Shown one piece after another: positions 1 to 64,000 of a DNA stretch of 64,000 nucleotides. This DNA is from Effrenium voratum (Eukaryota; Sar; Dinophyceae; Suessiales; Symbiodiniaceae): NCBI GenBank assembly GCA_963377175.1, contig CAUJNA010002824.1:685475-749474 (forward strand). Reading direction: 5' to 3'. The notes beneath the pieces are model-generated. The model was not told the DNA's origin. It worked only from the letters and a program-made list of their open reading frames with translations, and ran no database searches. Positions within the stretch are counted from its first letter, which is position 1. Each line of letters opens with the position of its first letter. A program made the position numbers and the translations under genes.

Positions 1-2208
1 AACTTGGTCAAACAATTTCTGGAATACAGTCGTTTTGCTCTGGGCAGGGCCCACAACGCAACCGGAGGTTCCAAGAAGCTGGTGTTGAGGGAAAGACTGA
101 TCCAGCTTTTGTTGTGCCTGGCGGACACAGTAGATCAGAGAATCTCAACGACAAAGGGCACGTCAACAATGCCTAGTTCTCGCTTGTTCAGAAATCAACT
201 CCGCAAGTCAGACACACAAGCGCTACTCTGACACGAGTCCACCCGAAAAAGTCATCTGTCCGGATGACATCTTGCAGGGACGGCCGCCACCTGGACAGCC
301 AGACACCTACTCTGCCTGCTTCCTCGGGCAGCACAAGGTGCATTCAGGGGGCTTGGGGCTGGCCATGGCTCGGTCCCAGTGGCCAACATGGCAGCGTCAC
401 ACAGAAAGAGGTCTATGCCAAAGGAGGGTGGACTCCAAGGTTTTTTTGGTAGAGAGATTGGTTAGAGTGATCAGATCACCGATCACCTGTATGAAAATGC
501 CAAATTTGTAGATCACTTGAGCCATCGTGCACGGTGGTGGGTGCATTGGCTGGCTATCTTTAACAGCAGGGCATGGCCAGTTTGGCTACGGCGACCCGCA
601 AACGGGCAAATATGAGTTGTTCAATCAATCATCAGCTACTTGGCCATAAAGAGCACGATCATCTTGGCGTGGGTCTTGCATCACAGCTTTGAGTGTTGCC
701 TTGCCCATGCAAAACCAGTCAATTTGAACAATAACCCTTTGTTCCAAAGTTGGCAATCCGTCCTCGGCGTGTTCGATACTCTCACGGGTAATCATGGCAG
801 CTCTTAATGAAGGATGAAAAAAAGCAAAAAGAAGAAAAAACACCATGTCACGACCATGGTAGCTCTGGATACAGAGGATCCACATGGGCTGCTTGAGGAA
901 AGGAACGCACACAAGGAGTCATGAGCACAAGATCTCAGTCCACGGATGTTGGCCAAGCCGCCGGAGGTGGCAGGTGTACAGCTGGATGTCCTGCAATATG
1001 CAGAGAATCGCGAGAGGCCTGGGGCGCCTGGGGCGCTTAAGGTCGCTCAACCATGGGTCACCTGCGTTCGGTTCGGCAGGTTGTCGCCTTGGCTGTTGTC
1101 GGTGTATGGTTCCAGAGCTCCGGAAGAGGATGACGCACATCATATTAAAATGAGAAGCAAGGACGAAGCTAGATGACAAATTGCAGAGCAACATGAATTC
1201 ACATGCGTCATTTGTCGTTGGGGGCATTGCATGCTTCGTTTGAGTATCAAGGCACATGTGCTGCCTTATTTTTGAGCCTAACTTTACCTGTCATGCAAGA
1301 CGACTGAAGGGACATTTCGGCTCTGCCACTTCAAACAGCACTGGCCTAGGCACAGAGATGCTCCTTTTGACTTGGAATGTCAAGTGGGTGAAACACAGAT
1401 TTGAGAGTTTGCTTCGCTAGTCAGCAGGGGAGAAGAGTCCATCGCAGTTGACTGGCAAGAGACACGAGATGACTCGAGAAGTTGGAGAAGCCCCGTTAGC
1501 CATGATTTTTGGCAAAAGGGTCCCCAGTTGAGATTCAGACCCAGTTGTTGACCGGGAGTCGTTGGCCTCAATGGACGTATATCGTGAGTCGTGGCTAGAT
1601 GTTGAAGTGCCACCTGTAAAAGCTATACAATGATACAATGGACCACCTAGGGCATATTCTTAAAGGAAGGCTTTCCTCACAAGATTTACAACAAACACCT
1701 GTGGGCCAAAGTAGAGGTCTAGGTCTCTTCTCATTCCAGGACGCCCTGAGTTTTGGCGTGGGCTGTGTTTTCTGAAAAGAAGGATCCCCTACAAGGGAGA
1801 AGTCACCCCTAGAGAAAATATCATTCGAACATCAAGGCTTCGACCCGATTCCGCGCAGTTACCTTGAAGAGACTCAGATCTTGGTAATGACGAAGCGCGG
1901 GCACCTGGCATAAGCAGGGACTTTGTGCCAGGCAGGAAGATGTTTGTGCTATGAGGTTGAAATTGGAAACCTGCGGCCACCTCGGGCAATCAAGCCACCC
2001 TGAACCCCAACTGCTCCTTTTTGCGCTCAGTAAGTTTCAGTGCGCTCAAAGTCAACCCTGGAAATTCACAACAGTCTAACATTGAGATAGACCTCTGCGG
2101 CTGAAGAACAGACCTCCAGCACACTAAAGATCAAGTCGTTGCTGAGGAGCTTGGCTTTAAAAATTAAGCCGTTTTGCGCTTGGCGGCTTGCCTTTGACTG
2201 CGAAACTT

Positions 2209-2209
<1 letters not shown>
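1..2209. other. Host DNA without a supportable gene
   Basis: Mid-GC sequence. Reading frames are short, overlap on both strands and match no family I recognise. Dinoflagellate genes are intron-rich with non-canonical splice sites, so single exons could be hidden here. Confidence 0.5.

Positions 2210-2254
<45 letters not shown>
2210..2254. repeat. (CA)n microsatellite
   Basis: About 22 uninterrupted CA dinucleotides. The flanking sequence is ordinary mid-GC host DNA; 2255-3150 shows nothing else I can support. Confidence 0.97.
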
Positions 2255-2258
<4 letters not shown>

Positions 2259-3156
2259 CGTTCGCTCTGATTGATCCTTTAATTGTTTGCCCTCAGCCAG
2301 ATCGCGGCCGGGGGATTTTCTTACAAGGAATCACTGCGGCCTTCTTGGGGCTGTGCAGACTTTGTTTCTCACAGCCCTGTAAGGCGTTGAGTCGCACATG
2401 GCTTCGGGAAAGACAATCGAGGATGCTAGTGTCGAGCCTTTGCAGGGACCATTGTCTCAACCGCCTCTTGCGTTGAGACCATTGTGTGTCTGTGTGTTCC
2501 AAATATGTGTGTTTTTTAGAACTGGTATGTTTGTCTGTTGAAGGCACTCTTTCTTGGGACGTTTTACAGACAAAGGGAACGTAGCAATCGCCTGGACGGG
2601 TGTTTCTGTTGGAGTGCCCTTCATTTCCAACGCAGAGGGGTGTTGAACACCACAAAGCCAGCCTCGTCGTTCAGTGTCCTTTTTCTCCGGGCACCATGTT
2701 TGGGAGCACAACGCGATGCAGAATTGGCCGCCAACAAGATGAGACTGTTTGGGATCTTTTTGATATAGTCTCATACTCAGGGTTCAATACATGTAGCAGG
2801 GAATCAAAAAAGCTGTGTCTTTTGTTGGGCAAATCCCGAGGAAGGTCAGTCCACCTTTCGCAAACCCAGGTTCCTGGATTTTCTAGAGCGAAATGCGGAT
2901 GAGGAGGTCTTAATTGCGAGGAGCTGAGTCTGCTGGGTGGAGCGGTCACAAGTGATCTATGTGTTGTTGATTGTCAAAAAGAAGAACGAATTAGCGCATT
3001 TTTACTCAGCCCGGATAGCAGGTTGAAGGTGGATGTAAATGTTGATGTGTACATATGGTTCTCATTGCACATACCTCGCACGAACACGCAAAGCAGTGTG
3101 CAGACCACCTTTCGAAACGGGGAATAGTCTCAGTTCCATGTTTGTTGGTGGGCGGT

Positions 3157-3450
3157 CATATATATATATATACACACCTGCATACCTACCTACCTACCTA
3201 CCTACCTACCTACATACACACATACATACATACATACATACATGCATGCATGCATACATTACATCGCAACCCATCGCATCGCAGTGCATTGCAGTGCGTG
3301 CAGTGCATTGCAGGCACGCACGCACTCAGACACACATACATACATCCATACATGCATACATACATACATAGATACATGCTACATATATGCACACATACAT
3401 ACATACATACAGCCAGACAGACAGACAGACAGACATACAGACGTACATGA
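3157..3450. repeat. Compound TA / CCTA / CATA / CAGA tetranucleotide microsatellite
   Basis: A short TA run is followed by CCTA units, then CATA/CATG units, a short island rich in GCATTGCAGTGC-like words (about 3265-3320), more CATA units and finally CAGA units. Apparent proteins rich in Tyr, Ile, His and Thr are by-products of the repeat. Confidence 0.95.
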
Positions 3451-3729
3451 AGGTTTTGCTAGCAAACTCGCTCTGACGTGCTGACAAGCTGCCTCAGCTG
3501 CACACGCTCAGACATGCACCCTTCCCAAGGCACTACAACCAACCAACGCAGGGCTTACCTCAGCCGCCAAATCATTGTACTGGTCTGTTGAAGGAAGGAG
3601 AGCACACGTAGCAAGCGGGACCAAAAGATGGACGGGTGACTCGTATCTTGAGCATGCTGGATCAATCCAGAGAACTGGCAGATGACCGTTTTGTTGAGGC
3701 TGTAGGGTTTGCTTTGGTTCTTGAGCATG

Positions 3730-3881
3730 TTTGGATTTGGATTTGGATTTGGATTTGATGTTGGGTTGAGCTAGATTTGGCTTGGTTTTGTCGAAGCGCT
3801 GCTGGGCTTCTAGGTTTGATGGGGGGGGAGGGGGGGCAGAGGGGGGGCGGAGGGTGGTGGGGGAGGGGGGGGGGGGGGTGG
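3730..3881. repeat. TTTGGA hexamers followed by a G-rich tract
   Basis: About five GGATTT hexamers occupy 3732-3762. A G-rich stretch with runs of 5-9 G covers about 3820-3881. The complementary strand reads as a Pro-rich frame that I treat as an artefact. Confidence 0.85.
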
Positions 3882-4017
3882 GCCGTTTTTGGTAAGCAGA
3901 ACTGGCGATGAGGGAAGAACCTAACGTTTGGCTAAGGTGCTTAAATGCACGCTCATCAGATACCACAAAGGGTGTTGGTTCATTTTGACAGCAGGACTGT
4001 GGTCATGGAAGTCGAAT

Positions 4018-4380
4018 TCTTGTAAATAAATAATTATTATAGTATTAGTATTATGAATATATATATATATTATCATATTAATAAATAGTATGTTTTTTTT
4101 ATTTTTTTATTTTTTTTATATTCTTAACATATGTATAAATTTATCTTAAGAATAACAATGGGAGGGCGGGGGAGGAAAATCCAGAGATCCAGAGATCCAA
4201 AAATCCGAACATCCAGAGATCCAGAGCTCCAGACATCCACAGATCCAGACATCCGGAGATCCAGAGATCCAGAAATCCAGCCGACGTATTTTCCCGCCCC
4301 AACGGACATATATATATTTATATATAGATATATATATATATATACATAATTATATTTACATTAAAAAGATAGAAAACATA
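4018..4380. repeat. AT-rich island carrying an ATCCAGAG 8-mer array
   Basis: A/T-only low-complexity DNA (4018-4130 and 4300-4380) encloses a degenerate tandem array of about 13 copies of the 8-mer ATCCAGAG (4178-4287), variants including ATCCAGAC, ATCCACAG and ATCCGGAG. No coding function is supported. Confidence 0.85.
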
Positions 4381-5320
4381 TCAACAAAAGCAACACAGAA
4401 CACACCGCCCCCATGCCAAAAGCATGGTCCATTCTGGACAAGGCATGGGGTCGACGGATTTTATACAGTTCAGGGCTGGCTCTGCTTGTGAATGAGCAAT
4501 CAAGACATCGCCACGGGTGGTCCCTTGGATTGGTCCTGCGATTCGCATGGATCCAAGCTCAACACTCATTGTTTCAGCTTCTGTGTTGATCCTTTCTGAA
4601 TGGATCTCTTGAAGGTCCGTCGCAATTAGTAGATATGTTCACATAGTGTCCCGAACGAGGAAAGTACTTGTGTCCTTTTGCCCCAGCACAATCAAGATTG
4701 TCCAACTGGAGCTCAGAATGAATATGCACTTCAGTATCTTGCAATGGTGTTCTATATGGGACAGCTATCAGATCCCTTTTGGATAGATCTTGGTTCCAAG
4801 TCAGCAGAGACCGGACCGCCCTCCTAGCCCCCAAGAAGCCTTTCGATCAGAACCCTTTTGGGAAGGTCCGGTTCGAACCCTTCTGGGTGTGGGTTCAGGG
4901 CCTTTGGTTTTTTGGCATTGGACATCCAAAAGACCTGACGATTCACGTCCAGCCAATTTAGTATGTCCGATTGAAAATCCGATTTGCAGGGTTACCAGCA
5001 CGGTGAAGAAGCGAGTGAATGCATTTGTTGGTAAACATCAATTGCCTTGGCTATTGAAGCCCCCCCCCAAGTGTTGAATACTTTTGGAGTGTGATTCTGA
5101 GGGAGTCAACTGTAATTAATCTAGTAGGCCCAAAGCAAACACCGGCTCACATTGGCCCGCTTGCCCCGGTGCCTCAGGCCCTCCGCGGGGGTGTGGCCGT
5201 GTGCGTGCCTGCGGCCTGCGCACAGGATCGCACGGGTCCAAAGCTAGGTCCAAGTGAACTTCTCGGAAGTGGCCATGGGTCAACATCCAAATCGTATCCC
5301 CAGGGAACATCCCCCCCATT
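4381..5320. other. No supportable gene
   Basis: Mid-GC DNA. Two minus-strand frames (4574-4834 and 4381-4569) are open and lie end to end, but they are in different frames and resemble no family I know. Confidence 0.4.
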
Positions 5321-5740
5321 ATAGACAAAAACGGGTAATAAGAAAAACAATATAACAAAATAATATGAATGAATAGTAAAAGAAAGGGACATATGATAAT
5401 AAGATGTTGATATTATGAAAAAGACAGATAATTTGTAAAAGAAAAATAATAATAAGAAAGAACCTCTAAGATGTTAATTGTTTTTATTATAAACTGCTTT
5501 TATTAGAACTTCTTTGTTGTATGACTTCTTCATTTGTAACCGCTAGAAAGAACTGGCCAGCGGGTGAATTGGATCTGTTGGGTAATTATTCTATCATTGA
5601 CGGTTTAATTTCTGAGTCTTTATTATTGGCCATCATAATTTCTATAAAATGCCAATAATAAAGTTGTAGATTATAAAATCCTTGACCACAGACAGAGAAC
5701 AGATTTATTATTAGCTTACAAATCCTGTATCTCTTGGATG
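5321..5740. other. Low-GC island with a strong hairpin
   Basis: Composition drops sharply to A/T-rich. A perfect 13-bp inverted repeat (5618-5630 with 5651-5663, 20-nt loop) lies inside. No open reading frame of note. The composition and stem would suit an organellar-derived insert or a small AT-rich mobile fragment; neither is proven. Confidence 0.5.
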
Positions 5741-8700
5741 AATTCTTCCACCCCAAACTGGATCACATTGGTTTCGACCCACAGAGTATGTGGAGGACTT
5801 CTCAAAAAGGTGTAGGAGTTGTTGCCCTTGCCATGTCAAGCACGTTTTTGAGGATTTCACTTGAATCGGCACAGTCAAATGGGGACGCATATGTGTTTGT
5901 CTCCAAACGAGGCACCCTCCCAGCCACTAAGATGGAACCTGACCGGGGTGGGGTGGGGGGGCATTTTCCTCCAAAAGGGAGTGGAAGGGAGGCTACCCCC
6001 CAAAACTGTGTCCTTTTGCTTCCCTTTCAAGCCAGCTCCCGAAAAACATATACCGGTATGGCGATTTGTTGTTCCTTGATTAGAACCCCCTGAACAATGC
6101 TCGGTGGACGTAAATCCGCGTGTGCCATCCATCAAGCGATCCCCTACAAATCACACCCATATGAGTGTTGTTTTTGGCAAGCACAGAAAAACAAGCAAAC
6201 TGAAACCAGAGGAAACCATCAATTTTCAACCAAACTCATCTAAAAAGGACCAGTGAACAGCTTGTTCGCATGAAGCAGCGATCAGTTCTGCCCTCGAAAC
6301 AGCCACGCAAAGGATTACATGCTCGGCGTAGATTGCGCTGCCTGAAAAAGTTTGTCTCTCGGATGTCAGGCTGTCCACAATATTGCCTGTGGCGTTGCTC
6401 CAATCGCGTCTTCACACTTCCTTCGAGTTGGTGCTTTGGCTCCCTGGTTACAAGTGGGAAACTTAGCCGTCTACGCAAAGGGCTGCTCACTCACGCCCTT
6501 CAGCTTGCAGCCTTGCAGGGATCGGAGCTCCTCAAGAGCGCCATCGAGTGCCCGGAGAAGCTCCGGCCAGTCCAGTGTCCGGTTTGCCTCAAGGATGGTT
6601 GTTGTTGGGAAACATTTTACATTGTTGTTTCTTGTGGTTGAGTGGTTGAAATCCCAACTAAACTGCTAGAATTTAAATGTTTGCTCCCCTTCCAACGTCA
6701 ACCAAGCAAGAAGGATGTGTAAGGCCAAGACAGGAGTAGCTGGCTGGCGGGGATAAGCAAATAAGCAGGCAACAGCTTAGCAGCTAGCATTGAAGAGGCG
6801 GTCAACTCCTCGAGGACAACCAGCCTCACATTTGCAAACCCTGAGACGTAGGTACATCGCCTACGCCGTGGGCTTCGGTGATACGGCGGTGTGGTTGCCA
6901 GCGCCCAGGGAGAATGTGGACATAACGCTCTTGGCCTTGTGCGACCAGCGAAATGCGCGCAAAGCTGAAAGGATCGTCAAGGCAGTGGCAGCCAGGACGT
7001 GTTGCAGCTAGGTATTCTCACAATCTTTTTAAAAAAATGGGTGTGGCTCAAAAATAAACAGGAGGGGTTGCGCAAGTTTTGGTCCATGTTTCCACTTACC
7101 AGGGTTGATTTTTTAGTGCCGGTTCTTTGAGTTCACAGCCAAACAGTTGGATCTTGACTTCCAGCACCATGATTGCCCCAAAGAGGACCAAGAGGACGGC
7201 TCCCGGCCGAAGCATTCACATCCAATTTATCATGCATTGGAGCAAATCTGCTCTTGTCTCACCATGGCCACATGCAAACCGCAAGTATACGATTCGTGCA
7301 CGCATATTGCTCTTTCCAGTAGATGTGTGCAAACTCCAGGACATTGCATGGACATACATTAGGGCGCTTGATCAGGTACAGCAACTGGAAGGTAGCACCT
7401 GTGGCAGTGAGCGAAGGCCAGAGTGTTGTGAGAAACTGTTTGGAGTGCTTTGCAGCTGCATGTGAATGTCGGTTCATGCAGACAAAGCTTGATGCGCCAC
7501 TGATTTTGAACTGGGAAGTCGCCATTTTGGAGGCTTACGGCTACTGAAAATTGGGCGTGTTTCAACATGGCCCCATCCAAATGAGTACGTAGGTCTCTCC
7601 TTTACACTCTGCTTGTATTGGAGTAAGCTTGAGTTTGATTCTGCGCTGTATTGACTGCGTCGCTTTTTTGTCGGCAGTTTCATGTACCAGGTTACCACAG
7701 ACTCCTGGATCGAATCTCCCGCTCGCTTTTGACACTCAACCCCCAAACCTTCCGTTTTGACGGATTGTCAACAGCTGACTGTGCCTGCAAAGGGGGGCCC
7801 GCCCGCAGCTTGCAGGGCTGGCCGCAATGAATTAGTTGTGCTGTTTAGATGTTTGAACATGTGGATTTGCCCCTTCCCGTTTTCTGGGCAAAGACGGCCT
7901 TTCCTTGTTGTTTTTGGCTGGTCTCCGAAGAAGCAACAGCCAGGTGCTGCAGAGCCGGATGCGGAAGCGTTCGGCGGCGGATGTATTGTGGGGCGCGTGC
8001 CAGCCAGTGCTCAATTGTGTTGCTTGGCGGCGTTTGGACATTTCACGCACAGGACACGGACCTGTGCTTGTTTGCAACTCCGCACTCTTTGTATCTCAGC
8101 ACGCCAGCCAATGTCGCAAAGTCACCCTTTCGTAGCTCAAATCAGAAGTACGGGGTACCAGCGTTTTCACCTTTGACAAGCCCTCTTTTGACAACAGCTC
8201 TTGCCGTAAATGGCCATCTTCAGGACAACAGTTGCGGGTTGAGAAGCCTTGATAAAGGCACTGCATCGGCTGTGAAGCCTTGTTGTTGTGTCAGGAAAGT
8301 TGGTTATAGAGCTGAATCGTGCACCAGCAAAGCAGCTCGAACCCGTGTGACGGCGGTTGATCACGCGTGGATGTGACTGGATGTGCAAAGAAGAAGTCTG
8401 GGAGTTTGCTTGCCACCCACTTGAAGTTGCGCTACAGGCAAGTGGCGCGTGCATCGTAACCACGGTGCAAACCAGTGGCATTTGCATGTTTGTTGTGCCA
8501 GAAGGTGAAAAAAATGGGGTATGCTGGCAACTTGTGTTTGAGTGTGGGTTTGCGCAGATTGTTAAAGGAAGTATGTTGAGAGAACGTTTCGACTTGTGCC
8601 TGTCAAGAGTCCATGAAACCACGAGTTGCTGGTAGTTGCCAGACTGGGGGAGGGGAGGTGTGGGCCTGATGGGTAAGGATTGTTCTTTTCATCCCACCCA

Positions 8701-9586
8701 CTTCCCAAGATGCCAAACAATGCGGTGTCAAGTAGGTAGTCATGGGAGTTACCATAGGGCCTATAGAAGCCTTTTAGCCATGTAGACCGAAAGTCACTCC
8801 AATCGTTGCAACGCCCACTCCGTTTGTTTGGCTTCCAGCACATACTTTCACGTGGGAGCTGTCAAAAAAAGGCTGAACAAAGGTTGTGCAAACCTCAAGC
8901 TGCATGATATCAAAGTGAATCTGGGAAGGAGATACGCGAAGCACACAACAACATTCATGCTGCGCATACTTCATCCAAGTTTTGGAGCCTGAGACACAAA
9001 AGGAGGGCGTTTCACAGCCCAAAATCGTTCAGGGTCTGCTCAAGTTTCAGAAGCTGCTCGTGGTTGCAAGGACTGGTTCTGCATCGTTTGGCAAGGGAAT
9101 TTGGATAACCAAACAACATGGAGGCTGTTGTTTTGATGGGACCATGATCCAAATTGATGCAAGTTGCAGTTTTGATGGGGACCACCCCAAAATGGCCATT
9201 GTTTGACAAAACCAAATTACCCATTTGGACTTGTTAAAATAGGGGAAACCTCGAGCCTCAACAAGGAACACCGCCCGAAGGGCTAGTTGTAACGCAGGGC
9301 CCTAACTTAGCCCAAGGCTGGAGTGGGGCAGCCCACAACGTGCTGCTCCAAGAGCACAAGGAGGAGGCACGGGGTGAGGATTTCGCGAATGTTTGTGTGT
9401 CTGTTTTGGGAATTGGTACTGCATGTACTGCACCCTTTGAGTTTGAACTGCCAATGCTTCAACCAGCGGAAAAGAGGTCCATGAGACGCAGCTGTTCAAT
9501 CTTTAGGTTGTGTTTCAAGCTTGACTAGGGCCGGTGTGCCAGCCGCCGCCCAACGGAGCTTAGTGTCTCCGGTCTCGCTCGAGCCC
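5741..9586. other. Host DNA without a supportable gene
   Basis: Mid-GC sequence with only short competing frames. The frame at 6790-7011 has an exon-like middle segment but no recognisable family. Confidence 0.45.
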
Positions 9587-10033
9587 ATGGAGGAGAGTTT
9601 GGACGCGGCCACAAGTCGCTTGTTGATGAAGAAGACCTGGTGCCACGGCCAGATCATCGCGGCCTTCCAGGGGGTGCTCTATGCACTGTGGGGATATGAA
9701 GGCTCCAACCTCCCCCAGCTCTGGCGGAGCGTGCTGATGTCCAGCATGGCGATCCTGCCATTGTGGAGCCTGCTGAGCTGGCGGGCCATGAGCGCCAGAA
9801 AGGCCATCTTCGGGTGGATGATTCTGGGCTTCGGCGTGCTGTTGCTACCCTTTTACGGCCTGGTGATTTGGATGGCAGTGCAAGATTCCTCCAACCCCTA
9901 CCAGCTGGCCTTGATTATACTCACCGGACTGCAATGCATGGAGACGTGCGGCTATTTGCTGGTGGTGGCATGTTTAAAGGACTCTCTGGTGACGGATGCA
10001 ACAGAACCCGAAGATCAGTACCACATGCTGTGA
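9587..10033 (+). CDS. Putative four-helix membrane protein (single exon or last exon)
   Basis: This is the most protein-like frame in the first 22 kb. From the Met at 9587 it gives 148 residues. A polar N-terminus of about 30 residues is followed by four hydrophobic segments, around residues 30-45, 55-75, 80-105 and 110-130 of this frame, then an acidic tail ending in HML. The frame stays open upstream to about 9521, where a TAG-G boundary could be a 3' splice site, so the true protein may be longer with exons upstream. I do not recognise the family. Function unknown; membrane location is inferred from hydrophobicity only. Confidence 0.5.
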   Translation: MEESLDAATSRLLMKKTWCHGQIIAAFQGVLYALWGYEGSNLPQLWRSVLMSSMAILPLWSLLSWRAMSARKAIFGWMILGFGVLLLPFYGLVIWMAVQDSSNPYQLALIILTGLQCMETCGYLLVVACLKDSLVTDATEPEDQYHML

Positions 10034-13000
10034 GCGACAGAGTGGGGTACTCATGCTGCAACTGAACTCCTGCAAACAATACGACTTTATGCTCGTGGAG
10101 CTCTATGATTCTGCGCTTTTGTGTTTTTTCCGACGGGGTGGATTGCCTCGGAACTGCAAGCATCTAATTGGGCAGCATGGGGTGCTCCTGGATTCGGAGG
10201 ATTCATGTTTGGCTGTCCCTTGAGTCGTGCAGTATTGCTATGCTGCAAGCATCCCTGTCAGGTTTGAGAGGTTGGCAACCTTCAGGAGAGGCTGACAGCA
10301 CATTTGCAGGGCGTTTCGGAACGACACCAAGGACTTGGCAATGCATCCTTGCTGAGAGGTGTGCGTGATATATTGTTGGAGGTCAGGGTCAAGTGGATGA
10401 CTCCAGCCTCAGTTTGTGTGTGTCCAGGCTTCCTAGGAAGCCTGAACTGGCTTTGCAGACAATATACATCTGCAAATTGGCATGTTGGTTGCCCATTCGA
10501 CCCAAGCTGACTGGGTGGTCAGGAAGGCATTGTCAGGTTGGACATGCTTCCACAACCGCGCAGTCTAAATCACTGAATGGAAGGGACAGTTGACCTAGCC
10601 TTCTCGACAAAGTGGGACTCTGCTTTTTGGCTGCGCTGCTGCCTAAGAATCTGCCACTTTTATGGGTCAAACCGAGTGATGAAACCCAGTGTCAGCATCC
10701 AGTCGGTCGCTTCAGCAGATTCTCAACCCTTGGAGAATTGAATGATGCCGACAAATTGGTTGCTGCTTGTTTCGAAGTGCATTGCTATTCACATGGATGC
10801 ATCATGCGTTTGTCCTGGGGATGCAGATGTACTCAACCCCAGAGCCCCCTTTGACAAGCTAGTCGGGCCCATCAACGCTTTTCCTTGCCGCTTGCACTGG
10901 TCCAGGCCGCTTGCTCGCCAGGATCCAAGAAGGCAAGGGGCAGAGGAGTTGAGAAGTTTGCAGAAAACGGCTTTCTGCACAAGGGGTCCTCATCTTTGCA
11001 TGATCTTGTCAAGGGAGGCAAGTTCTCTACTGAGAGTCTTTGAGTCCAGAAAGAAGTCCATTCCAGAATGCGTGCAAAGGATTGCTGGATTGGGAACACA
11101 GGTTTGCAAAGCACACACAGCGCTTGATTTCGCAGTAGCCGAGCCACTTGCTGCACAACCAGTTGATCAGCACTGATGCAAAAATTGCTTCGGTTTAAAC
11201 AGTCCAGACCACAACAGCCCTAACAAGCGCAAAGCAAATACGGCCGCGAGGTAGAGGATCTCTTGCGCTTCTTGCGGCGCCTTCCCAGCCAGTACCTTAA
11301 GAAGCCGCGGGCTGCACTGCGCGCTGTTCATTGTCTTTTTGCATTTTTGTCTTGGGCCGTCTGGAAGCGTGATCCTTCCGCAACATCAGAGCCGCCATGC
11401 TTACAGAGTACAAACATTAAGAGGCAACACTGAAAGCACTTGTCACCCAAATGATCTTCAAGGGATACCAACCTTGAATCAACATGTGGGCAATATCGAT
11501 GCTGATGGTAGCCTGGTAGCTGGCCCTTTCGAGCTTATCCACCTCTGCACGGCCCAACTTGGATTCTCCATGGTCGCAGGTGGATTCTGGTGGATTACCC
11601 TTTGCAGAGATGTCAGCCTTGGCGGTTTTTCCAGTCCAACGGATACTTCAAGAGACTGAGTCCTTTTCTCGGAAAAGCCCGACCCGACACGTCGAGGGCT
11701 TGGATTGCTTATGCACATGTTTGTTGCAGATAGCTTATATCAAAGCAACTCTCAGATGTCTAAAGCCAACCTGGCCCTTGGGTGCTCGCGTTCATCCATA
11801 AATCATGTCCTCCAAAAGGTGGATCTTGCACACTCCCTCAGGCTAACATGGAAGCTCCCCGCATTGGCCTCTGTGAATGAACCCAAGTCTTCCAGAGGGG
11901 TGGGAGCTTGCGTGTTAGCCTGGGGGAGGGTCTACTGCGTGTCTTTTGGACCAAGAAACAAAGCCCCAGTGGCCAAAGCCCTCGCTCTGAGTGATGCTCT
12001 CAGGCAACCGCCGCCCAGCGTGGCTGCTGTGCCAAGAATCGGCGCAGCATGAGGCCGCGACCAGAAATGTTCAGCTCCTTGCTCAACGCCACGGGTTAGG
12101 ATGTTCTCACAAAACAGAGGCTTTGTAGCCCAACTTCCATGGAGGGGGCGGGGGGGCATTCGATAGTCGATTTTTACGAGCACCTATATTTCAATTTTGC
12201 CGTATCGACCTTGTAGCTTAAGATAACCTAATAAGGCCTTGTTAAGGATGTGCTCGCCATTGACTGCCAGATGCCTCCCCCAACCCCATGACAAATAATC
12301 AAAGGGCACTTCCGCTTTTCAGGTTCCTTTCAACCTGGGCTTTGATTCTCTATGGGGCTGCAGAGGCTCCCAGCCTGGGGTTTCTTCGTGGCAAGAGTTT
12401 TTGTTCCCAGCTGAAAAGCGGGGGCTTGCCCCGGAGGGGATGCGTGCAGCTGTGTGCTGGAGGATCTTCAGAGCAATCTTTGGCTGTCAGGATTTGCTCG
12501 CTTTGTGTGCTGGCAAACATGGAGAGTTATGCCGGGCTTTCTTGTGTGCTGAATTCTGAAGGAATCCAAGAAGCTTGGGTTCTGGACCGGTCCCCAAGTT
12601 GGGCCGTTGGGCCAGGTGTGGCATGGCTGGGTGCAAGATTTGCAGGCCCATTGGGTCGAGGGATTCGATCTGACAGGATTTTCCTTCAAGAAGATTCAAG
12701 AAGGGCATCCTCAAAAGAAAAACATAGATTGGTTGATTGGCATCAGCCATGCCATTGCAGACAGTTGCTGGAATCAATGCGCGACAAGACACATAGACTG
12801 TCAAAGCGGTCATGCATCAAGCATTTGAGACAAAGTATCTCATGTGTAGCGTGGTCAGACGCCCTTTGGCTTGGGGTTGGTAGGGATGGATGGGTATCAA
12901 AGAAGTGAAATTAGACAACCACTGTAGGGCTCCTAAGAAAGCGAGCATGGTCGTGGCCCACATGAGGAATTTTCACCATGTTAAATTTCCAAGTCTCCGC

Positions 13001-16000
13001 CGCGCAGTGCTTTCTTGCCTGCCATTCACAGCTCCAGTTGGTGCTGTTGCTGGCTTCACCTGAGGCCTTGTCATCGCGTGTCAACTTTGAGCCACACTTC
13101 AACGCTCCAATGACACCTACCTCAAGAACTTCTCCACTGCCTAGTCTGTCACTGGACTTTAGCCCCATGCTAGCCACGCCGTCCATCCAAGTCACTTGCG
13201 CAAAAGTGTGCGTCTACTCTTTGTTCGAAGCCGTTGACCAACCATATTTCAGCAACAGATGAGCATTTGACCTGGATCCATGCCCAAATGTCAATGACGA
13301 GCCGTTGGTCTTGGTATAGTCAGCAAGGAAGAACAGTGTTGTCCCTTTTACTCAAGCAGCAGGGTTGCAAACTCTCTGATGCTAGACGAAGGCAACAAAG
13401 TAAAACGTTCAATGGAAGACTGCAGTGAAAGGTGCGGGTTAAAGCAAAAGGCCTGCTGACCATGCCATGCCCGCAGCTGCGCAAAAAGAAGTCCATTGAT
13501 CCCGTGAAGGCTCAATTATATGCTAGTGTGACCACATGTTTAGCAGGAGTGTCCCACCGCACGGAGGTTCTTGCAGTAAGTCAAACCGAAAATGCGATCT
13601 CCGACACTACCTGCATTGCAGTCCATGACATCAATTGCTCTTGATAGCCACATTGCCAGACCACAAATTCACCCCGGATATATCGATGGGGTCGTTTTTG
13701 TTTATTCTCCGTGTTGCATCGGAGATCTTTGTGTCAACATAAACACTTCTCATCAAGGGCAGACCCCTGCTTGCCATCGGTGCGAAACCGCCGGCTTCGA
13801 CCAACCCAGTCTGGCTGCCGCTTGGGCCGGGCACTTGAGATCATCGATGCTCGGCAGAATGCGGTTTGCTTTGTTCGGGGGGGGGGGCAGCTGTGGCTTT
13901 TGGTTAGCAATGGCCTTGTCTCAAATTTGGGGGCTCTATTTGGCCATTGAAACTTGTAGGCGGAGCGCCCCTTTCCGCTCGATCGAGATTTCGGATTTGC
14001 GAACTGAAATGCCCCGTGGTTGGCCCAGGAACGCTTTGCCAAAAGCGCATGGTTCTGGATGGCGACTGCTGGGATGCCCAGAGATGCCGTGCTCCGCTCC
14101 ATGCGTCCTTCGGGGTGGAACTTGCCTGTGTCCATGGTCCATGTCCGACAGTCGCGGCCATGGGTTTGCATGTACAAATTTGGCATATCACTAGTTGCGT
14201 TTGGGAGAACGGCTGCAAGGTCTACCTTCATTCCTTTGACCTTTGCGAGTCTGATCACATCCCTGTACACTGGAGGCCATGGTTGTCAGCTGCGGCATTC
14301 ATGTGGCAAGTGTTTGACGTTATAGACACACGTGTTCAGCTTCGGTTCCCGTTGAAGTGAAACCAGACATACAATGGGCGGACGAAATCCAGCATCAGTT
14401 GGCTTGATGATGAAGCTCTAGATGGATAATGAAACGCTGGATGAACCACCTACCAGCTGATCCACGGTAGCACCGAAGATCTCTTGTGCCAGCTCACGTT
14501 TCTGCATGCCAGGTGGTACGGGGACGACTTTTGCTCGTATCACTTCTTCCGGGACGGACGCTCGCCAACCTGGAGTGGCCACTTGGCCGCTGAATCCACT
14601 CCCAATCTTGAGCTGCGGATGATGTATCAACTATATGTGCCCGCGAGAATTGGTTCGCACTTCATGTGTACTTTTTGCGAGCATACCAAGCCTTCAAACT
14701 TCAAATTGTCCTTGAGATGGTCCTTGTTTTTTTCTTGCAAAAGGCACCTTGTCCATATTTGATAAATATGACATGCAGCTCTCCATGTGCCTTGTTCCGC
14801 ACGGAGGCAAATGGACGCTGCTTATTCAAGACTTGACCCCGCGCAGTGTGTTGAACTGGAGGCCGCCGTTGCTGGAATCGGTGGGGCCTCTTCTGCCCCT
14901 TCGGCTGCTAGGCTGTGGTAAGGAGAACTGAAGGGGCGCGCATCCATGGGAATTTAGAGCATTTGAATGTGGTCATGCTGTGGTGAATACGAACAATATT
15001 GTCATGTCCTTGTGAGAATTTGTCGTCGTACTGGAATCTACCAGGCATCAATTTGACAGGTATCACTCTAGACCCACCTTCCAGAAAGCGGCTTGCATTC
15101 TGCATGCTGAAGCTCGCACAGCATGATTCCTTGTTGTAATATCAGATTTGGCTCAGTTTAATCACATTTTGCACACTCTGCGTTGGGCAAGGGTTGTTGA
15201 AGACAGGGGTCTCAGCTCGAATTGTCAGCCCGGCGGGTGAGAAGGCGTGAAGTGCCCACCTTTGGCATGCACTGCCTCGCCAGTCAGCAAGCGAGGCTTT
15301 GCTGCGGCTCTGGTGGTGCGCGCGCAGGCGCTGGACTACGTGTTGGGTTTGGCCCTCGAAACGACCTCACCGCACGACAATTTCCGCGGGCTTCGTTCAT
15401 GGGATCTCTAACTTCGATGGTTGAGCAATGAGAATTCGCTTGGAGGAGACTGCGACTACAAACAGCAATAAGTGTGAGGATATCAGGCAGACTTCAGCCA
15501 GAGCTTGACAGCGGCAAGCAACTGCAAACATGAAAGCCCAACTCACCTCCAGTTTCCGTCCGGAACGGGATTTCAAGCTGGACTTGAGTAAGTCCTTGCT
15601 TCGCAGGCCCTGCTTGCCCTGCGCTACCACGCAGAAGCGCACGAGGAGTTTTCTGCGCAGACTTTGGAAGTGATTTTAGAGCTCATCGTTGCAGCCATGC
15701 CCCTACCTTCATGATGACCGTGGCTGGGTGGCAGGTTTGGGTGAGCAATTTGATCAAATATTGGGGGCGACATGGCGAAGTTGTGCGTTGCTTTGACGTC
15801 ATTCATATGTGCATGGCATCGTGAGTCATGCCTGACTGGTTGTGCATAAATAGGCCTACGATTTGACTCCTGAAGTCGAGTATCGATGACTTTGCCGCTT
15901 GTTGGAAGCTTTAAGCTGACAGGCAAAGACAAGGCCTTCAAAATGATGGCTGCCTGGGAGGCTTCATTTAGTATTTTCCGGGCATCGGGACACTGCAAAT

Positions 16001-19000
16001 TGATTAGTTCCCTTCGGATTTCCCCTTAAACCAGGGTCCATAATTTTTGTCGAACTCACTCAATTTGTCCTCCTTTGTTTTAGGTGGGTTTCAAGAAAAC
16101 ACCCCAAAAATCAGCCTCACCTCCAACCCCCCACAGGACCTGCGCATGGCCTCTGCCATGCTGGGATCCTGCCATGAGTTCCAGCTGCTGCCAGAGCTTT
16201 GGCGCGGCGAGGCCGCGAGTCTTTGAGCCGTTAGGAGACCCGTATAGCTCCGAACAAATGGCTTCCTTGCGGATGCGCACATTCTCCTTGCAAGCGGGAA
16301 GCTCCTGATCCTGGGAAGTTGTGGCCGGGCGAAGTTGGGGCGTGCTTGAACGCCAATGGGTGCGCTCTTTGTTTGAATTTGTGTACATGACGACGGCTTG
16401 CTTTTGTGTCTTTTTGTCTCAGAGCGTTGCTGTGGCGATCTGGCTGTTGATAGATGGAAATCTGAATTCACCAGTTCAAAGGGCGAGCGAGCCCTTCGAA
16501 CTGGCGCTACTGGAAGTTGCAAAACGGTAAAACTGTCGTTCCACGGGGTATTCAGGGCTTCCAGCTGAAGGAACACGACGAGGCTCCTAATCGCAGTGTC
16601 ATCATGTTGTTTTTGGGCAGGACTTGTCGCATCAGTTGGCCAACTTGGAGATACCAGGCAGGGGACATGCTAATGACATGCATGAGATGTCCGGAGTGCA
16701 GCTGTTGCAATGTTTGAGACAAGAGAGGCTGCAACCACCAGTGTCACCAACAGCAGAAAATGATCAGGTGCTCATGTGCTGAGCGTCACAGTCCATGCAG
16801 CGTCAGTCTAGGGCAGGCCCTCAAGCCTCGTGGAGATCATTGACAGTTCTCCTAAGTTCCACCCCACCAACATGATCACCGGAAGGAACTTAGGGGAGGT
16901 CCCTGGAACATGATTCGTGATTCATTGCGCTTTGCAGGGAGGGTTCCTCTTACAGACCAACGACTCGCGTAGATAGCGGACATGGTTGCAAGAGACATTT
17001 GTTTAAACCCCCCTCCCCGCCCCATATGATGGGCACTTGCAAAACGTTGAGTCACTGGCTTTGTGAGGCCAGGAGACGTTCCAGCATTCATGTTTACACA
17101 TGAGGGAGGCCGTTGTCAATCCTTGCTTTGTGTTTATTGCTTTAGGCGGGAACCCTTGATGGCTGAGGTGCAGGAGTCATTTTTTGTTTTGGTCATTTTG
17201 ATTCAGCACCTTGTCGAACAAAAAGGCTTCCTATCTTCCCCGCAGCAACTAGAAAAGAACCAAGCCCACCGCCAGCCTTGACCGGCTAAAGCTGCAGCAT
17301 GCATTAGCGTTCTTGCCGGCAGCTTTGGGTAAAAAAGCACGTCGCTAAACGTCCTCATACGCACATGGGATTGTCTCAAAAGAAAACCAAAAGCAGACAA
17401 GGTAGCCTCAAAAAGACGCACCTCTTCCAGGCGATGTCGATGCCTTTGCTGCCGCTTCTGCGGCAAAGCACTTTGCCATTTGGCATGCCCTGCAGCTGAA
17501 CAGCCTTGTGCGGAAGCGGCTGGAGGCAGGTTCTCCTGGCCGAAAAGACTAGTTTAACCGACCGCACCGACCGATTTGGACCCCAAACATGGGAACATGG
17601 GACTGGCCTCATTATTTTATCATGATCAAAGTCACCCCCTAAGTGGTGGGTTAAAGGGAATTGCGACCTTTAATCATGAAGCAGGGTAGTTTGCCCTCGC
17701 AGGGAGCTGCTTCTTTTCAAATGCTCCTTTGGCGTGGTATGCAGTCTTGCTTGTTTGATCGTGCCTCGCCGGTGCAGTCCTGGCATCCTATCCTCCCCAC
17801 TTGCAAATGGTATGTTCTCTTGCTATCAAGGCCAGTCTGACATCAGCCTGAATACACTGTTGGGCCTTCCATCGTGCAGGTCAGATGGCTCATGCGCTAA
17901 GGATCACTCAAATCGGTAGCATGCACCGGAAATGCATGGAAGCCCAGGATGTCCCTACACGCATTTCGGCGGTGTCAGGATTTTAGGATTCGAAGGCTGT
18001 CAGATGGGCGTATCTACTTAAGCAACAGTTGTTGCTCCTCATGATGGTGTGCGACAAGAACAGTGCACAACTTGGAGCAGACTGAGTAGCAAGCAATCTT
18101 GCGTTTTCGCCGACTTGGGGATGCAAGATGACCCAGCATGCGCACACCACAATCTGGAGGAGCCAGCAACCTGCCAAGTTCTGCACGTGCAAATTATGCC
18201 GAAGAGTACAAGGCTGCCAAAAGGAACCTGCTTACCCATTGGTTCCATTTGCTACTATGGCAGGTAAACAAAATGGGCGGTGCTTCATGGACGCAGGTCC
18301 CTGCGGCTGACTGAGGGGCTTGGGCAACATGCCCAAACATGTGCCCCCAAGATAGGACACATATCATTGATTGATGCCACCCAACACGCTGCTGTTGATA
18401 CAAACTGATCAGGCATGCGTTCACAGCTGCGCTTGTTCAATGGGCCTTGATGTCGCTGGATTCATTCCAAGTCCTGCGAGGATGTCACCCGGACGCAAGT
18501 GTCACCAAAAATGGTTATGATGGCCTATCCGTCGTATCTCTCTTTGCTATGGATGCTTGTCTGATTATAGTACTACATTCTGCGCAAGTGAACTTGGTTT
18601 GCTGATCATTCCGAATGCTACTTTTGCCAACGTCACATGTGCTGCTTGTGAACCTTCACTGATTCACGGCTTGACCAAGGATACCAGCTCTGATGCATTT
18701 GTGGCCAGTCGGGGCCTTATTGGATATGAACTGTTGCTGATGCTATGGCTGCTTTGCCTTCCAATGTCAGCACACACTGGGCAGCTTTGCAACACCTCCA
18801 AGCAGACTTTTGGGGGAAGTATTGATTGAGCGCATCTTTCCGGGACCTTCGCACAATTTGTTGGGACCGGCTGAGAAGCGAACTGGACGGCAGAAGTAAA
18901 ATATCGCTGAATCTTTGCTGTAAGACTGCTTAGAAGTAAGGCAAGAGCAACATGGCTGCATGCCAGAGCTCTATGATAACAAGGGCATGACGCAAATGTC

Positions 19001-21696
19001 GTGTTCTGAATGGTGATCCAGTCATAAGGGATCGGCGTCAGTTGGGCGTCCTGCCACCAGTCCTCCCATCCTCAGCAAGCCCAAGCCAACTATCGCCAGG
19101 TCGCCAACAATGCACGCAAAACTCAAACATTGCACCACTGTACTCTGGGCGTCGTGAAAGCCTCAAGCACAAGCAGCTTCAGTGTCATCAGCATCAGCAT
19201 GCCGTTTGCTTTTGCAAGAGCACCAGTGTCCTTAGGTATCAGCACTGGCGATAGGAAATACTACTGATGTATCTCACATTGCTCTTCTGCAGCAGAGAAG
19301 TTGATATTGTGAGAGATCGTGTTAGCAACAGCAAGACACATCATACAGTAGTTGTAAACTCGCTTTTGCTTCGTTGTCACCAGACTTTCTTCATGAGTTC
19401 GGTCAGCCCAAACTTTGCCGCCGGCTGGTCTGCGTAGTTAAGGGGCCGAGTGGTTGCCGGGCTCTTGGGAGGTTGCTAGGAATAACTTTAATCAGCCCGG
19501 ATATGCGCCCCCGTCGAATTCTTGCCCCAAGGATTTGCAGCTGTCATTGTTCCGCCTGGGCCGATGGATGGATCACGAGAAATGCCCAAGCTGCGCGCAG
19601 CATTACCAGCAACACTTCTTGAAAGAGGAAGCTTGCGTGCATGAGCCAGGGCATTTCATTGAGGTGTGATGAGCAAAGCATGCGATAGATTTCATTCCAC
19701 CGCTTGTTTACGTTGGTTGCCCAGCCTGAGAGCAATCAGCAAATGCTGGCCTTTCCAGAGATTGGTCGCTCTTGAGGGTGGCTTCAAAATACATCAGCTT
19801 TCGGTAGATGTTTGCTTCCCTGTGCTCCATTGCCATTGACCTCAGCATCATGTGTTCATTTCATGTATCCCTGGCATCTCCCTTTTATTTGGTTCCTATC
19901 ATTGAATCCTCCATTGCATTCCTTCCCTTCACCTTATTTGAGACTAGTGGCTTCATTCCTTTCTTACTTTGTCGCTTGTGCTTGTCATTGAATGCGTTTG
20001 AGATCTTTGGTTGACCAAGCGGAGGATCCATCTCTGGAGCTACCACTAGATTTCAGTCAGCAGCCTGCAGGTAACGTGGCAGCTTGGCAGTGGGAAGTAC
20101 TAGCCTTTTTTTGAATTGTGTTCATCAAGGATGCTTGGACCCTGCTGGAGTGTCGCTTGACAAGTTGTTTTAATGTGTCAATGGAAGCCAGCTGTGGGGT
20201 TTTGCTGGTGCCAGCCGAGGTTTGGTCCGAGTCTTTGACCCATGAGCACTTCATGGGAAGACTTCAGGCCTGGGATGCTTCCCACCCAGCAGAGGCCAGG
20301 GCCATGGGAGGAATAAACCGAAAAAAACCGGGCCAGATTAGCAGAATAAGAGGTCGTACTTGGGTCGAGATTGAGAATGTGGTGCTTGCGAAACACCAGT
20401 TTATCGCACATCACAAAGCAAACAGTACAACTTGACCAGTGGTTCTCAGAAATGCCTTGGATCACGTTCAGTAGTTGTTGTCAAGTGTTGATTTGAGTTG
20501 GCCTGATTGTTTGTTGACATAAAATAGGTTCATTTAAGACGTCAATGTTGCCAGTATTTGTTCTCTGCAATTCGTGAGGTGACTCACGATGCTTTCCTGA
20601 GGTGATTCTTTGCGCAGCGCCTCTCTGGCTTTGCATCAGCCTCCTTATGGCCAATGCATACCGCCCCTCAGTCACAATGGACAGTGCGTTAAACAAAAGT
20701 CAGACAAGGCGCAGCAGTGACATCCAAGGCACTGGATTTGTGGGGCTGTGCCTCATGCGGCATGATTTGGGCAAGCCGCCTGACTTCCACGTCAAGCTGG
20801 CAATGAGAAAGTTAGAGGAGCCCAGACTATCTCCCCCAGCACTTCCCCCAAAAGCAAGGCAGCCACTTTGCAACTGTAACCAAACTTCATTGCATTTACT
20901 CAAAGTCAGCTGTTGCTGGCGTTTCTTTCAGGATGTGGTGGGCCATCTGCAAGCTTTCCTGCACGGCTCGCCGCTACGAAGGCTGTGGGTGCGTGAGGAT
21001 ATGGCCCGCGCCTATGGTAACTTTGAGCTTCAGGAGCGGACATGATGGTGTTGTAAATCGTGCCTTCGGTGATGTCGGTGGTGTCGTCAGTGGTGTTGTG
21101 AGTCAATTTGGTTTGTTGCTTGTGCTGGTGGCGTTGGTGTTTGTGAATAGTGTGAGCAATGTGTTTGGTGCTGTTTCTGCGGTTTTGGTTTTGTGCTGAG
21201 AGACTTCAGCGGGAAGAGACTTGCAGGGCCGGCGGGTGCATTTCGCACGCATTGTTTTTTCTTGTACGAAGACCTTGGGGGGGGGGGGGGTTATTGGGGG
21301 GAGGCGAATGGTGGGAGGTGGTGGAAGACCGGGGGGGGGAGATCGACTCACATAGCACAAACAAAATGACAAGCAGACCAAACAGCGTTCCGCCGCAGGT
21401 CACCAGCCCACCATGCGCGAAAAACGGCCAAAATATGATCTCGACCGGTTCCACAACATAGTATGCCCAGCATACCCAAAAATCTGCAAACCAGCACGGC
21501 AACAACGGAAAGCGACAGCATAGAGTATTTCATGAATTTGGATTTAGCAAACTTACACATGCAAAATGCGTGCTGTCTTGTTCTGTGCCTTTTGTGCTGA
21601 TCAAGTTTGGAGTATTGTGGGCAAAGATTACATGTGGGAGGCGACGTTATTTTTTTGTCCTAGGAGTGGCTCGCAGCTTAGCAAGGGCTCCAGTAC
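10034..21696. other. Long host region without a supportable gene
   Basis: Mid-GC DNA. Frames of 150-206 codons exist (12288-12908, 13592-14194, 16091-16576) but overlap equally long frames on the other strand and have shuffled-looking composition. About 21040-21200 has a loose GTGGTGTT-type minisatellite character. No RNA gene or transposon domain was recognised. Confidence 0.45.
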
Positions 21697-21786
21697 CGGT
21701 TGGTTGGTTGGTTGGTTGGTTGGTTGGTCGGTCGGTCGGTCGGTCGGTCGGTCGGTCGGTCGGTCGGTCGGTTGGTTGGTTGGTTG
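21697..21786. repeat. TTGG / TCGG tetranucleotide microsatellite
   Basis: Units of GGTT switch to GGTC and back to GGTT. Frames through it read as Gly-Trp-Leu-Val or Gly-Arg-Ser-Val repeats and are artefacts. Confidence 0.96.
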
Positions 21787-21837
21787 CACACTTGGCGGCC
21801 ACTGTCCACCAGTAAGCCACGGAGGGCCATTTTTTTT

Positions 21838-22078
21838 AGGATCATGGGGGGGGCTGCCTTCCCCTCCCCAACCCCAACGCCATTTTTTGACTTTTTGCCC
21901 CTAATTGAATCATCACGTTCTCAACAATCATGGGGGGGGCTGCCTCTCCCCCCCCCCCAACCCCTTTCTTCCCCTAATTGAATCATCACTTTTTCAATCA
22001 TCATCGGGAGGGCTGCCACCCCCCCAACCCCCCCACGCCTTTAATTGATGTTTTTTTCAATCATCATGGGGGGGCTCC
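21838..22078. repeat. Tandem repeat of a roughly 70-90 bp unit
   Basis: Three to four degenerate units each contain ATCATGGGGGGG, then CTGCC with a C-rich run, then CCTAATTGAATCATCA and a T-rich segment. The repeat lies immediately upstream of the retroelement gag. Confidence 0.8.
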
Positions 22079-22106
22079 CCCTGTGTTTGGTTTGTTGAAC
22101 ACTTGA

Positions 22107-22125
22107 TCTCCTGCAACATTTGGCT
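22107..22125 (+). other. Possible relict spliced-leader 3' half
   Basis: The string ACATTTGGCTCAAG resembles the 3' half of the dinoflagellate spliced leader (ending CCATTTTGGCTCAAG) with one T missing. It stands a few hundred bases before the gag domain, where a retroposed transcript would keep its leader. A chance match cannot be excluded. Confidence 0.3.
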
Positions 22126-23435
22126 CAAGGCCCTTCTATTTCAATCGTACAGTCATTCGACGCATGGTACATTGATAAAAGGCTTGCAGACCGCTTTACA
22201 GGTATGACAGTCAATCCAAGCCACCAGGGACAATCCATCCTCCAATCCTCCATATTGGCATCTTGGACTTTCTCCGGAATAGATCCAGGGACCAAATCAA
22301 CGACCTCTACTACCACAGGGTACCAGTTCCCTTCTGGGATAGGCACCCCGGCGGTGGGCCTCAATTTGTGGTAGCGGAGCCTGGTTTTCCGCAGAGATCC
22401 AAGGGAAAAATTCATCCGATGTAGAAGGCTTCATGGAGGCCTATTCAAGTATGGCCAAACATCCGGCTATACGGAGGAAACACTCAATTTATCGATGACC
22501 GCCACGCAGCCGCCATCGTACGGCGGAAAAGTCAGCTGGTTCAGGTATGAAGAACTCGTGGACGACTGGGTGACAATCACAATGGTGGAAGCACCCAAGA
22601 GAGGACCTCTCCTCAAAAGCAGATTTACCGGAGATGCTTACATGTACAAGGCAGTCCTCCAAAATGACCTTTTGCAAGATCCTGATGAAGGAGTCAACTA
22701 TTTCAAGAACACGCTGAAGAAGTACTTTTTGAAGGGTGCGACCAACGTGTATCTGTACAGGCTCCTCAGTTTCTTCAATCATAGAAGGCAGAACCAAGAG
22801 TTCCTCATTTTCACCACAAAATTCGAAATCCTTCTTATGAGATTGAAGGCAGCATGGATGGACTTGATGCCCGTCTTCACGGCACAGTCCCCATCATTTC
22901 GACAGTCCGTACAGGACGCAAACGCAAGAACAATTGCTCGACACCAGCAAGCAGCTGGTACTCGAGTACCGCCTCCAGTCCTGCTCAATGAGGATGATCG
23001 ACAGTCCTCAGACAGTATATCACGGGAATGTAGGACAGACAGCGGGACGCATTTCCCTTCAGGGATAATCTCATTGCATTGTCAGATCAGCAGAGAGAAA
23101 GACTGACCAGCGCTATGTCACTGAGAAACATTTCACTAGAGAACTACTCCTATGAGATGCTGAAGACGCATTACCATGAACTCTTCATCACGCCCAGGAC
23201 ATCCATCCAAGATCCATCCATCCGACCTCAAGGAGGCAACCGAAGCAACACGTTCTTCATCCTCGAACAAGGCGAATACGAAGGAGAAGAAGGCTTCTGG
23301 GTTGAAGATGAAGATGGACTTGAAGGATTCATGTCAAACAACGATGAAGAGACATTCTGGGTCCTCGAAGAGAACGATGCGTTCATAGCAAGAAAAGTGT
23401 CAGGGCGGAGTTTCAGATTCAAAAAAGAGAACTAG
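22126..23435 (+). pseudogene. Copia-type retroelement gag-like region
   Basis: The clear gag-like frame starts at 22495: PPSYGGKVSWFRYEE, then VDDWVTIT, KRGPLL, GVNYFKNTLKKYF and AAWMDLMP, the order typical of gag from dinoflagellate copia elements. The frame is lost near 23040-23070 and continues in another frame with SDQQRERLTSAMSLRNISL and an acidic segment rich in FWV..E to the stop at 23435. Upstream (22126-22494) two frames carry fragments in series. It would package element RNA if intact; the frame changes say it is a relic. A nucleocapsid-like Gly/Lys tail resumes only at 27592, beyond inserted repeats. Confidence 0.75.
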
Positions 23436-23630
23436 ACCACGGTTGGCCCGAAAGCAGAACATCGCAAGCGAGGTTGTCCGCACAGTCCGCGTCAAATCCA
23501 ACTGCCTCCTGCAGCAAAAACTCTACAGCCCGTGGCTCTGGAAGAAACCCTCCACGTCGGGCGGCAAAACCTTGTTAGTCTTCGCAGCCCAGTCACGCGC
23601 CGTTTTTTGGCACGACCTACATCCGGGGTC

Positions 23631-24290
23631 TACGTGTGCTACTTCTACGTAGTGCCGCACGCAAGTCAGACTTCGGGCTTCCGCTGCGTAGAGAAAGAGG
23701 TACTGCAGCTTCTTCTCCAAGCCGAGCTTCGAATCATTCTCGTGACGGCGCCAGTTCGCGCAGTGTGGCTGCCGATCACAAGGAGATCGCAATCCGTCTG
23801 TGCTGCGCGCAGTCGCAGACTGCCCTTGGCTTCCGCGTGGAGGTTGAGGAAACTGCGAGGAACCAGAGCTCGTGCCACCAGCTGGACCATGTTGGCCATC
23901 AGCACCTGTCCTCGCACCCACACCCATTTGCCAGAAAAAAGAACATGATTTGCCAGACAAAAAAACAAGTATTACAGTTCGCTCCTCATTCACGCACGCA
24001 CGCACAGACCCGCAGGAAGCGCAAACACAAACGCACACACATACACACGCACGCACACACACACACAAACCAACAGAAAAATGCAACCGCGCGCACGCAT
24101 GCACGCACATATGCACGCAACAGCTGCTTGGGCACGTGCCCTGCGCGCAAGTTGCTCTGCACAAGTGCTTTGTGCAACTTGCTCTGTGCAAGTTGCGCTG
24201 CGCAAAGTGCTCTGTGCAAGTTGCTCTGCGCGAGTTACGCTGCGGAAGTTGCTCTGCAAGTTGCTCTGCGCAAGCTGCTCTGCGCAAGTT
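23631..24290. repeat. Direct repeat block, copy A
   Basis: Nearly identical to 24590-25240, offset 950-959 bp with few indels. Contains a unique part, an ACAC/ACGC-rich stretch and the start of a CAAGTTGCTCTG-type array. It lies between gag and the rest of the retroelement, so it is inserted material. Confidence 0.9.
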
Positions 24291-24449
24291 GCTCGGCGCA
24301 AGTTGCTCGGCGCAAGTTTTGCAGCTGGAGCTGCAGGAATGTACTCCGCGTACTACTCTTGTGATTTTGGAGCTGGAGGTGCGGGAATGTACTCCGCGTA
24401 CTACTTTTGCACTTAAAATTTGCGACTTTCAGCTGGAACTGCGTGCAGC

Positions 24450-24545
24450 CAGAGCTGCCGCGGACCAGGCGGGGATCGCACCCGCGACCGCGCGACATCG
24501 GAGAGCAGCCGCGCAAACCACGAGACAATTGCCAAAGACAAATTC
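24450..24545 (-). mobile_element. tRNA-derived SINE-like unit 1
   Basis: Read on the minus strand it has an A-box-like TTGTCTCGTGGTTTGCG and, about 45 nt later, a B-box-like GGGTGCGATCC, followed by CCTGGTCCGCGG. It shares these blocks with 26433-26520. The internal stems do not give a canonical cloverleaf, so it is tRNA-related rather than a functional tRNA. Confidence 0.55.
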
Positions 24546-24589
24546 GCAAGCAAAAAACACGCAAAAAAAAGGAGACAACTCCCGAGGAC

Positions 24590-25240
24590 TACGTGTGCTA
24601 CTTCTACGTAGTGCCGCATGCAAGTCAGACTTCGGGCTTCCGCTGCGTAGAGAAAGAGGTACTGCAGCTTCTTCTCCAAGCCGAGCTTCGAATCATTCTC
24701 GTGACGGCGCCAGTTCGCGCAGTGTGGCTGCCGATCACAAGGAGATCGCAATCCGTTGTGCTGCGCGCAGTCGCAGACTGCCCTTGGCTTCCGCGTGGAG
24801 GTTGAGGAAACTGCGAGGAACCAGAGCTCGTGCCACCAGCTGGACCATGTTGGCCATCAGCACCTGTCCTCGCACCCACACCCATTTGCCAGAAAAAAGA
24901 ACATGATTTGCCAGACAAAAAACAAGTATTACAGTTCGCTCCTCATTCACGCACGCACGCACAGACCCGCAGGAAGCGCAAACACAAACGCACACACATA
25001 CACACGCACACACACACACACAAACCAACAGAAAAATGCAACCGCGCGCACGCATGCACGCACATATGCACGCAACAGCTGCTTGGGCACGTGCCCTGCG
25101 CGCAAGTTGCTCTGCACAAGTGCTTTGTGCAACTTGCTCTGCGCAAGTTGCGCAAAGTGCTCCGTGCAAGTTGCTCTGCGCGAGTTACGCTGCGGAAGTT
25201 GCTCTGCAAGTTGCTCTGCGCAAGCTGCTCTGCGCAAGCT
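24590..25240. repeat. Direct repeat block, copy B
   Basis: Second copy of 23631-24290 in the same orientation, differing by scattered single-base indels. These are why long frames on the two copies look different. Confidence 0.9.
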
Positions 25241-25256
25241 GCTCTCCTGGCAACAA

Positions 25257-25620
25257 TCAGCACAGCAAAACAAACACCAGCAAAACTCTCCAGATTTCGA
25301 TCCTGGCCTGTGGCCTGGCCTGTGGGCACAGCTTCTCCACGACAGCGGCAGCTAGGTCTGCCTTGGTCACGTTGCTGCCTGCGACCCATTGGCGCACATC
25401 CAGCCGTCGGGCGAGTGCGCGAAGTTGGGGTTGGGCTTTGGCCGCCATCTCTTGCTGCAGCCACGCTTTGCCATGCTGGGCCGCGCCAGCCTGAAGCCTA
25501 GCTACTTCGAGCTCCATGACTTCTGTTTGAGCCAAATCTCGATGATCATCCGCAAGGTGCCACATAACAACCAGCCGTGTGCGCCATGCCCGTAAATAAG
25601 CCGTGTGCGCCATGCTCCCC
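25257..25620 (-). pseudogene. Coding-like fragment with a SAP-like helix pair
   Basis: The minus frame reads a helical, Ala/Leu/Arg-rich segment including LRALARRLDVRQWV and TKADLAAAVVEKL, similar in pattern to small SAP-type DNA-binding motifs. It sits between two minisatellite blocks with no clear start. It could be a remnant of a mobile-element protein or of a host exon; the family is not established. Confidence 0.3.
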
Positions 25621-25727
25621 GCAACTTCTTTCATGATGAGAACTCCTTGCGTCAAACTCCTACAGGGTGAGTGGCCTGAAAGCATAACTCCCCACGATGT
25701 GCGGCAAACTTGTTTAACCCCGGCCTG

Positions 25728-26412
25728 GCACATGCGCAAGTTGCTCTGCGCAAGTTGCTTTGCGCAAGTTGCTCTGTGCGAGTTGCAGTGTGTGCAAGTT
25801 GGCGCGAGACAGCACCAGGCAAGGTGCTCTGCGCAAACTGGTCGGTGCAAGTTGGTCTGCGCAAGTTGCTCTACGCAAGTTGCACTAAGTTGCTCTGCGC
25901 AAGTTGCTCCGCGCAAGTTGCTCCGGCAAGTTGGTCCCTGCAAGTGGCTCCCTGCACGTTGCTCTGTGCGAGTTGCAATATGTGCAAGTTGGCGCGAGAC
26001 AGCACCAGGCAAGGTGCTCTGCGCAAACTGGTCGGTGCAAGTTGGTCTGCGCAAGTTGCTCTACGCAAGTTGCACTGTGCAAGTTGCTCTGCGCAAGTTG
26101 CTCCGCGCAAGTTGCTCCGGCAAGTTGGTCCCTGCAAGTGGCTCCCTGCAAGTTGCTCTGTGCAAATTGCGCTCCCTGCAAGTTGCTCTGTGCAAGCTGC
26201 TCTGTGCAAGTTGCTCTGTGCAAGTTGCTCTGCGTAAGTTGCTCTGCGCAAGTTGTGCAAATTGCGCTCCCTGCAAGTTGCTCTGCGCAAGCTGCTCCGT
26301 GCAAGTTGCTCTGTGCAAGTTGCTCTGCGTAAGTTGCTCTGCGCAAGTTGCTCTAGGCAAGGCGCTCTGCGCAAACTGGTCGGTGCAAGTTGGTCTGCGC
26401 AAGTTGCTTTAA
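25728..26412. repeat. CAAGTTGCTCTG minisatellite with higher-order units
   Basis: A degenerate array of about 14-bp units around GCAAGTTGCTCTGC; related arrays occur at 24129-24322 and 25089-25245. Inside, a longer unit of about 110 bp containing GGCGCGAGACAGCACCAGG is present at about 25780-25886 and 25969-26079, with a partial third copy near 26355. All six frames stay open over long stretches, which is a repeat artefact. Confidence 0.93.
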
Positions 26413-26432
26413 AATGCAAGTTGCGTCTTGCG

Positions 26433-26520
26433 ACGCCCGCCCGCGGACCAGGGAGGAATCGAACCCGCGACCGGCCGGCCCGGGAGCAGGCGCGCGAACC
26501 ACGAGACAACTCCCGAGTCG
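26433..26520 (-). mobile_element. tRNA-derived SINE-like unit 2
   Basis: Minus strand shows TTGTCTCGTGGTTCGCG (A-box-like) and a perfect B-box GGTTCGATTCC, then CCTGGTCCGCGG. Same family as 24450-24545. Both copies lie just after a CAAGTTGCTC array, so array and SINE may travel together. Confidence 0.6.
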
Positions 26521-26526
26521 CAAAAA

Positions 26527-27010
26527 ACCAGTTTTTGCACCTCGACCACGCCGATCCCCGCAGAGGGTTGCGCGAGCACCGCAGAAATCGCAAAAAAACT
26601 CGAGTTTTTGCACCTCGACCACGCCGATCCCCGCAGAGGGTCGCGCGAGCATGTTAGAAATCGCAAAAAACCATCGGTTTTTGCACCTCGACCACGCCGA
26701 TCCCCGCAGAGGGTCGCGCGGGAACTTTAGAAATCGCAAAAAACCATCGGTTTTTGCACCTCGACCACGCCGATCCCCGCAGAGGGTCGCGCGAGCACCG
26801 CAGAAATCGCAAAAAAAACCATGGGTTTTTGCACCTCGACCACGCCGATCCCCGCAGAGGGTCGCGCGAGCAGCGCAGAAATCGCAAAAAACCATGGGTT
26901 TTTGCACCTCGACCACGCCGATCCCCGCAGAGGGTCGCGCGGGAACTTTAGAAATCGCAAAAAACCATGAGTTTTTGCACCTCGACCACGCCGATCCCCG
27001 CAGAGGGTCG
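26527..27010. repeat. Seven-copy tandem repeat of a 71-76 bp unit
   Basis: Each unit contains TTTTTGCACCTCGACCACGC, CGATCCCCGCAGAGGGTCGC and GAAATCGCAAAAAAC. The units vary at a short GAGCACCGC / GGAACTTTA segment, giving two subtypes that partly alternate. Confidence 0.95.
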
Positions 27011-27059
27011 ATTTTCGTGTAGTGTCGTCGGCACTACCCCGCCGCCCTAAGAAGAGATT

Positions 27060-27545
27060 TTAACTCCTTGCAAGTCAATTGCGCTTGACTCCTTGCAACT
27101 TGCACTCGACTCCTTACACTTGCAACTTGCACTTGGCTCCATGCACTTGCAACTTGCACTTGACTCCATGCACTTGCAACTTGCACCTGACTCCTTGCAC
27201 TTGCAACTTGCACTTGACTCCTTGCACTTGCAACTTGCACTTGACTCCATGCGCTCGCAATGACTCTCATGACTCCTTGCAATGACTCCTTGCAATGACT
27301 TCTTGCAATGACTCCTTGCAATGACTCCTTGCAATGACTCCTTGCAATGACTCCTTGCAATGACTCCTTGCAATGACTCCTTGCAATGACTCCTTGCAAT
27401 GACTCCTTGCAATGACTCCTTGCAATGACTCCTTGCAATGACTCCTTGCAATGACTCCTTGCAATGACTCCTTGCAATGACTCCTTGCAATGACTCCTTG
27501 CAATGACTCCTTGCAATGACTCCTTGCAATGACTCCTTGCTTTCA
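27060..27545. repeat. TGACTCC minisatellites (26-bp then 13-bp units)
   Basis: About seven units of a TTGCACTTGACTCCTTGCAC type (27060-27255) pass into about 22 near-perfect copies of the 13-mer TGACTCCTTGCAA (27256-27545). The two arrays share the TGACTCCTTGCA core, so one probably arose from the other. Confidence 0.95.
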
Positions 27546-27591
27546 TGATGATGATTCCTTGCAATGACACCTTGTAATGACTCTCATGAGA

Positions 27592-29368
27592 ACAACTCAA
27601 GTGAACCCAGCGGAAGAACCCTTCGCCATGCTTTCGGGAAAAGGAAAAGGAAAATCAGGAAACAAAAAGGGCAGTCACCAACGAGGTGGCTTCAAACCCT
27701 TTCGAAAAAGCGGTTCTGGCGGGAAGGCCAATATGGCCAATGAGAACTATGATCCCTACGACCAGGCATAAAGGAACATCCAAATTCCAATATCCCTATG
27801 ATGGAAACAAGGGTTATCCATCCTATGAGAATGGCAAAGGAAAGGGCGGACATGACAAAGGACAATCCAAGACGTTTGCAGCCATTGCAGAGAAGCCGGA
27901 GGAGCATCCTGCCACACAGCCAGTTGCTGAACTCCAAGAGCCTGCCTATGCCGGTTGGACAGACCAAGATTGGGATCAATCATGGACATGGAACGAACAA
28001 GGCTGGTACTCATCGACATCCAGCACAGAACAAGCGCTAATGGCATTCCATGACGCATATGAGCATCATGAGAAAGAGGGCATCCACGGGAAGCTGATCC
28101 AATCAGATGCAGTTTCAGAACACAATTTGTCCGTTTTTGGCAACAAAGCTGATGGCGCCTGTCATCAACCCTCAGCACAATCCGACCTATGCGATCCTGG
28201 ACAACGGATGTACCAGACCCGTGGGCAGCTGGCATGCAATCCAGCGTTTTACACAGGCCATATGAGGGACCTCATCTCCTATCAGTACATCCCGGCCGAG
28301 ACCAAGTTCACTTTTGCAAATGGAGAAACAGCCAAGGTAAATTGGACCTTACATCTCCGATATCACACAACTCCTCCATGCACCAACATCGACGTCCTTG
28401 AACAAGGAACTGTACCGATCCTCCTCAGTATCAGTCAGATGCGGAACCTCTACATGACCATCGAGCACACACCTCAATGTGACAAGATCACACGCAAGGC
28501 CTTTGGCATGAACCGTCAAGCAGTGCCAGTATCCGGCACAGGACATACACTCGTCGACCTTGCTGGAGTTGCAAGAGTGAAAGCACATGGAGAAGTTGCC
28601 ATCAAGGGCCTCACCAACTACGTCTACGACGATGACAACAGCATCAGGTTTCCCTCCGGGGATATCTCCAAGAGTGAAACTGTTTGTGCGTCCAAATCAT
28701 CCGAGACGAAGGAGGACCTAGCAACTCCTAAAATCATTGGGTCTCAAAAACAGGACCATTGGATCCTTGACAAGAAGAACAAGCAGCTCATCCGTGTGCA
28801 CATCACGCCTCGCAAGGCGTTGTTCACACCAAATGGAGCCAAGGAATGTCCAATCAATCCTGATAATATCAGCCGAGAGCGTACTACGAAAATCATTGAT
28901 GCATCCGAAGGTGGAGATCCAGACATCCTAGAAGACAATTGGAGACTTACATCCCAGGCAAACAAACAAATGATTAACCTGTGGATAGGTAAGACCATTT
29001 TCACCTTCACGGACAATTCGCTTGAGGACGAAGAAGCAGGTTCAGGATCGGCAGCAGACAGGATCATCGACAAGAAGGGCTGGTCGACCGTTGAGCCAGA
29101 TCCTTTCGCACCATCCTCAGATGAACCAACATCGCTTCCGATTGCCCTAGGCAGAATCCACAAGCGATTGTCAAATCCCGAAGAGTTGAAGAAGCTCCAC
29201 CTCCAGCATCATCACATGACAACAGACCAATTTCGGTTCACTTGCCAAAATCAACAGTCGATCTATTTGACAAAATCCGAAGTGAATGTGAAGTTTGCCA
29301 AGCGGCAAAACACGCACCATCACGAAGCAAGACGAGTGGACTTCGAGCGGACACCTTTGGTGACATGA
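27592..29368 (+). pseudogene. Copia-type gag tail and aspartic protease region
   Basis: Begins with a Gly/Lys-rich nucleic-acid-binding tail (LSGKGKGKSGNKKG), shifts frame near 27770 and continues through a linker rich in Trp and Glu. The protease active-site segment AILDNGCT (Asp codon at 28200) lies in a different frame from both sides; the usual DSG/DTG triad is DNG here. After about 28262 the frame returns with protease-type sequence (FTFANGET, DVLEQGTVPILLS), then an acidic linker. Such proteases process the element polyprotein. The two frame changes around the active site mark this copy as non-functional. Positions 28153-29065 are repeated at 63088-64000. Confidence 0.7.
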
Positions 29369-30195
29369 CATTCATTGATCACTGTCAAGTTCCTCTTGGA
29401 ACAGGAGAACACATCATTGTTTTTGTCATCCTGGATGGAGCAACGACACTGCTCACTGCAGAGGCAGTGACAACTACGCAAGAAGTCGAGAACATCACTG
29501 TCCTCAGGAACTATTTTGATCAGTACCACTTGCAGCCCAAACCAGTTGTCGCAGATCAAGCCTTCATGACGGAGACATGGGAACATTTCTATCAATCCCT
29601 TGACATCACACCGATATCCTTGGGACCGAACACACCATGGCCAAATCGAGCTGAAGCTGCAGTTCGACTCCTGAAGGCACAACTCAAGATCATGCTAAGT
29701 TCCATCAAGGCAGGCACAGCACCTGCAACACTGAAGAAAGTGACATATAGACAGCTGGTGAAGGCAGCTGCAACTGTCAGGAGGGAGACTGTCACCTACG
29801 GGGTGTAACACCATTGGAGCTCGCATTCGGAAGACGACCAGCAGACCTCATCCAACTTGATGTCGCAACACCAACTCAGTTGACGATTGACAGGAATGAG
29901 GAAGAGCTGACAGCCATCCAGATCAAGCAGTTGTCTAAGCAAGCATTTCAAGAAGCACATCAATCCGAGGACATCCGACGAGACCTTGCTCAAAATCTCC
30001 AAATGAGTTCTAAGCCTCTCAGGTGAAGGACCAGGTGTTTTACTGGCAGGAAGACAAATCCAAGATTCGTTCCGATGGAAGCAAGGGAGGAATATGGCTA
30101 AAAGGAAAAGTCATTTCCATCGAAGGAGCAATGGTAGGACTTGATCTTGGGGCTCGACTCATCAAGGTTAACATGACGAAGGTCAGAAAGGATTA
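29150..30195 (+). pseudogene. Copia-type integrase
   Basis: A zinc-binding pre-integrase segment spans the frame change near 29242: His residues in HLQHHH upstream, CEVC downstream. The catalytic core follows in the 29242-29808 frame with acidic residues matching DDE: D46 (FIDH), D105 (VVADQAF) and E138 (NRAEAA). A stop at 29806-29808 interrupts the chain; the neighbouring frame resumes with LELAFGRRPADL, and 30024-30195 gives an SH3-like C-terminal piece (KDQVFYWQ). It would insert the element cDNA. The internal stop and frame changes show decay. Confidence 0.75.
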
Positions 30196-30334
30196 AACCA
30201 TCCCTCCGCAAAAACCTGGAATTGATCTTCTCTTGCCAGAAGAGCGAGAATTCTTGCAGAAAGAGCAAGCCGGCTCCTGAGCCGATTCCAAGAAGAAGGA
30301 GTCATTCGCACCAGCTCCTAAGCCAAAATCCTCA

Positions 30335-31060
30335 GTGCCATTACGCATCGCGGGAAAGACAACTCCCAAGCCTGCAGCACCTCATCCGGCAGAGAACATG
30401 TTCGTCGAGGACCTAACATCCGTTCCTGAACAAGCGCATTGGAATTGTGTACGTAAAGGAAAGATCCACATTCTCGAGATCTTTGCAGGAAGTGCCAGAT
30501 TCAGTCACTGCTGCGCACTCACAGGTCTTACAACCTGATGTAATCCTCATGGCACCGGTCTGTGGACCGTGGTCAAATATGCAAAACATCCAACAAGACC
30601 AACAAAGAGTCTGGGCGAAGCGGAAACGCTATCTTCCCATGGTTGAGTTTGTGGCATCCATTGCGCGATATCAGTTGAAGCACGGAAGATACTTCATCAT
30701 TGAAAATCCCCCGACATCCAAGATGGTAGCTGAACTGTATGCAGCAACTATTTTCAGATCCATCCGTGACCTGGGAGATTTCCACTTCTGTGCATACGGA
30801 CTGAAAGATCCTGAATCCGGACTCAGAACCCACGAGCTTGATGCACTGTTTACCTCCAGAGGTAATGAGACCGATCTTCAGAAAATGTAAAAACTTTACC
30901 AGCTCAGTCAAGCATGAACATCAACCCCTTGAGGGAAATGCTGGTACTTTCGCAAGCAGGACCAAACTGGCACAGGTGTATGCTTACCAGTTCTGTCAGG
31001 ATCTCGCACATCCTCCTACGACACTTGAAGGTGAAACCACTTGACAACGAGGTGTACCTC
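30335..31060 (+). pseudogene. DNA cytosine-5-methyltransferase-like domain of the retroelement
   Basis: In series across frames: LEIFAGSARFS (SAM-binding motif I-like, from 30473), APVCGPWS (catalytic-Cys motif IV-like, 30552-30575), IIENPP (motif VI-like, near 30702), then a C-terminal piece with HQPLEG near 30920. The order matches C5 methyltransferases; copia-type elements of dinoflagellates carrying such a domain are known. Between motif I and motif IV the frame changes and some sequence seems lost (stop near 30537). If active it could methylate element or host DNA; this copy cannot make an intact domain. Confidence 0.65.
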
Positions 31061-31160
31061 TTGGAGGACCTTTTCGAACCATTCACCATCAAGCAAGTTG
31101 ACATCCTAAGACAGGAGATGGAAGCCATTGACAAAGAGTTCAACATGACCAGCAGTAGTC

Positions 31161-31852
31161 TTGCGGTCAGAATTCAGTTCAGGACCTCCCGTTCAACAAG
31201 GACCAACCGTTGGTCATCCGGGGACTGAAATTGATATCTTCAAGCAAGATCCTAATGACTGGCGATGTCAGAACATGTGGAATGGTTGCAAGAAGCTGAG
31301 ACAATTGTGCATCTCATCCACTCAGTATGATGCATGCACAGCATACGTCCACACCATCGGCATTAACATGCCAATTACGTCACCTCCGGACGATGCGATC
31401 ATATCCTTCTGGCAACCTGATCAGCTGAATAGAATTTGGGTCTTGCCTGCATCCAAATGCAATTGGGAGGTAGATTATGATCGAGATACTGACAACGATG
31501 ATGACCTGGATGACGAAGAGCAACCTCCCGCAGGAAATCCAAAGCCGAAGGCGATGCCACCTCCAAAACTGATTCCGAAGTCACCACCGCCGACATTGAG
31601 GCTTGTATCAAAGGTTAAGCCAGCACCAAAGAACATATTGGATGAGGAGACAGAATCCGATAATAATCCTGGTGAACGACTGCACTGCCAAGGCGACCAG
31701 CGATGCGGCCAACTCTCACATCCAACGACCGGCGGCATGTACCAGATGGATCAGATACCGACATCAGCCTCCAGAGAGAATCCGTACACCCAGGACCTTT
31801 CGGGAATTCTAAGTTCCTCAAATTCGTGCACGAATACTTTGACAGAGGCGGG
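31161..31852 (+). pseudogene. Retroelement linker region of unknown function
   Basis: An open frame with a moderately conserved-looking first half (NMWNGCKKLRQL, IISFWQPDQLNRIWVLP) followed by an acidic and Pro/Lys-rich linker (DDDLDDEEQPP, PPKLIPKSPPP). I do not recognise a domain. It connects the methyltransferase-like and KptA-like regions. Its reading is broken by the 31853-32375 insertion. Confidence 0.45.
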
Positions 31853-32375
31853 TCTGCATAAACACCGGTTTTCATATTTTGGGTCCAAACGGGCTTAAAA
31901 CCCCGGACAACCCCCCGGACAAACCCCCGGACAACCCTCCGGACAGCTTTGAGGGCCCAAAATCGGCGGGACAACTCCCCGGACAAACCCCCGGACAACC
32001 CCGGACAGCTTTGAGGGCCCAAAAGCCCGGGACAAACCCTCGGACAAACCCCCGAACAACCCTCCGGACAGCTTTGGGGCCCAAACACCCGGGACAAACC
32101 CCCGGACAAGTCTTCGGACAGGTTTGGAACACGCCAAAACCACTCGGAAACCACTCGGAAACCACCCGGAAACCACTCGGAAACCACTCGGAGGGAAGTA
32201 TTCTTGCGAGAGGGAGGGTTTGCAGCATAAATCTCGGCAAAGTGCGCGGACAACCCTCCGGACAACCTCCGGACAAACCCCCCGGACAACTTGCTGGACA
32301 GTTGTTTGTCCAGCAGTTTGTCCCGCACTTTGTCCCGCACTCTGTCCCGCATATCGAGGCGGGTGTTTATGCAGA
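31853..32375. mobile_element. MITE-like insertion with 14-bp terminal inverted repeats
   Basis: Ends are TCTGCATAAACACC (31853-31866) and its exact reverse complement (32362-32375). The interior is mostly degenerate repeats of GGACAAACCCCCGGACAA and GACAGCTTTGAGGGCCCAAA, plus an ACCACTCGGAA run. No coding capacity. The flanking frame (HEYFDRG before, AFVNECST after) is continuous if the segment is ignored, so it inserted into a once-open coding region. No clear target-site duplication is visible. Confidence 0.75.
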
Positions 32376-33770
32376 AGGGCATTCGTGAACGAGTGCTCAA
32401 CCATGCTCGAAATGAATCCGGACTTCCACTTCATTCCTGAGCATGAACGACCGCACGGAGGCAAGGTATTCTGGCTGAAGGCCAGATGCAACGACTATTG
32501 GCGGCCAACGCTTCAAGGTGATGGCCAACATGCAGAGAAACAATACATGGACTTCATCAAGAAGGTCTACAGTATCTGCTGCAATACCAATGCTCAGCCA
32601 GAAGTTTTCGGAGCCGACATCATTCCGATGGTATGCCACAACCGCCAGTTCGATCTTGACAAGACCGTCCAGAATGTTGAGCAGGTTTGCAAATATTTCA
32701 ACATGGCTCCATCCAAGGCAAAACAGATCACCGACCTCATCCTCTGGCGAATCAAGCGATTGAGCAGATTCTTTTCCGGATGTTTTTGACATTATCCAAA
32801 ACAAGGCCACCACAGCTCTACGATGCATTGGGATGCATCACACATGCGAAGAACTTCATGGGCAATAAGCCAGGACTTCTCCTGATGGCTATGTTCCCGA
32901 ATTATGGAAAGGCACGTTTCGAGATTGCGTTCGTGTATCCATCCGTGGACGGGCCATACAATGAGCGCAAGGCAAGGGGACGCATTGTTCCAAGGAATCG
33001 ATGGATCGACAACCTCACATGCAGATCCGCATATGATGCACTCAGGCCTAATGGCAGAGAATTCCTCAATGATCCAGAGATGGAGTTCTACGTGAGATGC
33101 AACAGCGGTCATACTCGACAAGTCGATCTCCAATCTTTTGGCCCCCCTCTACTCTGGACAGAGGAGTGAGCCTCGCCAAGAAGAACCGGACTACGATCTT
33201 CCAACAGAATCCATTCCTCCAAGTCCGCATCCTTCAAGATCCGACGCGCCCCATGAAGACGAAGGCACAGCTCAGGCAAAATACAGAATGCGAAGGCCGG
33301 CACCACCATCTATTGAAGAAGAGAGAGAGATCAAGCCGTTCGCGAAGAAGCCCATCACGTTCATGTTCCATGCAGCTGATCAGCATCATGGAGAACGGGC
33401 TGAAATCTGGGAGATCCCAGTCAAACCCTTCGGGGAGAGTGCACATCCACATGGCATGCATCGACGACGGAATCCTCGACGACGCGTCAGAAGCAGCATT
33501 GACACATGTGCCAACAGGAAGAGATGCATTGCTGATCCTGGCATTCCTCAAGGACCAGGACTACGGCATCCGACTCTCCGAAGAGCGAACAGCAGTGACA
33601 GAACAAACCATCGAGGCGAATAATATTGTTACAGCATGTGATCCCGAGGGGAACATCATGATGAGCAACAACTGGATCATGAAGACAAATCTCGGTCGTG
33701 AAGACATTGAGATGTACACCAGCAAGATCCAGGAATTCCGATGCCTTCTTCAAACATGTGAATAACGACC
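32376..33770 (+). pseudogene. RNA 2'-phosphotransferase (KptA/Tpt1)-like domain in the retroelement
   Basis: A helical N-terminal region (32376-32789) changes frame and leads to RCNSGHT (33095-33115), comparable to the R..QGHS motif of KptA/Tpt1. After another frame change come an I..MENGLKSG segment, GRVHIHM (33433-33453, like the RxHVHLS motif), and a C-terminal part ending NNIVTACDPEGNI, where the family has an NGVxLT..G motif. Tpt1 enzymes remove the 2'-phosphate left by tRNA ligation using NAD+. The order and spacing fit, but identity rests on motifs only. Its place inside a retroelement coding region is unusual. Broken by at least two frame changes. Confidence 0.5.
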
Positions 33771-33777
33771 AACAAAA

Positions 33778-34180
33778 CAGGGAAAAATCCGAAAAAGATA
33801 CATCCACAGAGACCAAGAAGCGACGGCGCTCCACCGACCAGGACGAAATTGAAGAGGAGAACATGGAACCCTCCCAATTCCGAGAACCTAGAAGTTCATC
33901 AAGGAATTCAAGGAAATATACCTTGAAATAGACATGAACAAGAAGGACGCCAAGGAAGAGCTTGAGGAGACCAAAAGGAACTTCCTCCGCTTTATGGAGA
34001 AGTACAACAAGGATCCAACGAGAGCTCATTCCAAATTGACAGAATGCGAGCGAGCCTCATTGGCACATGTCGATCCAAATGTCAACCTCGAGGAAGAGGA
34101 GTTCTATTTCCACCATCGAGGAGAATGGCCAACCATGGAAGAGTTCAGGAAGGCCTGTGGACCATCTCAAGGCACATGAG
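33778..34180 (+). pseudogene. Charged linker region of the retroelement
   Basis: Lys/Glu-rich coiled-coil-like sequence (frame 33934-34179: KEELEETKRNFLRFMEKY, then a WPTMEEFRKACG tail). No domain recognised. It joins the KptA-like and EEP-like regions. Confidence 0.4.
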
Positions 34181-34960
34181 TTCACCTCATCCCTGACGAT
34201 CAACATACGAGGAATCCAAAGCTGGACAGCAAGGAGGTGAATAACATGGCAATGAAGGATCGACCAATCGTGAAAATGATACGCAGAACAGCGCGCACAT
34301 CATATGCCTAAATGAAGCAGACGCATTCATCAGTCCTCAAGATGAGAAATCCAGGGAACTCATCAAGACGTTCATCCGGTTTGGATACAAGGGCATAGTT
34401 ATCAAGCAATGGTCATCCAGACCAATCGCATGCTTTGTCCGCGGCGGGCCTTCTGCAAGAGTGGAACTATTGGCACGGCACATTTCCACAAGGAGTCAAA
34501 ATTGGGGAACTACATTCAGGATGTTCATCTTCGGAACCGAGAACAATTGCACTGATCCCAAATACGACATCCCGACCTCTGACTGCCTAGCAACTACAGG
34601 AACATCCATGTTCACGCCACGCACCACTGAGCAGAGTGGTGAATATCGTGGTATGTTTCCAAAATCATCCAACGACGCCACGTAACGAGGGCAGACCTCC
34701 CGTTTGCTACCGTTGGAGTTTTTCACATCCATCCATCAATCAGCCATGGAGCAGCACAACCAAATCATGCCGCTCGTGACATTGTACCGATGCGATGCGA
34801 TGGCCAACGGTCTCATGAATATCCTCTCAGGTCAGCAGGTTTTCCGGAACGAAGAGATGAACGCAATGAAAGATGATCAACTGGAAACCATGCGGAACGA
34901 TCCTACGTCTGCCATATCAGGTCTCATCCGGAACGCTTCAAGCACGTGAACAACAAGATG
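34181..34960 (+). pseudogene. EEP-nuclease-like region, degraded
   Basis: Across frames: INIRGIQSW, then AHIICLNEAD (an EEP-type metal-ligand Glu would be in LNEAD), a segment with IACFVRGGPSARVELLARH, and later VGVFHIHPS. The succession resembles the start and middle of endonuclease/exonuclease/phosphatase domains. The C-terminal GDxN and SDH-type motifs were not found, so this is a weak assignment. Many frame changes. Confidence 0.35.
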
Positions 34961-35172
34961 TTCATGAATGGCTCTCATTCACACAGTCCGCTGATGGTCT
35001 ACATCCCCAGCAAATCCAGCGCAACTTTGAGCGATCCAAGGAGCACCTCAAGAAGAAGCAATCCTGGACTCCGCAAGAGTACAAGGAGTACAACAATCGA
35101 AGCAAATTACAAGCAAAAGGAAAAGCAAGCAAAAGCAGTTTGAATTTCAAGAAAAAGTGTCAAAAAATGGCA

Positions 35173-35244
35173 TGGACAGTCCGGGGATTGAGCCCGGGGC
35201 CTCCCGCATGCTAAGCGGGTGTGATACCACTACACCAACTGCCC
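35173..35244 (-). tRNA. tRNA-Ala (AGC)
   Basis: The minus strand folds into a full cloverleaf of 72 nt: 7-bp acceptor (GGGCAGT with ACTGTCC) with a G3-U70 pair, the alanine identity element; a D arm; a 5-bp anticodon stem (CCCGC/GCGGG) with loop TTAGCAT, anticodon AGC; a 5-bp T stem with loop CTCAATC; discriminator A. Position 54 is C rather than T, a mild departure in the B-box. A TTTTTT run, a likely RNA polymerase III terminator, lies 4-10 nt after the 3' end. It follows the retroelement coding remnants in opposite orientation. Could be a functional gene or a slightly diverged copy. Confidence 0.85.
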
Positions 35245-35625
35245 CTGACTTTGAGGTCCTAAATTTATGACTTGTTGATTTCAATCTTGACTCGCTGGGC
35301 GGATGGTTTTGTTTTGTTTCAAGCTTGTTTCCTTCCAGTACGCTTCAATTGATTAAGGGAAAAAACCTAAAAAGCAGAAAAGGGGGGTGCCTATCCTAGA
35401 ACGGAGATCTCTCACTGAATACTCTTGTTGGCTGGGCGAAAAGTCTAAAAAATAGCAGCCTTCCCCCATAAAAGAGCGATCAAGGCTTTTTTTCCCAAAA
35501 TCAAAAAGAGGCAGCCACAAGGGCGCCTCCCATGCTTGTGCTGGCGCCTGAAGCCAGCGCCTTAGACCACTCGTCCAAACTGTCCAAAGATATCAGCGCA
35601 ACTTGTAGCGCGTTCGAGCTCAGGG
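35245..35625. other. No supportable gene
   Basis: Mid-GC sequence between the tRNA and the G/T tract; nothing recognised. Confidence 0.5.
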
Positions 35626-36140
35626 TTGGGTTGGGTGGGGTTTGGGTTTGGGTTTGGGGGGGTGTTGGTATGTTTGGGTGGTTTGGGGTGGTTTGGGTTT
35701 GGTTGGGGTGGCTTGGGTTTGGTTGGGGCATTTTGGGGTGGGGTTTGGGTTTGGGTGGGGTGGTTGGGGTTTGGGGTTGGGTTGGGTGGTTGGGGGGGTT
35801 TGGGTTGGGGGGGGTTTGGGTTGGGGTTTGGGGTTTGGGGTTGGGTTGGGGGGGTTGGGTTGGGTGGGTTGGGGGGGGGTTTGGGGTTGGGTTGGGGGGT
35901 TTGGGGTGGGGTGGTTTGGGGTTGGGTTGGGTTGGGGGTTTGGGGGGGGTTTGGGGGGTTTGGGGTCGGGCTGGGTTGGGTTTGGGGTTGGGTTGGGGGC
36001 GTTTTTTGGGGTGGGTGGGGTGGGTTGGGGTGGGTTGGGTGGGGGTGGGTTGGGGTGGGGTGGGTTGGGGTGGGTGGCGGGTGGGTTGGGTTGGGGTGGG
36101 TGGCGGGTGGGTTGGGGTGGGGTGGGTTGGGGTGGGTTGC
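35626..36140. repeat. Degenerate G/T-only tract
   Basis: About 500 bases of almost only G and T on the + strand, built from GGGTTTGG, GGGTTGGG and GGGGTGGG words with hundreds of G runs of three or more. Potential for G-quadruplexes on one strand is very high. Gly/Val/Trp-rich (+) and Pro-rich (-) frames are artefacts. Confidence 0.93.
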
Positions 36141-36299
36141 GGCAGCCTCTCGTTGCTAGAAACCTTTTCTCAACCTTACTTCCTCCTATCTTGTTTAGCC
36201 CCCACACCTCGTTTTGAACTTATTCCCTTGTATTTGTTTCATCTTTGATCATTCATTTTAAACCTTATTCCCTCTGACCTACCTTTTTGACTGAGGTTC

Positions 36300-36507
36300 A
36301 TGGGCTGGCTGGACAAACAAGGCTTAGGACCGTTCGCCGGCAAGGATGGGGCGGTATGGGACATCATGCCCCTCATCCAAGACAAGGACTTTCTGCGCAA
36401 GTATTTCTTGCACATGCAGAATGACCTTACTTGCCGCAAGGCGCCGTTCAAACCAGGCACCGTGGGCGGGGGGGTTGGGGCGGGGGGGTTGGGGAAAAAT
36501 AGTTAAA
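36300..36507 (+). CDS. Possible exon, unknown protein
   Basis: The first ~50 codons look protein-like (DKQGLGPFAGKDGAVWD, MPLIQDKDFLRKYFLHMQ); the tail then runs into a G-rich repeat. No family recognised. Could be an exon remnant; it is bounded by low-complexity DNA on both sides. 36510-36780 is A-rich with a short CA run. Confidence 0.3.
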
Positions 36508-36885
36508 ACGGCATTTCTAAAATCAAAAAAATATATATTCAAACAGCATGCAACAAAATACACACAATTCACAGAAAACAAGATAAGAACCACCAACCAA
36601 CTCAAAAACCAGAACAACCAACAACAAAATATTTAATCATACAACATTAAAGAATTCAAACAAGCATACCAACAAAACAGCAAAAATAGAAACCATCAAA
36701 GAACACAAACTCAAACACACACACACACACACCAACAAATTTCAAAGCAGTATACCAGTAGAGCCGGCGAAGCCGGTGGGCGGAAGCTTCAAAAATATAA
36801 AATACTACAGTTCTCTTTCTCTGTTTGTCTTGATTCTTGTTCTCTTCTTCTTCTTCCTTTTCATTGTTTGTTGTTTTTTCTTCGT

Positions 36886-36985
36886 CATTCTGTCTTTCTG
36901 TCTTTCTGTCTTTCTGTCTTTCCTTCCATCCTTCCTTCCTTCCTTCCTTCCTCCTTTCTTTCTTTCTTTCTTTCTTTCTTCCTTC

Positions 36986-37065
<80 letters not shown>

Positions 37066-37068
37066 TTT
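36886..37068. repeat. TTTC / TTCC microsatellite
   Basis: Long pyrimidine tract of TTTCT, CTTC and TTTC units; mirror-repeat character could allow triplex DNA. Ser/Phe/Leu frames are artefacts. Confidence 0.96.
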
Positions 37069-37072
37069 TTCT

Positions 37073-37720
37073 TCATTGCGCTGCATCGTCCTCGTCTTGC
37101 TGCGTGCACTTGCGCAGCCATAGGATGCAGTCAAACCGCCACACCTGGCTCGCGCGGGCTGCACTTGTTGGCTCCAGAGGCTCCCACGTGCCCTCATGCC
37201 CCGCCGGACTCCCAGCGGCCTCGAACGCATCTGCCCAGCTACGGCACGGGAGTCTCTCGCCGGCGTGCATGTTCAAGTCGCCAGCAAGGATGCAAGCATC
37301 CACTTCCAAGCCCTGCATTCTTGCGAAGCACGACGCGAGCTCTGTCTGCCGCAGAGACATGCTGTCTCTCGACGAAGTCAAGTGGGCCGTGGACACACAA
37401 ACTCAAGCCCCGTTGAAAAAAGCTGCAGGTGTACTTGCAGCATGCTGCGACTGAGAGGGGCCCGCCACCGGCAAAACACTGACACGAAGCCGACGTGCTC
37501 ACACGTCGAAGCCTTCCTCGCTGCAGCGGCCTCTTTGCACAGGGCTGGCCACGCTGAAGCCGGAGGCTGCGGCCAGCGCGTGCAGGCAAGCCAGGCATGA
37601 AGAAGTCACCTCCTGCAAGCCACGTCCAGCTCCTCCAGAAGCGCCGCAAACTCGGCGTCTGGGTCGCGCCGGTTCATGTTGAACGTCAGCATCCGAACCT
37701 CGGCCTGCGCGTTGCAGCAC
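37073..37720 (-). pseudogene. TDP2-like EEP phosphodiesterase fragment
   Basis: On the minus strand, in order and in changing frames: LTFNMN (near 37685), LQEV (near 37618), STAHLTSSRDS (from 37393), ILAGDLNMH (near 37285) and RFDCIL (near 37125). These match the N, E, H-containing, GDxN and xDxI motifs of endonuclease/exonuclease/phosphatase domains; the STAHLTSS / RQ spacing is closest to tyrosyl-DNA phosphodiesterase 2. The frames do not join, so it is a pseudogene, a gene with unrecognised introns, or an error-containing copy. GC-rich, unlike the neighbouring virus-like DNA. Confidence 0.5.
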
Positions 37721-38084
37721 GTGCGTCTGCGTCGGTCTGGGACGCTGGCTCGCACTCTGCCAGCAGAGGCGGAAACTCGACCGGCTGGCCGCCGTGGCGA
37801 TCGCGCATGTTGCACGTGTCGGTCAGCCGTCGATACCACTTCCGACGCGCCTGCCGAACCAGCTGGCAGTTGTTCCTCATGAGCAGCGCCTTTTCCGCCA
37901 CGCCGATGGCCAGGCGGCGAAGCAGAGCGACCCTGCTGGGAGAGCTGCCGCGTCTCCCTGCGGCCCTCGCTATCCAACTGAAAGCACATGCTGACCGATG
38001 AGGGAAACACTGGCACAAAGTCCTTGTCGGGGGCCAGTGCGTGCTGCGCGGGCGCGCAGCTCGCGGCCGAGCGCCGCTCTGGCT
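37721..38084. other. GC-rich region, no clear gene
   Basis: Open GC-rich frames on both strands; possibly 5' sequence of the TDP2-like fragment. No motif recognised. Confidence 0.4.
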
Positions 38085-38700
38085 GGCGTACTACTTTCGT
38101 ACTTAAAAGTTGCGATTCTCGAGCCCCAGCTGTGGAAGTGGACTTCACGTACTACTTTCGTTCTTGAAAGTTGCGATTTCGAGCCCCGGCTGCGAAAGTG
38201 GACTTCGCGTACTACTTTCGTACTTAAAAGTTGCGATTTTCGAGCTCCAGCGGCGACAGTGGACTTCGCGTACTACTTTCGTACTTGAAAGTTGCGATTT
38301 TCAAGCCCCAGCTTCCAACTTCGCGTACTACTTTTGTACTTAAAAGTTGCGATCTTCGAGCCTCAGCTGCGAAAGTGGGCTTCACGTACTACTTTCGTAC
38401 TTGAAAGTTGCCCCAGCTGCGGATGTGGACTTCATGTACTACTTTCGTACTTAAAAGTTGCGATTTTCGAGTTCCGCTGCGAAAGTGGACCTCGCGTGCT
38501 ACTTTCGTACTTAAAAGTTGCGATTTTCGAGTCCCGGCTTTCGTACTGAAAAGTTGTGATTTTCGAGCCCCAGCTGCGAAAGTGGACTTCACGTACTACT
38601 TTCGTACTTAAAAGTTGCGATTTTCGACCCCTAGCTGCAACAGTGGACTTCACGTACTGCTCTCGTACTTAAAAGTTGCGAGTTTTGCCCAGCTGCGAAA
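38085..38700. repeat. Tandem array of a ~61-bp unit
   Basis: About ten units with ACGTACTACTTTCGTACTT, AAAAGTTGCGATTTTCGAG and CAGCTGCGAAAGTGGACTTC, some shortened. Related words occur at 24325-24430. The array ends exactly where A/T-rich viral sequence begins. Confidence 0.93.
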
Positions 38701-38706
38701 GTAGAC

Positions 38707-40050
38707 TTATCAATCAAAAAGATAGACTTTTGAACTTCTTTAAAAATAATAGAGCTATGAAATTGAATATAAGGGCAGAAGGTTTATTTTATCAATATTT
38801 TGATGATGATAAAGAAGTAATAAGACATACAGAGATAGTTTATAATTTACCAGCTACAAGGTCTAACGTTTATAATGAAACCGATTTGGATGAAGCAATT
38901 GAAAAATAAATCAAAGAAATTTTGCTGAACATAGAGAAACTAGAAGGTTCAGCGTCTAATTTACAATTTAAAAAATATTATCAATATCCATCCATTATGA
39001 CAAATATGACCCAACAAGAGCGGGTAGTTATATAGATTTACCAGAATGGATTAAACTAAAAAAGGCATGTACTAATATCAAACACAAAGATAACAAATGT
39101 TTTACATATAGTGTTCAAAGTGTAGTATATGATATAAATAATAAACCGAATTCTCAAGAGATGTTTCATTACAATAAATTAAACGATGACATTTTGAACT
39201 GGGAAGGCGTTAAATTTCCAACTGGTAATAAAGATATTGAACGGTTTGAAGAAAATAATAGTAAGTTAGTTTCAACCAATGTTTATGAAATTGATGATAC
39301 ATTGAATGACAAAAAATATAATTGATTACAGAACTAAAACAAGAGATGCTAAACATCAAATAAACCTTTTGAAAATTGAAAACAAGGATAATAATCATTA
39401 TGTAGTCATTAAAAATCTAAGTCGTCTTATTGAACTGGCAAACAAACAAAAATGACCAACCAAAACATTATTGTCACTATTGTGCTCATGCTTTTACTAG
39501 AAAGGAATTACTGGCAAAACATTATGAAAAAGGTTGTATGGCAACACACGGACAACATTTCTAATTACCAAAAGCAGGTAGTTATATTGAATTTAAAAAA
39601 TGCAATACAAAATTAAAATGTCCATTTGTTGTTTATGGAGATTTTGAGTGTATAACTGAAAATTCCAATAATGGCATCAAGGGCACGTATCAGGAACATA
39701 AACCATGCGGTTATATGTTGAATGTTGTGAATTCTATTGATACTACAAGCCAACCTTTTTTATACCGTGGAGAGGATTGTTTAGACCACTTTGTAAATAA
39801 ATTAAGAGAAATTAAAAAAGATATTTTTGATAAAATGAATGTTAATAAACCACTGGATATTACAGATGAACAAGAAGCAGAATTTAGAAAAGCTACTGTA
39901 TGTTCAATATGTAATAAAAAGTTTAAACCAGAAGATACAAAAGTTCTTGACCACTGTCATTTTACTGGTGTGTATAGAGGTTGCGCTCACGAAAAATGTA
40001 ATTTGGATTATTCATTTAGATATTTCAAGATACCAGTATTTTTTGAGAGG
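38707..40050 (+). pseudogene. Relic N-terminal half of a Polinton/Maverick-type DNA polymerase B
   Basis: Succession across frames: GSYIDLPEWIKLKKAC, NKCFTYSV, LNWEGVKFP, a CHYC...H....C zinc finger (39468-39535), FVVYGDFECI (exonuclease motif I with the DFE acids, near 39645), then CSICNKKF and DHCHFTGVYRGCAHEKCNL (endonuclease-VII-like finger, 39900-40010) and KIPVFF. This order is characteristic of protein-primed PolB of Polintons and relatives. Stops and frame changes occur at about 38909, 39322 and 39560. The polymerase palm is missing: coding sequence ends at a GAGGGGGACCCCCTC palindrome (40046-40060) where GC-richer DNA begins. It is a different polymerase lineage from the one at 42-46 kb. 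Confidence 0.8.
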
Positions 40051-40060
40051 GGGACCCCCT

Positions 40061-41044
40061 CAGCGTGGGTATTTTCCATGTGAAACGAGTGTTTTTCCGA
40101 ATTGGGGAGTTGTGTGCAGTTTTATGTGTGTATATATCCTCTGACCGCGATCTGCGCTGCAACTTTGGCCAGCTAGAAAGCATCTCATCCATCTGCATCC
40201 TGCACTGAGTCGTCCCACCCTCCACTCTGGGCTAAGATGGCACTTGCAGCAGAAGACATGACCTACGAGGATCTCCAGGAGATCGTGGATGTAAATCTTC
40301 TGGCAAGCTTCGTATGTTAAACGAAACTTTTCATCTGAACTTTGTCCTGTCATCACCTTATTACCTGCAACTTTGAGAGGCCCTGCTCCTACATCTGCCC
40401 AACTGACAAGCTGGTAACCTTCTTCAGCTGCCTGAACTTAAGCAGCTTTCAGCTCCTACCTGATCTCAGTCCACCTCTTTCTGTCGTCCCAACTGGCACC
40501 TTTGAAGACCAACTTCTTGCTTGGATCTTTGGCCCAAAGTGGGACTTGATCACTCGTGCCGATTACCAGTGAGGATCGTTTCTTAACTATCATCTCTGCA
40601 TCTGCAACCAAATGTGCATCTTCAATCTCAGCAACTGGAGCAAGCACCTAGATGCCAGAGCTTTCTGTCAATATCCTGGAAGGCTGGGCCCGCGCCTGTT
40701 CTTCAACTGGTGCCAGGCGAGTAGTCTGATCTTTGCTCAAGTAAGCTGCACCTAGCCATTGGATCAGCTTCTCTACATAAGAAGCTGCATACTTTGAGCT
40801 CTGCTGGAGCTTGGTCTTTCTCTGTAGGGCACAGTCAGCTTCTTTCAGTCATTTCTGCAAAGCTCTGCCCTGACCATGCATCTCTCTGCCCTTGCAACCA
40901 GAAGGGCAAAGAACTCTTTCAGCAGCTCATTCTTTGAAACGTTGTGGCTATAACTCCTTTCTTTCTGCAACCACTTGCCAAGTTGAGAGATCTCTCTGCT
41001 AAACTCTCTCTTTCTCCCTCCACAGTTAGACCAGACCTTGCCCA
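40061..41044. other. Mid-GC insert between polymerase relic and PLV
   Basis: Composition returns to host-like. Pyrimidine-rich on the + strand with frequent TCTGCA and CTTTCTG words. Short frames only. It ends at an inverted-repeat arm (41030-41045). Origin unknown. Confidence 0.5.
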
Positions 41045-41412
41045 TCTTTTTTCTATAAAAAATCCCGGGACCCCCCCCACACTTTCAGCAACATTTTAAA
41101 ACAGCACCTCAAACAGCACATTTTCAAAAATCAACATTTTAAAGCAGGTAATTTCCTAGTAAGTTCATCCATATTTTAAAAAAGAAATTTTAAAAAATAA
41201 ATTTTAAAATATAAATTTTAAAAAATAAATTTTCAAAAAAAATAAATTTTAAAAAATAAAGTAAAAAATAAATTTTACAAAAAATTAAAAAATAAATTTT
41301 ACAAAAAATAAAAATAAATTTTCAAAAAAAATTATTCCAAAAATTATGATAAATTATTTTACAATAAATTTTTATCACAAATTTTGTAGACATATTATGG
41401 GCAAGGTCTGGT
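41030..41412. repeat. 16-bp inverted repeat enclosing A/T low-complexity DNA
   Basis: ACCAGACCTTGCCCAT (41030-41045) recurs as its exact reverse complement at 41397-41412. Between the arms is a C-rich patch (CCCGGGACCCCCCCC, near 41065) and about 300 bp of AAATTTTAAAAAATAAA-type sequence. The right arm lies just past the stop of the first PLV gene. Confidence 0.85.
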
Positions 41413-41423
41413 TCATTCGTTTT

Positions 41424-42017
41424 TTACGGGCACCATTCTTTCTTAATTCTTTCTATTATTTTATCACACGTTGTTTCATTATAAATATTACTTCCTATTT
41501 GTTTTCTAAACATTCCCATTATTCCAATTGCACGTGTTATTGTATATCTAAGTTCGTGAGTTTTATACTCATCATTTAAAAACTCATTTAAAAAATCAAA
41601 CAGTATAACATATTTTAAACGTTTAATATTAAAAGAAACGTTATATATTTTTTTTACCATACTATAATACTTAAAAATAAAATCATTATTATATCCTTCG
41701 TCATCACACTCAGTTAGTAAATTATCAAGCCCTTCTATAGTTAAGAAATTATTCATTACAATAAACACAAATATTTCTAAATCATCATCAAGAGTTTCAT
41801 TATTTATAATATCAATATCTTTGTTATTCATATCATCAATTTTGTTTATAATTCTATTGCAATTATTGCATATCATATATTGACAAATATTATTACAAAC
41901 GCCATTTGTAAAACCGCGTTCAATTGGTAATTTGAGCATTTCACAGTCTTTGCATTTATAACTCATAAACCTTTTTTTCAATATATTTTTAGCATCGTGG
42001 ACTGTATCACTCATCAA
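41424..42017 (-). CDS. Cys-rich protein, PLV family member 1
   Basis: 197 residues with two adjacent Met codons at the start. The N-terminus has CKDC, then about 25 residues later ICQYMICNNC, a possible treble-clef or RING-like zinc site. The rest is helical, charged and Ile/Asn-rich. The spacing CxxC...IC(x)nCxxC is shared with the proteins at 48154-49432 and 62518-62987. It has the element's promoter-like motif 22 bp upstream of its start. Function unknown; the zinc site and the shared promoter suggest an early regulatory or host-interaction role, which is inference. It is the outermost gene of the left arm. Confidence 0.75.
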   Translation of the reverse strand: MMSDTVHDAKNILKKRFMSYKCKDCEMLKLPIERGFTNGVCNNICQYMICNNCNRIINKIDDMNNKDIDIINNETLDDDLEIFVFIVMNNFLTIEGLDNLLTECDDEGYNNDFIFKYYSMVKKIYNVSFNIKRLKYVILFDFLNEFLNDEYKTHELRYTITRAIGIMGMFRKQIGSNIYNETTCDKIIERIKKEWCP

Positions 42018-42039
42018 ACTATATAATAGTATTATAAAA

Positions 42040-42066
42040 TATTTCTTTAAATACTTTTTACAAGAA
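42040..42066 (-). promoter_or_regulatory. PLV promoter-like motif, copy 1
   Basis: Minus-strand TTCTTGTAAAAA joined to GTATTTAAAGAAATA, followed by TTTTATAATACTATTATA. The motif ends 22 bp before the ATG of the Cys-rich gene. Same sequence and nearly the same spacing at four other genes. Confidence 0.8.
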
Positions 42067-42142
42067 TTTTAATTTTAAATTAAAATTAAATTAATAAATT
42101 AAAATTATAATTATATTATCATAATTAAATTAAAAATTATTA

Positions 42143-42532
42143 TCATTTACAACTACAAAAACAGAATTTACAAAATGGGATGATATTTTCTATTGTATGA
42201 GTTAATTCATTATCTTTTCGTTGTGCTGTTAGATTTGTAATGATATTACCATTTTTCATATCAATAGTAAAACCACATCCGCAGTAGTTACATTGATTAT
42301 TTATATTATCTAGAAACCATTGAGTATTTACATAACCTTCTCTAGGTATGCTTCTTTTTGCTTTCCTGTCTTGTTCCTTATAATTCAAAATTTTCCTTTC
42401 AAAATAACTCATAATACATTTTTGATTAAATACATCACCAACATCCTTTGTGTATTTGTAAAATTTGACTTTGTTTAAATCACGAGCACGTGTTACCGCT
42501 GTAAAAATCCATTCTGGATAATTCTTTACCAA
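42143..42532 (-). CDS. C-terminal part of the polymerase-helicase gene: helicase end and HNH-like zinc domain
   Basis: Continues the helicase in another frame. It opens with WIFTAVTRARD, the SF1 helicase motif VI region (TRA.. with the Arg). It then carries CNYCGCGF, NLTAQRKDN, HTIENIIPFC and CKFC: a Cys4 zinc ribbon with His/Asn positions as in HNH/treble-clef endonucleases. The start is not a true start: the chain is joined to 42526-43413 across an A5/T5 run (42531-42535), where one base appears to be missing. The gene ends at 42143. A polymerase-helicase-nuclease chain would bring synthesis, unwinding and cleavage together. Nuclease activity is inferred from the motif. Confidence 0.7.
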   Translation of the reverse strand: MVKNYPEWIFTAVTRARDLNKVKFYKYTKDVGDVFNQKCIMSYFERKILNYKEQDRKAKRSIPREGYVNTQWFLDNINNQCNYCGCGFTIDMKNGNIITNLTAQRKDNELTHTIENIIPFCKFCFCSCK

Positions 42533-43413
42533 AAATGATTATAATCAAAAATTGTTATGGTGTCATCAATGCTACTACCTTGAGTAGAATGACATGTAGA
42601 GCAAGAAGAAAATATAAAATTGCTTCTTATTTTAGCAATTTCTACGGATTGTAAAATTTCGGTTTTTACATTTTTTAATGTAAATATTCCAATATGAACT
42701 ATTTTATATTTGAAATTTACATTAAAAACTGATGTTTTAGTTTTAGTATATTCTCTACAAATTAAAAATTCTCCTACTTCATATTCATCTTTTCTATTTT
42801 CTAATTTTCTAATTTCATTTGATACATTTTTACAAGTTGTATTTAAAAATGCTATGTTGTTTTTGGAACTACTTATGTCTGTGGTGTATTCAAAATATTT
42901 TTCAATAATAGTTTTAATTGGTAGTTTATTAATAAAAGTATCATATTTTATATTCTTGAGTTTATCCTTATCTTCCTGTGTGTTAAGTCTCTTACATTCT
43001 TTCAATATTATATTATGTGTAAAAATATTATCTATAATATTGTCAGTGTATAATTCATAGTCTTGAGTATTTGTTATTTCTTGCACTGGTTTTAATTGCT
43101 TGGTGTCTCCTGTTGCTATTATAATTTTGTTGTGCTTATTCTGTTCTACAAATTGTTTTATTCTCCAGTATATATTTAAATTACTAGAATAGATTTCATC
43201 AAATACTATTACATCAAATTCTGTAAAATCAAATGGTTCTAATTTAGCATCTCCATAATGAATACCAAAGAATTTATTTATCGTCATTGCTTCTCCTTCA
43301 AATGCCTGTAATAGTTTATTAGTAGGACAAATAAAAATTACCATATAATTTTTATCAACCATTTTTTGACATATATATGATTTTCCTGTGCCCGGTAGTT
43401 CACCTCTGATCAT
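42526..43413 (-). CDS. SF1 (Pif1/RecD-like) helicase part of the polymerase-helicase gene
   Basis: Walker A GELPGTGKSY at residues 4-13 of the frame, VIVFDEIY (Walker B, motif II), IIIATGDTKQLKPVQ (motif III), and near the C-terminus CHSTQGSS (motif V-like) before the chain passes to 42143-42532. These are superfamily 1 helicase hallmarks; Pif1/RecD2-type is the likely group. The frame is open upstream beyond the apparent first Met, and an A6/T6 run at 43501-43506 is the probable point of a one-base loss joining it to the polymerase frame. It would unwind DNA at the viral fork. Expressed on its own it would have no proper start. Confidence 0.8.
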   Translation of the reverse strand: MIRGELPGTGKSYICQKMVDKNYMVIFICPTNKLLQAFEGEAMTINKFFGIHYGDAKLEPFDFTEFDVIVFDEIYSSNLNIYWRIKQFVEQNKHNKIIIATGDTKQLKPVQEITNTQDYELYTDNIIDNIFTHNIILKECKRLNTQEDKDKLKNIKYDTFINKLPIKTIIEKYFEYTTDISSSKNNIAFLNTTCKNVSNEIRKLENRKDEYEVGEFLICREYTKTKTSVFNVNFKYKIVHIGIFTLKNVKTEILQSVEIAKIRSNFIFSSCSTCHSTQGSSIDDTITIFDYNHFW

Positions 43414-43439
43414 AATAGGATTATTCTGTTTAACAATCT

Positions 43440-44774
43440 CTATAATGTTATCAGTGTCGTATTCATCTTTAATATCAATAGTTTTACTTTCATAAACTGG
43501 TTTTTTATTAATTCATTATTTACAACGTTAAATTTTACCGTAGGTAAATTAATTTCATCTCTCTGCTTTGAAACTTTCCAACCTCCTATATCATCATGAA
43601 ATTCTAATAATTGCTTTGTTTTTTCTTCATTGCATGTATCAATTACAAAAGCATCTGTTTTTACACTATATATATTAATATTATTAGTTATTAGTGTCTT
43701 AAAGTCTTGGTTCATTTTAAAATTGTGATGTTGTAAAAGTAATTCTTTAATATATCGATATCCGTTTCTTAATACTGCCTTATCCTTCAAATTCAATATA
43801 TAATATGATGCCTTTACATCCCATTCATCCTCATCAAATCCATAATATGTTGTAGTTGCACATCCTTCGTCGTCATATTCGGTTATCATTTCAGGACATT
43901 CGCTTACAATATGCGATAATTTATTAATTTTACATCCGTATTCTGTTTGATAATGGACTGCTTCATCAATACTTTTAAATAAAATACGTTGATGTGCTGT
44001 AGCACCTCCTTTTTCTAATAATCCAAAATTTACATTTGCTATTAACTTTTTAATTAGTTTATCTAATGCTTCGTCATGTTCATCTATATTTGTTTGTAAA
44101 AGTTCATTAATAATATTTGTATATTCAACCTTATGAATAAATGAAGGTTGTTTATAATATAAAATATTGATTTTGTGTGTCTTATTCTCATTGATGAATT
44201 CCTTCAAAAACTTGCCATATACTAGATTATATTTTTTGTTGAAAAATAAGTTGTGATTACCACTTATTACAATGTTTCTAAGTGCTTGTTTTAATTCATC
44301 AGGATTTAAAAACAAACTTAAATCATGTGTTTTACGAAATTCTATATAAGTAGCAACGTCAATACCTTTACTATATGCAATAGAATATATCATCTGCTTG
44401 GTGTGTTGATTTTTCTCTATTAGTTCCTTAATGCTGTCCATTGTTGTTTTTAACGGTCTTACATTTGTATCTATAGTTTCAACATAATATAAAGTTAATT
44501 CATGGAGCTCATCTATTTTAATTTCATCGTTGTATTTTTTCCAATGGTCAAACTGGTTAAATACTGGTATTTCCCTAATATTAAAAAAACCTTTAGTAAA
44601 TGCTATATTTACATCTATTTCTGTTTTATAAACTAAATTGATATTACTCAATAATAACCCCGAAGGTGCTATACTTCTTGTTTCATTTAATATTTTAATA
44701 TCAATGTCGTTATAAAAGGATTTATGCGATGACATGAATAAGGATTTATTGAAATTAAACATTGCTTTGTTCAT
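43440..44774 (-). CDS. DNA polymerase family B palm/thumb part of the polymerase-helicase gene
   Basis: In this 444-residue frame, EIDVNIAFT (D54) fits motif A, with downstream IPVFNQFDHW typical of a protist-virus PolB subgroup. KKLIANVNFG (residues 242-251) fits motif B (Kx3Nx3G). YSVKTDAFVID (KTD at 372-374) fits motif C, with K replacing the first Asp of the usual DTD. It lies in the same frame as 44832-46337, separated only by a TGA at 44832-44834, so it is not an independent gene. Upstream exonuclease motifs are not clear. It is expected to replicate the element DNA; the in-frame stop makes this copy doubtful unless read through. Confidence 0.75.
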   Translation of the reverse strand: MNKAMFNFNKSLFMSSHKSFYNDIDIKILNETRSIAPSGLLLSNINLVYKTEIDVNIAFTKGFFNIREIPVFNQFDHWKKYNDEIKIDELHELTLYYVETIDTNVRPLKTTMDSIKELIEKNQHTKQMIYSIAYSKGIDVATYIEFRKTHDLSLFLNPDELKQALRNIVISGNHNLFFNKKYNLVYGKFLKEFINENKTHKINILYYKQPSFIHKVEYTNIINELLQTNIDEHDEALDKLIKKLIANVNFGLLEKGGATAHQRILFKSIDEAVHYQTEYGCKINKLSHIVSECPEMITEYDDEGCATTTYYGFDEDEWDVKASYYILNLKDKAVLRNGYRYIKELLLQHHNFKMNQDFKTLITNNINIYSVKTDAFVIDTCNEEKTKQLLEFHDDIGGWKVSKQRDEINLPTVKFNVVNNELIKNQFMKVKLLILKMNTTLITL

Positions 44775-44831
44775 ATTGTTGTATGTAGTTTCATTGCTAA
44801 CTGCAATCCATCCATCACCGGAAGATTTAAT

Positions 44832-46337
44832 TCAATTTTGAGTTTTTATGATATATGTTATCTTGTTCAATCTTAATCTTATTTCATCAATAATACCTGT
44901 GTATTTAATTCTGGGTTCATATCCAATATTCAACAACTGGAATAATAATTCTGCCAAATTATTATTTTCAGGCACTAAATATATTTCCTTTGTTTTATCA
45001 TCAGTTTTAATTTTAAGTATATCATCTATACATTTAATCATTTTGTATTGTGGCGGTTCTTCTCTTTCATTTATATAATAATCAGTGTGTGCCTTTATAG
45101 TGGGTAGTTTTGTTATTAATTGCTTCTGTTGTATCTTACTTAAATCATGGTTTAATGTGTAAATATGGCTATTCTTCACCATTGCGTAAAACGTTTTTAT
45201 ATGGTGGTTTCTCTTTTCTGGTTCATACTTATAAATAACTTCATTTACAAAATTGAAAATTCTAACTTGAATATTAAACTTTTTGAATACTGCTTCCATT
45301 TCTTGAATGGTTGCTCCTACCTCCTTAAAATCATCCCTACCTATGATTTCAATAATTTTGTCTCTGGTTAGTCTGTTGCGGGTTTTTTCATTCATGATCG
45401 TATCACTGTAAAAATCAGTTAATGAATTTATCCAACATTCATTGTCTATATAATTACCTTTCTTGATTGCCTTTTGTATAGTGCCCTCACTCATTTTAAT
45501 AGGTGTGTGTATATATTTATAATAAATTGATACATTTGTAGCATCCCTTAAGTTTTCGGTTAATATATTAAACTTTTCGCCGTTTTTATTCATCACTTCC
45601 ACTGATAATATTTTGACACATTCAATATCATTATAAAATTCTGTCATTTCTCTATATATGTCATTAAAATCTTCATCTGTTGTTAATAGATTTATTGTGT
45701 CAGTAAATTCGTCATTTGGTGTATCATTATTGCTTCCATATCGTATATCCGAGTTGCCTAAGTATTTAAATATCCTTTTTTTTTTAATAATATCTGTTGA
45801 AATTGTTCGTGCTTGAATTGTAACATTAAGATTATCAAAAGTTTTTGTGTAAAAATTCATTAGTCTGTGTTTAAAAGCAGGTTTAGATTTTATCTTTGTA
45901 TCTTTGTTTACCTCTCTTGCTGTATACAACATAAATTGAATAAAATAAGTTTTTGTTTTATATCTCGCGCTCAACTCATTACCTTTTGTTTTCCTATACT
46001 CTATACCTTTTGTTTTCCTATATTGTTTAATCCCTGCTTCATCTTCTTCTTCGTTTTTTGCTCTTGCTTCTGCCATTCTTTCATTTAATGGTTTTGTATC
46101 CTTGATTTTCTTGATATTATCCTTGTATTTTTGAATTGTTTTGTCATACACCTTTTTGTCTGTAGATGTTAAACCCTTGATATAATTTTCTGCCGTTGCT
46201 ACATTTGATAATTTTCTTTCAGTGTAAAGTTTAATAATCTCATCAACCCTTTTTTTAGTTGCATTATTTGCGCTCTGTGTTGAATTTCTTTTGAGTTTGT
46301 TTAACTCGTTTATATTACGCTGTAAAAACTTACTCAT
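44832..46337 (-). CDS. N-terminal part of the DNA polymerase B-helicase gene
   Basis: Codes for 501 residues and ends at TGA in the same frame as the polymerase palm. The first ~150 residues are Lys/Arg-rich coiled coil. The middle and C-terminus contain NECWINSLTDFY, VGATIQEMEAVFKKF and AMVKNSHIYTLN, which resemble the region preceding the palm in DNA polymerases B of protist viruses and transposons. No canonical DxE exonuclease motif is evident. The start at 46337 is supported by the promoter-like motif ending 29 bp upstream. The whole composite gene (46337-42143) would give a protein near 1,400 residues, the largest of the element. Confidence 0.7.
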   Translation of the reverse strand: MSKFLQRNINELNKLKRNSTQSANNATKKRVDEIIKLYTERKLSNVATAENYIKGLTSTDKKVYDKTIQKYKDNIKKIKDTKPLNERMAEARAKNEEEDEAGIKQYRKTKGIEYRKTKGNELSARYKTKTYFIQFMLYTAREVNKDTKIKSKPAFKHRLMNFYTKTFDNLNVTIQARTISTDIIKKKRIFKYLGNSDIRYGSNNDTPNDEFTDTINLLTTDEDFNDIYREMTEFYNDIECVKILSVEVMNKNGEKFNILTENLRDATNVSIYYKYIHTPIKMSEGTIQKAIKKGNYIDNECWINSLTDFYSDTIMNEKTRNRLTRDKIIEIIGRDDFKEVGATIQEMEAVFKKFNIQVRIFNFVNEVIYKYEPEKRNHHIKTFYAMVKNSHIYTLNHDLSKIQQKQLITKLPTIKAHTDYYINEREEPPQYKMIKCIDDILKIKTDDKTKEIYLVPENNNLAELLFQLLNIGYEPRIKYTGIIDEIRLRLNKITYIIKTQN

Positions 46338-46366
46338 AATATAATCTATATATTTATATTATAAAA

Positions 46367-46395
46367 TATTTCTTTAAATAACTTTTTTACAAGAA
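46367..46395 (-). promoter_or_regulatory. PLV promoter-like motif, copy 2
   Basis: Minus-strand TTCTTGTAAAAAAGTTATTT and TTTAAAGAAATA with one extra base in the centre relative to the other copies. It lies 29 bp upstream of the polymerase ATG. Confidence 0.75.
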
Positions 46396-46471
46396 AATTT
46401 TTTATAATAAAAAACCTATATATTTTTAAAACTTTCAAAATGAATTTTATAATTGGTATTATAAAATCCAT

Positions 46472-47158
46472 TTATTGGTTCATCAATTCAATGTGTTTCT
46501 TTGTTTTATTATGTTTTGTCATTCTGCACTTTTTGACTTTACATTGGCAGGTTTCACATAGTATTTCTATTTGACTATATGCTTTGTCCATTTCTTTTTT
46601 TCTCTCCTTGTTATTCTCTCTCCACCTCTTGCTATATTCAGTATTGTATTCAGGGTTTTTGTCTTTCCATTCCTTAACATATGCTTTCCTTTTTTCTGGG
46701 TCTTCCCTATATCTTTGCCGGTCTTGTTCCCTTACCCTTTCTAAATTGTTGTCTCTAAATTCCTTTTCTTTTTGTCTTATGATTTCTCTGTTGTTTTCTC
46801 TGTATTCTGCAATTTTGCCCTTTTGCTCTTCTACATTATCTTGATACCAGGTTTTAGCATTTCTTCCCGCTACTTTTTGATTTAGTGTTCCTATTGTTCT
46901 TATCCATTCTCCTTCTCTTGCTGTCAGTTCCTCCTTGCTATTGCAGGGGTAGTGCTCAATTAATTCAATATAGAAATTGTCCTTACCGTGTTTCAACATA
47001 TGCTGATAAATTCTGTAGTTTTGCTTGGTTTCGCACTTGCTTCTATGTTTTGCCATTCTCTGCGTCAGTTTTTCAACGGTTGAACCTATGTAGATTTCAT
47101 CATCTAATGAATTCAATATTTTGTAAATTTTTGATTTTTGATATTTACTATCAGTCAT
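46472..47158 (-). CDS. GIY-YIG endonuclease with C-terminal zinc finger (left arm)
   Basis: 228 residues. The catalytic domain has KIYKILN (Ile11-Tyr12 as the GIY-type strand), IYIGST (YIG at 23-25), Arg34, Glu81 in EGEWI and Asn92, the expected order of GIY-YIG nucleases. A long Arg/Glu/Asn coiled coil follows (about 100-190), then CETC...H....H, a C2H2-like finger. Such enzymes nick or cut DNA and are common in PLVs and large DNA viruses. Its paralogue is at 54771-55334 with the same layout. A variant of the promoter-like motif (TATAAAGATATA) lies shortly upstream. It could be a homing-type or a replication nuclease. Confidence 0.88.
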   Translation of the reverse strand: MTDSKYQKSKIYKILNSLDDEIYIGSTVEKLTQRMAKHRSKCETKQNYRIYQHMLKHGKDNFYIELIEHYPCNSKEELTAREGEWIRTIGTLNQKVAGRNAKTWYQDNVEEQKGKIAEYRENNREIIRQKEKEFRDNNLERVREQDRQRYREDPEKRKAYVKEWKDKNPEYNTEYSKRWRENNKERKKEMDKAYSQIEILCETCQCKVKKCRMTKHNKTKKHIELMNQ

Positions 47159-47205
47159 ATGTCATATAATGGTAATATATCTTTATATATCTTTTCTACA
47201 GCATT

Positions 47206-48123
47206 TCAAACTTTTAATAACTCAAAGCGAAGATAAGGGCGAGTATGTCCTTTGACATAAAAATAAGTTTGCCCTAATTTAGTTTCTATTCTTTCGACTT
47301 CATATATTTGACTGCTCCAATTTGACACCCTCTCTTTATCTGTAATTCCTTTCTTTTTGAATATTTTAACTTTATTAGAAATGTTAATTTCAGGATATTT
47401 ACGGGTTCTAGTTGCTTCGGTTGCCATTTTCATTTTTACTTTATAATTGTTTTTCTCCTTCAATGCTTCCGCTGGTGTCATTCCTATGCTTGAATGTTCC
47501 ATTTTATTATTATAAGTTAGTAATATTTCAAAATTATAATCTATCCATTGTATATTTTCCTTTCCTTCTTTTTCATCTTTTTCAACCCTTTTATATAACA
47601 TATCTTTGTAGGTGCGTATAAAACGTTCTGCAAAATTAGGATGTCCTCTTGTGCGGTATAATTCTATTACTTCTTCTTTGAAATAATCTTCAACTGTTTT
47701 ATTATATAAACTGCCTTCCTCGTCGCTATAAATAATTTCTGGTTTGCCTTTCATTTTCTGCATTCCTTCCATAACTCCCGCTAATATGTCAGGCGGTTGT
47801 TTTGATTTAATAGGTATTACTGTAGAATATCTGGTAAATATATCAATTAAAACCATCCCTACTTTAAACTTTTGATTGGGTATGTCATTAATAAAAAATA
47901 GATCTAATTGAAATTCAAAGTATGGATGTGGAGAAATAAATGAATTGTTGCCTCTTAATTTCTTCTTCTGTTCTATGTTCTTTTGAAACCATTCTTTAAC
48001 ATCATTTAAGGTTATGCTTTGTTCCTTTTGTTTAGCATCCTTATAGGTTGTTGCGATACTTCCGTATCCTGATTTATCATAATACATTCTACTAATTATA
48101 TCATTTCTATTAATATTTGCCAT
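47206..48123 (-). CDS. DDE integrase (retroviral/Polinton type)
   Basis: 305 residues. The rve core shows D74 in FQLDLFF, D134 in IYSDEEGSL and E167 in NFAERFIRTYK: the DDE triad with 59 and 32 residues between. HSSIGMTPAEAL after the core is typical for this superfamily. The C-terminus has a small beta-rich chromo/SH3-like part (WSSQIYEVERI). No clear N-terminal HHCC finger. It would insert the linear element DNA into host DNA, consistent with an endogenous copy. The frame is intact. It lies between the GIY-YIG gene and the Cys-rich gene with short spacers (47 and 30 bp). Confidence 0.9.
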   Translation of the reverse strand: MANINRNDIISRMYYDKSGYGSIATTYKDAKQKEQSITLNDVKEWFQKNIEQKKKLRGNNSFISPHPYFEFQLDLFFINDIPNQKFKVGMVLIDIFTRYSTVIPIKSKQPPDILAGVMEGMQKMKGKPEIIYSDEEGSLYNKTVEDYFKEEVIELYRTRGHPNFAERFIRTYKDMLYKRVEKDEKEGKENIQWIDYNFEILLTYNNKMEHSSIGMTPAEALKEKNNYKVKMKMATEATRTRKYPEINISNKVKIFKKKGITDKERVSNWSSQIYEVERIETKLGQTYFYVKGHTRPYLRFELLKV

Positions 48124-48153
48124 ATTAATAAAGGTGATATTTTTTTTAACATT

Positions 48154-49432
<1,279 letters not shown>

Positions 49433-49458
49433 TTTCACCATATAATAGTATTATAAAA

Positions 49459-49486
49459 TATTTCTTTAAATACATTTTTACAAGAA
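49459..49486 (-). promoter_or_regulatory. PLV promoter-like motif, copy 3
   Basis: Minus-strand TTCTTGTAAAAAT joined to GTATTTAAAGAAATA, again followed by TTTTATAATACTATTATA as in copy 1. It lies 26 bp upstream of the ATG at 49432, which supports that start over the one at 49335. Confidence 0.82.
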
Positions 49487-49546
49487 ATATTTTTATAGTA
49501 AAATTTCTATATATTTTTATTTTTTCCTAAATTTATGGTTTCAAAT

Positions 49547-49754
49547 CCCCCCACAGGGGGAATGAACCCCCCACACAGGGGGGAATGAACCCCCCACACA
49601 GGGGGGAATGAACCCCCCACACAGGGGGGAATGAACCCCCCACACAGGGGGGAACAGCAAAACAGCACCTAATTTCAAGATTTTCAGGCAAACCCCCCGC
49701 TCTGGGGGGAATGACCCCCCCGCTCTGGGGGGAATGAACCCCCCGCTCTGGGGG
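49547..49754. repeat. GC-rich hairpin array in an A/T-rich intergenic space
   Basis: A 23-bp unit AATGAACCCCCCACACAGGGG plus GG is repeated four times after a partial unit (49547-49652). After a 38-bp spacer comes a second cluster of three units with loop GCTCT instead of ACACA (49691-49754). Each unit folds into a perfect 6-bp G/C stem with a 5-nt loop. It lies between the stop of the 49854-50135 gene and the promoter of the next gene, so it could end or insulate transcription. Confidence 0.92.
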
Positions 49755-49853
49755 TGTCAAAACCTAAAAACCCAAAAATGCACCAAATATTTATTAAAAT
49801 ATATAAATTTTAATAAATATTACTTAAAATATTGGAATTTTAATAAATATTAT

Positions 49854-50135
49854 CTATTCAACTGTTATAATTTTATATGTTTGCGCCTTATATTTTCTGG
49901 GTTTTGTATTCTGTAAATCTTCTGGTTTATTTTCATAATCAATATCTTTTAAATTAATTTCTCCATTTTCTGCCATCTTGTCTAATTTCTTTCTTCTGTG
50001 AAATCTTATAGCACTTGCCCTTTTGGTGTCCATAAAGTCCTTTTCGTGTCTCCTTCTTTGATAATATAATCTGTTATATAGTGCCAGTTGTTCCTTTATT
50101 TGTTCCAGCGTCATATCTTCAGGTTTAATACTCAT
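49854..50135 (-). CDS. Small basic coiled-coil protein of unknown function
   Basis: 93 residues. Starts MSIKPEDMTLEQIKEQLA, a helix with heptad character, then a basic segment (YYQRRRHEKDF, HRRKKLDKM) and a charged tail. No family recognised. A promoter-like motif ends 26 bp before the ATG, grouping it with the polymerase and the Cys-rich genes. It could bind nucleic acid; this is inference from charge. Confidence 0.7.
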   Translation of the reverse strand: MSIKPEDMTLEQIKEQLALYNRLYYQRRRHEKDFMDTKRASAIRFHRRKKLDKMAENGEINLKDIDYENKPEDLQNTKPRKYKAQTYKIITVE

Positions 50136-50161
50136 TATAATATATATTATATTATATTATA

Positions 50162-50187
50162 TATTTCTTTAAATACATTTTACAAGA
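50162..50187 (-). promoter_or_regulatory. PLV promoter-like motif, copy 4
   Basis: Minus-strand TCTTGTAAAAT joined to GTATTTAAAGAAATA. It ends 26 bp before the ATG at 50135. Confidence 0.8.
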
Positions 50188-50195
50188 TTTTTAAA

Positions 50196-52293
50196 CTAAA
50201 TATTTTTATTTTTATTTTTATTTTTAAAGACTTCGTTTTCCAAATATTCTACACGAGCAATAAGTTTTGTTAAAGCATCCCAACTAATACAGGCCATTCT
50301 GTCATAACACATTGTTAAGTATTCTCCTGTGTCATTTACAATATTATATTTAGGATTTGTGTATTGTTGAACATCTTGAGCTATCCATCCTAATTCAGTT
50401 TTTTTAGTTTTTTGATTTTTAACAAATGTTTTAATCTTAATGTTTTTTACCATATTTATAGTATCGTCGTCTACATCTTCTATATTATCTTTCAGTCTCT
50501 TATCACTACTTAAATTAAATCCGTTATATGATGAAAATTGAGTATCATCCAATTGTAAATATTTAGTGCCATCAATATAACTATCAATAGTTGTTGATGC
50601 TTCTAATCTTAAAACGGCATCACTATTTAAATGTCTCAAATTGATTTTATGAGCAATTCCAAAAGTCATATCACCGTCAATAGTCCAGTCGCCTCGTAAT
50701 TCGCTATTACTTCCACTATTCAAAATGATTTTATTATCAGCATATGTTGAAGATAATCCAACAACCAAATTAATAGAGTTTGCAGTGTTGCTATTCCTGA
50801 TTATTAAATCATTTGTATCGAGATACATTTCAGCATTATCAATTATTAGTTTTGATGTGTTGCCAAATTGAACATTGCCACTCGGTGAATTTTGTAATAA
50901 TAACGTATTTCCTGATACAGATTGAACCTGATTGACTTCAACTTTCTTACCAGAAACCATTGTTAAATCGCCATTTGTATATACATCACCTAATACGTCA
51001 ACTGGTTTATTGAAAATGGTTTTAGATACAGCACCATCGCACATAAAATATTGATTAGAAGAATTTGTAATATCGCCAATACTACAAGCAACAAAATTAG
51101 GATGATGAATATAAAAACCTTCTGTTGCCGCGGGTGTGTGCGTTTCTAAATATGGAGTTAATGCATTGTCTAAATTATCAATTTTAGTTTTAATATCTGT
51201 TGAAAAATCATTATTTGTAAATAAATTACCTTTCATATAAACAGCACCTTCAAAATATGATGTTCCATGTGCTTGAGCAAAATTGTATGAAGTATGAACA
51301 TTACCATTAATTGTAATTCTTGAAGCATTATTAGGTCTTCCAATAATGACATCTCCAGTGTTCCATCCTAACCATAATCGATAAGGAGTAGCACCTGTTA
51401 GTCCTTGATAAGAGTCTAACTGACATCCTCGTTTAAACTCGAGTCTTTGATTACTAACTGCATCTTGAATTCTAAAAATTGGATTAGTATTATCTGTTAA
51501 ACTAATAATTAATGGCGAGTTCATTGTTTGGGCAGTTGTGATTGTTTTATCTAATTTTTGTAAATCAGTTGCCAATAAACTATTTATTGTATTTGAATTT
51601 TGAGTTATTAATAAATCTTGTGTCGTGTTGTCTGATATGATTGAGGCAAATGTATTACTGTATGCGGTATTTGTATTGAATAAATTAGTATCATTTATGT
51701 ATAATGTTGATACATCCGCTTGAATAGTTGTTTTTTTCAGTTGTAGTCCAAGAAGCACCCGCTCCTGCTTGTAAATTTGCTATATCTGTTAAAATCGTTG
51801 TTATTGTGTTTCCGTGTCCTGTTATGTTATTAATATTTGTGTCAATTAATGATATATGCGATGTTATTGTAGCATTTAAATTACTGATTAAATGTGTATT
51901 CGAACTAATGTTATTAAAATTAGAATCAAGTTTAATTGTATTTGCTGATATAGTCGGTAGTATTGAAGTTATGGTTAATCCGTGTGCTGTTGTATTATTA
52001 AAGTTGCTTGTAATTGTTGCATTTTGATTTACTTGTTCATTAAACATAGTTGTTGATGTTGCGTTTAATTCAGTAATATCTAAAATATTGGCATCTATCT
52101 TATTTTTCTGTGCTAAAATAAGAGCATCAACTTCTTCAATTGTATAACCTCCACCTAATGATCCTGCTGTGTCTGCTAATTCTTGTTTTGTAGCATAAAC
52201 ACTGCTTAATGTTGATGGTTCTGTTGTATTTATTAATACTAATTCACTTGCTACAATCCTGTTTGAGCCGTCCAGTGATAATGTTGAAAACAT
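50196..52293 (-). CDS. Tail-fibre/spike-like protein with C-terminal peptidase S74 chaperone
   Basis: Two frames: 52293-51691 (200 residues) and 51758-50196 (to the stop). They join at a T7 run (51731-51737), where one base appears lost, giving about 695 residues. The N-terminal third is a long coiled coil of NATIT..NFNNI-type heptads; the middle is beta-rich with Asn/Ser/Asp repeats as in trimeric fibres. The last 104 residues form an S74 intramolecular chaperone: SSDKRLKDNI carries the Ser and Lys of the self-cleavage site, followed by ELGWIAQDV and a final LIARVEYLENE helix. Such domains drive trimerisation and then cut themselves off. It is probably a receptor-binding fibre on the virion. 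Confidence 0.85.
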
Positions 52294-52325
52294 AATTATT
52301 ATATAGTAGGTTATATAATAATTAT
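52292..52325. terminator. A/T hairpin between zinc-finger gene and fibre gene
   Basis: Perfect 14-bp inverted repeat (52292-52305 with 52312-52325, 6-nt loop) filling the gap between the stop at 52329 and the fibre ATG. It could form the 3' end signal of the upstream transcript. Confidence 0.55.
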
Positions 52326-52328
52326 ATT

Positions 52329-52886
52329 TTATCTTTTCTTTCCTCTTGAACCAAATATATTTTTATTTAATGCATTATACTTTTCTTGCTTCTGTCTCAA
52401 GTATTCATTTTGCAATAATTGGTAATGTTGCGCTATATTTTGTAGCGGGTTTGGAGGCGGTTGTGGTTGCGTTCTTCTTGGGGGTGGTGTGTTCGCTATT
52501 ATATTATTTTGTGGCTGTTGTGGTTGTTGATTTTCTTCGCGGTGCGCTACTTCGTGGTATTCTACCTTCTGGGGTTTTGCTATTGGAACTGCTTTTGGTT
52601 TAGGCTTTATGGGTTTAGATTCTAATGGTCCTTGGCAATTGCGTTCGTGGCTGTATCTGTAAGATTTTAATGTTAAAGTTTTGGCACATTTTGGACAGGT
52701 TATTTTCTTTTCATTGCGTGCTTGAGTTTTTGAGTTGTTTTTAAGAGGTTCTACAGGTTTTATTTCTTGTGTTGGTTCTATTGTTGGTTCTGCCTTTGGT
52801 GCTTCTTCTTCTTCAATTGGTGGTAATTCATTTACTGGTGCGTCTGCTTCATTTGTATTAGTAATTTCAGGTTCGACTTCTGACAT
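52329..52886 (-). CDS. Pro-rich protein with one zinc finger
   Basis: 185 residues. An acidic, Pro/Glu-rich N-terminus (to about 45) is followed by CPKCAKTLTLKSYRYSHERNC, a C2HC-type finger, then Pro/Gln-rich disorder (PPPRRTQPQPPPNPL), a short helix (HYQLLQNEYLRQKQEKY) and a basic tail GSRGKKR. No enzyme motif. The neighbours are virion genes, so a DNA- or capsid-bound minor virion protein is possible. I do not recognise a named family. Confidence 0.7.
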   Translation of the reverse strand: MSEVEPEITNTNEADAPVNELPPIEEEEAPKAEPTIEPTQEIKPVEPLKNNSKTQARNEKKITCPKCAKTLTLKSYRYSHERNCQGPLESKPIKPKPKAVPIAKPQKVEYHEVAHREENQQPQQPQNNIIANTPPPRRTQPQPPPNPLQNIAQHYQLLQNEYLRQKQEKYNALNKNIFGSRGKKR

Positions 52887-53000
52887 ATATAATATATTAT
52901 ATATTTTGTCTATATGTTTTATATATTTTGTCTATATGGACAAATTGAGAAATATTAATATTAATAATTTGATATAAATATTAATAATTAGGTTGTTTAT

Positions 53001-53855
53001 TCAATTATCTAATTGAAAGAGAATGCTAAAAGAAATGGGTACGCCGTGAAAATCAATTAATTCGTTTCTTGAAGTTGTTATTCTAAAGTGTAGTCTCTTA
53101 ATATTTTTACCGCCTACATCAATAAAATCTGCATATATGGGCGCTGTAAAATCTGTTATAACTCCGCCAAGTTGTTGATTCATTTGAACTTTTTTAATTA
53201 CTGAACTGCTGAAATTATTAGGCGCTGAATATTTATAATCGCTTAATTGAGGACAATTTATGTATATATTCTGAAAAGGAACTAAATTAAAGTATCCACT
53301 TAACCAAGATGTCGCAGGTTCATAGGCAATATAATTACTTAATAAATAATTGATAGCTTTTGGTCTCAAGTTGTCATATTCAAACTGTCCCCTGTTCCAT
53401 TCACCATTTACATAAGTTTCTAATTCTTCATCTGTAGGTATTTTGATTTTGTAATTTAGAGGGTCATTTAATTTAAGTTCCATTTTGCGCTCGCTTTGTC
53501 CATATACTGTTAAGAATAAGTCAGGTACAATATCATTAAATGCCGCGTTTAATTCTGATTGTATTTTAAATGATAATTGATTGGCATAATAAATTTCACC
53601 GGATACATCAACGGCAGTGATTCTCAATAAGACATTGGAACTATTATACAACATAATATAGAAGCGTTCGTAAAACCCTTTCTCTGTTGTATAAAACGGA
53701 GTGCTGAATGAACACTCTGTCACGAACATTTTTGTTCTTGGTGGAATTTCAAAGTTTTGATCAAGTTCTATAATAAAGTCACTGGTAGAATTGCTTTCTG
53801 ATAATCTGTAAGCACTATCAACATAGATTTGTTTATATGTTAATCTGTCACTCAT
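53001..53855 (-). CDS. Minor capsid (penton) protein of the PLV
   Basis: 284 residues from the Met at 53855 (MSDRLTYKQIYVDSAYR); an in-frame Met five codons upstream is less likely. Features seen in PLV/virophage minor capsid proteins: an N-terminal IYVDSAYR strand, FIIELDQNFEIPPRTKMFV early in the chain, and a beta-rich body ending with a GVPISFSILFQL strand, as in a single jelly-roll. It would form the capsid vertices. It is transcribed away from the lipase gene, with a 102-bp divergent intergenic region containing a 29-bp palindrome. Confidence 0.78.
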   Translation of the reverse strand: MSDRLTYKQIYVDSAYRLSESNSTSDFIIELDQNFEIPPRTKMFVTECSFSTPFYTTEKGFYERFYIMLYNSSNVLLRITAVDVSGEIYYANQLSFKIQSELNAAFNDIVPDLFLTVYGQSERKMELKLNDPLNYKIKIPTDEELETYVNGEWNRGQFEYDNLRPKAINYLLSNYIAYEPATSWLSGYFNLVPFQNIYINCPQLSDYKYSAPNNFSSSVIKKVQMNQQLGGVITDFTAPIYADFIDVGGKNIKRLHFRITTSRNELIDFHGVPISFSILFQLDN

Positions 53856-53921
53856 AAATATAATATACAATAGAAATTATAATATAATTATTATTGATAA
53901 TTACTTTGTAATTATTATTAT

Positions 53922-53950
53922 TAATAGATATTTTAATAAAATATCTATTA
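53922..53950. promoter_or_regulatory. 29-bp palindrome in a divergent promoter region
   Basis: TAATAGATATTTTA (53922-53935) and its exact reverse complement (53937-53950) with a single base between. It ends 7 bp before the lipase ATG. It may be an operator or a cruciform-forming site serving both divergent genes. Confidence 0.55.
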
Positions 53951-53957
53951 TTAATAT

Positions 53958-54734
53958 ATGATTGGACGACAATTATTATTAGGTGCTATTGAAGGCAGGA
54001 CGCCTACACAAATGATGGCAGGTGTAGCAAGTGATAAGGCATATACGGCAGGTAAGGATTTAATAGAAGATGTATTTTTTAACCATAAAAAGAAATTGGA
54101 AGACAATGTAGGAGGTTTCAATAAACATTTTGATAAGCAAATAATGAAACATAAAACACGTTATGCCGAAGAAATCAATGTTCAAAATAAAAATAAGATT
54201 GATGATGTTAAGGGTTTAGACGCCGCGTATTCAAATGTAAATGGAATAACAAGAATAGGCAACACTTTATATATTGGCGGCACTGGCGCTAAAACGGGAC
54301 TAAATCACAAAGTCAATGATGTAATCGCAGATCTGTTTTTTATTCCTACTCATAATGTTCAATTAAGCGAAAGGTATAAAGACGCAATGGAAGAATTAAG
54401 GAAAAATCCAGATGTGAATAGAATTGTTGGTCACAGTCTCGCGGGAGCAGTGGCACGTGAAATAAACAGGAGAAGCGGAAATAGATATGCTACTACAGTG
54501 TATTCATCGCCGTTAATTTCAGGAGCACATCAACCAAAAGACCCACGAAATCTTAAATTTCGTAATCGCGGTGATGTAATCGCGGCATTTGACGACGCGG
54601 CAATAACAGGAGAAATAGAAAGCCCTAACTTATTAGATAAACACGGCTATCAGAATTGGGAAGGAAATGGACTTACTACAATAAATCCTACTACCAATAT
54701 AGACACAGGCTTTGATCCAAATGATGTAAAATAA
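53958..54734 (+). CDS. Lipase (class 3-like alpha/beta hydrolase)
   Basis: 258 residues. The nucleophile elbow GHSLAG places Ser160 as catalytic; Asp206 (RNRGDVIAAF) and His229 (DKHGYQNWE) complete a plausible triad. LYIGGTGA... with a following DVIADL fits the strand before the elbow. The N-terminal ~80 residues are basic and helical with no signal peptide. Class 3 lipases recur in PLVs and may help virions cross host membranes. It sits next to the capsid genes, which fits a virion-associated role (inference). The frame is intact. Confidence 0.85.
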   Translation: MIGRQLLLGAIEGRTPTQMMAGVASDKAYTAGKDLIEDVFFNHKKKLEDNVGGFNKHFDKQIMKHKTRYAEEINVQNKNKIDDVKGLDAAYSNVNGITRIGNTLYIGGTGAKTGLNHKVNDVIADLFFIPTHNVQLSERYKDAMEELRKNPDVNRIVGHSLAGAVAREINRRSGNRYATTVYSSPLISGAHQPKDPRNLKFRNRGDVIAAFDDAAITGEIESPNLLDKHGYQNWEGNGLTTINPTTNIDTGFDPNDVK

Positions 54735-54770
54735 CATATTTAAAGATAAAAAAGAGTATATAAACATATA

Positions 54771-55334
54771 ATGGATTATTCCAAAGCAAAAATTTACAAA
54801 ATACTAAATACAATTGATGATGATGTATACATCGGTGCTACATGCCAACCATTTTCAAAGCGAATGGCGAAACATAGGGACTGTAGAAATGGAAAATGCA
54901 AAAAACATTATAAACTCTATCAAAAAATGAATAATTTAGGAATTGATAATTTCTACATCGAACTAATCAAAGAGACACCTTGTGATAATGCTGAACAACT
55001 ACGAGCAATTGAAGGAGAATATATAAGACAAGATGCAACACTAAATAGCAGAATAGAAGGACGAACAAAGCAACAATATATAATTGACAACAAGGACAAA
55101 AAACGAGAATATGATCAGATACGACGAGCAGAAAAGGGCGAAGAATTAAAACAACAAAAGAAAGAATACTATAAACAAAACAAGGAACACTGCAACAACA
55201 AAAGTCGTGAAAGTTACCAGAAAGTAAGAGAGCAAAAAGAAACATGCGAAGTATGTGGCGTTTCCTATATTCCTTGGAATCGGAAAAAGCATTTGGCAAG
55301 TAAAAGACACCAACAAGCAATGGAACAACTTTAA
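54771..55334 (+). CDS. GIY-YIG endonuclease with C-terminal zinc finger (right arm)
   Basis: 187 residues. KIYKILN, VYIGAT (Y20-I21-G22), Arg31, Glu81 in EGEYI and Asn92 line up with the left-arm paralogue (46472-47158) at the same distances. A shorter Lys/Glu/Gln coiled coil follows, then CEVC...H.....H. The right-arm copy is about 40 residues shorter in the linker. Upstream, TATTTAAAGATAAA resembles the core of the promoter-like motif. Two copies of one nuclease on opposite arms suggest intragenomic duplication or independent gain. Frame intact. Confidence 0.88.
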   Translation: MDYSKAKIYKILNTIDDDVYIGATCQPFSKRMAKHRDCRNGKCKKHYKLYQKMNNLGIDNFYIELIKETPCDNAEQLRAIEGEYIRQDATLNSRIEGRTKQQYIIDNKDKKREYDQIRRAEKGEELKQQKKEYYKQNKEHCNNKSRESYQKVREQKETCEVCGVSYIPWNRKKHLASKRHQQAMEQL

Positions 55335-55336
55335 GC

Positions 55337-55373
55337 ATTATTAATATTATTACTTCTACATAATATTAATAAT
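55337..55373. terminator. A/T hairpin after the GIY-YIG gene
   Basis: ATTATTAATATTA (55337-55349) pairs perfectly with 55361-55373 around an 11-nt loop, starting 3 bp after the stop codon. It covers the first possible ATG of the next frame (55372), favouring the internal Met at 55402 as the start. Confidence 0.55.
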
Positions 55374-55401
55374 GAAATATATATATATATATAACTTATA
55401 T

Positions 55402-55845
55402 ATGAGTATTGATGCTGAGAAATGGGACAACGATATTGAATATGCTTATAAGAAAATGATAGAGCGAGAGAAAAAGAAAGAATACAACATATCAAATAGT
55501 AAATACGAATGTCATTGTGGCAAGGAAGTATTGAATAAAGATAAGGAAGAGCACGAAAGCAATGATTTAAATCATTTATACTACAGAAAAGGTAATATTG
55601 AAGGACTTATAATAGGCATGTATAGTGAAATTATTAATTATGAAAATGATTACTTAAAATTACATCCAGAAAATAACAAAATACATTATACAGATTATAG
55701 TAGAGTTGATTATACCGACTTTTTAAAAGAACAAGAAGAAAAGAAAATTCCATTAGATGAAGATGATTTAAGTTATTTGTATAAGTATAGAGACGAATTA
55801 GAAGATTGTATAAAGCGTATAACTGAACTAACATTATCTCAATAA
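55402..55845 (+). CDS. Small acidic protein with a CxC...H.....H motif, unknown function
   Basis: 147 residues from MSIDAEKWDND (an upstream in-frame Met at 55372 lies in a hairpin and codes a Tyr/Ile-rich stretch unlikely to be real). A charged N-terminal helix, YECHCGKEVLNKDKEEHESND (possible zinc site), then a Tyr/Asp/Glu-rich C-terminal half. No family recognised. It stands 12 bp before the next gene. Confidence 0.65.
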   Translation: MSIDAEKWDNDIEYAYKKMIEREKKKEYNISNSKYECHCGKEVLNKDKEEHESNDLNHLYYRKGNIEGLIIGMYSEIINYENDYLKLHPENNKIHYTDYSRVDYTDFLKEQEEKKIPLDEDDLSYLYKYRDELEDCIKRITELTLSQ

Positions 55846-55856
55846 TATTAATAATA

Positions 55857-56078
55857 ATGTTTAGAAATAAAGACAAGCAAAACAAAATTCCATTAGAGAA
55901 GAAACTGACAAAAGAACCTACAAAATACGATAAACAATATAAAATTTTAGATTATGATACTTTAAAAGATATAGTTGATACAAAAAATAATTATCTAATA
56001 AATACTATAAAAAATACAACTTCAAACAATTCTACTACAATGCTTCCACATAAGAAAAATATAAATAATAAAAAATAA
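55857..56078 (+). CDS. Small Lys/Asn-rich protein, unknown function
   Basis: 73 residues, basic (KDKQNKIPLEKKLTKEPTKY), without recognisable domains. It lies 25 bp upstream of the major capsid gene in the same direction. It may be a small virion protein; only position supports this. Confidence 0.5.
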   Translation: MFRNKDKQNKIPLEKKLTKEPTKYDKQYKILDYDTLKDIVDTKNNYLINTIKNTTSNNSTTMLPHKKNINNKK

Positions 56079-56103
56079 AATCTAAGTTTATCATATATAA
56101 GTA

Positions 56104-57705
56104 ATGGATAATATAATTGCAGAAAGTGAAACTACAATGATTAACTCGTTAAATTTTGGACTTCCAGAAACAGCACAATACATCACAGACAGAAGACACG
56201 TTAATTATTTTCCATCGGGTAGTAATGTTTATAATCCAAATGCAGGAAACAAAAATATTAGATTTCATATATCAGGAGAAGACAACACATATATTGATTT
56301 ATCAAGTATTCGTTTATTTGCAAATCTTCAAAACACCGACGGAACACGAAGCCATTTTTTACGACCGTTAGGAAATTTGTCATCCTTCTTCAGTCGTTAT
56401 AGATGCACAGTAGGCGGACAACAGGTTCAGGATATTATTGAATATAATAGACATTGCGAATTGTATAATTCTTTTAAAAGTCAAGATGCCAGAGATATGG
56501 ACGATTTAGAAGGTGGCGCTAATCCTCGTTGGGATGATGACTGGCGACACACATATGCTACTGGATTGGCAGAATTTATTGATGTCAATACACGAACCGA
56601 TCCCACTGCCGACCCTGAGGCAGTTGCAATTTCAACTACAAAAGACCATAACAATTGGGGAGACTTAACATCGCGATATACTCGCCATTCGGTAGCAGGA
56701 ATTCCCGGCGCTAATGGTTATATGCGATTAGGACATAAACCGGTATGCGGACTGTTAGAAAGCAATTATTATTTACCTCTTCGTTATGCTCCCCTTGAAT
56801 TGGAATTTACAATTGTATCAAACGAACATATACCAGTAGTTACGCCTTTTACAGTAACTGATGTCAACACTCAAAATGATGCCAAAGGCTATTATTTCAC
56901 AACAGGAGACACCAGCACCAAGTGGGAATTAAATAATGTAATCCTACGAGCAGAGGTAATACAATTGGACAACACGGTCAATAATAATATAGTGAAACAT
57001 TTGTTAGAGGGTCAAAGTTTGAAATTAGTATTTCCAATGTATCACACTATGACACAATCATTCAACGCGGGAGGAAATGAAATTAATATGAACATTGTTA
57101 AATCCGCTTCTAAATTAAATGGTTGCTTCATTACATTGTATCGTGCGCCAAGAGCAGGTGTAGATGCTGATAATGATAATTACTACAGACACGATAATTA
57201 TATTTATAAGAGATGGAATTACTTTTACAACCCTATGATTAATTCAAGAATCTTTGACGGTTTTAACCCAGATGCTGTTGACGGCAGTGGCAATCCTACC
57301 CGTGCGCAATTCCGCGGCAAAGGCTTTCAAAATTCAGATTTAAATTTATCTTGGCAATTACAAATTAATAATAAGAAATATCCAGAGTTTGAATGCCAGA
57401 GCCTCGCCGAGAGTGCCTACTACCTCCGAAGAACATTACACTATTTGAACCCTGATCAAGACGCCTTTAGCATTTCATATAAACGCTACAGAGAAGACAA
57501 GTTCGTTATTGGGATTTCATTTGAGAAAATGGCAGACACTAATTTTACTGGACAGAATACTAAAATGGGTGGTTTACTCGTTTTTAAATTGAAAGGGTCT
57601 AACAGAGCACTGACAGATAATGAAGATGTGCGAGAATTATTTGTGCATATGATTTCGGAGTCTGTTCTGGAATTACGCGAAAGTGGGAGCGTGCTTTACG
57701 ATTAA
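56104..57705 (+). CDS. Major capsid protein (double jelly-roll)
   Basis: 533 residues. It opens with FGLPETAQYITDRRHVNYF and PSGSNVYNP, the start typical of PLV major capsid proteins, followed by IRFHISGEDNTYIDLSS, a first jelly-roll with GGQQVQDI, and a second half with LEFTIV, GCFITLYRA and YPEFECQSLAESAYYL. The length suits the 500-600-residue PLV type. It builds the icosahedral capsid with the minor capsid protein at 53001-53855. Frame intact and long, which argues that the insertion is fairly recent. Identification rests on recognisable sequence pattern and context (adjacent ATPase, penton, lipase). Confidence 0.85.
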   Translation: MDNIIAESETTMINSLNFGLPETAQYITDRRHVNYFPSGSNVYNPNAGNKNIRFHISGEDNTYIDLSSIRLFANLQNTDGTRSHFLRPLGNLSSFFSRYRCTVGGQQVQDIIEYNRHCELYNSFKSQDARDMDDLEGGANPRWDDDWRHTYATGLAEFIDVNTRTDPTADPEAVAISTTKDHNNWGDLTSRYTRHSVAGIPGANGYMRLGHKPVCGLLESNYYLPLRYAPLELEFTIVSNEHIPVVTPFTVTDVNTQNDAKGYYFTTGDTSTKWELNNVILRAEVIQLDNTVNNNIVKHLLEGQSLKLVFPMYHTMTQSFNAGGNEINMNIVKSASKLNGCFITLYRAPRAGVDADNDNYYRHDNYIYKRWNYFYNPMINSRIFDGFNPDAVDGSGNPTRAQFRGKGFQNSDLNLSWQLQINNKKYPEFECQSLAESAYYLRRTLHYLNPDQDAFSISYKRYREDKFVIGISFEKMADTNFTGQNTKMGGLLVFKLKGSNRALTDNEDVRELFVHMISESVLELRESGSVLYD

Positions 57706-57731
57706 AATTAAAATCTATGATAAATATATAA

Positions 57732-58049
57732 ATGTATCGTCATCACAAGAAGAATGCGAAGAAAAATAAAGGTAAGATATTTTTACAATCCTCACAAATT
57801 AAATATAGTCCATTTGATTTAAAAGATAATGAATATCTAAAACATCTACACGAACAAATGAAGTTAATAAACTCACAGGAAGCATCAGTAGCATTTAGAA
57901 AACACATTCAAGAAGGACACGCCAGAGCAAATTATCAAAATGAATTAGACAGATTAACAATGGAACTACACCGCCCAAATCTACCACATAGCACATTAGA
58001 GCACCTACAAAAAAGAATTGAAGAGTTGAAAAAATTAACATTTAATTAA
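57732..58049 (+). CDS. Small helical protein, likely virion-associated
   Basis: 105 residues. Basic N-terminus (YRHHKKNAKKNKGK), then a helical coiled-coil body with HLHEQMKLINSQEASVAF and LEHLQKRIEELKKL. No family recognised. It follows the capsid gene after 26 bp, so probably a late structural or assembly factor (inference from place). Confidence 0.6.
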   Translation: MYRHHKKNAKKNKGKIFLQSSQIKYSPFDLKDNEYLKHLHEQMKLINSQEASVAFRKHIQEGHARANYQNELDRLTMELHRPNLPHSTLEHLQKRIEELKKLTFN

Positions 58050-58090
58050 AATATATTGATATAATATTTTCTAATTAATATTATATTGAT

Positions 58091-59092
58091 ATGACAACAA
58101 CCCAAAGTCTAGAATTAATAAATCCATATGCAAAATTTGGATTGAAACGACGACCTACTTATGAAGAAATCGCTAACCTAATAGGCGAGAAAGAACAATT
58201 AACAGGAAAACTGCCTAACCGAGATGCTACATTCTTCAAAGCAAGTCCTCAAGGAAGTTTTTTTGATGGAAGCGACCACTTAGAATTATTGAAAGACCAA
58301 CAGATGAGAATATTAGACAGGCAGATGAGAGAGATAATGATGAAACAGGAAGCGCGCAGAAACGGGCACACTTATGCAGTGCATAGGATGAATGCTGACA
58401 CACCATTAACCAGAAACGCAGAAGCAATAGAAGATGAATATGATTTTTCAACACCACAACAACCGGCAAGGCAACACGAAGGGATGGTAGATACAAGACT
58501 GCAAGAACTAGCAACAGCAACAAAAGAAAGAGTAAATGAAGTGAGTCAAGCAATGGCATCAAATTTAAGAGATATGGGCGGAACAATTTTTCAAAGAATG
58601 CTAGGCAATAGACAATCGACACCATCAGCACCAACACAAGCACCGCCAACAAGAGCAGACGATATTCAATCAATGGCATTAGAAGATGTTGAATTACCAC
58701 AGGAAGCAGTAGATGACAGTTTTTATGGATCAGCGCCACCAATTCAACAAGCATCAGGAGCATCATCACAGCAACCGCCGCCATTACCGAGAATGCCATT
58801 ATTCAAAACAACAATAGATAATACTATTAGTCCCGCTTACTGGAAAGACAACCTTAATTTAACAGTAAATGATATTAAATTTCAATTTTATTTAAGAGGA
58901 ATTCAAGTGCCAGAAGAAAGCGAAATACAGGAAGAATTGAAACACAAAGGCAGAGGCAAGGCGAGAACATACAAAGAATATTTAGTAGATATGATTTTAG
59001 ATACTATTGATAATGGCGGGTGGATAGTAAATTTAGGCAAAAGTAGAATAGAAGAACTCAAGGCAAGTTTTAAAGGTAAAGGAAAGAAATAA
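58091..59092 (+). CDS. Modular protein with a conserved-looking C-terminal domain, unknown function
   Basis: 333 residues. N-terminal part (MTTTQSLELINPYAKFG, RRPTYEEIANLI) and a helix-rich segment to about 120, then Ala/Gln/Pro-rich low complexity (about 170-235). A compact C-terminal domain has ISPAYWKDNLNLTVNDIKF, YLRGIQVPEE, YKEYLVDMILD and GWIVNLGKSRIEELK. It ends in a basic tail (FKGKGKK). It lies among virion genes. I do not know the family; a scaffolding or internal virion protein is possible. A long open frame on the opposite strand (58236-58799) is a shadow. Confidence 0.7.
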   Translation: MTTTQSLELINPYAKFGLKRRPTYEEIANLIGEKEQLTGKLPNRDATFFKASPQGSFFDGSDHLELLKDQQMRILDRQMREIMMKQEARRNGHTYAVHRMNADTPLTRNAEAIEDEYDFSTPQQPARQHEGMVDTRLQELATATKERVNEVSQAMASNLRDMGGTIFQRMLGNRQSTPSAPTQAPPTRADDIQSMALEDVELPQEAVDDSFYGSAPPIQQASGASSQQPPPLPRMPLFKTTIDNTISPAYWKDNLNLTVNDIKFQFYLRGIQVPEESEIQEELKHKGRGKARTYKEYLVDMILDTIDNGGWIVNLGKSRIEELKASFKGKGKK

Positions 59093-59106
59093 TATAAATA
59101 ATTATA

Positions 59107-59913
59107 ATGATAATATTAACTAAAAACATACTGAAAAGAAAGAAGCAAAAGTTCAATGATAAATATGATCACGACAGTTTTTCAATACATAACCTAACAA
59201 AACCAAACACACCAACAACAATACAACCACCGAAAATGATGAAAAAGGGCATACCGAGAGAATTTATTGACATTGCAACCAATACAGATACAATCGCCAC
59301 AGAAACCAGAGAGACTCAAGAAAAGTTATTCAATGATGCAAATCAACCATTAAATATGACATTTGAAGCGTTTAAGGTAAAGGAAAACCAGGACAATATG
59401 TTTAAAATAATGCTTAAAAACTTTTGGCACAACACACACAAGAGAAATGAACCAACAAGAACACAAGCAACACAAACACTGACAAACCAACGCGACGCGA
59501 TGGTGTCAGCCTTTACTAAAATGCTCGACAACAACAAACCGCCAGAACCACCACCAAAGAAACCACCAGATGAGGATGACAGCGATGAAGAAGAAAAGAA
59601 GTTCAAACTGACAAAAATGATAGAAATAATGCTACACCACGGCGCTACAGTAGCAGATATCATATTAAACTTATCGCACAGCGCAATTGCAACAACTATA
59701 AATATCGCAGATTTAGTCAATCAAATAACAGCAGGAAATGCACAAGCTAGCAGTAGTTCTTCTAATGAAATTATTAGTGTTCATAGTTCTCCCCCTGTTA
59801 CTGTCCATAGTTCTTCATCTGAAAGTCCAACAGAAATACCAGCACCAACTGAAGACGAAGAAGAAGAAGAAGAAAACCAACATTTCAATTTTGAAAAATT
59901 AAAATCTAAATAA
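59107..59913 (+). CDS. Acidic-tailed protein with a short hydrophobic segment, unknown function
   Basis: 268 residues. A basic start (TKNILKRKKQKFNDKYDHD), a Thr/Asn-rich middle, a Pro-rich EPPPKKPPDEDDSDEEE linker near 150-165, a helix of moderate hydrophobicity (MIEIMLHHGATVADIILNLS) and a Ser-rich, then poly-Glu C-terminus. Composition suggests disorder. 15 bp after the previous gene, so probably co-expressed. No family recognised. Confidence 0.65.
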   Translation: MIILTKNILKRKKQKFNDKYDHDSFSIHNLTKPNTPTTIQPPKMMKKGIPREFIDIATNTDTIATETRETQEKLFNDANQPLNMTFEAFKVKENQDNMFKIMLKNFWHNTHKRNEPTRTQATQTLTNQRDAMVSAFTKMLDNNKPPEPPPKKPPDEDDSDEEEKKFKLTKMIEIMLHHGATVADIILNLSHSAIATTINIADLVNQITAGNAQASSSSSNEIISVHSSPPVTVHSSSSESPTEIPAPTEDEEEEEENQHFNFEKLKSK

Positions 59914-59924
59914 TATTATATATA

Positions 59925-60134
59925 ATGGGTATTGGTCAAAGTAAAAATAATGAAAATAATAGTTTGGAAGACATTAAGAATTTAAGTATAGATGAAAAAA
60001 CACGAGCAGACACTTTAATTATTAAATCTCTTCAAGAATGTGTGGCACGAATTGAGAAACTGGAGAAAGAAAAATCTGACAAATTAATATATAAACTTCC
60101 TGCTTTACAATTTTGCAATGCTTCGTTAATTTAA
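59925..60134 (+). CDS. Small protein with possible N-myristoylation site
   Basis: 69 residues, starting MGIGQSKNNEN: Gly2 and Ser6 match the consensus for N-myristoylation. A coiled coil follows (ECVARIEKLEKEKSDKL) and a short hydrophobic tail. It could anchor to membranes or to a lipid-linked virion layer; this is inferred only from the N-terminus. It ends against the convergent gene at 60164 with a hairpin between. Confidence 0.55.
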   Translation: MGIGQSKNNENNSLEDIKNLSIDEKTRADTLIIKSLQECVARIEKLEKEKSDKLIYKLPALQFCNASLI

Positions 60135-60169
60135 ATTAATAATATTAACATATAATAATATTATTAATT
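60134..60169. terminator. A/T hairpin between convergent genes
   Basis: AATTAATAATATTA (60134-60147) and its exact reverse complement (60156-60169) around an 8-nt loop. It overlaps the last base of the + gene and the stop of the - gene, so it could act as a two-way 3' end signal. Confidence 0.6.
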
Positions 60170-60397
60170 GCTATCATAATCTGTCATTTTATCCTCTGGT
60201 ATTGTTGTTGAAGTAGTACTACTTATATCATCTATTAAATATTCTTCATCAACAAAATTATTTTGAAATCTTAATAATTCCTCGTCTGTTGGTCGTCTTT
60301 TTAACACTTTATAAAGTTTATGTATCCAAGAATTAGTATGAAAGTTATAATTACCTCTACGATAAAATCCACCACATCTACATAGTTTCATTGACAT
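60164..60397 (-). CDS. Small protein with CxC...H.....H zinc-type motif
   Basis: 77 residues. CRCGGFYRRGNYNFHTNSWIH places two Cys and two His as in small C2H2-like fingers; RRPTDEELLRFQ forms a helix, and the tail is acidic and Ser/Thr-rich. It lies 30 bp downstream of the packaging ATPase gene on the same strand. Role unknown; DNA binding is possible. Confidence 0.65.
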   Translation of the reverse strand: MSMKLCRCGGFYRRGNYNFHTNSWIHKLYKVLKRRPTDEELLRFQNNFVDEEYLIDDISSTTSTTIPEDKMTDYDSN

Positions 60398-60427
60398 ATT
60401 ATTATATTATATTAAATTAGAATATCT

Positions 60428-61192
60428 TTATTCATCATTCGTAATTTGAAACGCCTGTTCAAATCTGATATGAAACATTTTGTTAATGTCTTTAGCATTC
60501 ATATTCACGTAGAAGAAACTATAAGGTGCGTCATTCACGGCTTGATGATACATATCTAATAATTGCTGTTTATCAACAATGGCGCTATTTTCTTCAATAA
60601 AACTCATTAACTCACTTGCATTTTTCAACCTAAAAATATATAATGAACTGGCATTTAAACGAATGATAGGCGCTAAAACATTATATTTTTGTGTTGAACA
60701 AATCACACTTACTGCATCGTGCCTGCCTCTTGTAAATAATCCATGTAATAATTTACTATATCTAACAAATTTAGGGTCGTCTGCGTGGTCATCTATCACA
60801 ATTAATATTGAATGCAGTTTCTTTATCTTTTTGGATTTCATATAATTAATTATTTTCTTCTGTCTTTCAATTACATTTTCTAAATCACTTGGATTATAAT
60901 TATCAAAATATATTTGTTCTTTTTCATCATCTACGTGCAATTCATCCCTGATGTATTTTTTAACTTCTGTAAAAGTTGGGTCATTATGAACGCTGGGTGA
61001 AAATATAAATATTCTTGCAAATGAATTTCTATAAACATTTAAAATAAGATTCTGAACTAAAACTGTTTTGCCTCCCGTCGAACTCGCAACTATAATACTT
61101 CTAAATGGTAATTTTGGCACGTGCTCATATTTAGATTGTTTGAATTCATATTCAGTTATGTTTATTGGTTTTATTATTGGGACATCTGTCAT
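60428..61192 (-). CDS. A32/FtsK-HerA-type genome-packaging ATPase
   Basis: 254 residues from the Met at 61192 (MTDVPIIKPI). The frame is open 72 codons further upstream, but that part crosses the structured locus and looks non-coding. Walker A is ASSTGGKT (Lys42), Walker B ILIVIDDHAD (Asp134, Asp135), a downstream STQ (Gln168) fits the sensor position, and LFTRGRH offers Arg residues for the finger. This is the packaging ATPase found with double-jelly-roll capsids in PLVs, virophages and NCLDVs; it pumps DNA into the capsid. Frame intact. Confidence 0.88.
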   Translation of the reverse strand: MTDVPIIKPINITEYEFKQSKYEHVPKLPFRSIIVASSTGGKTVLVQNLILNVYRNSFARIFIFSPSVHNDPTFTEVKKYIRDELHVDDEKEQIYFDNYNPSDLENVIERQKKIINYMKSKKIKKLHSILIVIDDHADDPKFVRYSKLLHGLFTRGRHDAVSVICSTQKYNVLAPIIRLNASSLYIFRLKNASELMSFIEENSAIVDKQQLLDMYHQAVNDAPYSFFYVNMNAKDINKMFHIRFEQAFQITNDE

Positions 61193-61250
61193 AGTTGATA
61201 TTAAAGAAATATAGAAAATTATATTAAAAATTAACTTGTAATTAATATTA

Positions 61251-61396
61251 AATGGACGCGAGGAACGAGCCTCGCGTGCTAACGCGACCATCATTATGTT
61301 ATGAGTGGCGGTGAATAACATAATGGAACAGGTGTCCATTGCTTCAATCAATAAGCATTGAAGATAATTAGTTTTGTGTCTTGCTCGCGTGTGCAA
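61251..61396 (+). ncRNA. Candidate structured RNA or multi-stem DNA locus
   Basis: A GC-richer patch in A/T-rich surroundings forms several perfect stems: P1 61251-61257 with 61334-61340 (7 bp), enclosing P2 61258-61263/61270-61275 (6 bp, loop AACGAG) and P3 61292-61302/61315-61325 (11 bp, loop GAGTGGCGGTGA), a three-way junction. P4 61342-61348/61357-61363 (7 bp) follows, and a short stem at 61381-61396. ATTAAAGAAATA about 40 bp upstream resembles the promoter motif core. Strand is uncertain. It is not a tRNA and I recognise no known ribozyme. It could equally be an origin or packaging site. Confidence 0.45.
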
Positions 61397-61446
61397 TGAA
61401 AACCCCAAGTGCTGTGCCCCACCAATATTCTATTATGCATGAAAAT

Positions 61447-61488
61447 AATAAGATTAAATAATTATTTTAATAATTATTTCATCTTATT
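61447..61488. promoter_or_regulatory. Long A/T palindrome upstream of the 61496 gene
   Basis: Two 20-bp arms (61447-61466 and 61469-61488) differ at one position and are separated by 2 bp. It ends 7 bp before the ATG at 61496. Comparable in place to the palindrome before the lipase gene. Confidence 0.5.
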
Positions 61489-61495
61489 ATTTAAT

Positions 61496-61690
61496 ATGGA
61501 TAGAAGTTATTCAGATTATATTGATATAATAGATGAAGTAGAGAATATAGAACAAGTAATAATAACTGACAATAAAATTAAAAAATGCTGTTATTATACA
61601 TTAGAATTAATAAAATTAGGAATACAATATATCAAAAATAAAAATGTAAATATTAATATAAATGGGAAAAAAGAAAAACAAAAAGAATAA
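61496..61690 (+). CDS. Small acidic/helical protein, unknown function
   Basis: 64 residues from MDRSYSDYIDIIDEVENIEQ; the frame opens at 61409 but the upstream part runs through the palindrome and is unlikely to be translated. A helix with KKCCYYTLELIKLGIQYIKN and a Lys-rich tail. It overlaps the start of the next gene by 29 bp in another frame. No family recognised. Confidence 0.5.
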   Translation: MDRSYSDYIDIIDEVENIEQVIITDNKIKKCCYYTLELIKLGIQYIKNKNVNININGKKEKQKE

Positions 61691-62027
61691 AACGGATACT
61701 ACAGTTTCTTCAACAGATGAAGACAAAGAAGAAATTGTTAAAGAAACAGCACTAACCGAGTTTGAGTGTCCTATGTGTAAAAAGATGTTAGAAATGAAAA
61801 ATGAAATAGAAATACAAAAGAAAGGAAATTGTAAATGTTCGTGTATTCCGACAAATTTCAAATTGAGTAAAAACGATAAGAAAATGAATATTGATAAAAC
61901 CAAAGACAGTATAAATCTGGAAACGGATGTTCATAATATAACTTTTAAATGGGGGAGGCATGCGTCGCCATCCGATAATGGTGATAACGAAGCACAGGAA
62001 ACTATTAAACAAATGATGAAAATTTAG
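61662..62027 (+). CDS. Small protein with a Cys4 zinc-type motif
   Basis: 121 residues. Lys-rich start (GKKKNKKNKTDTT), acidic segment, then FECPMCKKMLEMK and, 19 residues after the first pair, CKCSC: a likely Cys4 zinc site. The C-terminal part has ITFKWGRHASPSDN. Unknown function. The start overlaps the previous gene, so the two may be translated from one transcript. Confidence 0.6.
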   Translation: MGKKKNKKNKTDTTVSSTDEDKEEIVKETALTEFECPMCKKMLEMKNEIEIQKKGNCKCSCIPTNFKLSKNDKKMNIDKTKDSINLETDVHNITFKWGRHASPSDNGDNEAQETIKQMMKI

Positions 62028-62114
62028 TACTTAAAGAGTAGATTTTACATTAAATCAATTTTATAAATAAATAAATATTTAAATAAATAATTATATAAAT
62101 AAATATATATAGAA

Positions 62115-62453
62115 ATGTCTGAAGTTGAAAGTGATGTTATTGTTGAACTATCAAAGAAGATAATGACGGTTAGTAAAAATGTTAAACTGTTGTACGAGAT
62201 GATAAAAACTATTGACCAGAAACTTGATGCAAAGGCATACGAACCAAAAAACAACAATGAAGAGAAGGAAAAGATTGATAAGATCTTTGAAAAGAAGGGG
62301 ATAGGCAGACCCAGCGGTGATTATGACACGAAGCGTAAAAAATATTGTGATATGTTAAATAAGGGACAAATCAAAAGTCCAAAGGAACAAACATTAGAAT
62401 ACTATAAGATTATTAAGGGCGATGATGGTAAATATGTAATTGTTGAAAATTAA
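62115..62453 (+). CDS. Coiled-coil protein with an AT-hook-like motif
   Basis: 112 residues. A N-terminal coiled coil (VELSKKIMTVSKNVKLLYEM), then KKGIGRPSGDYDTKRKKY, where GRP flanked by basic residues recalls an AT-hook, and a C-terminal YYKIIKGDDGKYVIVEN strand pair. It could bind the A/T-rich element DNA (inference). ACTTAAAGAGTAGA about 70 bp upstream is a weak variant of the promoter-like motif. Confidence 0.6.
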   Translation: MSEVESDVIVELSKKIMTVSKNVKLLYEMIKTIDQKLDAKAYEPKNNNEEKEKIDKIFEKKGIGRPSGDYDTKRKKYCDMLNKGQIKSPKEQTLEYYKIIKGDDGKYVIVEN

Positions 62454-62464
62454 AATATAAACAA

Positions 62465-62492
62465 TTCTTGTAACAAAGTATTTAAAGAAATA
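62465..62492 (+). promoter_or_regulatory. PLV promoter-like motif, copy 5
   Basis: TTCTTGTAACAAA joined to GTATTTAAAGAAATA on the + strand, ending 25 bp before the ATG at 62518. The only clear copy in the right arm. Confidence 0.82.
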
Positions 62493-62517
62493 CTAATTAT
62501 ATATATTAATAGAAATA

Positions 62518-62987
62518 ATGCTATTCAATTATAACAACTGTAAAAACTGTAAAATCAATAAAAGGGATACATTCACTTTAAGACAGAAAATACCAATTGA
62601 AATTTGTTATATTATTAGTAATTATTACCCACATTGCGCCAAGTGTTCTAATATGATATCACAGGAAGAACAGTTTATTCATAGAATAAAAGCACTATAT
62701 GGAGATGGTTTAAGCAAAATAGAATATCAATTACGCTGGTTTTCAAAGCACAACAACAAACCTCTCACATATGATTTTATATTGGATGATGACAGGGTAT
62801 TGAAGAAAGAAATTGACAAATTATTTGACGCGGTTGATGTGAAAAAAAGCTTTACAGATAAACAGTGCCGATTAGCCATAAAATCATTTGCTAAAAAAAA
62901 CTTGCTCCTCATTCATTGTGTGCTTGAAAATTGTTACAACAAACAAAATGCAAGACGAGTTCCAGATTATTGTATTGAATATTTAAT
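62518..62987 (+). CDS. Cys-rich protein, PLV family member 3 (truncated by the gap)
   Basis: At least 156 residues before the N run. NCKNCKINKR, then about 20 residues later EICYIISNYYPHCAKC: the zinc-type pattern shared with 41424-42017 and 48154-49432. The rest is helical with WFSKHNNKPLTYDFILDDD and KKSFTDKQCRLAIKSFAKKN. Any translated sequence beyond 62987 across the N run is meaningless, since the following DNA belongs to the retroelement. Function unknown. Confidence 0.7.
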
Positions 62988-63087
62988 NNNNNNNNNNNNN
63001 NNNNNNNNNNNNNNNNNNNNNNNNNNNNNNNNNNNNNNNNNNNNNNNNNNNNNNNNNNNNNNNNNNNNNNNNNNNNNNNNNNNNNNN
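62988..63087. other. Assembly gap (100 N)
   Basis: Exactly 100 N, a conventional placeholder for a gap of unknown length. The right end of the PLV is lost in it. Confidence 0.99.
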
Positions 63088-64000
63088 TGGCGCCTGTCAT
63101 CAACCCTCAGCACAATCCGACCTATGCGATCCTGGACAACGGATGTACCAGACCCGTGGGCAGCTGGCATGCAATCCAGCGTTTTACACAGGCCATATGA
63201 GGGACCTCATCTCCTATCAGTACATCCCGGCCGAGACCAAGTTCACTTTTGCAAATGGAGAAACAGCCAAGGTAAATTGGACCTTACATCTCCGATATCA
63301 CACAACTCCTCCATGCACCAACATCGACGTCCTTGAACAAGGAACTGTACCGATCCTCCTCAGTATCAGTCAGATGCGGAACCTCTACATGACCATCGAG
63401 CACACACCTCAATGTGACAAGATCACACGCAAGGCCTTTGGCATGAACCGTCAAGCAGTGCCAGTATCCGGCACAGGACATACACTCGTCGACCTTGCTG
63501 GAGTTGCAAGAGTGAAAGCACATGGAGAAGTTGCCATCAAGGGCCTCACCAACTACGTCTACGACGATGACAACAGCATCAGGTTTCCCTCCGGGGATAT
63601 CTCCAAGAGTGAAACTGTTTGTGCGTCCAAATCATCCGAGACGAAGGAGGACCTAGCAACTCCTAAAATCATTGGGTCTCAAAAACAGGACCATTGGATC
63701 CTTGACAAGAAGAACAAGCAGCTCATCCGTGTGCACATCACGCCTCGCAAGGCGTTGTTCACACCAAATGGAGCCAAGGAATGTCCAATCAATCCTGATA
63801 ATATCAGCCGAGAGCGTACTACGAAAATCATTGATGCATCCGAAGGTGGAGATCCAGACATCCTAGAAGACAATTGGAGACTTACATCCCAGGCAAACAA
63901 ACAAATGATTAACCTGTGGATAGGTAAGACCATTTTCACCTTCACGGACAATTCGCTTGAGGACGAAGAAGCAGGTTCAGGATCGGCAGCAGACAGGATC
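63088..64000 (+). pseudogene. Second copy of the copia protease region
   Basis: Matches 28153-29065 collinearly (constant offset 34,935) with no difference found in the stretches compared, including the frame change around AILDNGCT. Either a very young second retroelement copy or a scaffold-end duplication. Confidence 0.9.

Follow-up and report, generated by a model that had tools for sequence, protein, structure and literature searches.

We asked whether an A/T-rich block in a 64,000-nucleotide window of Effrenium voratum DNA (the whole stretch analysed) is an integrated Polinton-like virus (PLV), as the original prediction held, and whether it can, or recently could, form virions. Integration of a PLV with its morphogenetic gene set is well supported, because we found a left terminus, target duplications and inverted repeats in sister copies, a double jelly-roll-type fold, a packaging ATPase and purifying selection. 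Very probably, the segment is one copy of an endogenous PLV that is about 21-22 kb long and present in high copy number in its dinoflagellate-like genome.

Ends and copies of the element

The left end of the focal element lies at window position 41024, starting AGTTAGAC. In all 38 other scored places of the same assembly the match breaks at query positions 617-625 (window 41016-41024), at most 8 bases from 41024, and none of these 38 places with the same element end matches the left flank of the focal copy. Repeats within the window alone did not reveal the termini; these came from sister copies, taken as the best eight major capsid protein (MCP) matches after the focal window. Matches to them were listed in one comparison at 150 bases or more and in another with matches below 80 bases and poly-T matches excluded. 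All eight show an inverted match at their right end (partial in one), which, together with the shared break, marks a left terminal inverted repeat (TIR) at 41024..41425 (+ strand). Both ends were readable in five of the eight (C3120 has no left end, C3324 no right end and C657 neither). These five measure 21.1-22.3 kb and all carry 5-bp target duplications (TSDs); inverted repeats are 0.37-0.48 kb long in four of them and form a rearranged pair in the fifth. The inverted repeats of one sister copy are identical at 471 of 472 positions.

GC content per kilobase is 23-37% in the block, 19% in its poly-T kilobase and 48% in the kilobase leftward. The A/T-rich block had been placed at 41424..62987; the block stands, with its start moved to 41024 and its right end outside the window, beyond 100 N. 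These fill a scaffold gap (62988..63087) past which the right TIR and the right junction lie. After the gap the scaffold repeats the left flank letter for letter: 63088..64000 (+) is an exact repeat of 28153-29065 (100% over 913 bp), the repeat runs on at 100% identity to window 36991, and the comparison of 28153-36991 gave no difference over 8839 bases. The right end of the focal element and its own TSD are thus unseen, and host DNA as the right flank is rejected on this identity, there being no second host junction. Mid-GC DNA had been described on both sides; it was found on the left, the right side being the copy of the left flank. No dinoflagellate spliced-leader sequence was found in the window with up to 3 mismatches allowed, nor any relative of the 39.6-40.0 kb fragment in an IMG/VR pattern scan.

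Gene content

The MCP is encoded where it had been predicted (56104..57705, +): its predicted structure matches double jelly-roll (DJR) capsids, in a low-confidence model (pLDDT 52) whose VIA match spans the N-terminal half only. It has 364 relatives at E <= 0.01, and the gene is stop-free in 80 of 81 scored places (the best 81 of 4127 first-look candidates). The MCP sequence had no PDB match, and neither it nor its alignment picked up a relative in pattern scans of IMG/VR. A candidate penton or minor capsid protein (53001..53855, -) has 85 relatives; its alignment returned one unrelated match (E 0.41) against PDB profiles. The predicted packaging ATPase (60428..61192, -) is of A32 type, with a Pox_A32 match well above the cut-off (1.2e-11; 45 bits against 22.8). 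For the predicted S74 fibre the domain was confirmed (Peptidase_S74, 1.4e-10), in a gene that is split by one frame change into a C-terminal part with the S74 chaperone domain (50196..51758, -) and an N-terminal part (51691..52293, -). The two form one frame in seven of eight sister copies, and one sister copy shares the split. Pfam scans of 20 ORFs gave no maturation-protease family, Ulp1-type included, above cut-off, and a diverged protease could escape such scans. This apparent absence had been thought notable; lack of the protease is normal for PLVs, none of those studied by Yutin et al., 2015 encoding the protease according to the part of that paper cited here (PMC4642659).

The integrase (47206..48123, -) is retroviral-type (rve/DDE), as predicted, with profile scores that are all weak: Pfam rve at 0.0047 and NCBIfam IS481 at 1.3e-9 are both below cut-off, and solved integrases match at 0.035-0.18. 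The combination of rve integrase and protein-primed family B polymerase, used as the Polinton criterion, is present, in the form of this profile-weak integrase with 5-bp TSDs in five of five sister copies and a phi29-like palm. Both predicted GIY-YIG nucleases were recovered. One is a free-standing homing-type gene (46472..47158, -; Pfam GIY-YIG 3.8e-8; TIGR01453 1.8e-13, below its cut-off) that is missing from seven of eight sister copies. The other (54771..55334, +; TIGR01453 3.1e-7, also below cut-off) was not found in six, and the remaining two have a 43% relative at the site. An Rfam scan of 38-63 kb gave nothing at gathering scores and hence no sign of a group I intron near these genes. 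The putative lipase (53958..54734, +) shows a GHSLAG motif, Pfam adding nothing better than Abhydrolase_6 at E 0.1.

Several further ORFs recur between copies: a conserved one of 93 aa (49854..50135, -) is full length in all eight, one of 268 aa (59107..59913, +) is found in all eight, cut by stretch ends, and others of 157 aa (55372..55845, +), 105 aa (57732..58049, +) and 333 aa (58091..59092, +) are found in six, seven and seven. A small Cys-rich ORF of 196 aa (41424..42014, -) varies between copies, and a gap-cut Cys-rich ORF (62518..62987, +) is not matched over its full length in any of the eight sister stretches. Another Cys-rich ORF (48154..49335, -) has as its C-terminal part a poly-T/poly-lysine tract of 333 bases (48246-48578) not seen in sister copies. 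The block also holds a Pro-rich ORF of 185 aa with a CxxC motif (52329..52886, -), two small ORFs of 121 and 112 aa (61662..62453, +) and tandem C6-N5-G6 hairpin repeats with a 23-bp period (49542..49754).

A polymerase-helicase had been predicted as well. Its helicase was confirmed by profile and its palm by predicted fold only, and the gene is not intact in the focal copy as assembled, where it falls into four minus-strand ORFs through a single in-frame stop and a pair of frame changes. The first (44835..46337) holds the N-terminal region with a vOTU-like Cys/His pair and is in the same frame as the second (43443..44831; the protein-primed family B palm region), one stop lying between them. 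Frame changes separate the second from the third (42529..43512; superfamily 1 (SF1) helicase core, Viral_helicase1 6.4e-6, above cut-off) and the third from the fourth (42146..42538; C-terminal helicase region and Cys-rich end). Among the best 92 candidate places, which were the ones scored, 22 have the gene as a single frame of 1367-1412 aa. Among the eight sister copies, three have single frames of 1394-1412 aa with the palm fused to the helicase, and five are interrupted. A polymerase lacking a large internal part was considered and dropped given the stop-to-stop frames and the sister copies.

No Pfam, PHROG or NCBIfam model recognised the polymerase domain, and a PDB profile search with its alignment gave RecD/TraI-type helicases and chance matches only. 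An IMG/VR pattern scan with the palm alignment found one relative at 30% (L055). The predicted palm structure resembles phi29 polymerase, the alignment beginning at residue 126 of the palm ORF. No exonuclease domain was recognised in this ORF. In the N-terminal region before it, 501 aa long, an ECW...HIY pair occurs in all eight copies; from this sequence pattern we infer a vOTU, Pfam giving no OTU match there.

Selection, gene damage and the virion question

The dN/dS of the MCP is 0.11-0.17 in five dS classes (computed from the focal copy plus 27 of the other 80 places scored for the MCP). Pooled values are 0.044 for the ATPase, 0.072 for the fibre, 0.115 for the penton candidate and 0.33 for the 333-aa ORF, from 3 to 7 copies besides the focal one with at least 90% coverage and at least 75% identity per gene. 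These values show purifying selection on the capsid genes of the closest copies; the copies were among the top-ranking protein matches (of 4127 first-look candidates, 81 were scored), so the sample favours intact genes.

Bearing on the interrupted frames, the assembly contains the insertion in a second version, which over 901 bases has an open frame and no private changes; over the same bases, 7 substitutions and 10 indel columns are private to the focal version. This comparison spanned one replicase frame change only and omitted copy C657 (90% identical). The open second version and the excess of private changes in the focal one mean that the gene breaks may be assembly artefacts, and some or all of the damage may come from consensus errors, the element being a high-copy repeat. 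The apparent right-hand neighbour DNA and the damage look partly like assembly error. Broken frames and flanks of such elements are not to be taken at face value, for which the scaffold provides its own control. No second MCP or palm was found on C2822 among the best 81 MCP and best 92 palm candidates scored.

Whether the element recently formed virions has different answers for family and copy: TIRs identical at all but one position in one sister copy and low dN/dS fit it for the family, while virion ability is not claimable for the focal copy, whose assembled sequence breaks the reading frames of both replicase and fibre. A more far-reaching reading, plausible but less likely than not, is that the focal copy is one of many near-identical recent insertions, that the virus population still passes through virions in its dinoflagellate host, that selection keeps the capsid set, and that homing nucleases and small cassettes are exchanged between copies. 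True decay, with post-insertion mutations breaking replicase and fibre and leaving a provirus that is dead or dependent on its sisters, is a serious possibility, if short of an even chance. It would account for the stop and three frame changes in the two genes, and five of eight sister copies likewise have an interrupted replicase and one shares the fibre split; however, the second version is open and free of private changes over its 901 compared bases, and the flank shows no difference over the 8839 bases compared while the focal insertion carries changes of its own.

A self-copying transposon that spreads within the nucleus only, its capsid genes being relics, is unlikely. Scattered insertions with TSDs would fit it, as would the negative IMG/VR pattern scans, run with both MCP sequence and MCP alignment, but of the genes measured, those for MCP, penton, ATPase and fibre belong to the more constrained ones. 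It is highly improbable that a free contaminating virus genome was misjoined to host sequence: despite the sharp GC step, and one side being joined solely through an N gap into repeated flank, the left junction is continuous, the same element end recurs at 38 other scored places without the focal flank, and every copy with readable ends has TSDs.

For the main reading, a life cycle can be proposed in which the N-terminal terminal-protein/vOTU part would use the inverted repeats to prime replication of the linear genome and then be cleaved off, palm and helicase would copy the genome, and the ATPase would pack it into a DJR/penton capsid. The S74-processed fibre and lipase would serve entry and the rve integrase would insert the ends of the linear DNA at host sites scattered over the genome. 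The GIY-YIG genes are probably passengers, gained and lost at intergenic sites.

Relation to known elements

Dinoflagellate PLVs in thousands of copies have been published, with, for example, 2,535 MCPs in Polarella glacialis (Bellas et al., 2023; PMC10120064). As far as that paper's 'Dino group' is described in the portion cited, it shares with the present family dinoflagellate hosts, very high MCP copy number, insertion lengths of 15-30 kb, in many cases TIRs and a GC step, and broken-looking genes for which assembly can be to blame; the likeness is to this description, with Skav-named sequences as the named relatives among the MCP matches listed. According to the same account, a polymerase goes undetected in many such elements, and their helicases are joined to a domain of unknown nature. 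In 12 Symbiodinium PLVs the N-terminal fusion partner of the helicase is an HNH unit (PMC12220804, section cited). In the present family the profile-invisible domain before the helicase has a phi29-like predicted fold, in agreement with the report of Koonin et al. on Tlr1-like proteins in the part cited (PMC11071308). The hallmark fusion of pPolB palm and C-terminal SF1 helicase is present (single-frame in three of eight copies), and Tlr1-like pPolB-S1H, from the same source, has the same one-chain order of N-terminal region, Cys/His pair, palm and helicase; the Tlr1 tail is a GIY-YIG domain, whereas the replicase here, of about 1,400 aa, has a Cys-rich C-terminus. OmPLV of Oxyrrhis marina is likewise an endogenous dinoflagellate PLV with an SF1 helicase fused to pPolB, but, in the description cited (PMC12721341), has the helicase first, a retained exonuclease, a tyrosine recombinase and no TSDs. 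The present analysis supplies the exact ends, the 5-bp TSDs, the replicase layout and the selection estimates for one family of dinoflagellate PLVs. Four MCP relatives at 64-71% identity, among 120 matches listed, have Skav names, which we take to denote Fugacium/S. kawagutii. The S. kawagutii reference polinton spans 21.2 kb in the cited part of its source (PMC12721341), against the 21.1-22.3 kb of the sister copies.

Ends of the element and the duplicated left flank

The A/T-rich block of the integrated Polinton-like virus (PLV) begins immediately to the right of a continuous step at window position 41024. The assembly that holds the window (1.156 Gb, 3699 contigs) was searched with the junction (window 40400-42400), and the best 40 of 1233 candidates were scored: the window itself, one further place on its contig and 38 other places. 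Among these best 40, all 38 others begin to match at query position 617-625 (window 41016-41024), so that the element begins at 41024, with AGTTAGAC as its first sequence; the start at 41424 in the original prediction is moved 400 bases further left.

The eight best major capsid protein (MCP) matches after the window in the same assembly (sister copies) all carry the left-end sequence again, inverted, at the right end, partially in one case. Both ends were readable in five, from which the following figures are taken. A perfect 5-bp target duplication was found in 5/5 and a 6-bp duplication in 0/5, element length ranges from 21,070 to 22,275 bp, and inverted repeats measure 0.37-0.48 kb in four copies and form a rearranged pair in the fifth. 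Inverted repeats are identical at 471 of 472 positions in one sister copy. The target sites of the five all differ, indicating separate insertions.

The right junction of the window copy falls outside the window. Past a run of N (62988-63087), the remaining 913 bases (63088-64000) are 100% identical to window 28153-29065, and a stretch sharing the window's last 75 bases and continuing beyond them reproduces window 28991-36991 at 100% identity, even in the simple repeats, giving zero differences over the 8839 bases compared (28153-36991). The left junction is found again 34,935 bases downstream (99% over 2001 bases). Thus, the left flank and the left part of the insertion are present twice in the scaffold, as compared over 28153-36991 and the 40400-42400 query. 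The mid-GC DNA right of the element, previously taken for independent host flank, is an exact copy of the left flank, representing either a false or a very recent duplication.

Reading-frame integrity

In the window, the integrase (47206-48123), MCP (56104-57705), penton candidate (53001-53855), putative lipase (53958-54734) and ATPase (60428-61192) frames are open. The polymerase-helicase gene (42146-46337) is divided into four ORFs by one in-frame stop and two frame changes; it forms a single frame in 3/8 sister copies, and in 22 of 92 scored places it is stop-free over 1360 aa or more (1367-1412). The fibre gene (50196-52293) is also split. It is continuous across the split point in seven of the eight sister copies and full length in three, the window's split being shared by one. 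Among sister copies the ATPase is whole in five and the integrase is sometimes broken, and the MCP is without a stop in 80 of 81 scored places (81 scored of 4127 first-look candidates).

A second assembled version of the window's insertion lies past the N gap. A piece of this second version matches window 42376-43266 at 98.1% and other copies at up to 99.7%. In an alignment of nine versions, the window has 7 substitutions and 10 indel columns that no other version shares; the second version has none of either, and the remaining seven have 0-6 and 0-3 of their own, respectively. The second version is open over all 300 codons, while the window's longest open frame there is 246 codons. Judged over this piece (42376-43266), the simplest reading of the alignment is that the window version carries consensus errors, as described for such elements by Bellas et al. 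(PMC10120064); less simply, the breaks may reflect real decay, or the two versions may differ as alleles.

An ORF of the window also contains a 333-base poly-T tract (48246-48578, 96% T), translated as poly-lysine and possibly an assembly artefact. The longest A or T run is only 7-10 in the middle stretches of the eight sister copies, and only about 8 bases separate the sequences on either side of the tract in three copies that retain this gene.

Passenger genes and internal repeats

The GIY-YIG gene at 46472-47158 is missing in 7/8 sister copies, with 36 bases between the flanking matches wherever both sides fell on one stretch (three copies). The second, at 54771-55334, was not found in six sister copies and has a 43% relative in the same place in the other two. 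No group I intron was seen around these genes in an Rfam search of 38-63 kb at gathering scores. Their behaviour is that of free-standing homing nucleases, which PLVs are known to carry (PMC12220804).

The equivalent of the Cys-rich gene (48146-49429) is swapped for about 580 bp of other sequence in three sister copies, and the lipase of one copy is 99%, then 71% identical to that of the window; the replaced gene and the mosaic identity point to an exchange of cassettes among the copies. At 49542-49754 the A/T-rich element holds two 23-bp repeat arrays with perfect hairpins, C6-ACACA-G6 and C6-GCTCT-G6; when the sister copies were scanned for the exact pattern, one of the eight had arrays of this kind.

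Published relatives, selection and neighbouring traces

The element adds to an already published type, integrated dinoflagellate PLVs. Its assignment to a dinoflagellate host draws on the Skav-named MCP relatives and on the original prediction. Reports describe high-copy dinoflagellate PLVs (PMC10120064), Symbiodinium PLVs (PMC12220804), and a reference polinton of S. kawagutii (21.2 kb) together with an Oxyrrhis PLV (PMC12721341). In Breviolum, Maverick elements are reported as enriched at chromatin-domain boundaries (PMC11071213). No maturation-protease family scored above cut-off in Pfam scans of 20 ORFs; this result, once considered notable, is in line with PLVs being described without such a protease (PMC4642659).

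Copies for dN/dS were chosen by best protein match, which biases the following values towards intact genes. For the MCP, pooled dN/dS falls within 0.11-0.17 in every one of five dS classes (28 sequences, 378 pairs). In ascending order, the other genes give ATPase (0.044), fibre (0.072), a 112-aa ORF (0.083), the penton candidate (0.115), helicase (0.145), the putative lipase (0.20), the N-terminal region of the polymerase-helicase (0.26), a 185-aa ORF (0.27), integrase (0.29), a 333-aa ORF (0.33), palm (0.35) and the Cys-rich ORF (0.40). Even so, virion genes are constrained at low divergence, which suggests that the copies stem from functional viruses more than from other relics.

A separate A/T-rich relic with broken frames (38700-40050, forward strand) stops roughly 1 kb before the left end of the PLV. 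It encodes an Endonuclease_7-like finger (1.4e-6) and, presumably, from its motif, an exonuclease-type pPolB piece, and apparently derives from a different Polinton-like element. Retroelement-like ORFs at 27605-29805, probably Copia-type, include a weak match to the rve integrase core (0.0018, under the cut-off). Retrotransposons near insertions of such elements have already been reported in the literature. A 66-kb IMG/VR contig encodes a relative of the polymerase palm at 30% identity.
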